Assembly: GCA_013349325.1 (NCBI GenBank)
Contig: DUZX01000004.1
Coordinates: forward strand, 62,001-126,000
Reading direction: 5' to 3'
Length of the DNA stretch: 64,000 nucleotides
DNA from: Desulfuromonadales bacterium
GTDB taxonomy: Bacteria > Desulfobacterota > Desulfuromonadia > Geobacterales > Pseudopelobacteraceae
Part shown: positions 1 through 64,000 of the stretch, one piece after another
Position numbering within the stretch: position 1 is the stretch's first letter
Layout of the letters: every line of letters begins with the position of its first letter
Made by a program: the position numbers and the translations under genes
The notes under the pieces: model-generated
What the model was told of the DNA's origin: nothing
The model's database searches: none
The model's input: only the letters and a program-made list of their open reading frames with translations

Positions 1-1146
1 GACCGCCCGACAGAAGTTGCCGACCCGGTGTTGTTCGAAAACGCCCGTCAGGACATCATGCGGCTGTTCAAGGCGTCTCCAGTCATATTCGGACCGCTGG
101 GGCTGTCCGAATTCGGTACGCCGGTCCTCGTAGATCTGATGGCCCAGCGCCGTATGACGCCGACAGACAACTTCCGGAAGACTCATTTCGAGCATACGGC
201 CAATTATTCCGGTCCGACCATGAAAGAGCGCTATCGAGCCAGAAAGGACGGCTGTTACGGCTGTCCGATCCAATGTAAAAAATCGACCGATAGCGGTACC
301 CCGCTCCCGGAATATGAGACCGCTTCCCACTTTGGTGCCCTTAACAACAACGCTGACCTGCCATCCATCATTGCAGCCAACAACCTCTGTAACGCATTAG
401 GCATCGACAGCATCTCGGCGGCGGCAACGCTTTCAGCCTGGGGAGAAATCAGGGGTGCATGTGCGACTACCGACCAGATAGCGGGACTCCTGCACGACAT
501 CGCCTATCGTCACGGTGATGGCGAACTGCTTGCGCTCGGCTCCCGCCGCCTGGCTGTGCAATTGAACCACCCTGAATGCTCCATGAGCGTAAAATCGCTG
601 GAGTTGCCTCCCTACGACCCGCGCGGTGCCTTCGGTATGGCGCTGGCGTACTGCACCAGCAATCGCGGCGGCTGTCATCTGGGCGCCTACCCGATCTCTC
701 ACGAAATCCTGCGCAAACCGGTGCCGACCGACCGCTTTTCATTATCCGGTAAAGCTCGTATTATCAGCATTGCCGAGGACAGCTACGCCGCTATCGATTC
801 GATGGCGGCCTGCAAATTTTCCTTCTTCGGTGCCAGCTTGGAAGAGTACGCCCAGTTGCTGACCGCCGTCACCGGAGTGCCGTATTCGCCACTGCGCCTG
901 ATCGAAATCGGCAAACGGATCGTTATGACAGAGCGTTACTATAACTGCCGCAACGGCTTTTCGCGAGCAGACGATATGCTGCCGGAACGTTTTTTTACCG
1001 ACTCGGGGAGCAGCGGCGACGGCATCGCTATTCACCGGCTCGATCGGGCACGCTTTGAGGAGGAATTGGGTAAATATTACCGTATTCGCGGGTTGAATTC
1101 GGATGGCTGCTTTGAAGATACCGGCTTTCTGGAAAAGCAGCCCTGA
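1..1146 (+). CDS. Aldehyde:ferredoxin oxidoreductase, C-terminal part (5' end outside window)
   Basis: The reading frame is open from base 1, so the start lies upstream. The visible 381 residues begin in the conserved stretch around DRPTEVADPVLFENA. The motif GCYGCPIQC supplies three [4Fe-4S] cysteines and is followed by PEYET. The segment IDSMAACKF carries what I take to be the fourth cluster cysteine. These are hallmarks of the tungsten-pterin AOR family, cytoplasmic enzymes that oxidise aldehydes to acids with ferredoxin or interconvert activated acids and aldehydes. The C-terminus (ADDMLPERFF) is complete. The substrate cannot be told from the fragment; glyceraldehyde-3-phosphate or benzoyl-CoA specialists of the same family are not excluded. 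Confidence 0.88.
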   Translation, partial: DRPTEVADPVLFENARQDIMRLFKASPVIFGPLGLSEFGTPVLVDLMAQRRMTPTDNFRKTHFEHTANYSGPTMKERYRARKDGCYGCPIQCKKSTDSGTPLPEYETASHFGALNNNADLPSIIAANNLCNALGIDSISAAATLSAWGEIRGACATTDQIAGLLHDIAYRHGDGELLALGSRRLAVQLNHPECSMSVKSLELPPYDPRGAFGMALAYCTSNRGGCHLGAYPISHEILRKPVPTDRFSLSGKARIISIAEDSYAAIDSMAACKFSFFGASLEEYAQLLTAVTGVPYSPLRLIEIGKRIVMTERYYNCRNGFSRADDMLPERFFTDSGSSGDGIAIHRLDRARFEEELGKYYRIRGLNSDGCFEDTGFLEKQP

Positions 1147-1161
1147 ATTTGCTCGGGCAGA

Positions 1162-1223
1162 TTGACTCTTGCGATCACATTCTATAAATTATTCTATAAT
1201 AAACAATAGAAAAGGTGGCCAAC
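1162..1223 (+). promoter_or_regulatory. Putative promoter/operator of the RHH-PIN module
   Basis: TTGACT (1162-1167) lies 15 bases before TATAAA (1183-1188); a second TATAAT is at 1195-1200. The nonamer ATTCTATAA occurs twice, at 1179-1187 and 1191-1199, 12 bases apart, which would suit binding of a ribbon-helix-helix autorepressor. A Shine-Dalgarno-like AAAAGGTGG precedes the ATG at 1225. The operator role is an inference from the repeat and the adjacent antitoxin gene. Confidence 0.5.
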
Positions 1224-1224
1224 T

Positions 1225-1485
1225 ATGACTGTTTCAGCTCGACAGGCAAATTTTATGCTCCCCGATGACCTGCTCAATGACCTGAAGCAATTTGTTGGGC
1301 AGCGCCAGCAAAGCCGCTTTGTTGCTGAGGCACTGCGCAAGGAATTGCAGCGAGAAAAGATGAAGATTGCTTTGAAAACGAGTTTTGGAGCATGGAAAAG
1401 CGAAGACCATCCTGAGCTTCAGGGCGGCACTGACCATTATATTCGCACTCAGCGAAAATCTTCCAGATCTGAACGCTCCGCATGA
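1225..1485 (+). CDS. Ribbon-helix-helix (CopG-like) antitoxin
   Basis: This 86-residue protein has an N-terminal RHH pattern: a short beta strand (QANFMLP), then DDLLNDLKQFVGQRQQSRFVA and an amphipathic helix. The charged C-terminal tail would bind and neutralise the toxin. The ATG follows a good ribosome binding site, and the stop overlaps the start of the downstream PIN gene by four bases (ATGA), the usual coupling for antitoxin-toxin pairs. Family practice and the doubled ATTCTATAA upstream suggest it represses its own promoter. Function is inferred from fold and context. Confidence 0.75.
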   Translation: MTVSARQANFMLPDDLLNDLKQFVGQRQQSRFVAEALRKELQREKMKIALKTSFGAWKSEDHPELQGGTDHYIRTQRKSSRSERSA

Positions 1486-1862
1486 GTAGCTTGCTTCTGG
1501 ATACCGATATTCTTATCAATCTGTTGCGGGGCAATGCCGTTGCGCAGGGTTTTATTGCAGGCAATCTGGAGGAGAACGAGCTGCTCTGCTCAGTGATTTC
1601 AGTAGCAGAAATTTGGGCCGGTATGCGCCCTCACGAGGAACTGGCGACGAGAAGACTGGTTGACGCGCTTAAAGTGGTTGATGTAAATCGGACTATTGCA
1701 ATGAAAGCTGGGAGTTTTAAAGGAACAACGAAAAGCCACTCACTGGAACTGGATGATTGCATGATTGCCGCTACAGCTTTTTGCACGGGTGCGACTCTGG
1801 CAACTGGCATTGGCAAACATTATCCGATGAAGGAAATTCGTATCATAGTTGTGGCTATGTAG
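1482..1862 (+). CDS. vapC: PIN-domain toxin (VapC-like)
   Basis: This 126-residue PIN ribonuclease carries the expected acidic residues in order: LLDTDILINLL near the N-terminus, the Glu in VAEIWAG, and the paired acids in ELDDCMIAA. It ends with the ATG(I)GKHYP segment typical of the family, and its length is normal for VapC. VapC toxins are Mg-dependent RNases that cut tRNA or rRNA when the antitoxin is lost. The gene overlaps its antitoxin by four bases and appears intact. Its stop abuts the beheaded brnT fragment, suggesting that this module arrived at the site where brnT was cut. Confidence 0.85.
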   Translation: MSSLLLDTDILINLLRGNAVAQGFIAGNLEENELLCSVISVAEIWAGMRPHEELATRRLVDALKVVDVNRTIAMKAGSFKGTTKSHSLELDDCMIAATAFCTGATLATGIGKHYPMKEIRIIVVAM

Positions 1863-1999
1863 GCTTTTTTGTAACAGGTCAAACCGGCGAAGGGCGATTA
1901 CTACGAGTAACATTCACCATTCGTACTAACAAAATCAGGGTCATATCCGTCCGGGACATGCACCGAAAGGAGCGTACCGTATATGAGCAAGAAGCTTAA
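1862..1999 (+). pseudogene. brnT: 3' fragment of a brnT toxin gene
   Basis: Translation from 1862 gives 45 residues beginning GFFVTGQTGEGRLLRV and containing IRVISVRDMHRKERTVYE. This matches the conserved C-terminal half of BrnT toxins, whose usual ending reads IRIISARxAxxxERxxYE. The N-terminal half of the normal roughly 90-residue protein is missing, and no start codon or binding site precedes the fragment. It overlaps the start of the brnA-like gene at 1983, as in intact brnTA operons. The break lies directly at the stop codon of the PIN gene. Confidence 0.75.
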
Positions 2000-2264
2000 A
2001 GATATACCGAAGTTTGCCAACGAAGCGGAGGAGCGTGAATTCTGGCTGACTCACGACACAACCGATTACCTTGACTGGTCGAAAGCAAGGAAAGTTACCT
2101 TTGCGAACCTGAAACCAACTACCCAGTCTATTTCTCTTCGTTTACCGCTTTGGATGCTCGATTCCATCAAGTCCACTGCCAACCGCCAGGATGTGCCGTA
2201 TCAATCGCTTATCAAAGTTTGGTTGAACGAAAAGCTGGAAGAAGTACATCTCGGAGTCAAGTGA
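1983..2264 (+). CDS. brnA: BrnA-like antitoxin (CopG_antitoxin family)
   Basis: The 93-residue product has the layout of BrnA: an acidic N-terminus with FANEAEEREFWLTHDTTDYLDW, then a C-terminal ribbon-helix-helix with SISLRLPLWMLDSIKSTAN and VPYQSLIKVWL. A ribosome binding site (AAAGGAG) precedes the ATG. It lies 16 bases inside the end of the brnT fragment, the standard overlap. Since BrnT is truncated, this is now an orphan antitoxin. It may still bind its operator, but the promoter that lay before brnT has gone, so expression would depend on readthrough from the PIN module. Confidence 0.8.
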   Translation: MSKKLKDIPKFANEAEEREFWLTHDTTDYLDWSKARKVTFANLKPTTQSISLRLPLWMLDSIKSTANRQDVPYQSLIKVWLNEKLEEVHLGVK

Positions 2265-2410
2265 TGGCTGCAGCGATAGGAGATTAAAAACTGTTTTAGT
2301 GTTTGTAGAATAAATGTTCCATTTGTGAGGATCACCGGTTCACGCGCGTACGCGCGGGGGGGCTGGTCAATAACATGTTGAATCTATTTCGAAGAAGCAT
2401 TGGAGGAAGT

Positions 2411-3529
2411 ATGTCTGATGTGTATGTGAAGGGCCATTTTAGAAAAGGCAAATGGATCGCCGCCCATTACAAAACAAGCCCTGAAAAGGGAAATCCTTAC
2501 AAAAACTATAGTTACCCCGGAAATTACAATCCATATAAACGTGAATACGCCCCAGGTAGCAGGGAGTCGTATTTGTACAATAATTATGAAAAAGAGAGAA
2601 ACAATCTAAATACGTTCTCTAATTTCTCGTCTAATCGCACACAACATAATGGAAATGTGGCTGACAGAAGTAGCACCTTTTCTAGAAGCCCATCATATGC
2701 AGAGCAAAAATCAGCTATTGATCAAGCTTTATCTAAAGGGAAAATCAACGAAGCTCTTGCTCTCGCTTTGGACTATCTCAAAAACAATCCATATGATGCT
2801 GGTATATATACAATAATTGCAAAAATATACGTTCTCCTTGGTGATTACGACAAAGCGATTCAATATTACAAACACAGAATTAATTTTGGTTCAAATCATC
2901 GGAAAATTTATCACGGTATTGCGTCATGTTATTCAAAATTGAAACTCTACCGTGAAGCAATAACAAACTACCGTACTGTAATTGAAAAACAAGTTTCAGT
3001 TCATGCCGACGAGTTGCATACAGATTCTCTTTATAATATCGGTTTATCATACATTGAATTAAATGAGCCAGTTCAGGCAATCAATTATATCAGTAAGCTA
3101 ATACCTGATGGTACCGATTTAGGCCACGCTTATTGCGAGAGAGGAAGAGCCTACCTATTATCAGGAGAAACAAAGCTGGCTTTAGCAGACTTCGAAAAAG
3201 CTATAAAAACTGTAACAACCGATTTTGATGTAATTTATAAAATTATAAAGTATTTGTGTTTCAATAAGATGTTCGATTATGCCGAGAAGATTCTACTCTT
3301 TTTAGAAAGAATACGACCAGATGCATTAGAAACTAAATTATGCCGTACAATCCTAGTTCATGAAACTGAAGCTGCCAATAACGAAGGCTATGCAGGGCCT
3401 GTTCGAAGCACTCCTACCATAGAAGAGAAAAAACAATTACATGAATTCAGTAACCGAGATATTTGCATCCATTGTGGTATGTCAAAAAAATACTCTGAAG
3501 GTTTTCACAAATACACATGCAGGAAGTGA
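2411..3529 (+). CDS. TPR protein with C-terminal Cys/His motif, AT-rich
   Basis: I do not recognise a named family. The ATG at 2411 follows GGAGG, so it is preferred over the ATG at 2375. The N-terminus (DVYVKGHFRKGKWIAAH) resembles small domains with a G-x-x-R-x-G-K pattern. A low-complexity Asn/Tyr/Ser stretch follows, and then about four tetratricopeptide-like helical repeats (for example ALALDYLKNNPYDAGIYTI and GDYDKAIQYYKHR). The last 25 residues contain CIHCGMSKKYSEGFHKYTC, a likely zinc-binding knuckle. The gene is clearly more AT-rich than its neighbours, which suggests acquisition. A scaffold role is only a guess. Confidence 0.7.
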   Translation: MSDVYVKGHFRKGKWIAAHYKTSPEKGNPYKNYSYPGNYNPYKREYAPGSRESYLYNNYEKERNNLNTFSNFSSNRTQHNGNVADRSSTFSRSPSYAEQKSAIDQALSKGKINEALALALDYLKNNPYDAGIYTIIAKIYVLLGDYDKAIQYYKHRINFGSNHRKIYHGIASCYSKLKLYREAITNYRTVIEKQVSVHADELHTDSLYNIGLSYIELNEPVQAINYISKLIPDGTDLGHAYCERGRAYLLSGETKLALADFEKAIKTVTTDFDVIYKIIKYLCFNKMFDYAEKILLFLERIRPDALETKLCRTILVHETEAANNEGYAGPVRSTPTIEEKKQLHEFSNRDICIHCGMSKKYSEGFHKYTCRK

Positions 3530-3604
3530 CTCCCGAAGGGGCTAGACCTACGCATTTGACAAAACCAGAAAACCAACGACGAGAACATCAAATATTCAAC
3601 AAAC

Positions 3605-3739
3605 GGCAGCACCGGTCAGCGGGAAAAAGCTCCCGCCGAGCCGGTGTGCCTTATCACGTTATCGCGACACGATGTCGCGTTTAAGACTGTCTGGCTGAAT
3701 CCCGTGAGGTTCTGACCAGACCCCGTGTTTCCCCACGGG
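3605..3739. other. Structured intergenic stretch with three hairpins
   Basis: The 347-base gap between the TPR gene and the transposase has no open frame of note but is rich in inverted repeats. One long hairpin pairs GGCA...CACCGG...GCGGGA with TCCCGC...CCGGTG...TGCC (3605-3650). A perfect 7-bp stem, CGCGACA/TGTCGCG, is at 3663-3679. A third stem, CCCGTG/CACGGG, is at 3722-3739. A second CCCGTG at 3701-3706 could compete for the same CACGGG arm. It could be an RNA, a terminator cluster or a mobile-element end; I do not match it to a known family. Confidence 0.4.
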
Positions 3740-3835
3740 TATCATCCAGAGAGAAACGTAACAAGTGAATCGGCTCAAATCGACGTAAATTTAGTATTTT
3801 ACGAGACACTATCTTATGGATATTTAAATTTGATT

Positions 3836-3862
3836 GGTAGGAGCGGCTTGCAGCCGCGATTT
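3836..3862. repeat. REP palindrome upstream of RAYT gene
   Basis: GTAGGAGCGGCTTGCAGCCG continues to CGAT here. The core is GCGGCT-TGC-AGCCGC (3843-3857). The same sequence recurs downstream of the transposase at 4389 and, in varied form, at 11461. This is the usual arrangement of RAYT genes and their REP substrates. Confidence 0.75.
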
Positions 3863-3876
3863 TCGGTGCTGAAATA

Positions 3877-4359
3877 ATGACATTACAACATCACGGCAAA
3901 AACCTTCGTAGAGGCAGAGTATCCATCACTGGACAAGTGTACGCCATAACCAGCGTTACCCATAATCGGACCAGTTTTTTCAAAGATATTTTCCTCGCCA
4001 GGATAGTCATCAACGCAATGCGCTTTCACCATGATCATGGAAACGTTGAGAGTTTCGCCTTTGTTGTCATGCCGGATCATTTTCACTGGATGTTCTGCTT
4101 GTCAGACAAAATAGATTTAGCCGGTCTGATGCAGTCAGTAAAAGGATTTTCAGCTCGTGAGATAAAGCGGAAAATCGGTGGTGATGTTGAAGCAGTTTGG
4201 CAAGAAGGATATTTTGACCATGCCTTACGAACAGACGAGAATGTAAAAATATTTGCAAGGTATCTGATCATGAATCCGGTACGAGCCGGATTGGTGAAAA
4301 ATATCTGGATGTATCCGTTGTGGGACGCAATGTGGGTTGATGGTGAAGATGGTTTGTAG
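3877..4359 (+). CDS. REP-associated tyrosine transposase (RAYT, Y1/HUH family)
   Basis: The 160-residue protein carries the HUH motif in VVMPDHFHWMF, the middle lysine-rich SVKGFSAREI segment, and the tyrosine region FARYLIMNPVRAGLV that would form the covalent DNA intermediate. These are the landmarks of TnpA-REP proteins, single-strand DNA nucleases that mobilise REP palindromes. REP sequences flank it at 3836-3862 and 4389-4470, supporting a working RAYT/REP pair. Length and catalytic residues look intact. Its product sits among decayed toxin genes, so it may have helped rearrange this patch; that link is inference. Confidence 0.87.
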   Translation: MTLQHHGKNLRRGRVSITGQVYAITSVTHNRTSFFKDIFLARIVINAMRFHHDHGNVESFAFVVMPDHFHWMFCLSDKIDLAGLMQSVKGFSAREIKRKIGGDVEAVWQEGYFDHALRTDENVKIFARYLIMNPVRAGLVKNIWMYPLWDAMWVDGEDGL

Positions 4360-4388
4360 AATTTCGTGGGTACTACACTACGCTTCCG

Positions 4389-4470
4389 TGGGAGCGGCTT
4401 GCAGCCGCGATTGTCGCGATGGCCACAATTTTTGCTATAGCAGCAATCGCGGCAGCATGCCGCTCCTACG
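4389..4470. repeat. BIME: two REP palindromes head to head
   Basis: A forward REP (GGAGCGGCTTGCAGCCGCGA, about 4391-4410) faces an inverted copy (AATCGCGGCAGCATGCCGCT, about 4445-4464, ending CCTAC at 4469). About 30 bases separate them. Together with the single REP before the transposase this forms the classic RAYT setting. A related pair is at 11461-11542. Confidence 0.75.
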
Positions 4471-4515
4471 TGAAGATGAGTTGATTGAATGTGCATGCTG
4501 AGCAAAGGTTAAACC

Positions 4516-4605
4516 GTGAATTTACTCAAAGACTTCCTCGCAAAACCTCAATCCCCGCCCACACACACCGGCAACAAAAAAACCGGTGAACTGGAGCAGA
4601 CATAA
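4516..4605 (+). pseudogene. Remnant duplicate of the yraN 5' end
   Basis: A GTG-started frame of 29 codons reads MNLLKDFLAKPQSPPTHTGN then KKTGELEQT and stops. It parallels the start of intact yraN at 6314 (MNFLNNLFAKTPSPPPHTGN then KKTGELGEE). The DNA is identical over 33 bases (4562-4594 and 6360-6392) and diverged before that. Homology ends exactly where the tandem 31-bp repeat begins. The 1.8 kb between the copies holds only mobile and toxin-antitoxin material. Confidence 0.75.
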
Positions 4606-4654
4606 GGGGACAGGCACCAAATAGGAGCAGACATAAGGGGACAGGCACCAAATA
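4593..4654. repeat. 31-bp unit duplicated in tandem
   Basis: The unit beginning GGAGCAGACATAAGGGGACA and ending in GGCACCAAATA occurs at 4593-4623 and again, without change, at 4624-4654. The second copy forms the left end of the MITE-like element below. Confidence 0.85.
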
Positions 4655-4815
4655 GGATAACAGAAAGATGTCAAGATCAGCCAGAGCATTAGCCGACAAC
4701 TGTTACTATCACCTGACCAATCGTGGCGATGCGCGATTGGGACTTGGATCAACTTTAAGGCGACGAGGGTGGCAACCAGGACGGAAAAGGAAAGAATATT
4801 AGGTGCCTGTCCCCT
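4636..4815. mobile_element. MITE-like relic with 14-bp terminal inverted repeats
   Basis: AGGGGACAGGCACC at 4636-4649 is matched perfectly in reverse by GGTGCCTGTCCCCT at 4802-4815. Between them lies a collapsed transposase frame. The arrangement (inverted GGTGCCTGTCCCC ends around a Y1 transposase) is one I know from other genomes as a RAYT-type element; here only a non-autonomous derivative is left. Confidence 0.65.
4668..4802 (+). pseudogene. Internally deleted Y1 (RAYT-type) transposase
   Basis: The 44-codon frame joins the N-terminus of a Y1 transposase (MSRSARALADNCYYHLTNRG) in frame to its usual C-terminus (RLGLGSTLRRRGWQPGRKRK). The HUH motif and catalytic tyrosine, normally in the missing middle of about 150-190 residues, are absent. 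The frame stays open across the junction, at about codon 22. It is not catalytically competent. Its family differs from the intact RAYT at 3877, so two RAYT types have visited this locus. Confidence 0.7.
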
Positions 4816-4870
4816 ATAGGTATCCCCTATAGGTATTCCTTATAGGTATCCCCTTATTTATAGGTATCTG
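4815..4870. repeat. 13-bp tandem repeat, TATAGGTATCCCC
   Basis: Three consecutive copies start at 4815, 4828 (TATAGGTATTCCT) and 4841; a fourth (TATAGGTATCTG) begins at 4859 after five spacer bases. The array lies at the right edge of the MITE-like element. Confidence 0.8.
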
Positions 4871-4872
4871 AA

Positions 4873-5004
4873 ATCAAGGTTAAAGTTCAAGGATATAGCG
4901 AATGGTTTGGTCTACATTTCTCTGACGGGAAACTCGACTCAGTTATGAAACAGTACAATCTCAAAAAAGGCGGCTCAGAAAAACAAATCATGAAAATTAT
5001 ATAG
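4873..5004 (+). pseudogene. 3' fragment of an unidentified gene
   Basis: After the tandem repeat, a 43-codon frame reads IKVKVQGYSEWFGLHFSDGK then LDSVMKQYNLKKGGSEKQIM and KII before a stop. The codon use looks like protein, but the frame is closed just upstream by a stop inside the repeat array. I read it as the tail of a gene cut by the mobile element. I do not recognise the family. The next 130 bases (5005-5135) hold nothing I can name apart from the ribosome binding site for the following gene. Confidence 0.45.
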
Positions 5005-5135
5005 TTACACGCAAGCCAAGGATCTATATCCAGTCGAATGGCTGGATAATTGAAGCTTACAAATACTGATGTCTCATGTATTCGTTAAATCGTAAAATTT
5101 CGTAAAATCTGTATCAATAGAGAGGTGTTCTATCT

Positions 5136-5363
5136 ATGCAACCTATTAGACAAATATTTAACGATGCCCCTCCAACATTTCAACTGCCGGTGGAACTTCA
5201 TCATAAGAGACTCGAGATAATTATTTGGCCTCTTCCAGAACAAGCAACTCCAGCACCAAAATCATTCAAGTCATTACTTATGAAAATGCCAAACGTTGGA
5301 AGCGATAGCGACTTTGCCCGCCAGCGAGATTTCGGTCGTGGAGGCGAAAAATGGGATATCTGA
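5136..5363 (+). CDS. Small antitoxin paired with FitB-like PIN toxin
   Basis: This 75-residue protein contains PPTFQLPVELHHKRLEIIIWPL, a pattern common in short antitoxins encoded before PIN toxins (DUF2281-like proteins). A flexible acidic/basic tail follows. GAGAGGTG lies upstream of the ATG. It overlaps the downstream toxin gene by 13 bases, so the two should be translated together. DNA-binding was not directly seen. Antitoxin identity rests mainly on context and size. Confidence 0.65.
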   Translation: MQPIRQIFNDAPPTFQLPVELHHKRLEIIIWPLPEQATPAPKSFKSLLMKMPNVGSDSDFARQRDFGRGGEKWDI

Positions 5364-5767
5364 TTGACACGAATGTGCTTTCAGAACTTCGCAAAGGCTC
5401 AAAGATGGATAAGAATGTGCGAGTTTGGTTTGATAAGGTTCCTGCAGACGACATATATCTTTCAACTCTGGTGGTAGGAGAGGTTCGTCACGGAATTGAG
5501 CTGTTACGCCGCCGAGATCCGAAAGCCGCAATTCGGCTGGACACTTGGCTTGCTGAAGTACAGAAAGACACAGGAGACCGGATTCTACCTGTTACGAACA
5601 TAATTTCCGAACAGTGGGGGCGTTTCGGTGTCCCTGATCCGGTTTCAGTTATTGACGGCCTAATGGCCGCAACAGCAATGGTTCATGGACATATTTTGGT
5701 GACACGCAATGTCCGTGATATTGAGCAAACAGGTGTGAACTTCATAAACCCCTTCTATCATAAATAA
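5351..5767 (+). CDS. PIN-domain toxin, FitB/VapC type
   Basis: The 138-residue protein begins GYLIDTNVLSELRKG, the typical FitB-like N-terminus with the first catalytic Asp. It continues with the Glu in VVGEVRHGI, the Asp in SVIDGLMAATA and the Asn/Asp region VTRNVRDIEQTGV. Its length fits the family. PIN toxins cleave RNA and are held inactive by the partner antitoxin just upstream. It seems intact, which makes this one of two complete modules in the patch. Confidence 0.85.
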   Translation: MGYLIDTNVLSELRKGSKMDKNVRVWFDKVPADDIYLSTLVVGEVRHGIELLRRRDPKAAIRLDTWLAEVQKDTGDRILPVTNIISEQWGRFGVPDPVSVIDGLMAATAMVHGHILVTRNVRDIEQTGVNFINPFYHK

Positions 5768-5872
5768 ATCGAGTAATCTGTTTTCAAACTCTTCCTGAAT
5801 GTGCCAGCCCGGAGAAAGACAAAAGTCGGTATTGGACAAACCGTCGATAGAGGCGAATAGGTAGATACATAA

Positions 5873-6198
5873 ATGGCAATACTTGACCGAGATTTGATGG
5901 TCGCTCGGAAACTGAAAGACCGTCTTTCCAGTGTCGTCACTCTCGTTGATTTCAAGGTATTTGGCTCCCGCGCCCGTGGCGATGCCGATGAATATTCCGA
6001 TCTGGATGTTTTTATCGAAGTTGAAGCGATTGATAAAGAACTGAAAGACAAGATTACCGATATCGCCTGGGAAGTCGGGTTCTACAAAAACTGCATACAT
6101 ATTTCACGCTGATTTTTACCAGGGATGAACCAGAGCAGTCACCAATTAGAATTTTGTCTATTGTGAAGGTTATTGCTGAAGAAGGAGTGAGGGTTTGA
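5873..6198 (+). pseudogene. MNT-type nucleotidyltransferase antitoxin, frameshifted
   Basis: The first frame (5873-6112) has the nucleotidyltransferase signature GSRARGDADEYSDLDVFIEV and then VGFYKNCIHIS, but stops early. Conserved sequence resumes in another frame from 6109: LIFTRDEPEQSPIRILSIVK, ending at TGA 6198. One lost base near 6107 (restoring IS-PLIF) would rejoin the two. MNT proteins silence HEPN RNase toxins by modifying them. The partner that follows is also damaged, so the module looks dead. Confidence 0.75.
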
Positions 6199-6314
6199 CT
6201 GAACTGGAAACACTCTTTACCTATCGGCTTCAAGAGGCTGATGAAACCGCATGGGATGCGACTCAAAAAGCCCGAGACTTTTTGAATGCCATCAAAGAAT
6301 TGATTGCTTCATAA
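6195..6314 (+). pseudogene. HEPN toxin remnant with internal deletion
   Basis: A TTG-started frame overlapping the MNT stop encodes 39 residues: TELETLFTYRLQEADETAWD followed by ATQKARDFLNAIKELIAS. The front resembles the N-terminal helix of HEPN proteins in MNT/HEPN pairs and the back their last helix. The central helices and the RNase motif (R-x4-6-H) are gone, a loss of roughly 80 residues. Its stop overlaps the yraN start (TAATG), so it may now serve only as a translated leader. Confidence 0.6.
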
Positions 6315-6739
6315 TGAATTTTCTCAATAATCTCTTCGCAAAAACTCCATCCCCTCCCCCACACACCGGCAACAAAAAAACCGGTGAACTGGGTGAAGAG
6401 GTTGCCACCAATTTCCTGACGGCACGCGGCTATCGGATTCTGGAACGCAACTTTCGTTGCAAGGGGGGCGAGGTCGATATCATCGCCCGCGACCCGGCTG
6501 ACAAGAGTCTGGTTTTTATCGAAGTAAAAGCCCGTCGCGGTCTTTCCTACGGCGTACCGCAGCTGGCGGTGACCCCCTTTAAACAGCGTCAGATTTCCAA
6601 AGCGGCGCTGACCTGGCTGGGCAAAAACCGGCTGCATGACACTAACGCACGGTTTGACGTTATCGCGATTCTGTTGCATACTGGCGGCCAGCATGCCATA
6701 GATCACATCAAGAACGCCTTTGATCTGGCCTATTCATAA
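6314..6739 (+). CDS. yraN: YraN family protein (UPF0102)
   Basis: The 141-residue product has the family core: GELGEEVATNFLTARGYRIL, RNFRCKGGEVDIIARD, and VFIEVKARRG, an endonuclease-like E...D...ExK arrangement. The biochemical role is not settled; the fold is that of Holliday-junction resolvase-like nucleases. The ATG at 6314 is chosen because the homologous N-terminus begins there and the upstream codons belong to the HEPN remnant. A damaged copy of its first 29 codons lies 1.8 kb upstream. It starts the plus-strand run leading into the NAD synthetase genes. Confidence 0.88.
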   Translation: MNFLNNLFAKTPSPPPHTGNKKTGELGEEVATNFLTARGYRILERNFRCKGGEVDIIARDPADKSLVFIEVKARRGLSYGVPQLAVTPFKQRQISKAALTWLGKNRLHDTNARFDVIAILLHTGGQHAIDHIKNAFDLAYS

Positions 6740-6748
6740 GGAGTTACC

Positions 6749-7597
6749 ATGGATTTTACCGCCGTTCTGGCCCAGATAAAGCCGAAACTCGGCTGTGTTG
6801 CCGATAACCTGAAGACCGTTGAAGAGCAGATTATAAAGGCCCGCGAAAGCGGAGCGGAGCTGATCGTCTTTCCTGAACTGGCGCTGTCCGGCTATTTCCT
6901 GAAAGATCTGGTGCCGGATGCGGCGCTGCGTAGCGACTCTCCCGAGATCAGACGCCTGATCGAACTTTCGCGAGGAATTTCCATCGCCATCGGTTTTGTT
7001 GAAGAAACTGATGATTATCACTTCTTCAACTCGGCGCTTTACCTTGAAGACGGTGCCATCCGTCACCTGCACCGCAAAGTGTATCTGCCAACCTACGGCC
7101 TGTTTGATGAACAGCGCTATCTGGCGCGCGGCACCACCTTTCGGGCCTTCGATACAAAATTCGGCCGCTTCGGCATGCTGATCTGCGAAGATATGTGGCA
7201 CCTGTCAGCATCGTATATTCTGGCCATGGACGGCGCCACCACGCTGATCTGTCTTTCCAGCAGTCCCGCGCGTGGCATAGAAGGAGATTCACTCGGCTCT
7301 GCCGCCGCCTGGCAGAAATTGACCTCTACCACGGCCCTGTTTCTGAACTGCCGCGTCCTCTACAGTAACCGGGTCGGCTTTGAGGATGGCGTCAACTTCT
7401 GGGGCGGCTCAGAATACGTGGCACCTTCAGGTGAATCCATCGTACGCGGCGCACTGCTGGAAGTAGACTTCATAACAGCACAGGTTGACGAAGGCGCACT
7501 GCGCCGCGAGCGGATCTTTTCTCCGATGATTCGCGACGAGAATCTGTTTGTGACGATGCAGGATTTGCAGCGCATTGCACAGGAAAGGGGGCGCTGA
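6749..7597 (+). CDS. Nitrilase-superfamily glutaminase, NAD synthetase partner
   Basis: The 282-residue protein has the C-N hydrolase triad: Glu43 in FPELALSGY, Lys110 in [10 protein letters not shown] and Cys146 in [25 protein letters not shown] is characteristic of the glutaminase domain of glutamine-dependent NAD synthetase. That domain frees ammonia from glutamine for the synthetase. Here it is a separate gene rather than fused, and its stop overlaps the nadE start by one base (TGATG), so the two products are likely made in equal amounts and act together in the cytoplasm. TAAGGAG precedes the ATG. Confidence 0.85.
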
Positions 7598-8418
7598 TGT
7601 CCGGATTACAGGCCAATATGGAATTATTGCGCAAGCTACTGGTAGGATTTGTCAGGGATGAAGTCCGGAAAGTGGGGCTCAACCGGATTGTGCTGGGACT
7701 TTCGGGCGGTATCGATTCAGCCCTGGTGGCCTTCATCGCAGCCGAGGCACTCGGTCCTGAAAACGTCCACGCCATCTGCATGCCCTACAAAACCAGCAAC
7801 CCGGAAAGCGAAGCGCATGCCCGGCTGGTGGCGACCGCCAGCGGGATTAACTTTTCGGTGGTACCGATTACGACCATGGTGGATGCCTACTTCGAGATTT
7901 TCCCCGATGCCACCAACATGCGGCGCGGCAACAAAATGGCCCGAGAACGCATGACAATCCTCTTTGATCATTCGGCGCTGCTGGGCGCTCTGGTACTTGG
8001 GACCAGCAACAAGACCGAACTGCTGCTCGGCTATGGCACGCTCTACGGTGATATGGCTTCCGCCCTCAATCCGATCGGAGATATCTACAAAAGCCACGTC
8101 TGGCAACTCTCGGCTGAGATGGGTGTCCCGCACGAGGTCATCGAGAAACAGCCCTCCGCCGACCTGTGGGCCGGCCAGACGGACGAAGAAGAGCTGGGCT
8201 TTACCTACCGCCAGGTTGACGAACTGCTCTATCGCATGGTTGATCAGCGCTGGACCAGACAGGAGCTTGTGACCGGCGGCTTCGAAGCGGAGTTTGTTGA
8301 TGCAATTTCGGCAAAAATTCAGAATTCGCACTTCAAACGCCGACTGCCGGTCATCGCCAAAGTTTCAAACCGCACTATTGACCGCGACTTCAGATATGCA
8401 CGGGATTGGGGCAAATGA
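7597..8418 (+). CDS. nadE: NAD+ synthetase (ATP-dependent amidation domain)
   Basis: This 273-residue protein makes NAD from deamido-NAD, ATP and ammonia. The PP-loop [10 protein letters not shown] lies near residue 36, followed by [10 protein letters not shown], the conserved [20 protein letters not shown] and [16 protein letters not shown]. It lacks a fused glutaminase domain; the preceding gene supplies it. The last bases overlap the yciH start (ATGA). The size suits the short NadE class. Confidence 0.93.
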
Positions 8419-8756
8419 GTACGAACGCACGATCTGATAATCGGGTTGTCTATTCCAGCGAAAGCGGCCGTATCCGCCCTCAGGCTCAGAGCATTAAGCC
8501 GGCAGGACCATCGGGAGACGGAACGGTGCGCCTGCGCCGCGAAGTCAAAGGTCGCGGCGGTGGCACGGTCATCGTCATCAGCGGAATTCCGCTGGCAGAG
8601 CCTGAACTGAAACTGCTGGCAGGCACGCTGAAGAAAAAGTGCGGCTGTGGCGGAACCTGCAAAGATGGCATCATAGAAATTCAGGGTGATCACCGTGAAA
8701 CCCTGCAGAATGAGCTGCAAAGCCGAGGCTACAAGGTAAAGCTGGCCGGCGGCTAG
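8415..8756 (+). CDS. yciH: YciH/SUI1 family translation factor homologue
   Basis: The 113-residue protein has the SUI1/eIF1 fold signature: [21 protein letters not shown] and then [21 protein letters not shown] with DELQ-like ending [17 protein letters not shown]. Bacterial YciH is an eIF1-like protein that binds the small ribosomal subunit and can influence initiation fidelity. The ATG at 8415 overlaps the nadE stop. Cys-rich CGCGGTC is typical of the family. Little more can be said of its role here. Confidence 0.88.
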
Positions 8757-8827
8757 TCTTAAAATTTTTTCTTGACCCATGCCGCTTGAACCTTGACCTT
8801 TAACCCGTGACCCCGTACTTTGCCCTC

Positions 8828-10183
8828 ATGACCTCTGATCTGACCTCCACACCAATACCGCAGCTGATACGCCGTCTGGCGATTCCGGCTGGTACCGGTT
8901 TCTTTTTTAATACGATGTTCAACGTCGTTGACACCTGGTATGGCGGACGACTTTCAACCAGTGCTCTGGCAGCCATGTCGCTCTCCTTCCCTGTTTTTTT
9001 CCTGATTCTGGCGATCGGCAGCGGTGTATCCACGAGTGCAACGGCGCTGGTCGGCAACGCCCTCGGCAGAAAAGCGCATGATGAGGCGCAGACCTACATT
9101 CTTCAGTCGTTCTCGATTACTCTGATCCATGCAGGTGCGCTGACAGCCGCCGGGCTTGCTCTGGCTCCCTGGATCTTCACAATCATGGGGGCTCATGGCG
9201 AATACCTGGCCCTCGCGCTGGAATACATGAACGTCATCTTTTCCGGCAGCTGCTTCTTTCTGCTCAATTTTGTCATGAACGCCATCCTCAATTCCCACGG
9301 CAATACCCTGGCCTATCGCAACTTTCTGATCGGCGGCTTTTTTATGAATGTGATTCTCGACCCCTGGTTCATGTATGGCGGTTGGGGCCTCCCGCCGCTC
9401 GGTCTAGGGGGCATCGCCCTGGCGACAATTGCGATCCAGTGTCTCGGCAATTTTTACCTGTTCAGTCAGCTCTCCCGTTCAGGAATCGTGCGCCCCTTCC
9501 GCTTAAAAATGCTGCTGCCACACTGGCACTATTTCCGTGAGCTGTTCAAGCAGGGGCTGCCGTCAGCCATGAACATGATGACCGTCTCGCTCGGCATCTT
9601 CATCATAACCTGGTACGTCGGGCGCTTCGGCGAGCAGGCCGTGGCGGCCTACGGCATCGCCACCCGTATCGAACAGATTGCGCTGCTGCCGGTCATGGGG
9701 CTTAATATCTCGACCCTGGCCCTGACCGCCCAGAATTTCGGGGCCGGGCGTATTGATCGTATTCGCGAGACACTTGCCATCTCGATCCGCTACGGCACCA
9801 TGATGGCGGTCACCGGAACGATGGCAGCTCTGCTGTTCAGCCGCGAACTGGTGACGCTCTTCAGCACCGACAGCACCGTCGCCGCCATCGGCTCCCGTTT
9901 TTTAAGCATCGAAGCCTTCGTGTTCCCGGCCTACGTACTGCTCTACATCTGTATTTCAGCCATGCAGGGGGTCAAGATGCCGCTCTTTGGCCTGATCGTC
10001 GGTCTGTTCCGCCAGATTGCCGGACCAATTCTGATATTCCATCTGCTGTCAGTGGTTTTGGGTATGGGACTGTCCGGGATCTGGTGGGGAATTTTCGGCG
10101 TAACCTGGTCGGCAGCGCTGATAGTGACCATCTACGTCAACCGGACACTGGCACAACTGGAACGGAATCTGGCAGCGCTATGA
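8828..10183 (+). CDS. MATE family efflux transporter
   Basis: About 12 hydrophobic segments over 451 residues, with the MATE hallmark of two six-helix halves. Conserved stretches include IPAGTGFFFNTMFNVVDTWY, NAILNSHGNTLAYR and the second-half FGEQAVAAYGIATRIEQ. It would export drugs or metabolites across the inner membrane in exchange for H+ or Na+. No clear ribosome binding site exists; GTG at 8807 is an alternative start. The stop overlaps the mtaB start by ATGA. The substrate cannot be predicted. Confidence 0.88.
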   Translation: MTSDLTSTPIPQLIRRLAIPAGTGFFFNTMFNVVDTWYGGRLSTSALAAMSLSFPVFFLILAIGSGVSTSATALVGNALGRKAHDEAQTYILQSFSITLIHAGALTAAGLALAPWIFTIMGAHGEYLALALEYMNVIFSGSCFFLLNFVMNAILNSHGNTLAYRNFLIGGFFMNVILDPWFMYGGWGLPPLGLGGIALATIAIQCLGNFYLFSQLSRSGIVRPFRLKMLLPHWHYFRELFKQGLPSAMNMMTVSLGIFIITWYVGRFGEQAVAAYGIATRIEQIALLPVMGLNISTLALTAQNFGAGRIDRIRETLAISIRYGTMMAVTGTMAALLFSRELVTLFSTDSTVAAIGSRFLSIEAFVFPAYVLLYICISAMQGVKMPLFGLIVGLFRQIAGPILIFHLLSVVLGMGLSGIWWGIFGVTWSAALIVTIYVNRTLAQLERNLAAL

Positions 10184-11463
10184 AAAAAGTCGCCATCAGC
10201 ACATTGGGGTGCAAAACCAATCAGTTTGAATCTGCCGCCATGGTCGAACAGCTGGAAAACGCCGGCTACCGGGTGGTACCCTTCAGCGATCTGGCCGACA
10301 TCTACATCATCAACTCCTGCACCGTCACCGCCCGCACCGATGCCGAAACCCGCCGTTATATCCGCCGTGCCCGTCGGCTGAACCCGGCCGCCCGTATCGT
10401 CGCCACCGGCTGTTACGCCCAGGTTGCGCCCGGTGAACTGGAAGCGATGCCGGAACTGGATAGTGTGCTGGGTAATCGTGAAAAACAGGATATCGCCACC
10501 CTGCTCGAATCAGAGGTGCATCTGGTTTCCGACATTGCAGCCGAGCGGCAGGCCGACGCACTGCACTTGACCAGTTTCGCCGAACATACGCGCGCCTTCC
10601 TACAGATCCAGAACGGCTGTAACTCCTTCTGCAGTTACTGCATCGTGCCCTACGCCCGTGGACGCAGCCGAAGCGTCCCTGATACCGACATCTTTTTGGA
10701 GATTACCACCCTGGCTGGCAATGGTTTTCAGGAGATTGTTCTGACCGGCATCCACCTGGGAGCGTATGGACTTGACCTGGCTCCCCCCACTTCACTGACA
10801 GAGCTGATTGACCAGATTGACCGGCAGCAGCTGATTACGCGCCTGCGCATCGGTTCGGTTGAACCGAACGAGGTCAGCGACGAGTTACTGGCCTTGATGG
10901 CGGCGTCAGCAATGATCTGCCCGCATCTGCACCTGCCGCTGCAGAGCGGAAGCGATACGGTTCTTGCCCGCATGGGACGCCACTATTCGGCCGGCTTTTT
11001 CCGCTCGCTGGTCGAAAATGTTAGAAAAACCCTGCCGGACGCTTTTATCGGGGCCGACGTCATCGCCGGTTTTCCGGGAGAAACAGAGGCAGAATTCAAT
11101 GAGACGGCCGCGCTATTGGAGAATCTCCCCTTGAGCGACCTGCATGTGTTCCCCTATTCACGACGTCCCGGTACAGCCGCCGCCACGATGGCCGGACATC
11201 TGCCGGCGCACCTGATTACGGAGCGGGCTGCAACAATCAGAGCAATCGCCTCCCGTAAAAAGCAGTCATTTCTGGAGAGTTTTGTCGGCAGAGAGCTGCC
11301 GGTACTGGTTCAGACCTGTTCTGACGACACACATATCTGTCGTGGCCTGTCCCGAAATTACTGCATGGTCGAGTTTATCGGAGACGCAACGTACATCAAT
11401 CGCGAAGTAACCGTAACAGTGACCGGATACGAACGACAAATTCTGGCAGCTAAAGTTTTGTAG
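10180..11463 (+). CDS. mtaB: tRNA t6A37 methylthiotransferase MtaB
   Basis: The 427-residue enzyme turns t6A37 of tRNA into ms2t6A. It has the three cysteines of the UPF0004 domain (STLGCKTNQ Cys11, NSCTVT Cys47, TGCYAQ Cys78) and a radical SAM core [18 protein letters not shown] (Cys147, 151, 154). A TRAM-like end follows. The sequence TLGCKTNQFES distinguishes MtaB from MiaB and RimO. The start overlaps the MATE stop. A second methylthiotransferase, miaB, lies at 23.5-24.8 kb. Confidence 0.92.
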   Translation: MKKVAISTLGCKTNQFESAAMVEQLENAGYRVVPFSDLADIYIINSCTVTARTDAETRRYIRRARRLNPAARIVATGCYAQVAPGELEAMPELDSVLGNREKQDIATLLESEVHLVSDIAAERQADALHLTSFAEHTRAFLQIQNGCNSFCSYCIVPYARGRSRSVPDTDIFLEITTLAGNGFQEIVLTGIHLGAYGLDLAPPTSLTELIDQIDRQQLITRLRIGSVEPNEVSDELLALMAASAMICPHLHLPLQSGSDTVLARMGRHYSAGFFRSLVENVRKTLPDAFIGADVIAGFPGETEAEFNETAALLENLPLSDLHVFPYSRRPGTAAATMAGHLPAHLITERAATIRAIASRKKQSFLESFVGRELPVLVQTCSDDTHICRGLSRNYCMVEFIGDATYINREVTVTVTGYERQILAAKVL

Positions 11464-11542
11464 GAGCGGCATGTTGCCGCGAATGCTGCAATAGAATATC
11501 TGTTGGCACTTGCAGCAATTGCGGCTGCAAGCCGCTCCTACA
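11461..11542. repeat. BIME: REP pair after mtaB
   Basis: TAGGAGCGGCATGTTGCCGC opens the element at 11461 and the inverted GCGGCTGCAAGCCGCTCCTA closes it at 11521-11540. The inner parts (GAATGCTGCA / TGCAGCAATT) also pair. It is the same family as the REPs around the RAYT gene at 3.8-4.5 kb. Its place just past the mtaB stop could also let it end transcription or protect the transcript end. Confidence 0.8.
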
Positions 11543-11605
11543 TGAAATACAAATTTTTCACCTGAACAATCATACTGGTGCCATTCAACTACAGAGGAGA
11601 TTCCC

Positions 11606-13375
11606 ATGACAACACCTGACCTGACCTGGAATACCACCCTGCTCTACCCGGCCCCCGACTCTCCTGAACTGGAAGCCGATCTCAGCTCATTTGAGCCGTT
11701 GGCCGCCACCTTCCGTGAGCGCTACTTTGAAAAAGTTGCCACACGTAACGACTCCGAACTTCTGACCGCCATCCGTGACTACGAGGCCATGCAGACCCTT
11801 ATGGCAAAGCCGTTCTGCTATGCCCACCTGCTGTTCGCGTCCGATTCCGGCAATGCCGACTACCGCTTCCTGAGCCAGCGCTGTTCCGAGCTGGGCAACC
11901 GACTCTCGCAGGAGCTGCTCTTTTTTGATCTGGAGTTGATGGAGCTCGAGGACGACCGCTTTGAGCGATTCTGCGCCTTTCCGGAAAGTGCCGATTACCT
12001 GCACTTTTTGCGCGGCATCCGCAAATTCCGGCCCCATACCCTCAAGGAAAATGAGGAGCGCCTGTTGACGCGCAAGGATTTGACCGGCGTCTCCGCCTTC
12101 AGCAAGCTGTTCGACGAACTGTCGGCATCCTTTGTCTACCGTATGGAACTGGATGGTGACGAGCGCGATTTCACCGGCGAAGAGCTGCTCGCGCTGCTGC
12201 ACCACACCTCGGCCGACGTCCGCCTGCGTGCCTTCAGCACCTTTCTGGAGCGGCACGGCGAACATGGTATCGTCTTCAATGCGGTCTTCAACAACATGGC
12301 GCTCGACCATGCCCAGGAGATGGAGCTGCGCAACTACGCCTCCCCGATGCAGCCGACCAATATCGGCAATGAACTTCCGGATGCAGCGGTCGAGCATCTG
12401 ATGGCGGTAACTGAAGCGAACTTCGGTCTGGCACAGGAGTATTTCCGGCTCAAGGCACAGATGCTCGGCATGCAGAAACTGCGTAACTGCGATATCTACG
12501 CTCCGGTTGCCGCAGCAGAAAAGAGCTACAACTTTGAGGAAGCCCGCACAATGGTCGTTGACTCGTATATGTCCTACGACCCGGAATTCGGTCGCATTGT
12601 GGATGCCTTTTTCAGCGAGCGCCGTGTGGATGTCATGCCGCGTACCGGTAAGACCGGCGGCGCCTTTGCGATGGGAATATCACCGGTTGATCCCCCCTTT
12701 CTGCTGCTCAATTACACCGGCACCCTGCGCGATCTGGCAACCATTGCCCATGAAGCCGGGCATGGCCTGCACTTCGTGATTTCCCAACAGCAGAGCAGCC
12801 TGAATTACCACGCCCCGCTGCCGCTGGCCGAGACCGCCTCCGTCTTTGGCGAAATGCTGCTGACCCGGCGCATGCTGGATAACGAACCCGATCCACTGGT
12901 CAGAAAATCGCTCTTGTGCGCCAAGATCGAAGACATCATCGCTACGACGTTCCGTCAGACGGTCCTGACCCGTTTTGAACTGCGTCTACATACCGAACGC
13001 GCACAGGGGCTGCTCTCCAACGATCAGATTGCCGAAATCTGGCTGCAGGAAAATGCCGAACTGTACGGCGATGCCGTCGAAATGATTCCGGCCTATCACT
13101 GGGGTTGGAGCTACATCAGCCACTTCATACACAGCCGCTTCTACTGTTATTCCTACACTTTTGCCGAACTGCTGGTACTGGCCCTCTTCAAAAAATTCAG
13201 TGACGAAGGGGACGCCTTCAAACCGGGCTACCGCAATCTGCTGGCCTCGGGCGGAGCGATCTCACCAACCGACACCGCCGCCCTGGCGGGTATTGATATC
13301 AGCGACGGTGAGCTCTGGCAGAAGGGGTATGATGTGTTGGCGGGATTGATTGAGGAGCTGAAAAAGATCTGCTGA
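11606..13375 (+). CDS. pepF: Oligoendopeptidase F (M3B metallopeptidase)
   Basis: The 589-residue cytoplasmic peptidase has the zinc site HEAGH at residues 382-386 within IAHEAGHGLHFVISQQQ, followed by the third ligand region LAETASVFGEMLL. The N-terminal DLTWNTTLLYPAPDSPELEA and helical middle (Oligopeptidase F domain) fit family M3B, clade PepF/3. It degrades short peptides. GAGGAG precedes the ATG. The gene stands alone between a BIME and the SulP gene. Confidence 0.93.
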   Translation: MTTPDLTWNTTLLYPAPDSPELEADLSSFEPLAATFRERYFEKVATRNDSELLTAIRDYEAMQTLMAKPFCYAHLLFASDSGNADYRFLSQRCSELGNRLSQELLFFDLELMELEDDRFERFCAFPESADYLHFLRGIRKFRPHTLKENEERLLTRKDLTGVSAFSKLFDELSASFVYRMELDGDERDFTGEELLALLHHTSADVRLRAFSTFLERHGEHGIVFNAVFNNMALDHAQEMELRNYASPMQPTNIGNELPDAAVEHLMAVTEANFGLAQEYFRLKAQMLGMQKLRNCDIYAPVAAAEKSYNFEEARTMVVDSYMSYDPEFGRIVDAFFSERRVDVMPRTGKTGGAFAMGISPVDPPFLLLNYTGTLRDLATIAHEAGHGLHFVISQQQSSLNYHAPLPLAETASVFGEMLLTRRMLDNEPDPLVRKSLLCAKIEDIIATTFRQTVLTRFELRLHTERAQGLLSNDQIAEIWLQENAELYGDAVEMIPAYHWGWSYISHFIHSRFYCYSYTFAELLVLALFKKFSDEGDAFKPGYRNLLASGGAISPTDTAALAGIDISDGELWQKGYDVLAGLIEELKKIC

Positions 13376-13495
13376 GATAAAATGGCAGCCGAGCATGGGA
13401 GTTTGTACGAAACAATGATTCCCTTTCCATAGATGTGGATATGGCCAGTTTTTCACACGCTTGCAAAATGCTCCGCACAATGGTAGTCCTGCAGT

Positions 13496-15229
13496 ATGAA
13501 TCCCTTCCTGCGCAGGATCTCCCGTCTGATGCCTATCCTCGGCTGGCTGCCCGGCTATCGTGCTGCCTGGCTTGTGCCCGACCTGACCGCCGGACTTACT
13601 CTGGCGGCCTACGCGGTTCCGGTTGCAATGGCCTATTCTGCATTGGCCGGCCTCCCCCCCCAGTCAGGAATTTACTGTTACATCTTTGGAGGACTGACCT
13701 ATGCGCTGTTTGCATCTTCGCGCCATCTGGCAATAGGCCCGACGGCTGCCATCTCGGTTATGTCCGCTTCGGTATTGGGAAATCTTGCGGCCGGTAACCT
13801 CGCCGATTATGTTGCTATGGCGGCCCTGACGGCAGGCATGGTCGGCTTGCTCTGCCTGATGGCCTGGAGCTTGCGGCTCAGTTCGTTTGTCAACTTCATT
13901 TCCGAATCGATCCTGCTCGGCTTCAAGGCCGGAGCCGCCCTCAGCATCGCCATCCTGCAACTACCGCCGCTGCTGGGGGTTGCCGGTGGGGGCGACAATC
14001 TTTTTACACGCCTCCAGAATCTGCTGCACCAGCTCACGACCGCAAACATAACCGTCATCTGCATCGGAACCGGTGCGCTGCTGCTTCTGGTGATCGGTGA
14101 GCTATTATTCCCCGGTCGGCCGGTGGCGCTGGCCGTTGTCGTACTGGCAACGGGCGCCGTTTCAGTATTCGGTCTGACAGATCAGGGTGTCAGGGTCGTG
14201 GGGGCGGTTCCGTCCGGTTTACCCGCACTGGCGTTGCCAATAATCGGTTACCACAGCGTGGAACCACTGCTGGAACTGGCCTTTGCCTGTTTTCTGCTTT
14301 CGTACGTGGAGAGTATCGCCGCCGCACGGACGTTTGCAACACAGCACCGCTATGAGGTTGATCCACGACAGGAGCTTCTCGCGCTGGGAGGGGCCAATCT
14401 GATGTCAGCACTCGGCCAGGGCTACCCGGTAGCAGGCGGACTGTCGCAATCTGCGGTTAATGAAAAAGCTGGAGCGCAGACTCCGCTGGCGCTGTTCTTT
14501 GCATCAGCAATTCTGATGCTGGCCCTTTTCTTCCTGACAGGTTTACTGCGTAATATTCCGGTTACCGTACTGGCGGCTATTGTTCTTGTGGCGGTATCAG
14601 GCTTTATCAAAATCGATGAATTCAAGCGCTTATGGCAGATCAGCCGACTTGAGTTCAACGTGGCACTGGTAGCATTTGTAGGGGTGCTGCTGCTTGGTAT
14701 TCTGAAAGGTGTAACGGTATCCGCAACCGCCTCAATCCTCTTTCTGCTGCACCTGCTGGCCAATCCTCACGTATCCATTCTGGGAAGAATCCCCGGCAGT
14801 AACCGCTTCAGCGATGCCGCCCGGCATAAAAGCAACGAGCTGTTTGCGGGGCTGTTTCTGTTCCGGATTGAAGCACCGCTGCTCTACTTTAACGTAGATA
14901 CCATTAACAGAACCGTGCTGGATTCCATCCACAGCCAACAAACCGCTGTCCGGCTGGCGGTCTGCGATCTCTCAACGTCACCTTATATTGATGCCGCCGG
15001 CGCCCGTATGCTGGAGCAACTGGTCGAGGAACTGGCGCGAGACAATATTCAATTCCGGATTGCCGAAGCGCATGCCGAGGTTCGTGAAATCCTGCGCACA
15101 ACCGGCATCAGTGAGACCCTGGGTGGTGTCAGCCGGCATACCGCTCTGGCTGATATCGTAGAAGATTTTGAGCGCGATACGCTGCTGGGCGAGGCATTTT
15201 CGCCGAGTGACCGGAGTGGCACCCCGTGA
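13496..15229 (+). CDS. SulP family anion transporter with STAS domain
   Basis: The 577-residue membrane protein begins with the SulP signature (LVPDLTAGLTLAAYAVPVAM and AYSALAGLPPQSGIYCYIFG) and has about 12 hydrophobic spans. The C-terminal 120 residues form a STAS domain (APLLYFNVDTINRTVLDSIH and the phosphorylation-site-like CDLSTSPYIDAAGARML). SulP proteins carry sulfate, bicarbonate or dicarboxylates; the substrate here is open. The end overlaps the GTG start of the CCA enzyme by four bases, so the two are coupled. Confidence 0.88.
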   Translation: MNPFLRRISRLMPILGWLPGYRAAWLVPDLTAGLTLAAYAVPVAMAYSALAGLPPQSGIYCYIFGGLTYALFASSRHLAIGPTAAISVMSASVLGNLAAGNLADYVAMAALTAGMVGLLCLMAWSLRLSSFVNFISESILLGFKAGAALSIAILQLPPLLGVAGGGDNLFTRLQNLLHQLTTANITVICIGTGALLLLVIGELLFPGRPVALAVVVLATGAVSVFGLTDQGVRVVGAVPSGLPALALPIIGYHSVEPLLELAFACFLLSYVESIAAARTFATQHRYEVDPRQELLALGGANLMSALGQGYPVAGGLSQSAVNEKAGAQTPLALFFASAILMLALFFLTGLLRNIPVTVLAAIVLVAVSGFIKIDEFKRLWQISRLEFNVALVAFVGVLLLGILKGVTVSATASILFLLHLLANPHVSILGRIPGSNRFSDAARHKSNELFAGLFLFRIEAPLLYFNVDTINRTVLDSIHSQQTAVRLAVCDLSTSPYIDAAGARMLEQLVEELARDNIQFRIAEAHAEVREILRTTGISETLGGVSRHTALADIVEDFERDTLLGEAFSPSDRSGTP

Positions 15230-16437
15230 ACCCGCACCACGAACAGCTTATAGGGCTCCTGAAGGATATTTTCCCGAAACGGCTGCACGACCGCATCTTC
15301 CTGGTAGGCGGCAGCGTACGCGACCTGCTGATCGGTCGCAGCGGGGCCGATCTTGATCTGGCGGCAGCTCTCACTCCCGCTGAATATGGCGACTGCGGTT
15401 TCCACCTGGTTTCCGGGCGCAGTACCTCTCCAATCTGGTTCCGACACATTCCCGAGCTGGGAACTGTTGAGGTCACCCCGCTTCGCTCTGTGTCAGAACT
15501 GCCAGAAAATCTTTCGCACCGCGATTTTACCATCAACGCCATCGCCCTTGATATGGACGGCCATCTGCTCGACCCGCTGGACGGCCAACGCGACCTGCAG
15601 CCGCGCCTGCTACGACCCTGCACCCCTGACTCATTCAGTGACGATCCGCTGCGGATCTTCCGCGCCCTGCGTTTCGAGGCGAATGGCTGGCACCTGACTA
15701 GTGATGCAGAAACGCTGATCCGGGAGCGTGCCTGGGATGAACTGCTGCTTCGAACACCGGTTGAACGTTTTTCGCGTGAAATGCTCAAGGCGCTGGCAGC
15801 ATGTCAGCCGGATATTTTCTTCCGTCGCATGCTGGCATTCAATGTCGGAACAAATTTTCTGACTGAAATTTTCCGCATGCCGGACATCCCGGCCGGACCG
15901 CCGATCCATCATCCGGAAGGAGACCTGCTTACGCACAGTTTTCAAGTTCTGCAGCGCGTGGTTGAGCGGTCTGATGACCCATTGGCCCGCTTCTGCGCCC
16001 TCTTCCACGACCTCGGCAAACTCTCCACCGATCCGTCCCGTTATCCCAAGCACCATGGCCACGATCAGGCCGGATTTGAGCAGGCTCGCTTCCTCTGCGA
16101 TCGTTTACGACTTCCGGCCAGCTATCGCACCGCTCTCTCCTGGACCAGCCGTCTGCATGGCACGCTGAATCTGTGGCACGAATTACGCGACGGGACAAAA
16201 ATCAAAACGGCGGAGCAGGCGCTAAAATCGAGACTGGCAGAAATTCTGCCTCTGGTAGCTGCAGCCGACAAGCAGGGTGCATGTGAGCCTCCCGGTTGGC
16301 GGGATGCGATTGCTACAGCCGCTTTGTCACCTCGTGAGCTGGGCATTGAAACCGCCACTCTTGAAAACCTGCCGCTTAAAAAACGCTCTGGATTCATTTT
16401 TCAAAAAAAGATAGAACAGTTCAGGAGCCGGGCATGA
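15226..16437 (+). CDS. cca: CCA-adding tRNA nucleotidyltransferase / poly(A) polymerase family
   Basis: The 403-residue enzyme has the class II nucleotidyltransferase head FLVGGSVRDLLIGRSGADLD, then SHRDFTINAIALDMDGHLLD and DPLRIFRALRFEA, followed by an HD domain (FCALFHDLGKL). That layout is typical of CCA-adding or A-adding enzymes maturing tRNA 3' ends. Some deltaproteobacteria split CC- and A-adding activities between two proteins, so this may do only one step. Start is GTG at 15226 overlapping the SulP stop; the stop overlaps the next kinase by ATGA. Confidence 0.88.
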   Translation: MNPHHEQLIGLLKDIFPKRLHDRIFLVGGSVRDLLIGRSGADLDLAAALTPAEYGDCGFHLVSGRSTSPIWFRHIPELGTVEVTPLRSVSELPENLSHRDFTINAIALDMDGHLLDPLDGQRDLQPRLLRPCTPDSFSDDPLRIFRALRFEANGWHLTSDAETLIRERAWDELLLRTPVERFSREMLKALAACQPDIFFRRMLAFNVGTNFLTEIFRMPDIPAGPPIHHPEGDLLTHSFQVLQRVVERSDDPLARFCALFHDLGKLSTDPSRYPKHHGHDQAGFEQARFLCDRLRLPASYRTALSWTSRLHGTLNLWHELRDGTKIKTAEQALKSRLAEILPLVAAADKQGACEPPGWRDAIATAALSPRELGIETATLENLPLKKRSGFIFQKKIEQFRSRA

Positions 16438-19301
16438 CCATGCAATCAGACGCCACAACCAGCTTACCTGAACGGTACCGCCTGCCACTTCTGCTGACTC
16501 TGATTTCTGCCGGTCTGGTGGGTAATTATTTCAACTTCCCCCTCTTTCTCAATATCGATTTTATCTTCGGCAGCATCTTCGCCCTGTTGGCTCTCCAGTT
16601 TTTCGGACTTGGCCGGGGAATCGTCGCGGCAGCGCTGATTGCCAGCTATACCTACCTGCTCTGGAATGAACCGTACGCCTTCATTATTATGACTGTCGAG
16701 GTGGCGGTAGTTGGTTGGCTGATGACTCGCCGCAAGGTTGGTATGGTATTGGCTGATACACTCTACTGGCTGCTGGTCGGCTTGCCGCTCGGCTTCCTTT
16801 TTTACCGGCTCGTGCTGGACATCCCGCTCAGCAGCAGCTCGATTATCATGATAAAGCAGGCCGTGAACGGAATTACCAATGCCACCGTTGCACGACTTAT
16901 TTTTACCGGTATCGCTCTCCGTTCACGTTCATTGCTTACCTCTTACAAAGACATCGTCTACAATCTGCTTGCTTTTTTTACACTCAGTCCGACACTGATC
17001 ATGCTGGCGGTCAACAGCAGAAGCGATTTTAACGCAGCCGATCATAAAATTCGTGAAAAATTAGGTCAAGAATCTCAGCATATAGCACAGAGAATGGAGA
17101 ATCAGGGTGTTCTTACGCCAGAGCAGGTACGAAAGCAGCTTACCACGAGTGCACATGACAACAGTCTCCTCTACACTCTTATAGATTCAAGTGGTAACGT
17201 CATCATGAGTAACCGGAGCGATCAGAAGAGCATGGCACCTTTCTCACGTGGCAGTGGGACGCTTACCGGCATTGATCAGACCGTGAATCTCTGGATACCG
17301 GCACTTTCCCCTCACACCTCGGTCTCGGAAAAATGGCAAAAATCATACTACGTAACGGAAACTGTTCTTGGAGTGCAGGCCGCGTGGAAACTGATTCTCG
17401 AACAACCGGTGGCGCCCTTCCAGAAAGAGCTTTACGACACCTATACCGGGAAATTGACGCTGCTGTTTCTGATTCTGCTCGGAGCGCTGGTGCTGGCAGA
17501 ATTTTTATGCCGGAGGATTGTTGACTCACTGGAACAGCTCCGCAAACTGACATACCAGCTTCCGATCAGGCTGGCGCAGGGAGACGCTGAAACCATCTGG
17601 CCTGAAAGCGGTATTGAAGAGGCTAATCATCTCATCAACAATTTCAGGGATATGACGCATGCCCTCTCCGGACAGTTCCATGAAGTACGGCAGATCAACG
17701 AAATACTGGAACAGCGCGTGGAAGAGCGGACTACTGAATTACGGGAGAGTGAGAACAGACTTGCGACCATCTTTGACACCACAAAAATCCACCTCTGGGC
17801 CTTTGACGGCACCTCATACACTTACACCAACAAGCAATGGTTTGATTATACCGGTCAGAACCCGGATGTCTCTCCGACCACCGAACGATGGATATCGGTG
17901 GTGCACCCCGATGATCTGGACACGGCTCTGAGCATCTGGCAGACCAATTGGGAGGCCAAAACCGAGCATGACAACTACTTCCGGTTGCGTCGGCATGACG
18001 GTGTGTACCGGGACTTTCTCTGCCACGTCGCTCCCATAACTGACGAACATGGTATTTTCCGGTATTTCATCGGCTTTAATCTGGATATCACCGAACGTAA
18101 ACAGACCGAAGACGAATTACGTCTGGCCAATGGCGCCGCAGAATCAGCCAACCATGCCAAGAGCCAGTTTTTAGCAAATATGAGTCACGAAATCCGCACA
18201 CCTATGAACGGCGTCCTCGGTATGACCCAGATTCTTGCCATGACCGACCTGACGCCGGAGCAGCGCGAATATGTAGATGCACTCAAGCTATCCGGAAAGA
18301 ATCTGATGCTGCTGATTAACGACATTCTTGACCTCTCCAAGATTGAAGCCGGAAAAGTTTTACTTGAGGTAGCCGATTTCAGTCTGCAGCAGTCCATAAA
18401 AAATGTTGCCTTGATGCAGAATTCAATTATTCTGGCGAAAGGATTGAGTCTGGAAGTAGATCTGGACGATAATATCCCGCCGATAGTGAAAGGAGATCAA
18501 CTTCGCGTCAAACAGATTCTGCTCAATCTGCTGGGTAACGCGATCAAATTCACCGCACACGGCTCTATCAAGGTCACGGCCCGGCTCCTCGAAAGTAACG
18601 AAACATCCATACTCGTTCAGATTGCGGTATGCGACAGTGGTATCGGAATCTCAGCAGAAGCGCACGAAACAATTTTCAAACCGTTTGTCCAGGAAGATGG
18701 CTCCACAACACGTAAATATGGTGGTACCGGCCTCGGCCTGACAATCACACGGAGGCTGGTGGAACTGATGGGGGGCTGCATCTCTGTAGTGAGTACGCAA
18801 GGAACCGGCAGCTGCTTTTCCGTTGACCTCCCTTTTACCGTTTCTCAACAGGCCATTATGGAACATCACTCAAACACACCTGAGGAGATAATGCGGGATG
18901 CGCCGCCGCTGCAAATCCTGTTTGCTGAAGATGACCCGGTCAACATAACCTTCGGTAAAATTTTACTGCAAAAATTGGGACATGACGTAACCGTTGTAAC
19001 GAACGGTGCCGCATGCCTGGATGCTCTGGAAGCGGAGCGCTTCGATCTGGTACTGATGGATATACAAATGCCGGTCATGAATGGTGAACAAACCCTGCGC
19101 GCCATCCGCAAAAACGAGAGTCAAACGAGCCTTCACCAGCCGATTATCGCCCTGACAGCCCACTCAATGCGCGGTGACAAAGATCGTTATCTACAGGTAG
19201 GATTTGACGGTTATCTTTCAAAGCCGCTGGCTATCAACGAGCTTGTCTCTGAGATGGCCCGGGTTGTCGGTGAAGCACGCAGTGCTACGGGAGAGCAGTG
19301 A
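16434..19301 (+). CDS. Membrane hybrid histidine kinase (PAS-HisKA-HATPase-REC)
   Basis: The 955-residue protein starts with about six membrane helices (residues 15-200), a periplasmic loop to about 340 and another helix near 350. A HAMP-like/coiled-coil segment leads to a PAS domain (about 445-560, ending FIGFNLDITERKQ). The HisKA box NMSHEIRTPMNGVLGM places the phospho-acceptor at His585; the ATPase domain has LLGNAIKF and GGTGLGLTITRRL. A receiver domain ends the protein with acceptor Asp876 in LVLMDIQMPVMNG. No output domain is present, so a partner regulator or Hpt protein is needed. The next gene, also a kinase, overlaps by four bases. Confidence 0.9.
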   Translation: MTMQSDATTSLPERYRLPLLLTLISAGLVGNYFNFPLFLNIDFIFGSIFALLALQFFGLGRGIVAAALIASYTYLLWNEPYAFIIMTVEVAVVGWLMTRRKVGMVLADTLYWLLVGLPLGFLFYRLVLDIPLSSSSIIMIKQAVNGITNATVARLIFTGIALRSRSLLTSYKDIVYNLLAFFTLSPTLIMLAVNSRSDFNAADHKIREKLGQESQHIAQRMENQGVLTPEQVRKQLTTSAHDNSLLYTLIDSSGNVIMSNRSDQKSMAPFSRGSGTLTGIDQTVNLWIPALSPHTSVSEKWQKSYYVTETVLGVQAAWKLILEQPVAPFQKELYDTYTGKLTLLFLILLGALVLAEFLCRRIVDSLEQLRKLTYQLPIRLAQGDAETIWPESGIEEANHLINNFRDMTHALSGQFHEVRQINEILEQRVEERTTELRESENRLATIFDTTKIHLWAFDGTSYTYTNKQWFDYTGQNPDVSPTTERWISVVHPDDLDTALSIWQTNWEAKTEHDNYFRLRRHDGVYRDFLCHVAPITDEHGIFRYFIGFNLDITERKQTEDELRLANGAAESANHAKSQFLANMSHEIRTPMNGVLGMTQILAMTDLTPEQREYVDALKLSGKNLMLLINDILDLSKIEAGKVLLEVADFSLQQSIKNVALMQNSIILAKGLSLEVDLDDNIPPIVKGDQLRVKQILLNLLGNAIKFTAHGSIKVTARLLESNETSILVQIAVCDSGIGISAEAHETIFKPFVQEDGSTTRKYGGTGLGLTITRRLVELMGGCISVVSTQGTGSCFSVDLPFTVSQQAIMEHHSNTPEEIMRDAPPLQILFAEDDPVNITFGKILLQKLGHDVTVVTNGAACLDALEAERFDLVLMDIQMPVMNGEQTLRAIRKNESQTSLHQPIIALTAHSMRGDKDRYLQVGFDGYLSKPLAINELVSEMARVVGEARSATGEQ

Positions 19302-21638
19302 TGAGTCAACAAACTAAAACACGGGCAGCTGAACAGCAGCTTCTGATGGATCGCTACCGCTCCATTCTCCAGACATCCATGGATGGCGTCTGGTGGGTTG
19401 ACATGCAGGGGCGGCTGCTAGAAGTGAATGCAAGCTATTGTGCGATGAGCGGTTACAGCGAACAGGAGCTACTGAATCTGAATATCGCTGATCTGGAGGA
19501 TCAGGAATCAAGTGGCGACATAGCGGAACATACCCGCAAAGTTATGGAACGTGGAGAAGACCGCTTCGAAACCCGCCATCGTCGCAAGGATGGAACTGTT
19601 TTTGATATTGAAATCAGCGTACGCTACCTGCCTGGCCAATCGGACCAGATGATAGCATTCCTGCGTGATATCACCTCGCGTAAACAGGCAGAAGAAGCGC
19701 TCTGGAATGAAAAGGCTTTTTTACGCTGCGTTATCGATTCGGCCAACGACCTGATCTACTTCAAGGATCTCAACAGTGTTTATCTCGGCTGTAACCGTGC
19801 CTCCGAGATTTTCACCGGAGTGGCGGAATGCGATCAGGTCGGAAAAACCGACTTCGATTTATTGGATCATGCGACAGCCGTGATATGCCGTGAACGCGAC
19901 AAGCTGGTCATGGCAGGTGAAACAGCAGCTCATGCCGAAGAGTGGGTGACTTATCCGGATGGACGCAGAGTTTTACTGGATACTCTCAAAACTCCCATCT
20001 TTGACAAAAACGGTCGCGCAGTCGGCCTGGTTGGAATTTCTCGTGATATCACCGATCGAAAAGAGATGGAAAATGCCCTGCGCGCCAGTGAGAACCGCTA
20101 CCGCAGCCTGATGGAAAACATTCCTGCCATTGTCTACAAATATTCAACCAGGAGTGGTGGTTTGTTTTACTCGCCGCAAGTTGAACAGGTTTTTGAATAT
20201 CCTTTGCAAGCATTTTATGACAATCCACTGCTCTGGAAAAATTCCATCCATCCAGAAGACACCATGCTAGTAGAACAGGCAATTGCCAGAACCTGTGACC
20301 ATGGTGAAACGGGGGTTTACGTCGAATACCGGGTACGAAACCGTTCGGGGAACTGGATCTGGTTGCGTGACAGTCTGATTCAACGCGAGATATCCAGCAA
20401 AGGGATAGAGATCTTCGGTATCGCCACGGATATAACAGAACGTAAACAGGCCGAGGAAGAGCGGATTAAAATGGAGATGCAACTCCATCAGGCGCAAAAA
20501 CTGGAAAGCCTTGGTGTGCTGGCTGGCGGCATTGCGCACGATTTCAACAACATTCTGGCGATCATCATCGGGCACTGTTCGCTGGCGCAGCTGAGACCTG
20601 AATCAGCCGAGAGCCGTCTTGCAACCATTGAAAATGCTGCCGAGCGTGCGGCTGAACTCTGTCGCCAGATGCTGGCCTATGCCGGAAAAACCGAATTTGT
20701 CCGCAGTCGCATCGATATGTGGGTACTTGTGGATGAAATGGTCAGGATGCTGCAGTCAACTATCAGCCAGAATGTGACCATCATCCGGGATCTGGCCGAC
20801 ACTATTCCGGATATCACCGGAGACGCCGGTCAGCTCAGACAGATCGTCATGAATCTGATTATCAATGCCACCGAAGCCATCGGCGAAAACCGGGGGGGAA
20901 GTCAGGATAGCACTGCACTCCACGGTTATCAGAGCAGAACAGTCCGTCCAGGATTATCTCGGCAATTACGTTATGCCTGGTGAGTACGTTTCTCTGGAAA
21001 TTTCTGATAGTGGCTGTGGTATGAATGAAGAGACCAGGCTCCGGATCTTCGAACCATTTTATACCACCAAATTTACCGGTCGCGGCCTGGGGCTGTCGGC
21101 TACCCTCGGCATCATTACCTCGCATTCGGGCGCACTCCAGCTCACCAGCCTGCCGGGTAATGGCACAACTTTCAGGGTCTTTTTACCGGTACAAAACCCG
21201 GACGTGCAGGATCTAGATGCTCCGCAGAGAGCTGCCGTAACAACAGAGTGGCGAGGGAGTGGAACAGTACTGTTGGTGGAAGATGAAGAGATAATCGCTC
21301 AGGTTGCCAGGGCCATGCTGGATGAGCTTGGATTCACCGTCATTGCAGCAATAAACGGCCGGGAAGCACTGGATCTGTATCAGCAGCTGAGCGGCGTGAT
21401 CAGTATGGTTATCACCGACATAGGCATGCCGATCATGGATGGTTATGAACTGGTTCGTGAACTGAAAAAACTCAGTCCCGCCCTGCCGATTGTAATCTCC
21501 AGTGGTTTTGGAGACACGGACGTATTCTCGCGGATAGAACGTGACGCTGTCGCTGGAATTATCAGCAAACCGTATGGATTTGTTCAGCTAAGCGAGGTAC
21601 TGGAGCGCGCGATGCGTAAGTCGCGCGAGCAGGATTGA
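19298..21638 (+). pseudogene. Soluble PAS-type hybrid histidine kinase, split by frameshift at G7
   Basis: The first part (19298-20983) encodes three PAS domains with PAC ends (FLRDITSRKQAEEAL, GISRDITDRKEMENAL, GIATDITERKQAEEER), then HisKA with GGIAHDFNNILAIIIGHC (His414) and the start of the ATPase domain (IVMNLIINATEAIGEN). Conserved sequence then shifts frame: GEVRIAL, ISDSGCGM, FEPFYTTKFTGRGLGLSATL and a receiver domain with Asp in MVITDIGMPIMDG, ending at 21638. The join is a run of seven G at 20892-20898; six would restore one protein of about 780 residues. No membrane segment is seen. It may be a sequencing slip, a true lesion or a slippery site. Confidence 0.8.
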
Positions 21639-21641
21639 GTT

Positions 21642-23318
21642 TTACTTCCTGGCCCAGACATCCCGCAGCGTAACGACCCTGTTGAACACCAGTTCCCCGG
21701 GCTGTGAATCTTTCGGGTCCTGGCGGAAATAGCCGGTCCGCTCAAACTGATAGCGGGTTTCTACATCCGAATCGGCCAGAGTCGCTTCAAGTTTACAGTC
21801 TGTCAGAGTTTCAACGGAATTCGGATTCAGGAACTGTTTGTAATCAATCCCGCCCCGATCCGGATTCGGATCAGCGAACAGCCGGTCGAACAGCCGTACT
21901 TCAGCTGCGACGGCGTGCGCAGCGGAAACCCAGTGAATCACACCCTTGACCTTACGGCCGTCGGCAGTGTGAATCCCCTCACGCGAAGCCGGATCATACT
22001 GACCGCGCAACTCCAGTACGGTACCCTGCTCATCTTTAATTACTCCCGTACAGGTAACGATGTACCCGAACCGTAATTTGACCTCACCGCCAACCATCAG
22101 CCGATGAAAACCCTTACGTGGCACTTCCATAAAATCATCGCCATCTATCCAGATTTCCTTTGAAAAGCCGATTGTACGACTGCCCATTTCCGGTTTCTGC
22201 GGATGATTGGCGGCCTGCAGCTCTTCGGTCATGTCCGCTGGATAATTATCGATCACCAGCTTGATCGGACGCAGTACCGCCATGGCGCGTGGCGCCGAGT
22301 CATTCAGGTCGGTCCGGACACACTCTTCCAGTACGGAAACATCAATCCAGGAATCACTGCGTCCGACTCCGATCTGCTCGCAGAACGTACGAATTGAAGC
22401 CGGAGTATAGCCACGACGGCGTAACCCTTCCAGAGTCGGCAGACGAGGATCATCCCACCCGCTGACCGTGCCGAGCTGTACCAGCTCCTGCAGTTTGCGC
22501 TTGCTCATAACCGTATAGGTCAGGTTCAGACGTGCGAATTCGTACTGTCGCGGTCGGGCCGGCACCGGCAGGTTATCGAGGAACCATTCATAGAGCGGTT
22601 TGTGCGATTCAAATTCCAGCGTGCAGATCGAATGCGTAATCCCTTCCAGGGCATCGGTCTGTCCATGGGCGAAGTCGTACATCGGGTAGATCTTCCAGGC
22701 ATCGCCGACATGCGGGTGCGGGGCGTGCAGGATACGGTAGATAACCGGATCACGCAGATTGATATTGGGCGCAGCCATATCGATTTTGGCACGCAGAACG
22801 TGAGAACCGTCGGGGAATTCACCGCTGCGCATACGACCGAACAACTCCAGATTTTCGGCAACAGTGCGGTTACGATACGGGCTCTCGGTGCCCGCTTCAG
22901 TCAGGGTGCCGCGATAGGCGCGGATCTCTTCGGCGCTCAGATCTTCGACATAGGCTTTGCCCTGTTCGATCAGATACAGCGCCCACTGGTACAGCTGTTC
23001 AAAATTATCCGAGGCGTAATAGAGGTGTTGCCCCCAGTCAAAACCGAGCCAGCGGACACTCTCCTTGATTGAATCGATATATTCCTGTTCTTCTTTGGCC
23101 GGGTTGGTATCATCAAAGCGCAGGTGACAGCGTCCGCCGAAATCTCGCGCCAGACCGAAGTTGATACAGATCGCCTTGGCATGACCGATATGCAGATATC
23201 CGTTCGGTTCCGGGGGAAAACGGGTCACAACACCGCTGTGTTTGCCGCTCTTCAGATCCTCGTCAATAATGCTGCGCAAAAAATTGTTTGTTGGTGCTGC
23301 TGCCTGTTCATCTGACAT
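21642..23318 (-). CDS. glnS: Glutaminyl-tRNA synthetase
   Basis: The 558-residue class I synthetase has the HIGH motif in [15 protein letters not shown] (residues 43-46), the GlnRS marker FDDTNP, and the KMSKS counterpart VMSKRKL. The anticodon-binding beta-barrels with [11 protein letters not shown] and [13 protein letters not shown] follow. It charges tRNA-Gln directly, so this organism need not rely on the Glu-AdT route. The ATG at 23318 follows AAGAGG and matches family N-termini; the open frame beyond it is a shadow over a REP element. It converges with the plus-strand kinase, four bases away. Confidence 0.95.
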
Positions 23319-23348
23319 ATAAAACCTCTTGAAGATTTTGTATTGAGC

Positions 23349-23433
23349 CGTAGGGGCGATCCCGGTGGGTCGCCCTGTTGCAATGCCCCACACAGTTACA
23401 ACATCAGGGCGAGCCGACGGCGTCGCCCCTACA
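23349..23433. repeat. Inverted pair of GTAGGGGCGA...TCGCCC palindromes
   Basis: GTAGGGGCGA...GTCGCCCTG (23350-23377) is mirrored by CAGGGCGAGC...GTCGCCCCTAC (23405-23432). Each arm is itself a hairpin (GGGCGA/TCGCCC), and the arms are inverted relative to each other. This is a REP-like unit of a family distinct from the REPs at 3.8 and 11.5 kb. It fills the miaB-glnS gap. Confidence 0.75.
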
Positions 23434-23457
23434 ATAAAAGCGTCCTCTGCGGTAAAG

Positions 23458-24774
23458 TCATACGCGCTCCCCCAGCAGAGAATTCGGATAGGCCTTGGTA
23501 ATCCTGACATCTACAAAACTGCCTATGAGAGCACTGTCACCACTGAAATTGACGATGCGGCCGATGTCGGCCTTGCCGGAAATCTGGCCGGGCAGCTTGC
23601 CCTCCCCTTCAACCAGTACATTCACGACGCTGCCGATGTAGGGTTGGCAGATATCTCTGGTGTGGCGGCGCTGTAGCTCCATCAGACGATCCAGGCGGGC
23701 CATTTTCACCTTTTTTGGCAGATCGTCATGCAACTCGGCCGCTTTCGTTCCGGGGCGTGGCGAGTAGACGAAGGAGAACAGATCGATGTAGCGTACCTCC
23801 TCCATCAGAGAAAGCGTCGCTTCAAAATCATCATCCGTCTCGCCGGGAAAACCGACAATAATATCACCGGTAAAAACTATCCCGGGGCGGACCGACTTCA
23901 GTTTGGCAACTTTATCCAGGTACGAATCCCGCGTGTATCCTCGTCCCATCAATTTCAGTACGGCATCGCTGCCGGATTGCGCCGGCAGATGGATCTGGCC
24001 GGCCAGCTTGGGAACATCGCCAAAACAGGCGATCAACTCATCGGACATATCCTTGGGGTGCGAGGTTGTAAAACGGATACGGTCGATACCGGATATTTCG
24101 GCGACCTGACGGATCAGTTCAGGAAAGGTGGGCTCCCCTACGGTTTTGAGACCATACGAGTTGACGTTCTGTCCCAGCAGAATAACTTCCCTGACCCCTT
24201 CATAAGCCAGCTGTGCGACTTCCGTCAGGATATCCGCAGAACGGCGGCTGATCTCACGGCCACGCACAAAGGGCACGATGCAGTACGAGCAGAAATTGTC
24301 GCACCCCTGCATGACGGTCACAAAACGCGAAAGACGAGATTCACCCTTAATCGAAGGAAACAGATCCAGACGCTGGTCATTATCGATAAAAGATGTCTCT
24401 GAACGGCGCTCGCCCCGCTCGGCGCCGCGCACCATATCCGGCAGCAGGTGCAGGTTGTGCGTGCCGATCACCAGATCAAGATAGGGCAGTTTACGGAGCA
24501 GTTCCTCCCCCTCCTGCTGGGCTACACAGCCGCCGACCGCAATAATCTGCTGTTTGCCATCCCGCTTGTAAATGCGCAGATTGGCCAGCCGGTTATAGAC
24601 CTTTTCCTCGGCCCCGCCGCGCACACTGCAGGTATTCAGCAGAATCATATCGGCAACGGCGGCCTCATTGGTCGGCGCGTAGCCCAGGTCAGCCAGCATG
24701 GAAACAATCCGTTCGGAATCATTGACATTCATCTGACAGCCGAAGGTTTCTATATAGAGGAGTTTCGTAAACAT
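23458..24774 (-). CDS. miaB: tRNA i6A37 methylthiotransferase MiaB
   Basis: The 438-residue enzyme adds the methylthio group to i6A37. It has cysteines 13, 49 and 83 ([20 protein letters not shown]) for the auxiliary cluster and 158, 162, 165 ([18 protein letters not shown]) for the radical SAM cluster, plus a C-terminal TRAM domain. [13 protein letters not shown] is the MiaB form. A strong promoter lies so close that the transcript would begin only about five bases before the ATG, and no ribosome binding site is visible. Confidence 0.95.
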
Positions 24775-24785
24775 AGCGGTCGAAA

Positions 24786-24815
24786 TTTATACGCGACTAT
24801 GGGAGGTAAAGTCAA
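24786..24815 (-). promoter_or_regulatory. Sigma-70-type promoter of miaB, near-leaderless
   Basis: Read on the minus strand: TTGACT (24815-24810), an 18-base spacer, TATAAA (24791-24786). Transcription would start near 24779, about five bases before the miaB ATG at 24774, leaving no room for a Shine-Dalgarno sequence. Confidence 0.65.
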
Positions 24816-24839
24816 TTGAATTGGCGTGTTTATAAAACT

Positions 24840-27800
24840 CTACTCCAGCAAAAAATCAAAATCCTCGCGCGTCAACCCTGCCCCGCCACCTCCAACCCCC
24901 TCTTCCAGTATCGCCGTGTAGAGCGCCGATTTCTGGGCTTTCAGCGTCATCATTTTTTCCTCTATGGTGTGACGCATGATCAGGCGTGTGATGGTGACCT
25001 GTTCCGTCTGCCCGATTCGGTGGGCGCGGTCGGAGGCCTGATTTTCGACAGCCGGATTCCACCATGGGTCCATATGGTAGACGTATGTTGCTTTGGTAAG
25101 GTTAAGTCCCCTCCCCCCCGCTTTGAGACTGATCAGGAAAACGGTTGGTTCATTCGAGTTCTGGAAGGTCTGCACCAGCGTTCTACGGCGCGGAACCGGT
25201 GTGGAACCATCCAGACGCAGACAGCTGATTCCCTGATCCTGCAACCCTTTTTCAATAATATCCAGATAGCCGGTAAATTGAGAAAACACCAGGGCGCTGT
25301 GCCCTTCCGCACGGAGCTCTTCAAGCTGCTCTACCAAAAAATCAAGTTTGGGCGACGTTTCGCCGATTCCGGCGGATACCAGTTCGGGAGCCAGACAGAT
25401 CTGACGCAGCCTGAGAATGGCGGTCAGGGCGATGATGCGGGCTTGCGCTGCAATGTGGCTCTTATAGGCATTCTGAATCTGGCCGCGAACCTGCTCCACC
25501 GTGCGTTGATAGAGCGCCTTTTGTTTGGGTGTCAGCTCCAGATGGATGTCCATCTCGATTTTGGGCGGCAGTTCACTGGCGATCAGCTGTTTTGTACGTC
25601 GCAGCAAAAAGGGACGGGTCCTACTGATCAGTCGGGCTGTTCCAGCTGTGCCATCCTGGCTGAAATTGCGCGAGAACTCCTCGCGTGTGCCTAAAAGTCC
25701 CGGCAGACAGAGGTCCATGATGGCGTAGTATTCTTTGAGGTTGTTTTCAACCGGGGTTCCGGTAAGCGCCAGAGTAAACGCCCCGTTCAACCTGCGCACG
25801 GCAGTGCTGGTTGCTGTCTGGATATTTTTTACGATCTGGGCTTCATCGTAGATAATCACATTGAAGCGCAGCATCTCCAACTGTTCGATATCACGCTGAA
25901 TAATACCGTAGCTGGTAACAATGATGTCATGACCCGCCAGCGATTCGATGGAACGGTCGCCTCCGGAGTAAAGACAGGCCGAAGCATCAGGCAGAAAGCG
26001 GGCGATTTCGGCCTCCCAGTTAAACAACAGCGAAGGGGGCGCAACCACCAGATGCGGTATACCGCCGGAAACGGCGGAACCGATGTCGCCTGACATAATT
26101 CCGGCCAACAGCGTTATGGCCTGGACGGTTTTACCAAGTCCCATGTCATCGGCCAGACAGGCGCCAAAGCGATGGTCATACATAAAGGCCAGCCAGCGCC
26201 AGGCATCAACCTGATAGTGTCGCAACTGTGCATTGAGACTGGCCGGCAAACTGCGCTCGGGAATACTGGCAAAGTTAAGCAGACTATCCAGAATTGACTC
26301 ATCTTCCGGTGACAACGTTACCGTTACTCCGTTACGACGAAGCTGCAGCCAATCCAGAATTTGCAAGCGCGGAACGCACACATAAGCGCCGCTTCGCTTC
26401 TTATTTCCACCCGACCAGGCACCGGAAAGGAGCGAGAAGACATCTCGTGCAGTATCATCCATCAGCATCACGCTGCCGTCACGACGCAGCAGACCGTTGT
26501 CGGCGAAGAGTCCGTTCAACTCTTCGGATGTCAGCAGTACACCGTTGCAGCGAATCTCCGGTTTGAGCTCGAACCAGTCGATGCCGCTGTTGGTGGCATC
26601 GAGCGAAAATTCCCACGTAGCGGCATGCACCGGCTCTTGCTGCAGATGCAGCGAAAAACCTTGCGACTGCAGGCGTGACGTCAGCTCCACGACAACCCGG
26701 CTGCTCAACGATGACGGCCCATACGCCAGACCTCCCGACGCATCCGTACACAATGCCTCCAGACCAAGAACCTCAAACAGAACCCTCATCAAGCGGGCCT
26801 GAATACGAAGATCCTCTTCTACCCGAATCCATCCATCTGACGTTGCAATGAGAAGTGTCTGCGTGTTCCGCCACTCCTCTGCAATGAAGTTGAGTAGCTG
26901 GAGAGCTTCGTTCTTTACCTCTGGTGCTGAAAAGTCGGCAGAGTTGCCGAGTGATCGCATAAAGATGTCAGTGGCACTACTACCTTCTTCATCCATCATC
27001 GCAAAGACGGACGCCACAACAGCGCGTAACCGTTTCATGGCTTTCAAGCCATGTGTGATAATGCTTGAGCGACGAGCCGGGTTCAGGAGTTTCAATACTG
27101 ATGTGGAACAGGGGAAGGATTGGCTGGCATATACTCCGAGCGTTTCAAGAGCAATTCTGGCGTGCAGGTAGTGCTCCGCTCGCTCCAGTTCGGGCGGGAT
27201 ATTCAGCAGATACGTTGGGGAAGCTGGTAGCGGTACGCAGACCGGCACACCGTTTAAGAGAAAGATGAACTGTTCAGCGCCACTGTTGAACATCTCGGCT
27301 GTGGCCCGGATACAGGCAGAATTGAAGTGCGAACGTGCTACCGAGATGGTGTGAGGAGTGCTGCGCTGTACAACCAATTCGTCCGTGAGCGCTTCCCAGA
27401 ATTTCCAGGCACTACAGTCGGTAATGGGAGAAATTGTCCCGGCAGACGGATCAAATATCAGGTTTCCCTGCAATACCGCTTCCAGCGGAATCACACGACC
27501 GTCTCCCAGTAAACGCGAAATGAGAATCTCCTCACCACGAATATCGAAACTGATCGCGGCAGAGCGACTGCCACCGCTGCAGTACACCAGCGTTGTTTCA
27601 TGAGCTTCGGCATCACACACGATGATCGGATATTTCCCTCCGGTAACGGCCAGAAATGCTTCAAAATAGCGCGGTGATGATTCGTAGTAATAATGAGACG
27701 CCATAAAGCGGGCCAGATCGGTCGGGATTCCGATAGACGTCCAACCATGAACCGTTTCAGTGCCACGCGTGATTCTACCGGTAACGCTGTTGTCGGGCTT

Positions 27801-28331
27801 TACCTCTATCAGCAGGCGGAAAGGCGTTGCAGCAGCCTGAAGCGTGAGCCGGTTCCGTTCTTCGTTGTTCTGGCGTCTGGCAGCACGCGCGTTACTGTCC
27901 GGTTTCGCCGGATCTGGCACAGCGTCCCATACGGCGGGCGGGACCTGTTCCATAAAGCGCTTCATATCCAGCAGCATCTGCCGGTTGATTTTGAACTTCG
28001 AAAGTGCTTCCGGAGAAACCGTTCGCTTTAGAAGCGCCCAGACAACAACGACATGCGGACAGTTACGCGCTGGCTGCCATAGTTTGCAGGTGCATTTTGT
28101 CAGCAGGCGGGCACCTTCCAGCAGCAGCGTCGTCTGGCTGCCATCGTTACCGCTGACGATCAGCGCAGTTTTATCAGCATTCCAGACAGCGTTGGCTAGT
28201 GTGTTACCTTTGCACGCCTCCGCTCCGGCCTCGATATGGATTTTGGCAGCAGCGGAAAAAATATCACCGGGGGAACTGTCGAGAAATTTCTGTAATAGCG
28301 GTGGCAGAGAAGGGAGAGATGGTACCGTCAT
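24840..28331 (-). CDS. SNF2-family helicase with N-terminal SWIM zinc finger
   Basis: The 1163-residue protein has a SWIM finger at residues 80-93 (CTCKLWQPARNCPH), a long linker region, then the SNF2 ATPase: Walker A ADDMGLGKTVQ near 730, the DEAQ box (IIYDEAQIVKN) near 829, and the helicase C half with LVFSQFTG, LKAGGRGLNLTKA and DRAHRIGQTEQV. Bacterial RapA-like or Rad54-like proteins remodel nucleoprotein complexes during repair or transcription; the SWIM finger should bind DNA or protein. It is the last gene of a run and starts two bases after the TPR-like gene stops, so the two are probably partners. Confidence 0.9.
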   Translation of the reverse strand: MTVPSLPSLPPLLQKFLDSSPGDIFSAAAKIHIEAGAEACKGNTLANAVWNADKTALIVSGNDGSQTTLLLEGARLLTKCTCKLWQPARNCPHVVVVWALLKRTVSPEALSKFKINRQMLLDMKRFMEQVPPAVWDAVPDPAKPDSNARAARRQNNEERNRLTLQAAATPFRLLIEVKPDNSVTGRITRGTETVHGWTSIGIPTDLARFMASHYYYESSPRYFEAFLAVTGGKYPIIVCDAEAHETTLVYCSGGSRSAAISFDIRGEEILISRLLGDGRVIPLEAVLQGNLIFDPSAGTISPITDCSAWKFWEALTDELVVQRSTPHTISVARSHFNSACIRATAEMFNSGAEQFIFLLNGVPVCVPLPASPTYLLNIPPELERAEHYLHARIALETLGVYASQSFPCSTSVLKLLNPARRSSIITHGLKAMKRLRAVVASVFAMMDEEGSSATDIFMRSLGNSADFSAPEVKNEALQLLNFIAEEWRNTQTLLIATSDGWIRVEEDLRIQARLMRVLFEVLGLEALCTDASGGLAYGPSSLSSRVVVELTSRLQSQGFSLHLQQEPVHAATWEFSLDATNSGIDWFELKPEIRCNGVLLTSEELNGLFADNGLLRRDGSVMLMDDTARDVFSLLSGAWSGGNKKRSGAYVCVPRLQILDWLQLRRNGVTVTLSPEDESILDSLLNFASIPERSLPASLNAQLRHYQVDAWRWLAFMYDHRFGACLADDMGLGKTVQAITLLAGIMSGDIGSAVSGGIPHLVVAPPSLLFNWEAEIARFLPDASACLYSGGDRSIESLAGHDIIVTSYGIIQRDIEQLEMLRFNVIIYDEAQIVKNIQTATSTAVRRLNGAFTLALTGTPVENNLKEYYAIMDLCLPGLLGTREEFSRNFSQDGTAGTARLISRTRPFLLRRTKQLIASELPPKIEMDIHLELTPKQKALYQRTVEQVRGQIQNAYKSHIAAQARIIALTAILRLRQICLAPELVSAGIGETSPKLDFLVEQLEELRAEGHSALVFSQFTGYLDIIEKGLQDQGISCLRLDGSTPVPRRRTLVQTFQNSNEPTVFLISLKAGGRGLNLTKATYVYHMDPWWNPAVENQASDRAHRIGQTEQVTITRLIMRHTIEEKMMTLKAQKSALYTAILEEGVGGGGAGLTREDFDFLLE

Positions 28332-28333
28332 AA

Positions 28334-29248
28334 TTACTTTCTTGTTCTGATTTTTTCAAGATACCGGTCAAACATGAATCCGTGAGTCTTTTTCATTAAT
28401 CGCCGTATGGCAGGCAACTCCTGCTTTTCAGAAGGGGTACCCGGCAATCTTTCAGCTGATACGAGCATATCGAACCAGATGTGCGCAAGAGAGCAATTCT
28501 CGGCAGCAATCAGGTTTTCAAACTCCGCAGCAGTTGTAAATACTGATTCGGAAGCCGACTGAAGAGGAAGTACGAAGACTCCCTGTAGCCATCCCCAGAC
28601 AGGCAGCCAGGCGGTTTCCTCAGCCACACCAATTTCATCCATGGCATCGAAGTGCAGCGAACTGAGAAGCTCCACAATTTTCCGGCTTTTCATGAAATCC
28701 AGATCGACCGTAGTCGGATCTTCATAAAATGCTTTACAGTAGCATCGAAGCCCTTCATTGGTGTTTCCGGCCAGTGTCAAGGCATCACCGCGCCAGGCCA
28801 AAAACTTCCCCCGTTCACGTTCCCTGTTTGTCAGTGCGTTACATAAGGAGTCTGCTGCTTCATGGTAACGACCGGCAGCCATCAGCAGCTGCCCAAGATG
28901 AAAGCGGGGAGCAATAAAGATCTGTTCCGGATCTGGCAGGTTGCGGATTGCATCAATCAGAACATCAAGCACCACCGTGCGAAGCGCCGGGTGGGAAAGT
29001 TTTTGCAGACGGTTCCAGATTATGAGGAGTTGCTCCAGGTCTGCCGCGCTCATTTCAATACCTGCAAGCAGGTCACGCCATTCAGCGACAAGTGTCAACA
29101 GAGCAGCGGCGCTTTTGTCGTCGGCAGAATCTGAAAGAATCTGTTCATAGACAGAAATTGCCTGGCCCAGATCTCCGGCCAGAATGCATTCATTGGCTAT
29201 ATTGATCAGTATGCCGGAGCGGTTGTCTTCAAAAAGATCGAGTTGCAT
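28334..29248 (-). CDS. Hypothetical TPR-like protein coupled to SNF2 helicase
   Basis: I do not recognise a named family. The 304-residue product begins MQLDLFEDNRSGILINIANE and contains helix pairs suggestive of degenerate TPRs (CILAGDLGQAISVYEQILSD, YHEAADSLCNALTNRERERG, NTNEGLRCYCKAFYEDPTTV). No signal peptide or membrane segment is seen. It lies two bases before the SNF2 gene and 20 bases after pfkA, so it is co-transcribed. A role as helicase accessory protein is a context-based guess. Confidence 0.7.
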   Translation of the reverse strand: MQLDLFEDNRSGILINIANECILAGDLGQAISVYEQILSDSADDKSAAALLTLVAEWRDLLAGIEMSAADLEQLLIIWNRLQKLSHPALRTVVLDVLIDAIRNLPDPEQIFIAPRFHLGQLLMAAGRYHEAADSLCNALTNRERERGKFLAWRGDALTLAGNTNEGLRCYCKAFYEDPTTVDLDFMKSRKIVELLSSLHFDAMDEIGVAEETAWLPVWGWLQGVFVLPLQSASESVFTTAAEFENLIAAENCSLAHIWFDMLVSAERLPGTPSEKQELPAIRRLMKKTHGFMFDRYLEKIRTRK

Positions 29249-29268
29249 GAGATATCATTTTCCCTCGT

Positions 29269-30231
29269 TCAGATCCCCAGAATATCTGACATACGAATCA
29301 GATCCTCATTCAGTTTTTTCTGGCCACCGTTGATAACCATCTCCAGCAGCGTCGAGTTGAGCGAGTTTGCCACCAGCCCGACCATGACACCTTTACTGCC
29401 GGTCAGTAACAGTTCAACTGCTTTGCGTCCGAAGCGACTCCCGAGCAGACGGTCGAAAACGCTCGGTGCTCCCCCGCGCTGATAATGTCCCAGAACGGTT
29501 ACGCGGGTCTCAAAACCGACCGCATCTTTGATACTGTCGGCGATATCCTGCGCGCGCCCCGCCCCTTCGGCCATGATGATCAGGGCGTTGGTGCGCCCCT
29601 CCTCGTAGCGATGGTGTAATTGCTGACACATCGTTGATAAATCAAACTCCACTTCCGGCACTATCGCAAATTCGGCGCCGGTTGCAATGGCCGTAGTTGA
29701 GGCCAGATAGCCCGAATTGCGGCCCATTACTTCGACAATAAAGGCACGGTCGTGCGAGTTGGCGGTATCCTTGATGCAATCGACCGCATAGATGATGTTA
29801 TTGAGGGCCGTATCTACGCCAAGAGCCATTTCAGTGTACGCGATGTCATTATCAATACTGGCGGGGATACCGATGACCGGAAAGCCGAGCTTATCCAGCG
29901 CCAGTGCTCCATTGAGAGAGCCGTCGCCGCCAATCACGATCAGGCCGTCAACCTTTTCTTTCAGAAGGTTACCGAGTGCTTTCTGCTGCCCCTCCGGAGT
30001 ACGGAATTCGGCAGAACGCGCCGATTGCAGGAAGGTGCCACCCCGCTGGAGCACACCTGATACGGCTCGCGAATCAAGAACAATATAGTCGTTTTTCAAC
30101 AGGCCGGAAAACCCCCGGCGATAACCGATCATCTCGATATCATTAGCAATGGCGGTACGGGCGGCGGCACGAATGGTAGCGTTCATACCGGAACAGTCGC
30201 CGCCGCTGGTCAAAATGGCAAGTCGTTTCAT
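29269..30231 (-). CDS. pfkA: 6-phosphofructokinase
   Basis: The 320-residue enzyme phosphorylates fructose 6-phosphate in glycolysis. It has the N-terminal TSGGDCSGMNATIRA, the phosphate-donor loop GGDGSLNGAL (Gly after GGD favours ATP over pyrophosphate), the catalytic PASIDNDI, and EVMGRNSGYLA. The first and third motifs depart slightly from the E. coli forms (GGDAPGMN, PGTIDNDI). Length is normal. It sits between an SRPBCC gene and the TPR-like gene, in a run begun by glycogen phosphorylase, which fits a sugar-use operon. Confidence 0.93.
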   Translation of the reverse strand: MKRLAILTSGGDCSGMNATIRAAARTAIANDIEMIGYRRGFSGLLKNDYIVLDSRAVSGVLQRGGTFLQSARSAEFRTPEGQQKALGNLLKEKVDGLIVIGGDGSLNGALALDKLGFPVIGIPASIDNDIAYTEMALGVDTALNNIIYAVDCIKDTANSHDRAFIVEVMGRNSGYLASTTAIATGAEFAIVPEVEFDLSTMCQQLHHRYEEGRTNALIIMAEGAGRAQDIADSIKDAVGFETRVTVLGHYQRGGAPSVFDRLLGSRFGRKAVELLLTGSKGVMVGLVANSLNSTLLEMVINGGQKKLNEDLIRMSDILGI

Positions 30232-30263
30232 TGGTATTCCCCCTGATACGGTAGTAATACTGC

Positions 30264-30725
30264 TTATGGATTCGGAAAGAGAGTTTTCAGTTTTTCGCTG
30301 CGATAATCAAAAATCCGTTTCAGGCGCGGAGCTACTATCAGCCGGTTAATCAGCCCCGCCAGCTGGTCATGAAACAGAAGATAATGTACCAGATCGTGCA
30401 TTTCGACGCCCCCCGCCACCGCGCGAAAACGGTGTTGATGGTGCCAGAATCGGTACGGTCCAAAACGCTGCTCGTCAACAAAGAAATGGGGACGCTCGAC
30501 GTGGGTTATCTCGGTTGTCCAATTAACAGCCACCCGCAAAAGTGGTCTGACGGTATAGGTGATAATCTGCCCGGCGTAGGTGTCGCTTGCCGGCGGCGAG
30601 GTAATACGAAAATCCATACCCGGCGGTGTAATCTGTACCAGATTGCCCGGATTCGAAAAAAAATCCCAGGCTTCCTGAACGCTGATCGGCAGGATTTGTA
30701 CCCGCTCCAGTGTAAATGGTTTCAT
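30264..30725 (-). CDS. SRPBCC (START-like) domain protein
   Basis: The 153-residue protein shows the SRPBCC pattern: an opening strand TLERVQILPISVQEAWDFFS, the NPGNLVQITPP segment, WTTEITHVERPHFFVDEQRF GPY-type beta strands and a C-terminal helix (APRLKRIFDYRSEKL). These proteins bind hydrophobic ligands or act as cyclases; related proteins are often annotated as cell division inhibitor-like. Ligand unknown. It overlaps the rarA stop by four bases, so it is co-translated with rarA. Confidence 0.75.
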   Translation of the reverse strand: MKPFTLERVQILPISVQEAWDFFSNPGNLVQITPPGMDFRITSPPASDTYAGQIITYTVRPLLRVAVNWTTEITHVERPHFFVDEQRFGPYRFWHHQHRFRAVAGGVEMHDLVHYLLFHDQLAGLINRLIVAPRLKRIFDYRSEKLKTLFPNP

Positions 30726-32146
30726 TCGGTACCTTTCATCTTCTCTTTCAGCCAGGCCAGGCGCTCGATAATATTCTTCTCGTAACCATGCCCCTTGGGA
30801 TCGTAATACTTTCGTCCGTTCAGCTGTTCCGGCAGGCAGTCCTGACCGGAAAAACCATCTTCATAATCGTGGGCATACTGATACCCTGTGCCGTATCCCA
30901 TCTCCTTCATCATTTTAGTCGGAGCGTTCCGAATATGCAGCGGAACCGGCAGGGCGCCGCTTGTACGCACTTCGGCCAGCGCGGCATCTATGCCGACATA
31001 GGAAGCGTTCGATTTTGGCGCCGTAGCAAGATAGGTAACGGCCTGCCCCAGAATAATGCGCCCTTCGGGCATCCCGACCAACTGGAATGCCTGCAGTGCA
31101 GCGACCGCCACCTGCAGAGCGCGCGGATCGGCATTGCCGACATCTTCAGAGGAGAGCACCACCATGCGACGCAGAATAAAGAGCGGATCTTCACCCGCCT
31201 CCAGCATCCGGGCCAGCCAGTACAGGGCCGCATCCGGATCGCTGCCGCGCAGCGATTTGATGAAAGCCGAAATGACGTTGTAATGTTCTTCTCCACCCTT
31301 GTCATAGAGAAGCGCCTTCTTTTGCAGCGCCTCCTGAGCGATTTCAAGAGTGATGCAACCCCTGATTTCCCCGGAATCAAGCGCCCCATCGAGAGCAACG
31401 TCAAGCGTCCCGCCCTGAACGGAGTCGAAGGTAGATGAAGCAAGGCCAGCCGCCACCTCCAGCGTGTTCAGGGCGATGCGGGCATCGCCGTCAGCCTGCT
31501 GAGCCAGAAAATCCAATGCGTTGTCGGATGCAGACAAGCCGAGATTTCCGAGACCGCGCCGACGGTCAGACAATGCCTGAATCAGCAGAGTGCGAACAAC
31601 TGCCGGCTCAAGCTGCTGCAGCGTCAGAACGCGACAGCGCGAAAGCAACGGCGCGATCACCTCAAAGGAGGGATTTTCCGTCGTGGCGCCGATAACCGTA
31701 ACAACCCCTTTTTCGATGTAGGGGAGAAAGGCATCCTGCTGAGATTTATTGAATCGGTGAATTTCATCGATAAACAGAATGGTGCGTTGTCCGCGCGCCG
31801 TGTAGCCTTCCGCCTCGCGGAATATTTCACGGATCTCTTTGACGCCTGACAGGATGGCGGAGAAGAAAATGAAGTGCGAACTGGTTTCGGCGGCAATAAT
31901 GTGGGCCAGCGTGGTCTTGCCGCAACCGGGCGGCCCCCAGAGTATTAAAGAGGCCAGCGAGTCGGTTTCGATCATGCGCCGCAGAATGCGACCTTCACCG
32001 ACCAGATGCTGCTGTCCGACAAACTCGGCCACACAGCGCGGCCTCATCCGTTCAGCCAGTGGCGCATGTGCAGGAGCAGATGCTCCCGGCATTTCAGACT
32101 GATCCCATAATCCCGGTGATTCTGATCGTTTGAGACCCATTAACAC
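30722..32146 (-). CDS. rarA: Replication-associated recombination protein A (RarA/MgsA)
   Basis: This 474-residue clamp-loader-like AAA+ ATPase has Walker [12 protein letters not shown] (residues 70-80), Walker [11 protein letters not shown], the sensor region [10 protein letters not shown], and the RarA C-terminal tetramerisation part ([38 protein letters not shown]). It acts at stalled forks. The start is GTG at 32146, or ATG at 32140 within the end of glgP. The N-terminal 25 residues before AERMRP are variable. Confidence 0.94.
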
Positions 32147-34632
32147 AAATCTCTTCTGCTGTGACGACTGACCGCCTCCGGCTTGATATCCCAGATTTCG
32201 CTGGCATATTCAGCAATCGTCCGATCGCTGGAAAACTTGCCCATACCGGCTGTATTCAGGATCGAGACGCGCGCCCATTCGAAGGGGTGTTGATAGAGCT
32301 TGTCAACCTGATCCTGACAGGCGATATAGGAAGCATAATCGGCCATCAGCAGATAGGTATCAATCCCCACCAGAGCATCCACAATCGGCCTGAAAACAGT
32401 GTTATCGCCTAAAGAAAACGTTCCGTCATTGATCATGTCAATGGCCTGCTGCAGCTCGCGATTGTGACGATAGTAATCCTGAGGATGATAACCGGCATCT
32501 TTGAGTCCGTTGACCTGCTCGGTCGTCAGTCCAAAAATAAAAATGTTATCGCGCCCAACCTCCTCCATAATCTCGATATTGGCACCATCCAGGGTACCGA
32601 TCGTCAGAGCCCCGTTCAGCGAATACTTCATGTTACCGGTTCCCGAGGCTTCGGTACCGGCTGTGGAAATCTGTTCGGACAGGTCGGCAGCCGGAAAGAT
32701 CATCTCAGCCAGCGAGACGTTATAGTTGCCGAGAAAAACCACCTTAAGCAGAGCACCGATCGCCGGATCATTGTTAACGACATCACCGACCGAATTGATC
32801 AGTTTGATAATCAGTTTGGCCATATAATACGAAGGAGCCGCCTTGCCGCCGAAGATGACCGTACGCGGCACGAGGTTGATGCCGGGATTGGCCTTGATGC
32901 GGTTGTAGCGGGTGATGACGTGCAGCACGTTCAGTAACTGACGCTTATATTCATGGATACGTTTTGTCTGGCAATCGAACATGGAATCGCAGGAGACTTC
33001 AACGCCGTTTTGCTCGCGGATATAGTCAGCCAGCTTGCGTTTGTTGGCGCGTTTGACCTCCATCCAGAGCTGCTGAAATTCACGTTGTTCCGCCAGCGGT
33101 ACCAGCTGTTTCAGTTCATCCAGATTTGAAACCCAGCCTTCTCCAATACGGGATGAAATCAGATCCGCCAGCCAGCGATTGCTGTATTTCAGCCACCGCC
33201 GCTGGGTGATGCCATTGGTTTTGTTATTGAAACGTTCCGGCCAGAGCTCATAAAAATCGTGGAACAGATCATCTTTCAGGATCTGGCTGTGCAGCGCCGA
33301 AACTCCATTGATCGAATGGCTGCCGATAATTGCCAGATAAGCCATGCGCACACTCTTGTCGCCATCTTCAGCTATGATCGACATACGCCGCAAACGGGCT
33401 GTATCACCGGGAAAGCGGGCCGAAACCTGCTGTAGAAAGAGTTCATTAATGCGGTAAATAATCTGCAGATGACGCGGCAGAATCCGTTCCATCATCTGCA
33501 CCGGCCATTTTTCGAGCGCCTCCGGAAGTATGGTGTGATTCGTGTACGCAAACGTCCGGACGGCAAGCTGCCAGGCATCTTCCCAGGCGAGTTGTTTTTG
33601 ATCAAGCAGTATCCGCATCAACTCAGGGATTGCAAGAGTCGGGTGGGTGTCATTCAGCTGGATGGCTACTTTTTCCGGCAACAGAGCCAGGTTGTCATGC
33701 TTTTTGGCAAAGCGGTAAAAAATATCCTGCACCGTGGCGGAGGAGAGAAAATATTCCTGGCGCAGGCGCAGTTCCTTACCTTCGGCCATATGGTCGGCAG
33801 GATAGAGCACTTTGGAAATATTTTCGGTGCGCATTTTGGATTCAACGGCACCGATATAGTTGCCCTGGTTAAACGAACCCAATTCAAAATCACGGGTTGA
33901 TTTGGCGCTCCAGAGGCGCATGGTATTTACCGTCTCGTTGCCGTAGCCCGGCACCGGAAAGTCGTAGGCCAGCGCCATAACGTCGGTCGTATCAACCCAG
34001 GCAAAGCGCCGATGTCCCTGCGGGTCTATCTCTTCAACCACCCTCCCCTGAAACTTTATCGGATGCAGGTGTTCCTGACGGTCAAATTCCCAGGGGTTGC
34101 CGTAGCGCAGCCAGTTATCCGGATACTCCTGCTGACGCCCATCAATAATCTTCTGATAGAACATGCCATATTCATAGCGGATGCCATACCCGTAAGCCGG
34201 CAGGCTCATACTGGCCATCGAATCAAGAAAGCAGGCAGCCAGGCGTCCCAGACCACCATTTCCCAATCCGGCGTCCCACTCCTTTTCCTGAAGTTCTTCA
34301 ACGTCAATGCCCATCTGCTTGAGCGCCGTCTGCCACTCCTCCATAATACCCAGGTTGATCAGACAGTTACCAAGAGTGCGCCCCATCAAAAATTCCATGG
34401 AGATGTAGTAAACCCGTTTGGCATCGTTGATATAGTACGACTGCTGCGTGTCAAGCCAGCGATCAACCAGTACATCGCGAACGGCATAGGCCAGAGCCAG
34501 ATAAAGATCCGCCTTGGTTGCCGAATACTTGTCCTTGACCAGCGTGTATTGCAAGTGCCTTAGAAAAGAGCGCTGCAGATCGGCAGCGGTAGGTTTTGCC
34601 CTGTTGGCGGGAGTAGTATCGACTGACGGCAT
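32140..34632 (-). CDS. glgP: Glycogen (alpha-glucan) phosphorylase
   Basis: The 830-residue enzyme releases glucose 1-phosphate from glycogen. Landmarks: [35 protein letters not shown], and the pyridoxal phosphate lysine in [16 protein letters not shown] (about residue 669). Length is that of the GT35 family. Its own promoter lies just upstream. It is the first gene of the minus-strand run that ends with the SNF2 helicase, linking glycogen breakdown to phosphofructokinase four genes on. Confidence 0.96.
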
Positions 34633-34670
34633 GGAATTGATCCTTTCACGACAGAGATGAATGCCGGGGA

Positions 34671-34699
34671 ACTATAAAGAACTCCAGGACTGATTGCAA
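34671..34699 (-). promoter_or_regulatory. Sigma-70-type promoter of glgP
   Basis: Minus strand: TTGCAA (34699-34694), 17-base spacer, TATAGT (34676-34671). The leader of about 30 bases carries AAAGGA before the glgP ATG at 34632. It should drive the run glgP-rarA-SRPBCC-pfkA-TPR-SNF2. Confidence 0.6.
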
Positions 34700-34816
34700 G
34701 AAGGTGTTTATTTTTACACGTTTTTTTGGATATTTTTAAAACATGTGATGATTTTGGAGCTATTCGCTCTGCCTGCAGAGTTTCTTTTTGATTTAATCTC
34801 TGCTATGGTGCGCGGC

Positions 34817-35275
34817 ATGAGTGAGAAACTGATCTGCAATAACAAGAAGGCGTACCACGATTATTTTATCGAGGAAAAGCTGGAAGCCGGCATAGTCCTG
34901 CAGGGCACCGAAGTCAAGTCTTTACGGGCCGGCAAGGCAAGTCTGGGCGATTCGTTCATGCTGGTGCGGGATGGCGAGGCGTATCTGCACAACCTGACTA
35001 TTTCCGCGTATGAATTCGGCAATCGCCAGAACCACCAACCTGATCGAAATCGTAAATTACTCCTGCATCGCCGTGAGATTGATCGTTTATACAGCAGAAT
35101 CCGCGAAAAAGGACTTTCGGTCGTTCCACTCAGGCTCTATTTCAAGGATGGTCTCGTCAAGGTAGAGATTGGGCTTGCCAAAGGTAAAAAGCTGTATGAC
35201 AAACGGGAAGATATGAAAACGAAAGACAGTCAGCGTGAAATGTCGCAGGCGCTGAAGTCAAAAAACCGGTACTGA
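34817..35275 (+). CDS. smpB: SsrA-binding protein SmpB
   Basis: The 152-residue protein binds tmRNA and rescues stalled ribosomes. Motifs: NKKAYHDYFIEEKLEAGIVL, QGTEVKSLRAGKASLGDSF, RKLLLHRREI, and the basic tail GKKLYDKREDMKTKDSQREM. The ATG at 34817 gives the normal family length; longer upstream starts would add an unrelated leader. No tmRNA gene was found in this window. Confidence 0.95.
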   Translation: MSEKLICNNKKAYHDYFIEEKLEAGIVLQGTEVKSLRAGKASLGDSFMLVRDGEAYLHNLTISAYEFGNRQNHQPDRNRKLLLHRREIDRLYSRIREKGLSVVPLRLYFKDGLVKVEIGLAKGKKLYDKREDMKTKDSQREMSQALKSKNRY

Positions 35276-35353
35276 TTCAGGCTGATGGTAAAAATTCAAA
35301 CGAAATCCATGTCGCATAATGGATCGTAAATACTCCTGGCACGAGGTAGAAAA

Positions 35354-36229
35354 ATGAATCTACGTAATTGTTTCAACATCAGAAAATTTTTATCCGTATC
35401 AGCAATTGTACTCGTGTTCTCAAGCCTGTCGTTTGCGGCACACGACAAAAAAATCGCAACCGTTACTATCGCGCCCACACCTGATCAGTACACCGTACAA
35501 CCACTGCCACTCACCGCAATTCAATGTGCGCAATGTCATACCTCCCCTTTTCAGGGGCTGAAAGAAAATGGTGGCAATCACCAGTTTGAATGCCAGAAAT
35601 GCCACAACCTCCTGCATGCATATAGCCCGCGCAAGGGTAATTATGATGCGATCATGCCTAAATGTGCATCGTGCCATGATGCGCTGCACGGGGCAAAGAT
35701 CAACGACTGTCTCGCATGTCACTCCAATCCGCACACTCCCCGGAAGATTGCCGCAACGCCGCTGATCGCCACATTTTGCTACAACTGCCACGCCACCATA
35801 CGCACGCAGTTGGACACCGTACCGAGCAAACATACGAAGGTTGCCTGTACAATGTGTCATACATCACACGGTTTCAAACCATCCTGTTTCACCTGTCACA
35901 AGCCACACGTTGAAGGACAGACCGTGGCACAATGTCTTCAGTGCCACCCAGTTCATCAGCCACGGAACATCGTGTTCCCTACAACAACACCTTCCAACAC
36001 CTGTAGTACCTGTCACAGCCCGATTGTGACCAAACTGGCAAAGGGAGCCAGTAAACATGCTGCTTTAACCTGCGTAACCTGCCACAAGGGCAAGCATCGC
36101 TTCATTCCGCAATGCACCGACTGCCATGGCAAACCGCACAATGCGGCATTCCATGCAAAGGTACCGCGTTGCCTTACCTGTCATATCGACGTTCACGATC
36201 TGCCGGTGCTGACGCCAAAATCAAAATAA
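35354..36229 (+). CDS. Dodecaheme c-type cytochrome, exported
   Basis: The 291-residue protein begins with a signal peptide (KFLSVSAIVLVFSSLSFA, cleavage likely before AHDKK) and has twelve CxxCH haem sites spread evenly to the C-terminus: CAQCH, CQKCH, CASCH, CLACH, CYNCH, CTMCH, CFTCH, CLQCH, CSTCH, CVTCH, CTDCH, CLTCH. One haem per roughly 22 residues indicates a periplasmic electron wire. No lipobox or membrane anchor is seen. It has a good ribosome binding site and stands alone, so its partners are elsewhere. Similar many-haem proteins serve metal reduction in Geobacter. Confidence 0.92.
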   Translation: MNLRNCFNIRKFLSVSAIVLVFSSLSFAAHDKKIATVTIAPTPDQYTVQPLPLTAIQCAQCHTSPFQGLKENGGNHQFECQKCHNLLHAYSPRKGNYDAIMPKCASCHDALHGAKINDCLACHSNPHTPRKIAATPLIATFCYNCHATIRTQLDTVPSKHTKVACTMCHTSHGFKPSCFTCHKPHVEGQTVAQCLQCHPVHQPRNIVFPTTTPSNTCSTCHSPIVTKLAKGASKHAALTCVTCHKGKHRFIPQCTDCHGKPHNAAFHAKVPRCLTCHIDVHDLPVLTPKSK

Positions 36230-36346
36230 CGCCTATCAAGATTTTAGTTTTGGAGAGTCTGTCGTGAGTCTGCAGGCTTTGAGATTTGATAGATTCGTGT
36301 CTGTGGGTTTGCACTCATTCAGGTTATGGGGACGTAAAATGCGACT

Positions 36347-37270
36347 CTACAAATAGTTTGTCGCGCAGAATATAACCAGCGAAAGACTGACGGGGCTGAA
36401 CAGAGTCGTGAAATAGACAATTCTGGAAGCATACTCGGATTCATTATTGTACTGGAGTGCCAGGATGGCGGTGTTTACCGCTGTCGGCGTGGCAACGCCG
36501 ATTACCATGGACTGGGCCATAATCCCCTTTACCCCCAGAGCAAGAACGATCAGATAGCCGAGTAGCGGCGACAGCAGAAGCCGGATGCAACAGGGCAGCA
36601 GTACATCGCCAAATCTGAAATCGAGCTTTATTTCGGCCAGTTGGACTCCCAGTGCTATCAAGGCAAACCCGATAAAACCGTCCGATACGTATTTGAGCGG
36701 AACCAGGATCTGCTCAGGCACCTCAATGCGGAACAATCGCACGATCAGCACCACGGCAAGTACGTACAGCGTCGGCATCTCCAGCATGTTGCGGATGGAT
36801 TGCCGACGAGAGGAGTTGGCCGAACTGGCTCGAAAGACCCCAAAGGTGTTGGAAGTGATATTCTGGATCAGCATGATCAACACCTGGATGGTTATAGCAT
36901 TCGGTAGACCTTTGAACACCAGGTCGGCCAGCGGCAGGCCGTAATTACCGCTGTTGAAGTACATGATCGCATTTCCCAGCGCCACGCTTTTACTGCGGGG
37001 ATAAGCGAATATGCGCGTACAGAGAGCGGCAATTACCAGCATGAGCACCTGGATTGCCATGATATATGCCAGTATGAACCAGACCTCTTTCAATGGGACA
37101 CTGGCGTAATAGATTTTGGAGAAAAAGATGGCCGGCACAAAAACATAGATGAACAGCTTGGCAAAGGTCCGGGAATCAAGATTCAGACTTTTGTTGGCAA
37201 TGAACCCGACCGAGATCAGAATCATGATCGGCAGCATGATTTTCAGTATAATATGGACAAAAATGGTCAT
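36347..37270 (-). CDS. AEC family transporter (auxin efflux carrier-like)
   Basis: The 307-residue membrane protein has about ten hydrophobic spans in two halves. The N-terminal LPIMILISVGFIANKSLNLD and the central NSGNYGLPL, with Asn and Gly in a broken helix, are the family marks; the second half carries GVATPTAVNTAILA. Such carriers move malonate, malate or other organic anions in bacteria. Substrate unknown. The gene has about 110 bases before it on the minus strand to the WecG-like gene. Confidence 0.85.
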   Translation of the reverse strand: MTIFVHIILKIMLPIMILISVGFIANKSLNLDSRTFAKLFIYVFVPAIFFSKIYYASVPLKEVWFILAYIMAIQVLMLVIAALCTRIFAYPRSKSVALGNAIMYFNSGNYGLPLADLVFKGLPNAITIQVLIMLIQNITSNTFGVFRASSANSSRRQSIRNMLEMPTLYVLAVVLIVRLFRIEVPEQILVPLKYVSDGFIGFALIALGVQLAEIKLDFRFGDVLLPCCIRLLLSPLLGYLIVLALGVKGIMAQSMVIGVATPTAVNTAILALQYNNESEYASRIVYFTTLFSPVSLSLVIFCATNYL

Positions 37271-37379
37271 CGTAGATCTTTCTGCTTTAACCGGTTGATA
37301 ACTGGTGACGAGGCCAGTAGTGCTTCAAATGATACTCTCCCGATTGAAGACATGTTACCGCCCGCAATGAATTGCACCA

Positions 37380-38132
37380 TTACCTCCGCTCTTTCCACCT
37401 TACGACATCCCATACAAACAGCGGAGCGGAAACACACATACGACGCCAAAGGCGGCGGGGTTCCTGCAGCAGACGCGGGAGCCATTCCAAACCCAAATTT
37501 TGGAAAATTGGATGGGAGCGTTGAACGTGTCCCGTGTAGAAATCAAAAACGGCACCGATAGCTCCGATAAATTTAACCTGCAGTCGCTGACGGTTCTGGT
37601 AAATCCATTTTTCCTGTTTGGGCGCAGTCATCCCGACCCAGAGCACATCCGGCTTTGCAGCATTGATGGCAGCAACCATTTCATCCAACTCAGCATCACT
37701 AAAATCAGGTTTGTACGCGGGTGAGAAGGTGCCAACTACCTCCAGATTTGAATAATCCAGCGCCATATTTTGACTAATTTCCCAAAGGATCTCTTCAGTC
37801 GATCCCAGAAAAAAGATCCTGCCGCCACCCTGACGTTCCAGATGTTCATGCAGTCCGTAAAAAATGTCACTCCCGGTAATTCGCTCGTGGACAGGGCATT
37901 TCAGATAACGAGCAGCCATCACCACGCCGGACCCGTCCGGTACCAGCCAATCAGCGTCATGCAGGGCTTTGGTAAAAAGAGGATCTTCGTTGGCGATGGC
38001 GTAGGAATGAGGGTTCAGACAGGCAAACCAGCGGGGGGTGTCTGACAACGCAATTGCACCGACAATATCTTCAACACATTCAACGATACTGCCGGCGACA
38101 ATACTGTAACCAAGAATGTGGCATTTTTTCAT
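37380..38132 (-). CDS. WecG/TagA/CpsF family glycosyltransferase
   Basis: The 250-residue protein has the GT26 pattern: a conserved ADWLVPDGSGVV near residue 85, RITGSDIFYGL, FFLGSTEEIL, and PDVLWVGMTAPKQEKWIYQN. GT26 enzymes add N-acetylmannosamine(uronic acid) or glucose units to lipid-linked sugars on the cytoplasmic face for surface polysaccharide synthesis. Neighbours (beta-helix protein, acetyltransferase and glycosyltransferase fragments) suggest the frayed end of an exopolysaccharide locus. Confidence 0.88.
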   Translation of the reverse strand: MKKCHILGYSIVAGSIVECVEDIVGAIALSDTPRWFACLNPHSYAIANEDPLFTKALHDADWLVPDGSGVVMAARYLKCPVHERITGSDIFYGLHEHLERQGGGRIFFLGSTEEILWEISQNMALDYSNLEVVGTFSPAYKPDFSDAELDEMVAAINAAKPDVLWVGMTAPKQEKWIYQNRQRLQVKFIGAIGAVFDFYTGHVQRSHPIFQNLGLEWLPRLLQEPRRLWRRMCVSAPLFVWDVVRWKERR

Positions 38133-38167
38133 GAAGTTCCGCCCTGCCCTGTTCGGTTTCTATAGCG

Positions 38168-40180
38168 TTACGGGCGATATTCATCCCGGTAGAGGCCGAT
38201 TTTCTCCAGTGGTATCCGTTTAAAGCCCATCATAAACGCAGGTGAATCACCCTTCAATTGAAAGTTCTGGCGGGGATAATCCACAAAGCCAGGGTCGCCG
38301 TCAACCAGATTACCGTCCAGCGTCAGATCCTTGCTGGTAAGGTCATTCGCCAGATTAAGCCACGTGCCCCGGAACGAAATATTATTCACAATCACGTTAC
38401 CATCCGGCTGTGCCGGATTACCATCGTACAAGCCGACCAAACGGGGATAACGTACGCTGTAGGGTGGCTGCAGATGGTTGACCGCATTCAGGTGATCCGT
38501 AAGCGTCGTGTTACTGCCGTCAAAAAACTTTCGCGCCCAACCCAGCCCGCGTGCGTCCAAGTGTACCGAATGTTTGCTGCATTCAAGGAAGACGTTATTC
38601 CGGACCACATTATCGCGGCCACCGCCGATCAACACACCACGAGCGGCCTTGTAGACCACATTGCCGTACACGGTCGTGCCGCTGGCAAAATCATCCAGAT
38701 ATATCGCCTGAACATCGGCTTTCCCAAGTTCATGAAAATAGTTGAAGCGCACGATATTACCGCGCTCCGAATAATCCCGTCCGATGTAAAAAGCACCAGC
38801 GTCGCTGGTATCCATGCAGACGTGATGAATGTCGTTGTATTCGATGATGTGGTCGTTGCCGTGCAGAATAATAGCACTGTGCGGGGCATTGTAGATCTGG
38901 TTGTTGGCAATCCGGTTGCCGACACCATTAATTGCGATAGCGGGGTTATAGGTCCGTACCCAGCGGCTGAAGTCATGGATGCGATTATTGACGGCATAGT
39001 TACCGGCAGCGGTCAGTGTTTTACGGTCACCACCGGACAGGATAATGCCACCATCGCCACACTGATATATGTCACAGCTCTGCACACCATTACGTGAACC
39101 GCCTTCGATTTTAATCGCTTCGTTACCGGTGTTGCGGATGGTACAGCCGAGAATTCGGTTGTCACTTCCACCGGAAATGGTCACAGCTGTACCACGGCAC
39201 TGTTCGATGGTCATGCCCCGAAATGTAACATGAGAAGTATTACGCAGAGATACAACCGTTGTAAGCAACGAGACGGCTGCTGAATTCCGTTTAAGGGGTG
39301 CTGGAGGCCAGAAATACAGAAGACCCGTTCTTCGATCCAGATACCACTCACCAGCTTCATCCAGCTCTTCCAGGATGTTCAACGCATAATAACGTCCACC
39401 ACTTTTATAGCCATACACGCCATGCGGCTCTTGGGTGGCAATCTCGTGTGCCTGTCTGTTTATCTTCGCAACTTTGACAAACGAATCGGCCCAATCCCAG
39501 GTCCAATAGCCATGCAGCCAGATATCATCCGCCTCTGACCAGCATTCCGGTCGGTTGCCGCTGTATTGAAAGCGCCCCCCGGAATGACCGGCAGGAGTAG
39601 TCAGTATCTTTTCCCATCCATTATTTGGCCAACGCGCCAGCGTCATAGGCTTGGTATTATAGAACAGCTCCAAGGCAGCATGAATTCCGTATCGGGCAAA
39701 ACCACGCGGTTTCAATTCACCAAAATCGGTAATGCCCAAAGCTTTAAGATCGACCTGCACAACCGTGCCACGGGCGGCAGCGACCAGTCGTTTCAGAATT
39801 TTAGCATCCGTAACGGGAACAAAACCGTTCAGCTCTTTACCGCCGGTCAGATACACATTTTCGTTTTTGTAGGGGCGATAGATGATGGGGGATTTTTCAG
39901 TACCGGAATCTTTCTCAGTGAGTTCAAAAGTTTTTGAGAGATTGTAGGTGCCGCCACGGATCAGGACTGTTACGCCACCAGGAGGAAAATTGTTTTTTTG
40001 CTTGAGTTCGCGGATTGCATTACGGGCATGTTCAAGCGTGGCTAACGGTTTGTCAAAGGTGCCATGGTTACGATCTGAACCAGACGGAGAAACCACGAAT
40101 TCGGTATGTTGAGCAGCAGCATATAGCGGCAGCGGAGATAAAAAGATATATAAGAAACATATGAAAATAAAGTTTGACAT
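38168..40180 (-). CDS. Secreted right-handed parallel beta-helix protein
   Basis: The 670-residue protein has a signal peptide (IFICFLYIFLSPLPLYAAA), then the start typical of such proteins, EFVVSPSGSDRNHGTFDKPLATL (shown here over two motifs: VSPSGSD and KPLATLEHARNAI). The rest contains many beta-helix turns, for example SDNRILGCTIRNTGNEAIKI and NRIANNQIYNAPHSAIILHG. Family members are polysaccharide lyases, epimerases or surface proteins. No catalytic set was recognised. Place beside a GT26 gene supports a role in polysaccharide modification. Confidence 0.82.
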   Translation of the reverse strand: MSNFIFICFLYIFLSPLPLYAAAQHTEFVVSPSGSDRNHGTFDKPLATLEHARNAIRELKQKNNFPPGGVTVLIRGGTYNLSKTFELTEKDSGTEKSPIIYRPYKNENVYLTGGKELNGFVPVTDAKILKRLVAAARGTVVQVDLKALGITDFGELKPRGFARYGIHAALELFYNTKPMTLARWPNNGWEKILTTPAGHSGGRFQYSGNRPECWSEADDIWLHGYWTWDWADSFVKVAKINRQAHEIATQEPHGVYGYKSGGRYYALNILEELDEAGEWYLDRRTGLLYFWPPAPLKRNSAAVSLLTTVVSLRNTSHVTFRGMTIEQCRGTAVTISGGSDNRILGCTIRNTGNEAIKIEGGSRNGVQSCDIYQCGDGGIILSGGDRKTLTAAGNYAVNNRIHDFSRWVRTYNPAIAINGVGNRIANNQIYNAPHSAIILHGNDHIIEYNDIHHVCMDTSDAGAFYIGRDYSERGNIVRFNYFHELGKADVQAIYLDDFASGTTVYGNVVYKAARGVLIGGGRDNVVRNNVFLECSKHSVHLDARGLGWARKFFDGSNTTLTDHLNAVNHLQPPYSVRYPRLVGLYDGNPAQPDGNVIVNNISFRGTWLNLANDLTSKDLTLDGNLVDGDPGFVDYPRQNFQLKGDSPAFMMGFKRIPLEKIGLYRDEYRP

Positions 40181-40238
40181 TGTCCCGCCTCAATCGGTCG
40201 TGCACCACACAATAGTAATAAATACCAATAAAATACGA

Positions 40239-40637
40239 CTACAGTACGGTGGCAGCCTTCTGCTGCATTTCAATATCAAATGTTATCAATTCTGCTTTAA
40301 ACTCTCTGGCTACCTGGACAACAAGAGCATCCATACCACGCAATCCGGTCTTTGTCGCAACCTTGCACGCTTTGGCTGCGGCTCTACTATCAAGCATAAC
40401 GAACGAAATAGCTGAAATATTTTCTAGGGTTTTCTGGACTTCCACGGCCAGAAGCTCTGAACCTGTCCTTCTTCGTATTGCCGCAACAACTTCTACAAGA
40501 ACTGAACAAGGCATAACAGCGGGTGTCTCACCACTCAAAACTTTACCCCAGATTAGGCAAGCTTCCTCATGGCGCTTTTCATTTGGAAGTAATGAAGAAA
40601 TTATTACAGAGCTGTCTATGGTAACTGACTTCACCAC
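40239..40637 (-). CDS. PIN-domain toxin
   Basis: The 132-residue protein begins with SVTIDSSVIISSLLPNE (first acid), has VLVEVVAAIRRRT (second) and GMDALVVQVAREF with LITFDIEMQ (third and fourth). It overlaps a small upstream gene by seven bases, the usual toxin-antitoxin arrangement. Length and acidic residues look complete. It belongs to a different PIN subtype from the two near the left end of the window. Confidence 0.8.
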   Translation of the reverse strand: MVKSVTIDSSVIISSLLPNEKRHEEACLIWGKVLSGETPAVMPCSVLVEVVAAIRRRTGSELLAVEVQKTLENISAISFVMLDSRAAAKACKVATKTGLRGMDALVVQVAREFKAELITFDIEMQQKAATVL

Positions 40638-40840
40638 TTTTTTTCTCTCTGAGAGGAAATTTCATCGACTGCTGTTATGGTATCCCAAGAATTTGATATT
40701 TTTTGGGATAGTGCATTCCAAGCATCCTGATACCGGCGTGTCTTTTTGATATGTTGCATTTTAGAGAGTACCAACTCTTTTTGGATAACCTGAATATCTC
40801 CCACCAGTGTCGCAAATTTCTTTTCCAGTGCGATTGCCAT
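40631..40840 (-). CDS. Putative antitoxin paired with PIN toxin
   Basis: This 69-residue protein (MAIALEKKFATLVGDIQVIQ start) has a coiled, charged sequence and an ending rich in Ser/Lys. GGAGG stands before its ATG, and it overlaps the PIN gene by seven bases. I see no standard DNA-binding motif. The call rests on position and size. Confidence 0.55.
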   Translation of the reverse strand: MAIALEKKFATLVGDIQVIQKELVLSKMQHIKKTRRYQDAWNALSQKISNSWDTITAVDEISSQREKKW

Positions 40841-40951
40841 ACATTCCTCCGTTCATCATCGAATCACCGTGTATTTTATAGATCAAACACACACCGCCTG
40901 CAATGAAATCCTGTCATACGCTTTTGTAAAACTGTATGCTCTCATGCCAGA

Positions 40952-41090
40952 TCATTTTAGTCTCTGCTTCATAGCCGCCTCATAAATCCCCATCAGACAC
41001 TCATAGTTGACATCTTTGTTGTAGAGCGTTTCAAAAGATTTTCGGGCACCCGCGCCCAGTTTTTCTAGCAACCCCGGTTCTTGCCAGGAG
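40952..41090 (-). pseudogene. 3' tail of a glycosyltransferase (GT4-like)
   Basis: On the minus strand, a frame from about 41090 to the TGA at 40954-40952 reads WQEPGLLEKLGAGARKSFET then LYNKDVNYECLMGIYEAAMK and QRLK. The pattern LG-x-x-AR-x-x-F...L-x-x-IY is the usual C-terminal helix of GT4 glycosyltransferases. The other 300 or so residues are missing; the acetyltransferase fragment is fused just in front in another frame. Confidence 0.6.
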
Positions 41091-41469
41091 CTACAATTGC
41101 TAGATGTCTAATAACATCATCTGCGCTGAATCGTGATTTTATAACCTTTGCCGGATTTCCACCAACTATACTGCAAGGCGGAATATCACGTACAACTAGA
41201 CTCCCAGCCGCAACAATTGAACCACTCCCGATCCTGACGCCAGCTATGATAATTGCACCATGACCAATCCACACATCATCTTCGATTATCGTTTTAAAGT
41301 TGTCCCCACGAGGTGAATCCCAAATTTTTGTGCCAACGATATCAGTTCGATGATCATCACGACCAACAAATGCAACGCTTCGAGCAATAACGCAACTTAT
41401 CTCGGCTCCCTGTCGAATGTAGCGACCGGGAAACAGGTGGGATAACAGCATCGAGTTGAAAAACTTCAC
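41065..41469 (-). pseudogene. Hexapeptide acetyltransferase (CatB/WbbJ-like), 5' truncated
   Basis: The 134-residue frame has left-handed beta-helix hexapeptides (IIEDDVWIGHGAIIIAGVRI, GSGSIVAAGSLVVRDIPP) and the ending CSIVGGNPAKVIKSRF, which is the CoA/sugar O-acetyltransferase pattern. The homologous part seems to begin near GRYIRQGAEISCV; the front overlaps the SurA-like gene, so the normal N-terminal 60-80 residues are absent. The C-terminus runs into the glycosyltransferase tail. It may be expressed from the internal ATG but is probably a relic of a polysaccharide locus. Confidence 0.65.
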
Positions 41470-42028
41470 ACCCGCTCTCCGTACAAAAAGGGGCTGTGCG
41501 TTCCCCGACCTTTAAATCATCCAGATGTTCACTTATCTCTCCGGCCAGGTCCTGCACCGGCACCGTTTTCGTTTCTTTGCGGGTGAACTGACTGTTTTTT
41601 GCCGCTGTATCATCGTTGGCTCTCAAGATGGTAAGTTTGACCGAACTCCCCTGAAATTCAGCAAAATGGTCAATCTCCGCTTCCGTCACAGAAAGCTTGA
41701 TGCTGCTCACCCTCTTATCCATCACCTGTTTGATCAGCGTCTGTTCGTAATAATCCTGAATGGAGCGCCGAAACGTCTCCTCCTTGTCAACGCCCTCTTG
41801 TTGAGCGGCCTGAATCATGAGCTCCCTTACGACCAGAGAGTTAATAAAATCGCGTTCATCTGACGCATGTACCGAGGCACGCAGCAGATTAAACTCTTCA
41901 CGGGAGATTTGTTTATCGTTAACAGAAATTGCTACGATTTTTTTGGCAGGCTGACGATCGAACGTCAGAGTGACAATCAGGACGGTAAAACTGGCCACAA
42001 ATATTATTATGTACCAGATGTATTTCAC
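41357..42028 (-). CDS. SurA-N/PPIC-like membrane-anchored chaperone, C-terminally altered
   Basis: The 223-residue protein has an N-terminal membrane anchor (YIWYIIIFVASFTVLIVTLTF), then IVAISVNDKQISREEFNLLR and the helical FINSLVVRELMIQAAQQEGV of SurA-type chaperone domains. A short PPIC-like part ends at about CTESGCEVFQLDAVI. The last 25-30 residues (after VIPP) come from sequence shared with the acetyltransferase fragment in another frame and look non-native. The start is GTG at 42028 after AAGGAG. It follows the MMPL gene on the minus strand. Confidence 0.6.
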   Translation of the reverse strand: MKYIWYIIIFVASFTVLIVTLTFDRQPAKKIVAISVNDKQISREEFNLLRASVHASDERDFINSLVVRELMIQAAQQEGVDKEETFRRSIQDYYEQTLIKQVMDKRVSSIKLSVTEAEIDHFAEFQGSSVKLTILRANDDTAAKNSQFTRKETKTVPVQDLAGEISEHLDDLKVGERTAPFCTESGCEVFQLDAVIPPVSRSLHSTGSRDKLRYCSKRCICWS

Positions 42029-42115
42029 GACAGTACTCCTTATTATCCGATAATGACAAAAAGCGAATGAACGGTACCAAGATTACCGGAAATTGTCAAA
42101 ACATCAGCTCATATC

Positions 42116-44641
42116 TCATTTAGTAACCCGGGCGACAATTGCCGGCAGCGTTATCATTGCAAAGATGGCCGTACAGCCGACACCGAAGTTGGTCGCCCAG
42201 CCGATGGAGGCCAGCGCCGGATAATCAGCCAGCGCCAGCGAGCCGAAACCGGCTATTGTTGTCAGTGCCGACAACAGCACGGCGCGACCAGCCTGGACGA
42301 AACGCTGCTCCTGTTCCTGCAGAGTTACCTCGGCGATGCGGTGGCGGATATGCAGACCGTAATCACTCCCCATGCCGATGATGGTTACCAGCACCATGGC
42401 GTTCATAAAATTGAGCCCCATGCCGCTCATTGCCATGATACCGAGCATCGCCAGTGAACCGGCAACGACCGGAAAGAGTGCATAAAATATCCCTGCCAGA
42501 GAATTAAAATGCGCCAGCAGCAGAAACAGTACCACAACGCTACCCAGCACAACGGCCCAGACAAAACCACTGCGAACAGCAGCTGACAGCTGCTCGCTGA
42601 TCAGATCGACACTGCTGGCCCGGGCGGCAGGATCAATGGCAGCCAGTTCAGAGATAAAAACCGGCAGATTAAATTCCGGGCCGCGATAATGCAGATAAAC
42701 CAGGGCGTGCCAACCGGCAGCGTCCTTGATCAGGTGCCGGTCCAGAACACCTTTTAATGGCGATGCAGCCAGACCGGCCAGCGCTTCGCTACTGGAGAGC
42801 AGCGGCGCGTGTTTCATGGTTTCAGCCACCAGAAGATAGTCATTGAACGGCTCGCGGGTGAAACCGTGACGTTCCAGAGCAGCACTCAGACTGATGGCCA
42901 GATCTCCATTTTTTACGACACGACCAAGTGCCGCAATGACCGCACCCTGCATGGCTGGGCTATTGATGATCCGGCCGATCGATGACCAGGCTACGACCTT
43001 GCCTTGCTGCTGCAGACCTTCTGCAACCCTTTCAACACGGGCTGTCCGCTCCAGCACCTGATTCAGGTCACTCCCTTCGATCGCAACCAACATCTGTTTG
43101 GGTGCCAGACTGAGATGCTTTTCAATCTTCTCCTGCGCAAGAAAGGCCTCTGAATGGCGCGGTTGCAGGTTTTTAAGCTCACCGTCAAACTGAATCCGCA
43201 GCGCCTTCACCCCCAGCACAATGACCACAAACACCGAGATCATGATCACCACAACACTCCTACCGGTTGCAAAGCGCCACAGCCTGCCTAGTCCAAAACC
43301 GGGCACCGCCCGATAATCGGCCGGAAAATGTCGCTCCATGAAGATCAGGAGCGGCGGCAAAAAGAAGAGCGTTGCGTAGAGCGAAAAGATTACCCCCAGA
43401 CCGACCAGCAGACCCAGTTCTGACAGTGCCCGAACATCAGAGATCGAGAGTGCCAGAAAAGGGAGCGCAGTTGTAATTGCGGCCGTAAAGACGCCATGTC
43501 CGCTATCAACCAGCGCCAGATGCAGCGCATCAGCGGTGGCAACACCGGCGGCCCTCTCACTGTGAAAACGATCGTAGAGGTGAATCGAGTAATCGGTCCC
43601 CAGTCCGATAATCAGCGCCATGAACGCAAACGAGATGATATGGATCGAGCCGCTGAACAGCCCGGCAGTGGCGAGCGCCAGCGTTACGCCGCAGATCAGG
43701 ATCAGCGGTATCAGCAGCGTCGGCAGAATGCGGCGATAGGTCGCGTAAAATATCCCCAGTACCACAACCAGCGAGGAGAGAATGCAGGCCAGGATATTTG
43801 ATTTCATGGCCGCTTCATCCAGCACGGCACTGATATGAGCACCGGCACAGGAAATCTTCAGCGGGAGATCACGGCGGGCCAGGTTGATAGCCGCCACAAG
43901 CTTGCGTGCAAAGGCCATATCCTGAACGCTACGGGCCGGTTCGGCGATCATGACCAACAGACTGCCGTCACGCGAGATGAAATATGAGGAATCCGGATCA
44001 AGGTCGAGTGCCTGACTTCCGCTTTTGATGCGCGGCAGTATCAGCTCGCGTACGAAAAGCGGATCGACCGTGGCCAGACCGGTCATGGCACCACCGATCT
44101 GACCGGCCAACTCCGACTGCAGACGGAGCAGCAGACTATCCAGACGCGTGGCAGAAAAACGGGCCGCCAGATCAGGTACATCGGTCACGTTGATAAAGAG
44201 CTGCGGGCGGGCCACGGCAAATTTAATAAACTCACGAAATGCAGCGGCCTGGCTTTGATCGTAGATCTGCCAGGTGATACGAGTGAAGGCCGGTGTACCA
44301 TCGACCTGCGCTCTTCGCAGTCGTTCGGCAAAACGAGCCGCTTCCTGCGGCAGAAGCCGGGTGTCACCTTCCAACAGAAAGTAGGCCTCTTTGGCGCTGC
44401 CGGTCCACTGCATGGTATCAAGCATCAGGCGCAACGCCGGAAGACGTTTTGGAAAGAGTTGGAAGATATCGCTGTCAAAGCGGGTGGAAAGTAATGAGAG
44501 ACCGGAGAGCAGGATGGCCACAACAAAGAGCAGCACGACCTGCAGCGGGCGGGTCGTTGTTATCCGGAAAATCCATTCCAGATGGCGCTGCGTGAGCGAA
44601 TTGACCCTCGTCGAGGCGGCGTTGAACCAGTTTTTTGACAT
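42116..44641 (-). CDS. MMPL/RND family exporter
   Basis: The 841-residue inner-membrane protein has two RND-like halves, each with a large periplasmic loop and five or six helices. The family motifs are GLGTDYSIHLYDRF in the first half and GMGSDYGLHIRHRI in the second. In aryl polyene loci a protein of this kind (ApeM) is thought to export the finished lipid; the next genes upstream (lipoprotein, LolA-like) are the usual companions. It is the last core gene of the 42-61 kb locus. No tripartite partner genes are nearby. Confidence 0.88.
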   Translation of the reverse strand: MSKNWFNAASTRVNSLTQRHLEWIFRITTTRPLQVVLLFVVAILLSGLSLLSTRFDSDIFQLFPKRLPALRLMLDTMQWTGSAKEAYFLLEGDTRLLPQEAARFAERLRRAQVDGTPAFTRITWQIYDQSQAAAFREFIKFAVARPQLFINVTDVPDLAARFSATRLDSLLLRLQSELAGQIGGAMTGLATVDPLFVRELILPRIKSGSQALDLDPDSSYFISRDGSLLVMIAEPARSVQDMAFARKLVAAINLARRDLPLKISCAGAHISAVLDEAAMKSNILACILSSLVVVLGIFYATYRRILPTLLIPLILICGVTLALATAGLFSGSIHIISFAFMALIIGLGTDYSIHLYDRFHSERAAGVATADALHLALVDSGHGVFTAAITTALPFLALSISDVRALSELGLLVGLGVIFSLYATLFFLPPLLIFMERHFPADYRAVPGFGLGRLWRFATGRSVVVIMISVFVVIVLGVKALRIQFDGELKNLQPRHSEAFLAQEKIEKHLSLAPKQMLVAIEGSDLNQVLERTARVERVAEGLQQQGKVVAWSSIGRIINSPAMQGAVIAALGRVVKNGDLAISLSAALERHGFTREPFNDYLLVAETMKHAPLLSSSEALAGLAASPLKGVLDRHLIKDAAGWHALVYLHYRGPEFNLPVFISELAAIDPAARASSVDLISEQLSAAVRSGFVWAVVLGSVVVLFLLLAHFNSLAGIFYALFPVVAGSLAMLGIMAMSGMGLNFMNAMVLVTIIGMGSDYGLHIRHRIAEVTLQEQEQRFVQAGRAVLLSALTTIAGFGSLALADYPALASIGWATNFGVGCTAIFAMITLPAIVARVTK

Positions 44642-44647
44642 CGGTAG

Positions 44648-45337
44648 CTATAAACCCTTTATTTCGGAGAGCGGCAGGACCTTCAGCCCATCCAGCAGCG
44701 GCAGAAATGCGGCTTCTTCCAACGCAGTATTTACCTCCGGCTCAGCCAGCAGCAGCCGGATCTGATCGTTTGTGCTGCTGCGCAAATCGATCTCGGCCGC
44801 CAGTGGAATTCCGTTGATGGCAGTATACCCGGAGTAGTAGACCTGATCGCCGACACCATTTTTCTTGGTCGTAATCAGTCCCTGTTCGTAGCTAACGGTT
44901 TCCTGACTCCCATCAGAAGCAAGTCGCACAAGCGTCGTATTCAAGCGATTGTCAGGAGAGGGCGCTGCATCCATGATCCAGCGCATCATGCGCCACCCCC
45001 GTAGGCCGCCGCTGGTAGGCAATTCATCAATCGTACCGACGTAAGCGACAGACTTTCCGGGATAGAGCAGTGTAATCAGCTCGCCACGGGCAAATACCTC
45101 CATCAGCGTCGTTCCGAAGGGAGAGAGCACGACCAGGTGCAGCTGATCAGGTCGGCGATACACCAGAAAACCGCTGGCCGACATACCGGTTTCAGCCGTT
45201 GTGATCGAGATTGAAACCGCAGCCGAGAGAGTTTCCAGCGCCAGTGCCGGATTGTACGTGAGCGGCGGCAGAGCAGCAGCACAGGCCGACAACAGCAGCA
45301 GAGGAAGGCATATTTTCAGGAAGCGTAGCAGGAACAT
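44648..45337 (-). CDS. Outer-membrane lipoprotein, DUF3261/LolB-like
   Basis: The 229-residue protein starts MFLLRFLKICLPLLLLSACA; the lipobox LLSAC puts the lipidated cysteine at residue 19. The beta-rich remainder (QLHLVVLSPFGTTLMEVFAR, YSGYTAINGIPLAAEIDLRS) fits LolB/DUF3261 proteins. In aryl polyene loci such a lipoprotein receives the product at the outer membrane. It lies six bases before the MMPL gene. Function by analogy only. Confidence 0.75.
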   Translation of the reverse strand: MFLLRFLKICLPLLLLSACAAALPPLTYNPALALETLSAAVSISITTAETGMSASGFLVYRRPDQLHLVVLSPFGTTLMEVFARGELITLLYPGKSVAYVGTIDELPTSGGLRGWRMMRWIMDAAPSPDNRLNTTLVRLASDGSQETVSYEQGLITTKKNGVGDQVYYSGYTAINGIPLAAEIDLRSSTNDQIRLLLAEPEVNTALEEAAFLPLLDGLKVLPLSEIKGL

Positions 45338-45363
45338 TTTTTTCTCACCGAATAAGGGATATT

Positions 45364-45437
45364 ATTTTCCGTTCGCCCTGAGCTTGTCGAAGGGGGCAGC
45401 CGTTCATGGTTCGACAAGCTCACCACGAACGGAAAAT
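45364..45437. repeat. 28-bp inverted repeat with CTTGTCGAA ends
   Basis: ATTTTCCGTTCGCCCTGAGC plus TTGTCGAA (45364-45391) pairs with TTCGACAAGCTCACCACGAA plus CGGAAAAT (45410-45437), with only two mismatched bases. It can fold as one long hairpin. Similar TTCGACAAGCTCA palindromes occur in many bacterial genomes. Confidence 0.8.
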
Positions 45438-45447
45438 ATAATTGTAG

Positions 45448-45472
45448 GTCGCGTTAGTCTTTTCAACGCGAC
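45448..45472. repeat. Small perfect palindrome GTCGCGTT/AACGCGAC
   Basis: An 8-bp perfect stem with a nine-base loop lies just right of the long inverted repeat. No T-run follows, so it is unlikely to be a simple terminator. It resembles TAGGTCGCGTTAG-type dispersed palindromes. Confidence 0.5.
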
Positions 45473-45489
45473 ATTGCTCTGTTGCGTTA

Positions 45490-45726
45490 CTACGTATTCG
45501 GGACATCTTCACATGCACTAAACTCGCTATTAACCTTCATGCTTTCCATGCGCACTTTCAGACTGGTTTCCATAAGCCGCGTTCTACGTTGCTGAGCGGC
45601 TACCGTCATATTCATCTGTTCAAGCGCTTTACGAACATATTCGGCACGGGAAAGGTGTAACTGCCGGGCATAATCGTCAACGTCGTGAAGGATCTCGTCA
45701 AGAATTCGCAACGATAATGAAGCCAT
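45490..45726 (-). CDS. Orphan ribbon-helix-helix protein
   Basis: The 78-residue protein (MASLSLRILDEILHDVDDYA start) has an RHH pattern: a short strand, two helices with LSRAEYVRKALEQM, and a charged tail. No toxin gene follows. The stretch before the ATG at 45726 contains GAGGTTACATC. It sits between two repeat families inside the biosynthetic locus and separates the lolA-like gene from the lipoprotein gene. It may be an unpaired antitoxin or a local regulator. Confidence 0.65.
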   Translation of the reverse strand: MASLSLRILDEILHDVDDYARQLHLSRAEYVRKALEQMNMTVAAQQRRTRLMETSLKVRMESMKVNSEFSACEDVPNT

Positions 45727-45764
45727 GATGTAACCTCGTTGGGAACTAAATATGTAGTACCTAA

Positions 45765-45930
45765 ATCCTGCAAACCCTACCACAGAGTCACTGAGGGCAC
45801 AGAGAAAATTCTTAATAAAAAGACATTGGCCTTAGAATCTACTTTGTTTTACCGTTCACCTTCGGGGTGATACGCTCTTTTTTAAATAATCAATGATTCC
45901 TCTGTGTTCTCTGTGACACTGTGGTGGAAG
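45765..45930. repeat. MITE-like repeat, copy A
   Basis: 166 bp beginning ATCCTGCAAACCCTACCACA and ending GTGGTGGAAG. Its ends are imperfect inverted repeats (CCACAGAGTCAC...GGGCACAGAG versus CTCTGTGTTCTCTGTGACAC). The same left end, middle (TTAGAATCT) and right end (ATCAATGATTCCTCTGTG) recur in copy B at 52820-53167. Confidence 0.8.
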
Positions 45931-45989
45931 TACCGTTTTTGGTAGTACAAAATGAAAACTACTGCACATGTGTCAATTGCATTGCTCGC

Positions 45990-46754
45990 TCACTCTATCG
46001 GAACAAGCTGGAAATCCGTATCAGTCAGCCCGATGTTGCGGCGCAGGTTTTTAAAGGTCATGGTGGCCTTGTCGCCGTTCTGCTCCAGTATGGCCAGACG
46101 CCGGATGGTGCCGTCTTTCAAGAAGGTGATCATCACCTCTTTTATCTGCCCCTTAACCTGACCGGAACTGAGTGGCCTGATAACCAACGTGTAGATGTTG
46201 TGGGTCAGATCAGCCTGAATATCAATACCTTCCGGCAGCCGGGTGACCGGCGTGGCCAGTTTTGCAAACCAGCGTCCGAGGCCCTGATCAGGCGGCAGGA
46301 TAATCCTGTTTGGAACTCCGCCCTGTCCGGCCAGCTGCTGAAGCTGGGTATCCTTCAGCACCATGCGACTTGAGTACGGAGGATTAAGTGCCATAAAAAA
46401 CTGATCCGGTTTTTTGAAACGCACCGTCCCGCTCATGGTCATTGTGCGTCGCATAAGTGCGAGTTTTTTTTCCTGTGTTATTTCAGCACTGAAATCAGAA
46501 ATGCCGGCAAATCCGGCCCGCAGCGCCTCCAAACCGTCCAGCGCGGCAATCGGACGGGCCTCGGCGAATGCAGGTAGAAGCCACAAAAAAGACAAACACA
46601 AAAAACTGAACAAAATATTTGAACCACAGAGCAACAGAGCAACTGAGGTACATGCATGTCGGGTTTCGTGAAAAAGAATATTTTGTCTGAACGTTTTTGA
46701 CGTCTCTGTTGCACTGGCGCTCTCTGTTTCAGTAACTAAATTTCTTAACCTCAT
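45990..46754 (-). CDS. LolA-like outer-membrane lipoprotein carrier, with repeat-derived N-terminus
   Basis: The C-terminal 190 residues show the LolA pattern: FSAEITQEKKLALMRRTMTM, SGTVRFKKPDQFFMALNPPY and LVIRPLSSGQVKGQIKEVMI. Such carriers cross the periplasm; in aryl polyene loci this is ApeL. The ATG at 46754 overlaps the dehydratase stop (ATGA), which supports it as the original start. After MRLRN come about 42 residues with no likeness to LolA, encoded by a dispersed repeat, and only then the signal-peptide core LFSFLCLSFLWLLPAFAEA. Removing that stretch gives a normal signal peptide. Export may be impaired, or a later TTG start at 46613 may be used. Confidence 0.78.
   Translation of the reverse strand: MRLRNLVTETESASATETSKTFRQNILFHETRHACTSVALLLCGSNILFSFLCLSFLWLLPAFAEARPIAALDGLEALRAGFAGISDFSAEITQEKKLALMRRTMTMSGTVRFKKPDQFFMALNPPYSSRMVLKDTQLQQLAGQGGVPNRIILPPDQGLGRWFAKLATPVTRLPEGIDIQADLTHNIYTLVIRPLSSGQVKGQIKEVMITFLKDGTIRRLAILEQNGDKATMTFKNLRRNIGLTDTDFQLVPIE
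46618..46733. repeat. Dispersed repeat inserted within the lolA-like gene
   Basis: The plus strand reads TTGAACCACAGAGCAACAGA then GCAACTGAG at its left end, and its right end (CTCTGTTGCA...CTCTCTGTTTCAG) is a loose inverted counterpart. The left end matches the nested element of copy B (52966-53107). The length keeps the lolA frame open. Exact ends are estimates. Confidence 0.6.
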
Positions 46755-47134
46755 AACTTCCCCACTCCCAGCGTCAGCTGTACCGTCAACAATGTTCGTC
46801 CTTCACAACAGACTTCCCCCGCGACCATGAACAGCCTCCCGAATGATTTGATCACCCGCGCGGAAATAGTGAGCATATCACCAACCTGTGGGGTTCCGGA
46901 GAACTCGGCCCTGTCAATGGAGGCCAGAAAGCCACCCTCCCCTTCGGTCGTGATCGTCAGAATGCCGGATAGTTGGGCAACCGACTCTACTAACAACATC
47001 TGGGCGACTCCATACGACGATGAAACCGCGCGGAGTGCGGTCGCCTGGATACCGTCTTCAAGGGCAATGATCCGATCCAGCAGCAGGAACGGATAGCGAT
47101 GCGGCAGGTATGTAGCGGGATCAGGGTTGAACAG
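46751..47134 (-). CDS. Hotdog-fold 3-hydroxyacyl-ACP dehydratase (FabZ/ApeP-like)
   Basis: The protein core begins YLPHRYPFLLLDRIIALEDG, with the catalytic His, and has the Glu in LLVESVAQLSGIL; these are the FabZ/FabA residues. The start is unclear. CTG at 47134 has GGAGG five bases before it and gives 127 residues; the only other in-frame candidate is GTG at 47245, inside the CLF-like gene. It would remove water from 3-hydroxyacyl-ACP in each extension cycle. Its stop overlaps the lolA-like start. Confidence 0.82.
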   Translation of the reverse strand: MFNPDPATYLPHRYPFLLLDRIIALEDGIQATALRAVSSSYGVAQMLLVESVAQLSGILTITTEGEGGFLASIDRAEFSGTPQVGDMLTISARVIKSFGRLFMVAGEVCCEGRTLLTVQLTLGVGKL

Positions 47135-48170
47135 ACGCGCCTCCGCGAAAACGGATGGCGTAGTAGGGCCCTTCCGGAGAAGCGGCCAGATGCAGACCCT
47201 GCTGACCGGCAGGCAGGGAGGCCAGCAGAAACGCCATGGCAACACCCCCCATAGCCAGGCTGCGACCGATCAGCGGAGCAATGTCAAGAGTAGGAACGTC
47301 CGGTAACTGTTGCATTAACTGCGGGTCAAGGGCTGTCGTCCCGGAAAGCGAGAGCAGATCGCAGCCTTCAGATCCCTCCAGCAATCTGCAAAATCCCTCC
47401 GTTTCACTCCCCTTCAGCAGCAGGCCGAGCGTACTGATATGTTCAAGAGTCGCACGTGGTACAACGCCACGCCGGGCGGCATGAGCGGCACTCTCCAGCA
47501 CCAGCATACCGCTCCCCTCACCAAAGGAGGATGCGTAGCGACGCAACTGCCCGGTAGCAGCGAAGCCGGTTATCATCTGCGGCGTCAGGTCATCGGCGCC
47601 ACCGGTCAGCATGATATCGGCCCGCCCCTCCTGGATACAGCGGCAGGCCATCATGAAGGCCGCTTCGGCCGAGCAGAAGCGTTGAATCAAGGTGACGTTG
47701 GGCCCTTTCAGACCATGTTCAATGGAGGCATTACTGGCGGGGGCATTGGAGACAACATTTGGAAACAGCATCGGATTGAGGCCGTTGACGCCATCCTTGA
47801 AGTAACCGGACAGAAAATCAACCGAATTGGCGATACCGCCGAACCCGCAGCCCAAAATGATACCGATCCGCTCGGGCGGCATATCAGCCACCACCACTCC
47901 GGCATCCTGCAGGGCCAGAGCACTGGCCGCCACGGCAAACTGACTGCAGCGATCCAGCTTGCGCGCCTTCAAGGGGGGCATATAGTCGGCAATTTTGAAC
48001 GAAAGTGCCCTGCCCCAGCGCTGCCCCGCACCACCAGGGATATCGGCGGGTACGGCCGAGAGAGCATCGCCGCCGTTGTGCAGCACATCCAGCAACGGCA
48101 GAACGCCGATACCGGCGGCAGTCACGGCCGCATACCCGCTGATAACAATATCATTCGACATGCGTGTCAT
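47121..48170 (-). CDS. Chain-length-factor-like ketosynthase
   Basis: The 349-residue protein has a thiolase-fold ketosynthase body (CGFGGIANSVDFLSGYF; TLIQRFCSAEAAFMMACRCI). The nucleophile position still has Cys166, but both catalytic histidines are replaced: the VNAHGTGT stretch reads LSLSGTTALD, and the GHxxGAAG stretch reads IGRSLAMGG. That pattern marks a non-catalytic partner (CLF/KS-beta), as ApeC is in aryl polyene systems. ATG at 48170 overlaps the stop of the active ketosynthase gene (ATGA), as expected for a heterodimer made in equal amounts. Confidence 0.82.
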   Translation of the reverse strand: MTRMSNDIVISGYAAVTAAGIGVLPLLDVLHNGGDALSAVPADIPGGAGQRWGRALSFKIADYMPPLKARKLDRCSQFAVAASALALQDAGVVVADMPPERIGIILGCGFGGIANSVDFLSGYFKDGVNGLNPMLFPNVVSNAPASNASIEHGLKGPNVTLIQRFCSAEAAFMMACRCIQEGRADIMLTGGADDLTPQMITGFAATGQLRRYASSFGEGSGMLVLESAAHAARRGVVPRATLEHISTLGLLLKGSETEGFCRLLEGSEGCDLLSLSGTTALDPQLMQQLPDVPTLDIAPLIGRSLAMGGVAMAFLLASLPAGQQGLHLAASPEGPYYAIRFRGGASVQP

Positions 48171-49399
48171 ACCCCCAGCACCAGAGAGGTAATATTGCCC
48201 CCAAAGGCAAATGAATTCGAGAGCGCCACCGTCGCGGCGCAGGCACGAGGAGCGGCGTGACAGTACTCCAGATCGCATTCCGGATCGCGCCCCCGGAAGT
48301 TGAGCGTCTGCGGAATAATACGCAGGTTCAACGCCAGTATGGTTGCCAGCGCCTCAACCGCCCCGGCCGCCCCCAGACAATGCCCGGTCAGAGCCTTGGT
48401 GGAAATCAGCGGCACCCCGGCGACCTGTTCACCGAAAACCTGCTTGACGGCCTGTGATTCAATACCGTCATTGAGTGGTGTCCCGGTTCCATGGGCATTT
48501 ACCCAACCAACCTGATCATTCTGCACCCCGGCCGAAGCGATGGCGGCCTGCATGACGCGGGCAGCCGTGGATCCGCTCGACTCGGGCGCTGTCATATGGT
48601 AGGCCTCGCCTGCCAGGGCATACCCGAGGATATATCCGTACAGCTGGGCCCCGCGTGCCAGGGCGTCATCTTCGCGCTCCAGCACCATAAACGCGGCCCC
48701 TTCACCCAGCGAGATTCCCTGACGACCAAGACTGAAGGGGGAGCAGGGGCAAGGATCGACGACTTTTAATGCATTAAACCCACAAAACGTCAGCAGCGAG
48801 AGCGTATCGACACCGCCGACCAGCATCGCCTTCTGTTGTCCGCCGGCAACCAGGTCGGCGCCCCAGCCGACAGCGGTCGCCGAAGAGGAGCAGGCGGTGG
48901 TGATGGTTCCCTGATAACCGGCCAGACCGAAGCGCAGGGCGATTTCTGTGGCGCTCTTGTCCGGCAGCAGACCGCGCAGCAGGACCGGTTCGCTCTTCTC
49001 TCCGGCCAGGTGCGACTTCAGCCACTGTTCACTTTGGAACATGCCCCCCGCTCCACCCCCGATTGAAACACCGATATCATAGGGGGAATAGAAAGTCGCA
49101 GCACCACTGGCATCGAGAGCCTCACCAGCTGCAATCAACCCGAACTGGTCAGCACGCGAGAGTTTGCGAATGGCACGGCGATCGAAATAATTCAGCGGGT
49201 CATAGCCTTTCACCTGACAGCCGATGTGAGAGGGGAAATCCGACGTATCAAACAGGTCAAGCGTTCCGATCGCGCTCGTATTTCCGGACAGCGCCTGACG
49301 GAACGATGCTACGTTCGTGGCGGCTCCGCAGAAAATACCAAGGCCGGTTATGGCAACCCGTTGTCTCTTGTCAGACGGAATGTTCGTCAGGGCATTCAT
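48167..49399 (-). CDS. Beta-ketoacyl-ACP synthase, catalytic subunit (FabF-like)
   Basis: The 410-residue enzyme has a full Cys-His-His triad: Cys170 in TITTACSSSATAVG, His303 in VNAHGTGTPLNDG and His340 in ALTGHCLGAAGAVEA. It condenses acyl-ACP with malonyl-ACP. Its start shares one base with the FabG-like stop (TGATG), and its stop overlaps the CLF-like gene, so FabG, KS and CLF should be translated as a block. A chain maker for a lipid or polyene is likely. Confidence 0.92.
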   Translation of the reverse strand: MNALTNIPSDKRQRVAITGLGIFCGAATNVASFRQALSGNTSAIGTLDLFDTSDFPSHIGCQVKGYDPLNYFDRRAIRKLSRADQFGLIAAGEALDASGAATFYSPYDIGVSIGGGAGGMFQSEQWLKSHLAGEKSEPVLLRGLLPDKSATEIALRFGLAGYQGTITTACSSSATAVGWGADLVAGGQQKAMLVGGVDTLSLLTFCGFNALKVVDPCPCSPFSLGRQGISLGEGAAFMVLEREDDALARGAQLYGYILGYALAGEAYHMTAPESSGSTAARVMQAAIASAGVQNDQVGWVNAHGTGTPLNDGIESQAVKQVFGEQVAGVPLISTKALTGHCLGAAGAVEALATILALNLRIIPQTLNFRGRDPECDLEYCHAAPRACAATVALSNSFAFGGNITSLVLGV

Positions 49400-50139
49400 C
49401 AGAGTATCCCACCGTCAACTACCAGGGTTTGCCCGGTGATATAGGATGCCCGTCCGGAAGCCAGAAACAGAACCGCATCGGCCACCTCCTCCGGTCTACC
49501 GATCCTGCCAAGCGCAGAACCTTTCACGATGCCATCGACGAGATCCTGTTTCATGCCTGCGGTCATTTCGGTGGCAATCAACCCCGCCGCAACAGCATTG
49601 ACGCGGATCCCCATTACGCCAACCTCACGCGCCAATGATTTGGCGAAGCTGATGGCAGCCCCCTTGGAGGCGGCGTAATTGGATTGACCGGCGGTACCGG
49701 CAAGAGCCGAAACGGACGAAATCATGATAATACTGCCGCTGCGGCGGGACATCATCTTGCGAAGTCCCCATTTGCTGCAGTGAAACAGTGGATAAAGATT
49801 GGTATGGATTACGGCATCCCAGTCATCATCAGCCATCATCGCCAACCAGCCGTCACGGATGATGCCGGCATTATTGACCAGTACATCAATGTAGCCGGCT
49901 TCTCTGGCGGCCTGATTGATCAGGAGTTGCGCACCGGCCACCGTACTGACATCGGCTTTAACCGGCGTGATGCTCCCTGCCAGCCCCTCTGCCATGACAC
50001 ATGTCTCGTTCGCGGCGCTCTCATTGGAAAGATAGGCGGCAAAAACGTGCGCCCCGCCGGTTGCAAAAGCCAGCGAGATCGCCCGGCCGATGCCGCGAGT
50101 GCCGCCGGTGACAACGATGCGTTTATCATGAAATTCCAA
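49399..50139 (-). CDS. 3-oxoacyl-ACP reductase (FabG-like SDR)
   Basis: The 246-residue short-chain dehydrogenase has the NADP loop [17 protein letters not shown] (89-92), and catalytic Ser142, Tyr155, Lys159 in [20 protein letters not shown]. The C-terminal [20 protein letters not shown] is FabG-like. It reduces the keto group after each condensation (ApeQ role). Start is a TTG with AAGGAG seven bases upstream. It follows a radical SAM gene by 24 bases. Confidence 0.92.
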
Positions 50140-50163
50140 TAGGGGCTCCTTTACAAAATCCGT

Positions 50164-51543
50164 TTACATCGGTTTGACCCGACTCCTGCCCATCCGTTTC
50201 ATCAGTTTCCAGAGCGGCCCTTTGACCGGGAACATGCGCAGGGCGTCCAGCATGGCATCACTTATGTTGACTTCCAGCCCCGGCACAACCCAATTGGTGC
50301 GTTTAACCGCTTCCGTAATAACCAGCTCGGCCAGCTGTTGCCTGACCAGCGCAGAGATATAAAAAACCGGCTGCAATAGATTCGTAGCGGCGGTGACACC
50401 CCCTTCAGCCAGCGCCGTCTGATATATTGAGGTGCCGGGATAGATGCGGATACCGGTCATGGTGATGACCGCCGTCGGCTGCAGTTCATCCATCAGGGCA
50501 AAGCTTTCCGCTACGGTTTCCTGCGTCTCACCCGGCCCGCCGAAGAGCATGTAATGGGCAAAATCCACACCACGCTGACGGCAGAGCAGTGATGCAGTGC
50601 GAACGTCTTCTACCGTAAATGATTTGCCGAGGTTCTTCAACATCTGCGGGGAACCGGATTCGGTGCCGAACTCCACTGCATCGCAACCGGCAGCCAGCAT
50701 CAGATCGAGCAGCTCAGCTGTTATAAAAGCCGGGTTAATAAAAGCGGTCCAGGCGACCGTAAACGGCGCAGAGATCATGGCACGACACAACTCTTCTGCA
50801 AAGGCGGTCGGATAATTAAAAATATCATCAACAAAATAGACGTAGCTGATGGCCTGCTCATCAACCAAAGTCCGCAGTTCGGTGATGATCTCGGTCACCG
50901 GCCGCAGCCGCATGGCGCGCCCCTCCAGAAGCGGATAGGTGCAGTAGATACAGCAGAAGGGACAGCCGCGCTTGGTCTGGACATTGGCCATCCCCCCCTC
51001 GCGCTGATAGCGTGCCACATTAAAAAGAGTGCGGTCGGGTGTCCCGATCTGCGCCAGTGGCTGCGGTGGCTGAAATACAGAACAGCCCCTGACCAGTAAT
51101 CCCGGCAATCCCTGCGGATCCAGGCCGTTTTCAATTTTTTCCAGAAGCTGCGGGAGCAGTAATTCCCCCTCCCCCACTATGCCGAAATCGGCCTGCAGAT
51201 ACGCCAGTACCTCCTGCGGCATCAGTGAAAATCCGGAGCCACCGACGACCGTGCGCGCCTGTCGGTGACAGATCGTGACGATCCCTTTGACCCCTTCCAG
51301 ATAGGAACGCGAGGCGGGCCACGTAACGTTATCGATGTTGCGCAGGGAAATCACGACCAGATCAGGTGCGAACGTTTCCAGCTCTGCAGTGACCGCCCGT
51401 TCCGGATCAGCTTCAAAGCAGAGATCAACAACTGCCAGCTGATGACCGGCAGCGGCCAGGGGGCCGGCCAGATAGGCCAATCCTATCGGAAATACCGGAT
51501 AGGGGGAGCGTTCACGATTGGCGGAGATCAGCAGTACCTTCAT
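50164..51543 (-). CDS. B12-binding-domain radical SAM enzyme, no. 1
   Basis: The 459-residue protein has an N-terminal cobalamin-binding-type Rossmann region (MKVLLISANRERSPYPVFPI, GLAYLAGPLAAAGHQLAVVD, VVGGSGFSLMPQEVLAYL) and a radical SAM core with CPFCCIYC (Cys194, 198, 201). The gene overlaps the thioesterase stop by four bases. Class B enzymes of this build methylate or make C-C bonds at unreactive carbons, for example HpnP. The lower axial His motif DxHxxG is not seen. It is embedded between the thioesterase and FabG genes, so its substrate is presumably an acyl chain on ACP or its product. Confidence 0.87.
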   Translation of the reverse strand: MKVLLISANRERSPYPVFPIGLAYLAGPLAAAGHQLAVVDLCFEADPERAVTAELETFAPDLVVISLRNIDNVTWPASRSYLEGVKGIVTICHRQARTVVGGSGFSLMPQEVLAYLQADFGIVGEGELLLPQLLEKIENGLDPQGLPGLLVRGCSVFQPPQPLAQIGTPDRTLFNVARYQREGGMANVQTKRGCPFCCIYCTYPLLEGRAMRLRPVTEIITELRTLVDEQAISYVYFVDDIFNYPTAFAEELCRAMISAPFTVAWTAFINPAFITAELLDLMLAAGCDAVEFGTESGSPQMLKNLGKSFTVEDVRTASLLCRQRGVDFAHYMLFGGPGETQETVAESFALMDELQPTAVITMTGIRIYPGTSIYQTALAEGGVTAATNLLQPVFYISALVRQQLAELVITEAVKRTNWVVPGLEVNISDAMLDALRMFPVKGPLWKLMKRMGRSRVKPM

Positions 51544-51962
51544 GGCGATTCCAACCAGCTTCGCATGCGGGCCAAACGTTTGGCAATCACAGCCGGCAGC
51601 TGAAATTGCAGTACACCATTCAGATCCGTCAGGGCGTGTGTTGTCAGTGCCGAGGCCAGCTTTACCCCATCAGCGTCAACGATGACACTCTCAAAGATCA
51701 AGGTGGCAGAATCAGTGGGGACGAGACCGGTTTTAACGGTCAACTGATCATTAAATCGAGCCGGACGCAGGTATTTGATTTCGAGGTTCACGACCGGACC
51801 GAGATAGCCCAGTTCAGCCAACTGAAAGGCATCCAGACCGAACAGACCGGTCAACCCGAGTCGGCCTGTCTCCAGCCAGGCAACGTAGTGTCCATGCCAG
51901 GCCACACGATAGGCATCCACTTCGTTGAAGCGCACCGTGACCGGCGTTTCGTGATACCTCAT
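51540..51962 (-). CDS. 4HBT-type acyl thioesterase
   Basis: The 140-residue hotdog protein has VRFNEVDAYRVAWHGHYVAW, the YbgC/4-hydroxybenzoyl-CoA thioesterase active-site region with a catalytic Asp, followed by LEIKYLRPARFNDQLTV. It could release the chain from ACP or hand it on (ApeK role). It is coupled by four-base overlaps on both sides, to the acyltransferase gene before it and the radical SAM gene after it. Confidence 0.87.
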   Translation of the reverse strand: MRYHETPVTVRFNEVDAYRVAWHGHYVAWLETGRLGLTGLFGLDAFQLAELGYLGPVVNLEIKYLRPARFNDQLTVKTGLVPTDSATLIFESVIVDADGVKLASALTTHALTDLNGVLQFQLPAVIAKRLARMRSWLESP

Positions 51963-52798
51963 GGCGCACCTTCGCTATCGATCCAGCGGTTGAATTTTTT
52001 GAGTGCATCACCGGCGCCGACTTCACTAAAAACAGTACAGCCCAGGCTACGTGCAGCCTGGTAACTGCGCTGCCACCAGACCGGATGCAGCAGCTCATCC
52101 AGCAGAAAGACGGGGATATCTACAGCGGCGAGATGTTTCTGGCTGATATGCTCCAGAAGAGGAACTGCCGGTTCTGCATAATGGTAATCGTCGAAAATTT
52201 TACGCAGCTCTGCAGCGGCTTCCGCCATATCCGGCGTATGCAGGGGGGCATCGCATTCAAAGAGTGATACCGAAAAAGCGCCCGCCGCGCTGCACGCTTC
52301 CAGTGCCGCCATGACGGCAGCATGTTCTCCGGCCAGCAGAAAATGCCGTGACGTATTGTAGTTGGCCAGATAAACGCCATGCCGTGCGGCAGCTGATCTG
52401 GCCGGTTCCTCGGCCAGGCCGACCAGACACCCCAACGCGTAACGCAGTCCGGAAAAGGCTTCTGTCAGGACAACTCCGACCCGGGCGGTCATGGCAAGTG
52501 CATCCTGCTCCGAGATCGAGCCACAGACGGCCAGGGCCGGGTAGATACCCATACTATGCTCGATGATCAGATCCGGATTTTGACCGACAGCGCGCAGTTC
52601 GCGTGCCCGGCAAAGACTGACGGCGGTGCCGTAAATCTGTAGGCGCACATGTTCACTCAAGGTAACATCGCTCTCCTGACAGCTCAGCGGATTAAAACCG
52701 GTGACGGAGCGGGCGAGCGTACCAATCTGCTCCCCATGTTGTTCGGGAAAGAGATACTCATGGCGCATCGGTTGTCCCGGAAACATCCAGCAGTTCAT
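51959..52798 (-). CDS. FabD-like acyltransferase (malonyl-CoA:ACP transacylase family)
   Basis: The 279-residue protein has the FabD fold marks in altered form: FPGQPM near the N-terminus, EHSMGIYPALAV with the nucleophile Ser82 (GHSxG is usual), and CDAPLHTPDMAEAA with the catalytic His. The conserved substrate-binding Arg segment (normally QGSR/GRGxxMQ) was not clearly found. It may load malonyl or an unusual acyl group on the ACP. Start has AAAGG upstream; the stop overlaps the thioesterase start. Copy B of the MITE-like repeat lies just upstream. Confidence 0.75.
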   Translation of the reverse strand: MNCWMFPGQPMRHEYLFPEQHGEQIGTLARSVTGFNPLSCQESDVTLSEHVRLQIYGTAVSLCRARELRAVGQNPDLIIEHSMGIYPALAVCGSISEQDALAMTARVGVVLTEAFSGLRYALGCLVGLAEEPARSAAARHGVYLANYNTSRHFLLAGEHAAVMAALEACSAAGAFSVSLFECDAPLHTPDMAEAAAELRKIFDDYHYAEPAVPLLEHISQKHLAAVDIPVFLLDELLHPVWWQRSYQAARSLGCTVFSEVGAGDALKKFNRWIDSEGAP

Positions 52799-52819
52799 AG
52801 CAGTTACCTTTCATCCTGA

Positions 52820-53167
52820 ATCCTGCAAACCCTACCACAGAGTCACAGTGGGCACAGAGAAAATTCTTAATACTAAAAAGATATTCGCCTTAGAATCTCT
52901 TTGTTGTGCCGTTAACCTTTGAGGTAGTACGTTCTTTTTGAAAAAATCAACCTGGAAAAAGCATTTGAAACACAGAGCAACTGAGCAACTGAGCAAAAAC
53001 AAAGAAATTTTCAGAATAAAACGACAAAAAATCATTCACCATTTTGGTTATGTCAGTTGTTGATGTTACTGCCTGATTTCTCTGTTTCTCAGTTGCTCTG
53101 TGGTTCATGAACTGCCGTTTTTAGGATCAATGATTCCTCTGTGCTCTCTGTGACTCTGTGGTGGAAG
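52820..53167. repeat. MITE-like repeat, copy B, with a nested second element
   Basis: 348 bp sharing both ends with copy A (start ATCCTGCAAACCCTACCACA, end GTGGTGGAAG) but about 180 bp longer. The extra DNA contains an inverted-repeat element at 52966-53107. It fills the whole gap between two coupled halves of the biosynthetic locus. No gene or clear promoter was seen inside. Confidence 0.8.
52966..53107. mobile_element. Nested inverted-repeat element
   Basis: TGAAACACAGAGCAACTGAG (52966-52985) is matched in reverse by CTCAGTTGCTCTGTGGTTCA (53088-53107), one mismatch in 20. The centre is AT-rich and non-coding. A relative of its left end lies inside the lolA-like gene. Confidence 0.65.
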
Positions 53168-53188
53168 TTTTCAGGTTCATTGCGCTGC

Positions 53189-54463
53189 CTACTTACGGCG
53201 CAGCGCAGCCCGGAACCCGAAATTCATCGGGGCAAAAACCTGTAGAGAGCGATGGAGCTTGAAGAGACGCCGATACATGGAGGGGAGCGAATAAAAACTG
53301 TTGTTCAGCCAGTTGTAGCCTTCCTGCAGCTGTTCAACCGTCATGCCGATCGGCCGGAAATTGACATGCTCCATGTCATAATCCTGCCAGTTATTGGAGA
53401 TGATTCTTCCTTCGGCTTCCAGGCGCTGCCGCACGGCAGTACCGGGATAGGGGGTCAGCAGCGGGAAAATGGCGGATTCAAGGCGGGCATCCTCGCAGAA
53501 GCGCAGCAGCGGTTCGAAAATCGCCGGGGTATCGCCGTCGTAGCCAAGTACAAATGACCCCAGGATGCCGATACCGTTATCATGAAAGGATTTGGCATAA
53601 TCACGATAGGAGGAGGCCAGGTTGGTGACCTTGCCCATGGCGGTCAACGCCTCCTGATTGAGCGATTCAAAGCCGACAAACATGCCGTAACAGCCGGACT
53701 CACCGGCAGCTTTCATCAGTTCGGTATCGGCGGCAAAATCAATCGGAGAGTGCGAGAGCCACTTGAAATCCATCCCTTTCATACCGGTAAACAGCTCCAG
53801 GGCATACTTTCGATCGGCCACCAGATTGTCATCAACAAAAAAGATGAATGAATTAGATTTTCGGAGCTGGACCAGCTCCTCGAGGATATTTTTTATCGGC
53901 CGTTTGCGGTATTTACGGCCATAAAAAGCGGTTACCGAGCAGAACTCACAATCAAAGGGGCAACCGCGCGTCGTCTGGATCGTGTTGCTCAACAGGTAGC
54001 GCTTGCCTTTAAAAATTTCACGACGAGCGGTTGGAATGACATCCATCGGCATCTGCTCACGGGATTGATAACGAGGCAGAAGCTGTTTACGGTGAAAATC
54101 CTGCAGCAGCTGCGGCCAGGCCAGCTCGCCCTCCCCCACCACAACGGCATCGACATGCGTCAGTGCTTCATCCGGCAGATTGCTGGCATGGAAACCGCCC
54201 ATTACGACCGTTTTTCCTCGGCGACGGAACTCATCTGCAATCCGGTAGGCGCGCGGTGCCTGGGGAGTCATGGCGGTCAGGGCAATGATATCAGCGTCAC
54301 AGGAATAATTGATCTTTTCAAAATTATCATCCAACAGCTCAACGTCCCACTCAGGCGGGGTCACCGCTGCCAGGGCTGCCAATGACAAAGTCGGAAATTT
54401 AAAGGCCAGCTCACCCCATAATCGTCCCTTTTCCCAACCGGGAGCGATGAAGAGAATTTTCAT
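53189..54463 (-). CDS. B12-binding-domain radical SAM enzyme, no. 2
   Basis: The 424-residue protein opens MKILFIAPGWEKGRLWGELA, then FPTLSLAALAAVTPPEWDVE, a cobalamin-binding Rossmann pattern, with VVMGGFHASNLPDEALTHVD. The radical SAM core carries CPFDCEFC (Cys168, 172, 175). The build (B12 domain, rSAM, C-terminal helical domain) is that of HpnJ/HpnP-like enzymes of lipid chemistry. It overlaps the ACP gene by four bases, a strong hint that the ACP-bound chain is its substrate. It is a clear paralogue of enzyme no. 3. Confidence 0.87.
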   Translation of the reverse strand: MKILFIAPGWEKGRLWGELAFKFPTLSLAALAAVTPPEWDVELLDDNFEKINYSCDADIIALTAMTPQAPRAYRIADEFRRRGKTVVMGGFHASNLPDEALTHVDAVVVGEGELAWPQLLQDFHRKQLLPRYQSREQMPMDVIPTARREIFKGKRYLLSNTIQTTRGCPFDCEFCSVTAFYGRKYRKRPIKNILEELVQLRKSNSFIFFVDDNLVADRKYALELFTGMKGMDFKWLSHSPIDFAADTELMKAAGESGCYGMFVGFESLNQEALTAMGKVTNLASSYRDYAKSFHDNGIGILGSFVLGYDGDTPAIFEPLLRFCEDARLESAIFPLLTPYPGTAVRQRLEAEGRIISNNWQDYDMEHVNFRPIGMTVEQLQEGYNWLNNSFYSLPSMYRRLFKLHRSLQVFAPMNFGFRAALRRK

Positions 54464-54717
54464 TGTGCATGTTCTGCAATATAGCCGGCCATACTGCGAA
54501 CCGAGGCAAATACCACCGTCCCGGTAGCCGCGTCCGGCACGACTACGCCGAACTCTTTCTCCATAGCCACCACCAGCTGTAGTGCATCGATTGAATCCAG
54601 ACCCAAACCGTCACCAAACAGCGGCGCATCGGTGTCAATTTCATCAGCCGACATCCCCTCGATACGCAGGCTGTCAATAATCATCTGTTTTACCTTTGAA
54701 ATCAGCTCTTCTGACAT
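54460..54717 (-). CDS. Acyl carrier protein
   Basis: The 85-residue acidic protein (MSEELISKVKQMIIDSLRIE start) has the phosphopantetheine site GLGLDSIDALQLV with Ser42. DSI replaces the DSL of housekeeping AcpP, which is common in dedicated ACPs. GAGAGG stands before the ATG. The gene lies between the LpxL-like acyltransferase and radical SAM no. 2, sharing ATGA with the latter. It is the only ACP gene in the locus. Confidence 0.92.
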   Translation of the reverse strand: MSEELISKVKQMIIDSLRIEGMSADEIDTDAPLFGDGLGLDSIDALQLVVAMEKEFGVVVPDAATGTVVFASVRSMAGYIAEHAQ

Positions 54718-54739
54718 ATAAAACCTCTCGTAAAAACGA

Positions 54740-55624
54740 TTATTTTTCTTTTGTACCCCAATAATCAAATAAATTGAACCATTGGTCCGGATACGCCTTG
54801 ATGTACTGTTCAAAAACGGCCGCCAGGCGCTGCATGCCGCTGCGGATCGACTGACTGTGCTGGCCATGCCCACCGGTGATGTAGATGGCTTCATCCATCA
54901 GCGTCGAATAGCGGCCATTTTCCAGAGGTACGAAAACCGGGATGATCGGCGCGCCGCTGGCCAGGGCCAGATAGGCGGCTCCCACCGGAAACGAGGTCGG
55001 CCGACCGAAAAAATCTAGTTCGATACTATGTGACGAACCGTCCCGTTCTCCCAGCAGACAGATAATTTCGTTGCGTCGCAGGGCATTGACCGCTTCGATG
55101 ATCGCCAGCGGAGAGCTATCCTCACGATCAACGTAGATGATGCCGATGCCCCGTTCGCCACGCACCTTTTCCCGCAAGTCGTTGACCTTCTGATCCGGTT
55201 CGCGAAAGGTCAGCATGTTGATCGTATAACCCAGATCAGCCAGCCCCAGACCGCCCAGTTCCCAATTGCCGAGATGAGCGGAAACCAGAATCGCACCGTT
55301 ACCGGCTGCCAGGGCCTGATCAAGCGCTGCACTGCTGCTGCGCCTTCCGATCAGAGCCTGTAGCTGCCTGCCCCGCAGCCGGATCATCAGCATCACGTCA
55401 CACCAGTTCTGGCTGAACAGGATGAACGTGGAAAAAACCAGTCGCTCCACTTTTTTCCTGCTGGTGACAACCTGAAGATTGGCACGCACCCCCCGCCGGG
55501 TTTCTGTCAGCAGCAGATAGAACAGGCCACCCCAGAAAAAAGCAGCCGGGGGAAACAGTCGGCGCGGCACCAGCATAGTAAAAAGTTTGATAAAGAACAG
55601 ATTGAGATTACTGTAAAATTTCAA
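54740..55624 (-). CDS. LpxL/HtrB-like acyltransferase
   Basis: The 294-residue protein has an N-terminal hydrophobic anchor and the catalytic HxxxxE motif in VSAHLGNWELGGLGL, then LLGERDGSSHSIELDFFGRP and FPVGAAYLALASGAPIIPVF, as in lipid A secondary acyltransferases. Here it could attach the finished acyl chain from ACP to a lipid or glycolipid head (a part of the ApeJ role). Start appears to be TTG at 55624. It directly precedes the ACP gene. Confidence 0.85.
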   Translation of the reverse strand: MKFYSNLNLFFIKLFTMLVPRRLFPPAAFFWGGLFYLLLTETRRGVRANLQVVTSRKKVERLVFSTFILFSQNWCDVMLMIRLRGRQLQALIGRRSSSAALDQALAAGNGAILVSAHLGNWELGGLGLADLGYTINMLTFREPDQKVNDLREKVRGERGIGIIYVDREDSSPLAIIEAVNALRRNEIICLLGERDGSSHSIELDFFGRPTSFPVGAAYLALASGAPIIPVFVPLENGRYSTLMDEAIYITGGHGQHSQSIRSGMQRLAAVFEQYIKAYPDQWFNLFDYWGTKEK

Positions 55625-55663
55625 CGAATGTATCCGTATTTTAAATAGTTATAAACAGTTATT

Positions 55664-57043
55664 TTACGCTTTACTTCCACGTTTAGCCACGGTTCGCGGC
55701 AGTTCTTTAAATTCCTCTTCCCAGGCCGGATCGGCGATCTCGGAATAGGCTTTAGCGTAGTCATCCATACTGTCGGCCAAACCGGTAAAGATCTCGTCAG
55801 CTCCGGCGTGCGTCGCATGGGCACCTTCCGAGGCGAACAGTTCCCGACCGGCTTGCGGTTGGTCGATCAGCATGCAGGGGCGCAGCAGGTTTTCATGCTC
55901 GCCCTGCTTTGCGCGGATTTTGCTGAAAAAGGGTGAGGCCAACGCCTGATGGATGCTGCTGGTGCGGATGTTGTCGACGGCAAAGTGGCAGAAAACGCAC
56001 GGTTCGATGTCGCCGTTGGCGTTGATGTGAAAGTATTTGCGACCGCCGGCCAGGCAGCCGGAGATCATCGGGCCGTCGTTCCAGAAATCGATGAAGAGCA
56101 TCGGTTTATTGGCGCGATAGTCGGCTACGGTGCGGCGCAGTTCGTCGCGCTGTTCGGGGGTCGGCATCAGGTCGACTTCGGGTTTGCGGCCGACCGGGAC
56201 GTAGGAGAAGAGCCACATGGCAAAGACACCTTTTTTGACGAGCATGTCGATGTAGTCGCCGTTGGTGATGATGGCAGAGTTCTTGCGCGAGTGGGTAAAG
56301 GAGCCACAAAAGGAGAGTCCACCGGCTTTCATGAGGTCCATGGCGTGCATGACTTTCTCAAAATGACCGGCGCCGCGCCGTTCGTCAGTCTCCTTTTGGT
56401 AACCTTCCAGTGAGAAGGCGGGCATGACGTTGCCGACGTCGGTCAGCTTTTGTACCATCTGCTCGTCAATCAGGCCGCCATGCGTGAAGACCAGGAAGGC
56501 CATGTCGCTGTGCTTTGTGAATATCTCGAAGATGCCTTCCATATAAAAGGGTTCGCCGCCGGAGATGACGGCAAAGTAGACCCCCATCTCTTTCATCTGC
56601 ATCAGGATCGAGTCGACTTCAGCGAGGGAGAGTTCCAGTGATTTGTCGTAGTCACCAGCGTAGCAGCCGTAGCAGCTCAGGTTGCAGCGCATGGTCGGAC
56701 TGATAACGACGGTCGAGGGGGGATAGTAGCCGTGCGTGTCACTCCACTCTTTACGTGTGTTGGTGCCGTTTAAGAGGTGATTGACGAGCAGGTTGCTGAT
56801 CCATTTGTCACGCTGGTTGGGATGCAGGTCGCGCAGTATCCGGCGCGGGAATTCGATGCCGGGGTGTTTGTCGCGCACCAGACCGCGAATCCAGCGGATA
56901 CGCTCCTTGTAATAATCCTTCTTGGGAATCATCTCCATCAGGTGCGTCATCTTGATGAGGGTTTCATCGGATGAACTGGTCGCCAGTGAGAGCAGGTAGG
57001 AAAGTACTTTTTCTTTGGTGTAGGTTTTAAGCGATTGCAGCAT
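55664..57043 (-). CDS. Radical SAM protein with C-terminal cysteine-rich (SPASM-like) region
   Basis: The 459-residue protein has CNLSCYGC (Cys120, 124, 127) in VVISPTMRCNLSCYGCYAGD and VISGGEPF, the standard AdoMet radical core. The C-terminal part holds further cysteines (GCLAGG, EPCVFCHFAV, RPCML) that may bind an auxiliary cluster. It lacks a B12 domain. GGAG precedes the ATG. The N-terminal 100 residues are helical and unassigned. Its place between the glycosyltransferase and acyltransferase genes suggests work on the lipid head or chain; HpnH-like chemistry is one option. Confidence 0.85.
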   Translation of the reverse strand: MLQSLKTYTKEKVLSYLLSLATSSSDETLIKMTHLMEMIPKKDYYKERIRWIRGLVRDKHPGIEFPRRILRDLHPNQRDKWISNLLVNHLLNGTNTRKEWSDTHGYYPPSTVVISPTMRCNLSCYGCYAGDYDKSLELSLAEVDSILMQMKEMGVYFAVISGGEPFYMEGIFEIFTKHSDMAFLVFTHGGLIDEQMVQKLTDVGNVMPAFSLEGYQKETDERRGAGHFEKVMHAMDLMKAGGLSFCGSFTHSRKNSAIITNGDYIDMLVKKGVFAMWLFSYVPVGRKPEVDLMPTPEQRDELRRTVADYRANKPMLFIDFWNDGPMISGCLAGGRKYFHINANGDIEPCVFCHFAVDNIRTSSIHQALASPFFSKIRAKQGEHENLLRPCMLIDQPQAGRELFASEGAHATHAGADEIFTGLADSMDDYAKAYSEIADPAWEEEFKELPRTVAKRGSKA

Positions 57044-57053
57044 GATATCTCCG

Positions 57054-57716
57054 TCACATATAGCGTAAAAAAGTCATACTGATACGAAACGTATCTTTCA
57101 CCGGCTGATAATGGCTGGTGGCACGACCATCGGCAACCCGGGCGGCAATCGGCAGAGAACCGATTGTAAAGCCGCTCTTCCAGGCTTTCAACATAACTTC
57201 CATCTCCAGAGCATAGCCGTCCGACGTTAATGAGACACGCTGCAGCAGCTCCTTTGTATAGTAACGAAAACCGGATTGACTGTCGGTAATTTCGAAACCG
57301 GTCCGTTTCCAGATACACCAGACGCCAAAGCGATTCCAGAACTTGCGCAGTCCGGCCATCTGAATAAACTGGGTGTGGCGGGAGGCAATCAAAAGATCCC
57401 ACGTTCCGCGCTGCGCAGCGGCAATTAACCGGGGAATCGCCGACACATCGTGCTGTCCATCGGCATCGATTGAGACCACCGCATCAAAGCCGGCCTCGAT
57501 CACCCAGACAAAACCGGTTTTCAGTGCGGCACCTTTGCCACGGTTGTGCGGATGCCGGAGCAGCGTGAGTGGCATGTCTGACACGAGAGCTGCAGTACCA
57601 TCAATGGACCCGTCATCTACGACAACCAGTGGCAGGCCCTGTTCAAGACATTCACGGACCACGGGCACAATCGTTTTTTCAGCATTATACGCTGGAATCA
57701 GGATACAGACTGCCAC
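57054..57716 (-). CDS. Family 2 glycosyltransferase (dolichyl-phosphate mannose synthase-like)
   Basis: The protein has the GT-A start VCILIPAYNAEKTIVPVV, VVVDDGSIDGTAALV, and VSIDADGQHD with the metal-binding acids, then SGFRYYTKELLQ. GTG at 57716 puts the start at the family position; an ATG at 57746 adds ten residues. It overlaps the deacetylase gene. Such enzymes move a sugar to a polyprenyl phosphate or lipid acceptor. In this locus it could glycosylate the lipid product. Confidence 0.85.
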   Translation of the reverse strand: MAVCILIPAYNAEKTIVPVVRECLEQGLPLVVVDDGSIDGTAALVSDMPLTLLRHPHNRGKGAALKTGFVWVIEAGFDAVVSIDADGQHDVSAIPRLIAAAQRGTWDLLIASRHTQFIQMAGLRKFWNRFGVWCIWKRTGFEITDSQSGFRYYTKELLQRVSLTSDGYALEMEVMLKAWKSGFTIGSLPIAARVADGRATSHYQPVKDTFRISMTFLRYM

Positions 57717-58513
57717 TCTTCCACCAGTTCCTTGAGGGTCACACATTGATAGCGACGAAGCAGCTCGACCAGTCGCGGTGCCGCATCGTTTCTAGATCCA
57801 TATGACGCAAATCTTTTCACGATCGGCAGCTCGAGCCGGGGACCATCAGGGTCCAGCTCACGCGGGTGAAGATAGATAACTGCCGGATGTCCGCTGTCGT
57901 TAAGCGTGTCAATACTGCTGCAGATCATCCGCAGCGGAAAAAACCGAAAACCCCAGCCGCCACCGCTTGGCAGATTACCAAACCGTGATTTGGTAACCAG
58001 TGGCGGGAACTCCCAGAGACCTTCGCCTTCAGCGCCCAGGCGGTAGGGGATGCGACTGCCGCGCGGATTGCCAACCAATGGCAACGGATTTAGACTGGAA
58101 TCGTAGCGGTAACCTGAATCTTTTAAAATAGCGAACGCCCAGCCTCTCAGCTCCGATAAAGACCATTGCGGAGCCCGGTAACCGATCGGTTTCTGTCCGG
58201 TCTGCTCGAACAGGATCCGCTCGGTTGCCAGTAACTCATCACGAAACTGCTGCGCAGTCATGCCAGACACCAGACGGTGTGAATAGCCGTGGGAGGCGAG
58301 TTCATGACCAGCCGAACAGATCATGGCAGCCAAGGACGGATCACTTTCCGCTACGGATCCGAGCATAAAAAAAGTCGCTTTCTGAGAATATCCGTCAAGC
58401 AGTGCCAGAATTTTTTCGATATTTTGCCGCACACGCCAGGTTTCACGTGGCAGAATCAGCGTGTCACGCCCTGTACCGCACACATGAAACCAATCCTCTA
58501 CATCAACTGTCAA
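57698..58513 (-). CDS. Polysaccharide deacetylase (DUF3473-type)
   Basis: The 271-residue protein opens with TVDVEDWFHVCG, the metal-binding Asp motif of the family, then KATFFMLGSVAE, HELASHGYSHRLV (zinc HxxxH), YRAPQWSL and YLHPRELDPDGPRLELP. No ATG is available: TTG at 58513 or CTG at 58528 (GGAG upstream) may start it. It removes N- or O-acetyl groups from sugars. Its overlap with the glycosyltransferase suggests that the added sugar is then deacetylated. Confidence 0.83.
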   Translation of the reverse strand: MTVDVEDWFHVCGTGRDTLILPRETWRVRQNIEKILALLDGYSQKATFFMLGSVAESDPSLAAMICSAGHELASHGYSHRLVSGMTAQQFRDELLATERILFEQTGQKPIGYRAPQWSLSELRGWAFAILKDSGYRYDSSLNPLPLVGNPRGSRIPYRLGAEGEGLWEFPPLVTKSRFGNLPSGGGWGFRFFPLRMICSSIDTLNDSGHPAVIYLHPRELDPDGPRLELPIVKRFASYGSRNDAAPRLVELLRRYQCVTLKELVEEWQSVS

Positions 58514-58630
58514 AATCAGCTGTTTCAGTCGAGGCGCTCCGATACCTGACGTTTAAATTGTGAAGAGTACATAACAAATCATATCAAGTCAATATTCCCG
58601 TCCAGATTCATCAGGATATCGTTGAAATTG

Positions 58631-59932
58631 TTACAGCGAAGGCAAACGGTCATTAGGACCTTTACGCAGCAGGTTGTAGGCCAGATTAGTGAAGCGCCGC
58701 CCGGGATTGTTCCAGACACGCGAGAGGATGGAGGGTATCGTATAGGCCGTCTTACGCGCTTCCAGCCAGCCACGGTAGAGTTGCTCGGGAGTCATCAAGA
58801 GCGGCTTGAAGACGACCTCCGAGTGGTTGTAACGACTCCAGTCCTGATGCAGGAGTCGCCCCTCCTGCAGGTATTGCTGAAAAAGTTTAGTTCCGGGATA
58901 CGGGGTCAGGATATTGAAGGTCGGAACACTCGGAACGCACTCCTCGACGAAACGGAGCGTCTTTTCAAAGATGCTCTGATCATGATCATCAAAGCCGAAG
59001 ATCAGCGACGTTTCAAGGATTATCCCGGCACCCCGGACACGTTTCATGAGCTCGGCCTGTGGTGATTTTCCCGACGATTTTGACAGCTGCGAGTAGTTTC
59101 CCGTGACAGATTCAATGCCGACGAACAGACCGATACAACCGGAGCGGGCGACCAGTTTGAGCAGTTCCCGGTCCTCTGCAAAGCGTAGACTGGTTTGCGA
59201 CCCCCAGCGGATGCCCATTTCAGCCATCCCTTCCAGTATCGGCCGCGCCTTGGCGGGGTCTCCCAGCAGATTATCATCCAGAAAAATAACCAGCTTTCGC
59301 GGAAAAGAGCGAATTTCAGCCAGAATGTCGGCCGCTTCCCGGTAGCGAAAACGATTACCAAAATAGTGCGTGACTGTACAAAAATCGCAATCGTAGGGAC
59401 AGCCGCGACTGGCCTGGACCGTCTGGGTCGTCAGATAACGTTTACCGCTCAGGATCTCACGACGCGGCCTGGGAATGTCGAGCCGGTCATCCTGTGCTAT
59501 CGGAGCACGGTATATCTTCTGCAGTCTGCCACCCAGAAAGTCTTTAAGGAGTTGTCCCAGAATAGGTTCCGCTTCGCCGATAACAACCGCATCGGCGTGT
59601 GTCAGCGCCTCCTCCGGCATCACCGTCGGGTGCATGCCCCCCATAATAACCGGCACTCCGTTACGTCTGAACTGATCCGCTATTTCGTAGGCCCGCATCG
59701 CCTGATGCGTCATGGCGGTGATACCGACCAGATCATAGCCTCTGCCATCAGGGATTGAGTCCTGACTTTCATCGACGAGCGTAACCTGCCAGTGAGCGGG
59801 AGTTACTGCGGCAACCTGCTGAAGGGAGAGCGACGGCAATTGGAAATATTTGACCCAGCCGAGTTTGTGCGTTGCCGGATAAATCAGTAGAAGTCGTGGG
59901 ACTATTCGTCGATTGAGGGCATCAGTCCGCAT
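58631..59932 (-). CDS. B12-binding-domain radical SAM enzyme, no. 3
   Basis: The 433-residue protein (start MRTDALNRRIVPRLLLIYPA) has the B12 Rossmann part with QLPSLSLQQVAAVTPAHWQV and VIMGGMHPTVMPEEALTHAD, then the radical SAM core with CPYDCDFC (Cys178, 182, 185). It resembles enzyme no. 2 over its whole length, so the two are probably duplicates with divided roles. The ATG at 59932 lies 11 bases inside the Cas6-like gene, so their translation is coupled. Confidence 0.87.
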   Translation of the reverse strand: MRTDALNRRIVPRLLLIYPATHKLGWVKYFQLPSLSLQQVAAVTPAHWQVTLVDESQDSIPDGRGYDLVGITAMTHQAMRAYEIADQFRRNGVPVIMGGMHPTVMPEEALTHADAVVIGEAEPILGQLLKDFLGGRLQKIYRAPIAQDDRLDIPRPRREILSGKRYLTTQTVQASRGCPYDCDFCTVTHYFGNRFRYREAADILAEIRSFPRKLVIFLDDNLLGDPAKARPILEGMAEMGIRWGSQTSLRFAEDRELLKLVARSGCIGLFVGIESVTGNYSQLSKSSGKSPQAELMKRVRGAGIILETSLIFGFDDHDQSIFEKTLRFVEECVPSVPTFNILTPYPGTKLFQQYLQEGRLLHQDWSRYNHSEVVFKPLLMTPEQLYRGWLEARKTAYTIPSILSRVWNNPGRRFTNLAYNLLRKGPNDRLPSL

Positions 59933-60845
59933 ACGCCCCACCAGATGCAATCAGCTCATAACGTCCCATACCGAATGCCGCTCCTTTTCCGGCATTACAA
60001 TACGACCCGAGAGCCAAAAAGGGGAGCAGACCACTGAAGTTTCCGAAAAAAGTACCATATCCGCTGACTCCACTCATACGTTTATTTCCGCCGGACAGAG
60101 TTTCGTAGCGGAAATGATCGTCCGTACAGATTATTTCATCGCACTGTTGTGACAGTGATTTAAAGCCATACTCGAACTCATGTTCACCATAATAGTACGC
60201 CAAAGACGAAACACGCCGCAGAAGCGAGCGGGTAAAAAGCTGGAAATCGAATTTTTTCATATACCTCCCATCACGTCGTAACGTGAGAGGAAAACCGAGG
60301 CGAATGTCAACCTGGGAGCACTCCCATGGTTGACATTCCATGATGGCAGCAGCAGATAACACGACCAGATTTTCCATGGCGGAAACAGCGTTCAGTGCTT
60401 GAGGCACACCCTGATAATCCCGCGAAGTTCGTTCGAGAATGTGAAAACGCCCGTGACACTCATGCGAGCTCAGTACCGCATCAACACCATCAAGCAACAT
60501 GGCAAGTTGTGGGATTGCGCGACCGATAACCACCAGTCTGCACTCAATTTCCTGGCACTCCGGTTTATTATCACCGGTCGGAGAAAACGAAAAGACAAAC
60601 GGCAGGGAAGGTTTTTGATGACAGCGAAGCGCTTCCGGATCAGTTGAGAGCTCCTGACCAAAAACACGATACCAGGCACACGAGACTCGCGATGAACAAC
60701 AGGAACAGTCGCGAGTAGTCCAGCGACAGACACTTGCCCGACAGACAGATGAAAATTCGCGGACAAACAGAGCTATCAGTTCAGCGATAGCGGTATTTGT
60801 GTCACTTCTGATCCGGAGAGAGAGATCAACAAGATTGAAATCCAT
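59922..60845 (-). CDS. Cas6-like RAMP protein (CRISPR pre-crRNA endoribonuclease family)
   Basis: The 307-residue protein shows the usual Cas6 layout: an N-terminal half with a Cys-rich stretch (CSCCSSRVSCAWYRVFG) followed by KPSLPFVFSFSP, a middle with KKFDFQLFTRSLLRRVSSLA, and a glycine-rich C-terminal loop (LPFLALGSYCNAGKGAAFGM then GRYEL) as in RAMP domains. Cas6 cuts CRISPR transcripts. No CRISPR array or other cas gene is in this window. The ATG at 60845 follows AGAGGAAG; it is the first gene of the locus and overlaps radical SAM no. 3. It may work elsewhere in the genome or have a new substrate. Confidence 0.75.
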   Translation of the reverse strand: MDFNLVDLSLRIRSDTNTAIAELIALFVREFSSVCRASVCRWTTRDCSCCSSRVSCAWYRVFGQELSTDPEALRCHQKPSLPFVFSFSPTGDNKPECQEIECRLVVIGRAIPQLAMLLDGVDAVLSSHECHGRFHILERTSRDYQGVPQALNAVSAMENLVVLSAAAIMECQPWECSQVDIRLGFPLTLRRDGRYMKKFDFQLFTRSLLRRVSSLAYYYGEHEFEYGFKSLSQQCDEIICTDDHFRYETLSGGNKRMSGVSGYGTFFGNFSGLLPFLALGSYCNAGKGAAFGMGRYELIASGGAYAD

Positions 60846-60855
60846 GAAAAAACTT

Positions 60856-60870
60856 CCTCTACGACAGAGG
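60856..60870 (-). promoter_or_regulatory. Hairpin covering the ribosome binding site of the Cas6-like gene
   Basis: On the minus strand CCTCT-GTCGT-AGAGG forms a 5-bp stem whose right arm is part of the Shine-Dalgarno AGAGGAAG, about seven bases before the ATG. It could limit translation. The stem is short, so the effect is uncertain. Confidence 0.4.
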
Positions 60871-60881
60871 AGCAAAGAAAA

Positions 60882-60901
60882 GGGCGACCCAAAAGTCGCC
60901 C
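60882..60901 (-). terminator. Rho-independent terminator after frdB
   Basis: On the minus strand GGGCGAC-TTTTGG-GTCGCCC is followed by TTTTCTTT. It lies 35 bases past the frdB stop and 37 before the Cas6-like ATG, separating the respiratory operon from the biosynthetic locus. Confidence 0.8.
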
Positions 60902-60935
60902 GATTCTTCGTTCATATCAAAAAACAAGGTACTGA

Positions 60936-61694
60936 TTATGCAAACTGGGCCTTGATGAATTCGCGGTTCATACGGGCGATGAATTTGACGTTGATCCCCT
61001 TCGGACAGGCAGCCATACACTCATAATGATTGGTACAGTTACCAAAACCACATTGAGACATGGCTGCTGTCATATTCTTTACACGGGTTGCTGCTTCTGC
61101 GCGCCCCTGAGGCAACAGTGCCAATTGAGAAACTTTGGCACTGGTAAAGAGCATTGCTGCACCATTGGGGCAACCTGCGACGCAAGCGCCACAACCGATG
61201 CATTCTGCGGCATCCGTTGCTTCTTCAGCAATCGGTTTTGGAATCAGGATTGCGTTACCGTCTGGCACCCCACCGGTATGACAGGAGGTGTAACCACCAG
61301 CCTGGATGATGGTGTCAAGAGCGGCACGATCAACAATCAGATCCTTGATAATCGGGAATGCGCGGGCTCTCCACGGCTCAATATAAATTGTATCGCCGTC
61401 CTTGAATTTACGCATATGAAGCTGACAGACAGTGGTGCGATCCTGCCCGCCATGTGGTGCGCCGTTGATAACCTGTGAGCACATACCACAGATCCCTTCG
61501 CGGCAGTCGTGGTCAAACACGATCGGCTCCTTGCCGGCGGCAATCAGGTCTTCGTTGACACAGTCAAGCATTTCCAGAAAGGAGTGATGGGAGGTAATGT
61601 TTTTAGCCGTATAGGTTTCGAATTTTCCAGGAACGGTGGCATTTTTCTGGCGCCACACGATCAGTGTCAATGTCATGGTCTTGTGATCGCTCAT
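60936..61694 (-). CDS. frdB: Fumarate reductase/succinate dehydrogenase iron-sulfur subunit
   Basis: The 252-residue protein has [2Fe-2S] ligands in [18 protein letters not shown] and further on CQLHMRKF, then [18 protein letters not shown] and [20 protein letters not shown] for the [4Fe-4S] and [3Fe-4S] clusters. It wires electrons between the flavoprotein and the haem b subunit at the membrane. Its ATG shares one base with the frdA stop (TAATG). Confidence 0.94.
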
Positions 61695-63610
61695 TATTTA
61701 TAGCTCCTTACCGCGAGATGAATAGTCTCGAATTTCAAAGGTTCCTTGTGCAATTCAGGTTCCTTGTCATTCCCCTTGAACTCCCAGGCGCCTACATATG
61801 AGAAATCAGCGTCATTTCGTTTAGCTTCGCCGTCCGGCAACTGGTGTTCAACACGGAAGTGACCGCCGCATGACTCTTCACGATGCAGGGCATCCTTAGC
61901 CAACAATTCACCGAATTCAAGGAAGTCTGCCACACGTCCGGCACCCTCAAGCTGCTGGTTGAGTTCTGCTCCGCTGCCAGTAACCTTGACATTCTGCCAG
62001 AATTCTTCACGAATGGCAGGGATTTTTTTAATGGCATCGGTAAGACTTTCTTTGGAACGGGCCATACCAACGTCATTCCACATGACCTTACCCAATTCAC
62101 GATGGAATTCAGTAATTGTTTTTTTACCATTAATGTTGAGGAATTTATTGGTCCGCGCTTTGACGTCTTCCACTGATTTTTTGAATTCAGGGTGATCGTT
62201 TTTCACATCACCAGGTTTGACAGTAACCAGATAACCACCGATGGTGTATGGAATAACAAAATAGCCGTCGGAGAGGCCCTGCATAAGCGCTGAAGCACCA
62301 AGTCGGTTAGCACCGTGAACGGAGAAGTTTGCTTCGCCGAGAACAAACAAACCAGGTATATTGCTCATTAGATTGTAGTCAACCCAGAGTCCGCCCATGG
62401 CGTAGTGCGGCGCCGGGTAGATACGCATCGGACGCTTGTAGCCGTTTTCGTCGGTAATTTTCTCATACATCTCAAAAAGATTGCCGTACCGTTCACGGAT
62501 GGTATCTTCGCTCAAACGCTTGATTGAATCGGCAAAATCAAGGTACACACCTCGTCCGCCCGGTCCAACTCCCAGACCGTTATCACATGCTTCTTTTGCG
62601 TTACGCGATGCAATGTCACGCGGTGCAAGGTTACCGAAGGATGGATATTTGCGTTCCAGATAATAATCGCGATCTGCTTCTGGAACATCGGCAGGAAGCT
62701 TGCCGATGTCTGCCTTGTTTTTTGGAACCCAGATACGGCCGTCATTACGGAGTGATTCGGACATGAGGGTCAGCTTGGACTGATATTCACCAGCCTGTGG
62801 AATGCAGGTTGGATGAATTTGTGTGTAGCAAGGGTTGGCAAAAAAAGCTCCCTTCTTGGCAGCGCTCCAGTTAGCCGTTACCGAGCAGCCTTTTGCGTTG
62901 GTGGAAAGATAGAATACATTTACATAGCCACCGGAAGCCAGACATACAGCATCAGCAGCATGTGTTTCAATTTCACCGGTAACAAGGTTACGCACTGTAA
63001 TACCACGTGCGACGCCGTCTACAACAACCAGATCAAGCATTTCACGACGGGTATGCATTTTAACTGTACCAGCTTTGATCTGGCGGGAAAGGGCTGAATA
63101 AGCTCCAAGGAGAAGCTGCTGACCAGTCAGGCCGCGTGAGTAAAAAGTACGGGAAACCTGTGCACCGCCAAAAGAGCGGTTGTCAAGATAGCCGGCGTAG
63201 TCACGGGCAAAAGGAACGCCTTGTGCGACGCATTGGTCGATGATGTTGTTAGACACCTGTGCCAGACGCCATACATCATGTTCACGGGCACGGAAGTCGC
63301 CACCCTTGATGGTGTCGTACATGAGGCGGAGAATGGAGTCGCCGTCACTCGGATAGTTTTTAGCCGCGTTGATGCCCCCCTGTGCGGCGATGGAATGGGC
63401 ACGACGCGGGCTGTCCTGATAGCAGAATGCCTGTACGTTATAGCCAAGTTCGCCAAGAGATGCAGCGGCAGCGCCACCGGCAAGACCGGTACCTACCATT
63501 ATGATGTTGTATTTGCGTTTATTTGCAGGATTAACCAGCTTCAAATCAAAGCGGTGCTTGTCCCACGTTTTTTCAATAGGTCCGGTTGGACATTTTCCGT
63601 CTAGTATCAC
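61694..63610 (-). CDS. frdA: Fumarate reductase/succinate dehydrogenase flavoprotein subunit
   Basis: The 638-residue subunit has the FAD-binding [20 protein letters not shown], the covalent-FAD His region [20 protein letters not shown] and the active site HPTCIPQ and [11 protein letters not shown]. The length and the gene order C-A-B match the Wolinella-type enzyme, which in Geobacter serves both as succinate dehydrogenase and fumarate reductase. Start is GTG with AAGGGGG upstream. It is ten bases after frdC. Confidence 0.95.
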
Positions 63611-63620
63611 AATAACCCCC

Positions 63621-64000
63621 TTAACCTTTCAGAATGCCGGCAATAATTGTCAGCGGGATGGTAACATAACCAAGAAAAAGAACGAGCGCGACAAGTGAGC
63701 CGAATTTGACAAGCAGCGGCTGACTTTTGTCACAACTCCATCCCATGGTCTGGAAGAAACTCTGGATGCCGTGTGAAAGATGCAGAAACAGGGCAACCAT
63801 CGCGCCGGAATAAATCAACGTTACGAGAATGTTTTTGAAGCCTGCCACAACCATTCCGAGTACGTTCGGCACCATTGCATCATGGAGCGGCACAAGATTC
63901 TTAAGCGCGGCCGTTTCAGGACTTATCACCTGGAACGTAAAATGTGCCAGATGGTAGAGCAGGAAAAGACCGAGCAGCGTTCCGGTCCAGATCATGTTTT
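63621..64000 (-). CDS. frdC: Fumarate reductase cytochrome b subunit, 3' part
   Basis: Only the C-terminal 126 residues are in the window; the frame is open to the last base. It shows three hydrophobic spans and His residues in [13 protein letters not shown] and [13 protein letters not shown] that fit haem b ligands of the diheme cytochrome b (SdhC/FrdC, Wolinella type). It anchors FrdAB and reacts with menaquinone. Confidence 0.88.

Follow-up and report, generated by a model that had tools for sequence, protein, structure and literature searches.

A 64,000-nucleotide stretch of a Desulfuromonadales bacterium genome (the window) carries a minus-strand run of lipid genes at positions 42116-59950, a set of about 17 genes that is highly conserved in Geobacter-like bacteria. 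We lean slightly towards the reading that this operon makes an exported outer-membrane glycolipid bearing a C-methylated acyl chain built by a ketosynthase (KS) and chain-length factor (CLF). The evidence comprises gene families, catalytic motifs, conservation of the cassette among relatives and the predicted fold of one radical SAM (rSAM) enzyme.

Gene content and boundaries

Pfam and NCBIfam searches confirmed the gene content reported in a first-pass annotation of this DNA. Every class it named, from KS to MMPL exporter, was found on the minus strand and in the expected family; its lipoprotein is more exactly LolB-like. The genes are as follows.

42116-44641, minus strand: MMPL/RND lipid exporter, HpnN-like (PF03176, 113 bits; 22% to ApeM)
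44648-45337, minus strand: LolB-like outer-membrane lipoprotein (PF03550, 36 bits)
45990-46754, minus strand: LolA-like periplasmic carrier (PF03548, 52 bits; flexirubin LolA2, 54 bits, under cut-off)
46751-47152, minus strand: FabZ-like dehydratase (DH) with His and Glu motifs (NF000582, 58 bits, under cut-off; open reading frame opens at 47245, start inferred)
47121-48170, minus strand: CLF, KS-like without the catalytic residues (PF00109, 82 bits; open reading frame opens at 48278, start inferred)
48167-49399, minus strand: KS, Cys-His-His (PF00109, PF02801; FabF, 360 bits, cut-off 494)
49399-50139, minus strand: FabG-like ketoreductase (KR) (PF13561, 204 bits; TIGR01830, 256 bits, under cut-off)
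50164-51543, minus strand: B12-binding rSAM1, TsrM-like, core (TIGR04072, 399 bits, cut-off 360)
51540-51962, minus strand: 4HBT/YbgC-type thioesterase (TE), Asp and His-Gly present (PF13279, 50 bits; 27% to ApeK)
51959-52798, minus strand: MdcH/FabD-like acyltransferase (AT) (PF00698, 61 bits; TIGR03131, 127 bits, under cut-off)
53189-54463, minus strand: B12-binding rSAM2, core (PF04055, PF02310, PF13282)
54460-54720 (start inferred), minus strand: dedicated ACP with DSI motif (PF00550, 43 bits; 44% to ApeE)
54740-55624, minus strand: LpxL-like acyltransferase with HX4E motif (PF03279, 103 bits; 27% to ApeJ 352-553)
55664-57043, minus strand: SPASM rSAM, core (PF04055, PF13186)
57054-57746, minus strand: GT2, polyprenyl-phosphate HexNAc synthase-like (PF00535; 33% to ApeJ 8-229)
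57698-58513, minus strand: polysaccharide deacetylase, XrtA-system-like (PF01522, PF11959; TIGR03006, 210 bits, cut-off 276)
58631-59950, minus strand: B12-binding rSAM3, accessory (PF02310, PF04055)

The run had been drawn as 42116-60845. The lipid genes fill it up to 59950, but the gene at its upstream end (59922-60875) is Cas6-like (PF10040, 53 bits) and adjoins frd/sdh genes; we rejected it as a member because its family is unrelated. A repeat look-up across 58500-64000 and 40000-46500 returned only two-copy families of 22-28 bases. The small open reading frame at 45490-45783 has no Pfam match at 0.01 and is unlikely to be part of the cluster.

The KS keeps the residues equivalent to C163, H303, K335 and H340 of E. 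coli FabF, and the CLF has F, G, A and R at the same positions; the Pfam search matched no C-terminal KS domain in the CLF. The KR has the YxxxK motif, with a glycine motif seen by eye, and the serine motif of the AT is HSMG. Motifs of its family were also recognised in the GT2. A housekeeping FabF is encoded elsewhere in the genome (682 bits), so the run represents a second, dedicated system. E. coli genomes searched at the DNA level with the KS gene gave no match.

The exporter scored 191 bits against the HpnN family TIGR03480 (cut-off 752), and the GT2 scored 90 bits against AglJ and 87 bits against PpgS, both under the cut-offs. The deacetylase carries the motifs TVDVED and SHGYSH, and its presence beside a GT2 suggests an aminosugar lipid. 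The NCBIfam matches of the AT, GT2, LpxL-like enzyme, KR and deacetylase all fall under curated cut-offs, so the sugar, the acceptor and the building block named below are guesses.

Conservation in relatives

Fourteen genes occurred in one order and on one strand, with the order of the window, in 34 of the 35 spanning named loci. The same order was found in other genera, and the arrangement is therefore not due to chance. rSAM2 was present in 34/35 of these loci, and the SPASM enzyme was 62-88% identical (median 76) across all 35. LolA was found in 35/35, the LolB-like gene in 26/35 and the MMPL gene in 25/35, with many stretches ending at that edge. The presence and position of B12-rSAM3 and of further B12-rSAMs varied among loci. 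Thus, the four rSAM enzymes first described, three B12-binding and one SPASM, are all in the window, but the constant set is limited to rSAM1, rSAM2 and the SPASM enzyme.

The presence of CLF and SPASM genes was concordant in 57 of 58 related genomes. When the phylum was scanned at 1e-20 with the CLF profile, 380 of 395 genomes gave a match; FabF-like KSs are presumably picked up as well, and only matches above 500 bits were used. Stops inside some scan matches probably reflect overlong starts in some rows of the A3 alignment. In three relatives (L062, L063 and L085) the cassette is interrupted by inserts, which were considered as hidden starter genes and rejected; by eye their genes look unrelated, and neither an ammonia lyase nor a ligase was seen among them.

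Comparison with aryl polyene loci

The cluster had first been described as an aryl polyene (APE)-like locus rebuilt around rSAM enzymes, with counterparts for most of its genes in APE loci. These counterparts were recovered: KS, KR, TE, ACP and MMPL match ApeO, ApeQ, ApeK, ApeE and ApeM, and the two halves of ApeJ correspond to two window genes in blastp (GT2, 33%, 6e-26, residues 8-229; LpxL, 27%, 2e-16, residues 352-553). The APE locus of E. coli CFT073 has in common with the window KS/CLF, KR, DH, TE and ACP, as well as GT2, LpxL, LolA, LolB-like and MMPL genes; its proposed product is an outer-membrane lipid (PMC8253772, accessible text), and such a lipid is also the likely product here. 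The APE-type transport set (LolA, LolB-like, MMPL) is present in the window by Pfam, with a blastp match for MMPL only and none between LolA or the LolB-like protein and ApeL or ApeN. The window cassette differs in having one KS, not two, and in adding the AT, the deacetylase, three B12-rSAMs and one SPASM rSAM. A second KS (ApeR) and a second DH are absent from the run.

The genes for an aryl starter were also missing, as had been stated earlier. No aromatic ammonia lyase (PF00221) was detected in the genome at E 1e-10, a search in which 5/14 control genomes were positive. Among the run's proteins there was no AMP-binding ligase at 0.01 and no blastp match to ApeH, ApeG, ApeB or ApeD. The E. 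coli pathway uses 4-hydroxybenzoate and has no lyase in its locus, as far as the accessible part of PMC8253772 describes it, so little can be concluded from the missing lyase by itself.

In the phylogenetic tree the window KS grouped with ketosynthases from Syntrophaceae and from one further family of Desulfobacterota (support 100/99), and ApeO fell outside this group on a long branch (2.05). A wider clade, apart from FabF, united the window KS, ApeO and ladderane-type KSs (90/96, below the starred support level). The CLF had no blastp match to ApeC at 0.01, and ApeC sat on a branch about 6 long, which makes its placement unsure. A true APE locus whose aryl starter is supplied from elsewhere would fit the common roles (KS, CLF, KR, DH, TE, ACP, GT2, LpxL, LolA, LolB-like and MMPL) and the wider clade with ApeO, but it is very unlikely in view of the genome without a lyase match, the run without a ligase, ApeR or a second DH, the KS away from ApeO and the CLF unmatched to ApeC. 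Judged by lyase, ligase and KS branch, the cluster is not an APE locus, and the description of it as a rebuilt one is not supported by the KS placement or the CLF comparison.

Ladderane-type loci and the predicted fold of rSAM1

A link to the ladderane literature, previously suggested, was borne out. The accessible text of Rattray 2009 (PMC2649909) notes 'similar gene clusters' in Geobacter members and Pelobacter carbinolicus, and reports no ladderanes in Desulfotalea psychrophila. By sequence, the tie rests mainly on rSAM1, which exceeds the cut-off of TIGR04072 (rSAM_ladder_B12). rSAM1 belongs to a lower-scoring subfamily (399 bits versus 617-686 in ladderane-type proteins) and is about 36% identical to the rSAM1 of ladderane-type loci. 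Those loci also have a second B12-rSAM 32-33% identical to rSAM2, and one of them (L038) matches the window KS, CLF, ACP, LpxL, TE, MMPL, LolA and DH. Another, L039/L177 of a relative, carries an ammonia lyase, an AMP ligase and a phytoene-dehydrogenase-like gene, which the window run lacks. Neither phytoene-dehydrogenase-like nor phenylacetyl-CoA-ligase-like enzymes were found among the run's proteins; three amine-oxidase matches in the genome lie on other contigs. A ladderane-type locus occurred in 8 of the 58 related genomes, never together with the window cassette. In the tree, where the ladderane type was represented by L038, L039 and L057 and not by anammox sequences, the window KS and CLF stood apart from the ladderane-type clades, whose CLF branches were long.

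All four rSAM proteins contain the CxxxCxxC motif. The AF2 model of rSAM1 (pLDDT 88.8) matched, over its full length, the cobalamin-dependent rSAM tryptophan C2-methylase TsrM (6wte; Z 38.9, rmsd 2.2, 445 residues aligned). The next-best matches were AprD4 (Z 31.2) and the methylase MgmA (Z 30.7). Arg68 of rSAM1 aligns with TsrM Arg69, which we take to have a role in that enzyme; it is invariant in 29/29 rows of alignment A6 and 12/12 of A1, is common to three ladderane-type proteins, and is replaced by Thr in rSAM2 and rSAM3 (three-row alignment). rSAM1 differs from TsrM in sequence (27% identity) and presumably in acting on an acyl chain. The TsrM-like model favours methyl branching over ring formation by rSAM1. 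Methyl transfer stays a prediction, because the model also fits the fold of AprD4, an enzyme with a diol dehydratase annotation, well. The prediction reduces the question of ring maker versus methylase to one assay.

A ladderane or ladderane-precursor locus, in which B12-rSAMs close rings on a polyunsaturated chain, would account for the TIGR04072 score and for the Geobacter clusters listed by Rattray 2009 (PMC2649909, accessible text). We regard it as most improbable: no ladderanes were reported there for D. psychrophila, the run lacks the phytoene-dehydrogenase-like gene and ligase of L039/L177, its KS and CLF lie on other branches (in a tree free of anammox sequences), and the rSAM1 model is TsrM-like, though with an arginine that ladderane-type proteins share. 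The sequence comparisons indicate that the cluster is not of the ladderane type.

The SPASM rSAM model (pLDDT 76.5) resembled general SPASM/RiPP-type folds (SkfB, Z 24.0; SuiB, Z 22.8) and the lipid enzyme GDGT-MAS (Z 18.0). These matches do not fix its substrate.

Proposed pathway and product

We infer each of the following reactions, and the product. The MdcH/FabD-like AT would load malonyl onto the dedicated ACP, KS/CLF would elongate the chain, and the KR and FabZ-like enzyme would process each unit. No enoyl reductase was found among the run's proteins, so double bonds are probably kept. The TsrM-like rSAM1 would C-methylate the ACP-bound chain, perhaps at alkene or enol carbons, and rSAM2 and the accessory B12-rSAMs may modify it further. 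GT2 and deacetylase could build the aminosugar (polyprenyl-phosphate HexNAc, then HexN), to which the LpxL-like enzyme would transfer the acyl chain from the ACP. The SPASM enzyme may modify the sugar or lipid, and transport of the product to the outer membrane would fall to MMPL, LolA and the LolB-like protein. Of the exported, glycosylated, carbon-branched or ring-bearing product suggested at first, this retains a probable exported glycolipid and possible branching, but the rSAM1 model favours a methyl group over a ring.

Membrane glycolipids may instead receive a special fatty acid that is no polyene: a saturated chain, with methyl branches or some other modification, completed by a housekeeping enoyl reductase in trans. 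The lack of a reductase in the run beside a separate FabF, which shows housekeeping fatty acid synthesis, is consistent with this, as is the methylase-like rSAM1 model. We consider it improbable, as polyenes are often the product of KS/CLF pairs that lack a reductase of their own. Modification of lipid A or LPS is also decidedly improbable in our view. An LpxL-family protein (PF03279) could add a special chain to lipid A, and GT2 and deacetylase could be a module that adds the aminosugar; however, LPS is transported by the Lpt route, and the cluster's own LolA, LolB-like and MMPL genes argue for separate transport.

Geobacterales include metal reducers and electrode-respiring bacteria. If the glycolipid reading is correct, the surface through which they release electrons would contain an outer-membrane lipid that has not been described. 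A tentative extension, which we think rather unlikely, is that TIGR04072 enzymes, which are suspected ladderane ring makers, are TsrM-like non-radical C-methylases of ACP-bound polyenes, and that the outer-membrane lipid of Geobacterales is a new non-aryl class of methyl-branched polyene aminosugar lipid, whose place in sister lineages is taken by a lipid started by an ammonia lyase.

Previous reports and related clusters

The locus tags GSU0459-0466 were a guess at those of the cluster; two of them concerned other matters in the literature. The literature covered, which included few subscription papers and preprints, assigned no product to the cluster; it offered only Rattray 2009 and clusters called 'ladderane' whose function is not given (PMC9902471, accessible text). 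The accessible text of PMC5585712 (Geobacter Tn-seq), PMC3495685, PMC2700814, PMC6638757, PMC9484754, PMC10132072, PMC8041823 and PMC8253772 contained nothing on this run.

Other families of Desulfobacterota have cousin KS-CLF-DH-LolA clusters (L151-L156), which hold the CLFs nearest to that of the window (92/91), and the KS of one (L153) groups with the window KS (100/99). Like the window they have DH and LolA, and four have an rSAM2-like match (34-45%). Unlike it, they carry extra KSs and no rSAM1 or SPASM match. Three of them, read by eye, contain two SAM-methyltransferase-like open reading frames that are absent from the window cassette.

A fixed set of lipid genes

The minus-strand lipid locus reported in the first-pass annotation is borne out. 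It spans 59950 to 42116 and comprises 17 lipid-type genes, many of which overlap or are separated by only a few bases. Their families were assigned with Pfam and NCBIfam, and catalytic motifs were verified separately. Four encode radical SAM (rSAM) enzymes:

50164-51543, minus strand, B12-binding enzyme rSAM1
53189-54463, minus strand, B12-binding enzyme rSAM2
55664-57043, minus strand, SPASM enzyme
58631-59950, minus strand, B12-binding enzyme rSAM3

The ketosynthase (KS) keeps the FabF residues C163, H303, K335 and H340, and the chain-length factor (CLF) has F, G, A and R at the four FabF catalytic positions. PDB sequence searches placed a FabF closest to the KS (270 bits), with chain 6qsp_A, an aryl polyene (APE) KS, at 163 bits; the best CLF match was 9s5h_B (90 bits). 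The residues Phe163 and Arg333 tabulated for a Geobacter sulfurreducens CLF (NP_951518; Rattray 2009, PMC2649909, Table 2) fit the window CLF. Elsewhere in the genome (99.96% complete, 72 contigs) lies a separate FabF (682 bits, above cut-off). KS matches in very long frames (2375 and 1154 aa) on its contigs C12 and C47 (L162, L163, L165) are possibly a PUFA-synthase-like system.

We compared the window genes with 20 stretches hand-picked among matches to the rSAM1 family (TIGR04072) in 58 genomes, namely the source genome of the window plus 57 relatives. Fifteen reproduced the window's gene content and order; of the other five, three (L038, L039, L057) held a different type of cluster and two (L055, L056) rSAM matches only. 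A further 80 named contigs, the best 80 of 362, were fetched with rSAM1, which is therefore present in all by construction. They represent Geobacter, Geotalea, Oryzomonas, Trichlorobacter, Pelotalea and Geomonas, with Syntrophaceae and other deltaproteobacterial bins at 50-54% identity. Both the deacetylase and LolA were matched within the stretch in 35 of the 80. All 14 genes from deacetylase-GT2-SPASM-LpxL-ACP-rSAM2 through acyltransferase (AT)-thioesterase (TE)-rSAM1-ketoreductase (KR) to KS-CLF-dehydratase (DH)-LolA occur in one order and strand in 34 of these 35 loci; the exception (L095) is without rSAM2. The cassette is thus a fixed set of genes.

Among the rSAMs, conservation is highest for the SPASM enzyme (median identity 76%) and rSAM2 (75%); rSAM1 reaches 66%. 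A rough tally of B12-rSAM reading frames of 330 aa or longer, over the interval that starts 3.5 kb ahead of the deacetylase and ends at LolA (edge-cut stretches may hide more), gave two in 17, three in 13 and four in five of the 35 loci, and some relatives (L105, L107, L110, L117) have an rSAM3 match beyond MMPL. The core B12-rSAMs are therefore rSAM1 and rSAM2, with the others variable.

Distribution

The CLF was found in 34 of the 58 genomes, and the SPASM enzyme in the same genomes bar one relative (G001), 33 in all. The G001 locus (L058) keeps rSAM2 to MMPL; SPASM, LpxL, ACP, GT2 and deacetylase are unmatched between the Cas6-like gene and rSAM2, in a stretch with no N. Partial deletion, replacement or assembly error is possible. 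In a class-wide sample, the CLF was detected at 1e-40 in 71 of 226 genomes, all 71 from the window's order. That order also accounts for every one of the seven CLF hits above 500 bits in a phylum-wide sample of 395 genomes, own genome included. Syntrophaceae-type loci (L120-L136) keep rSAM2-rSAM1-KR and partly KS, TE, AT, ACP and LpxL, with SPASM in two; CLF and DH are unmatched in these stretches, some of which are short.

Comparison with aryl polyene and ladderane-type loci

Most genes had been said to have APE counterparts. Comparison with 17 APE proteins from E. coli CFT073 paired the KS with ApeO (43% over 255 residues), and KR, TE, ACP and MMPL with ApeQ, ApeK, ApeE and ApeM, respectively. 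GT2 and LpxL match ApeJ residues 8-229 and 352-553, and so are the split form of the fused ApeJ. LolA and the LolB-like protein had no blastp match in this set. The reported absence of an aromatic ammonia lyase holds for the whole genome at 1e-10. With no lyase found, no ligase in the run and a KS that lies apart from ApeO (below), the cassette is not an aryl polyene locus.

In a 37-row KS/CLF tree, the window KS falls within Geobacterales KSs (100/100), which are joined first by Syntrophaceae KSs (95/93) and then by a cousin KS of a different family (100/99). A separate group holds ApeO and the ladderane-type KSs (85/92). Together the two groups are set off from FabF (90/96, below the starred level). 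Geobacterial CLFs group with cousin CLFs (92/91, below the starred level); placement of ApeC and ladderane-type CLFs is unsure because their branches are very long. The cousin clusters (L151-L156, other Desulfobacterota families) carry KS, CLF, DH, LolA and further KSs; inspection by eye of L153, L155 and L156 added a membrane protein and two methyltransferase-like ORFs. They apparently represent another lipid type.

The suggested ladderane likeness lies mainly in rSAM1, which scores above the TIGR04072 ('rSAM_ladder_B12') cut-off. Full-length TIGR04072 matches in the 58 genomes fall into a first level (359-410 bits; 32 genomes, all with the cassette CLF), a second (617-686 bits; seven genomes, plus G051, counted in with a split gene) and a lower group (about 285-340 bits, partly second copies). 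Neither lower-group locus inspected (L055, L056) has the cassette, and two cassette genomes (G006, G011) had no first-level match. KS and CLF of the three second-level loci inspected (L038, L039, L057) lie on other branches than the window's. One (L039/L177) additionally encodes an aromatic ammonia lyase (417 bits), an AMP ligase and a protein resembling amine oxidase/phytoene dehydrogenase. These are ladderane-cluster features of Rattray 2009 plus the lyase, of which we found no mention in the parts consulted of its cluster description (PMC2649909). L038 is bordered by PagL-like and BtrH/DUF4872 genes. The cassette CLF occurs in 34, the other TIGR04072 type in eight and both in none of the 58 genomes (Fisher p = 0.0004; p = 0.001 without G051; kinship ignored). 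The cassette is not the ladderane-type locus, and the two lipids may be alternatives.

The first-pass annotation had pointed to similar deltaproteobacterial clusters, and Rattray 2009 indeed reports such clusters in Geobacter members and Pelobacter carbinolicus. In the parts consulted, that study proposed that the Kuenenia and Desulfotalea clusters make polyunsaturated lipids, and it did not find ladderanes in Desulfotalea (PMC2649909). A 2023 survey, also consulted in part, lists 'ladderane' clusters of unknown role across many non-anammox phyla (PMC9902471). Our literature search found no product assigned to the cassette. We conclude that this lipid pathway is genuine and conserved, as yet uncharacterised, and belongs with the KS/CLF systems for outer-membrane lipids.

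Predicted chemistry of the product

The AlphaFold2 model of rSAM1 (pLDDT 88.8) was ranked against Foldseek's best 1000 PDB chains. TsrM came top (Z 38.9, rmsd 2.2, 445 aligned, 27% identity), followed by AprD4 (Z 31.2), MgmA (30.7), OxsB (28.2) and CysS (28.0). A profile alignment pairs rSAM1 Arg68 with TsrM Arg69. The TsrM residue presumably keeps cobalamin free of a lower-face ligand, so that a methyl group can pass to an sp2 carbon without radical chemistry. All 29 rows of one alignment have Arg68, as do all 12 rows of another that includes three ladderane-type proteins; rSAM2 and rSAM3 have Thr in this column of a three-row alignment. If Arg68 acts like TsrM Arg69, the growing chain would offer a natural target in its polyene or enol carbons, and rSAM1 may methylate it there.

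GT2 resembles AglJ (90 bits) and the polyprenyl-phosphate GalNAc synthase PpgS (87 bits), the LpxL-like enzyme a phosphatidylinositol-mannoside acyltransferase (116 bits) and the deacetylase the XrtA-system deacetylase (210 bits), all under the NCBIfam cut-offs. Because of these sequence likenesses, together with MMPL, LolA and the LolB-like protein, the cassette suggests an acylated aminosugar lipid bound for the outer membrane. The aminosugar lipid would take the special acyl chain and then travel outward. Outer-membrane transport has likewise been proposed for APE in the part of PMC8253772 consulted.

Neighbouring and interspersed genes

40239-40637, outside the run, ORF, PIN-like by eye
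45490-45783, between the LolB-like gene and LolA, small ORF, ribbon-helix-helix-like by eye
59922-60875, between frdB and the lipid run, stand-alone Cas6-like gene (PF10040)

The small ORF at 45490-45783 had no Pfam hit at 0.01; it and the PIN-like ORF are possible toxin-antitoxin remnants. No CRISPR-like array was detected at 58500-64000, and cas1 matches lie on other contigs of the genome. Of the 80 named loci (best 80 of 362), 13 have a Cas6-like match (31-44% identity) adjoining the cassette at its deacetylase end, and frdB is also matched in nine of the 13 (L058, L059, L061, L062, L066, L091, L114, L118, L119).
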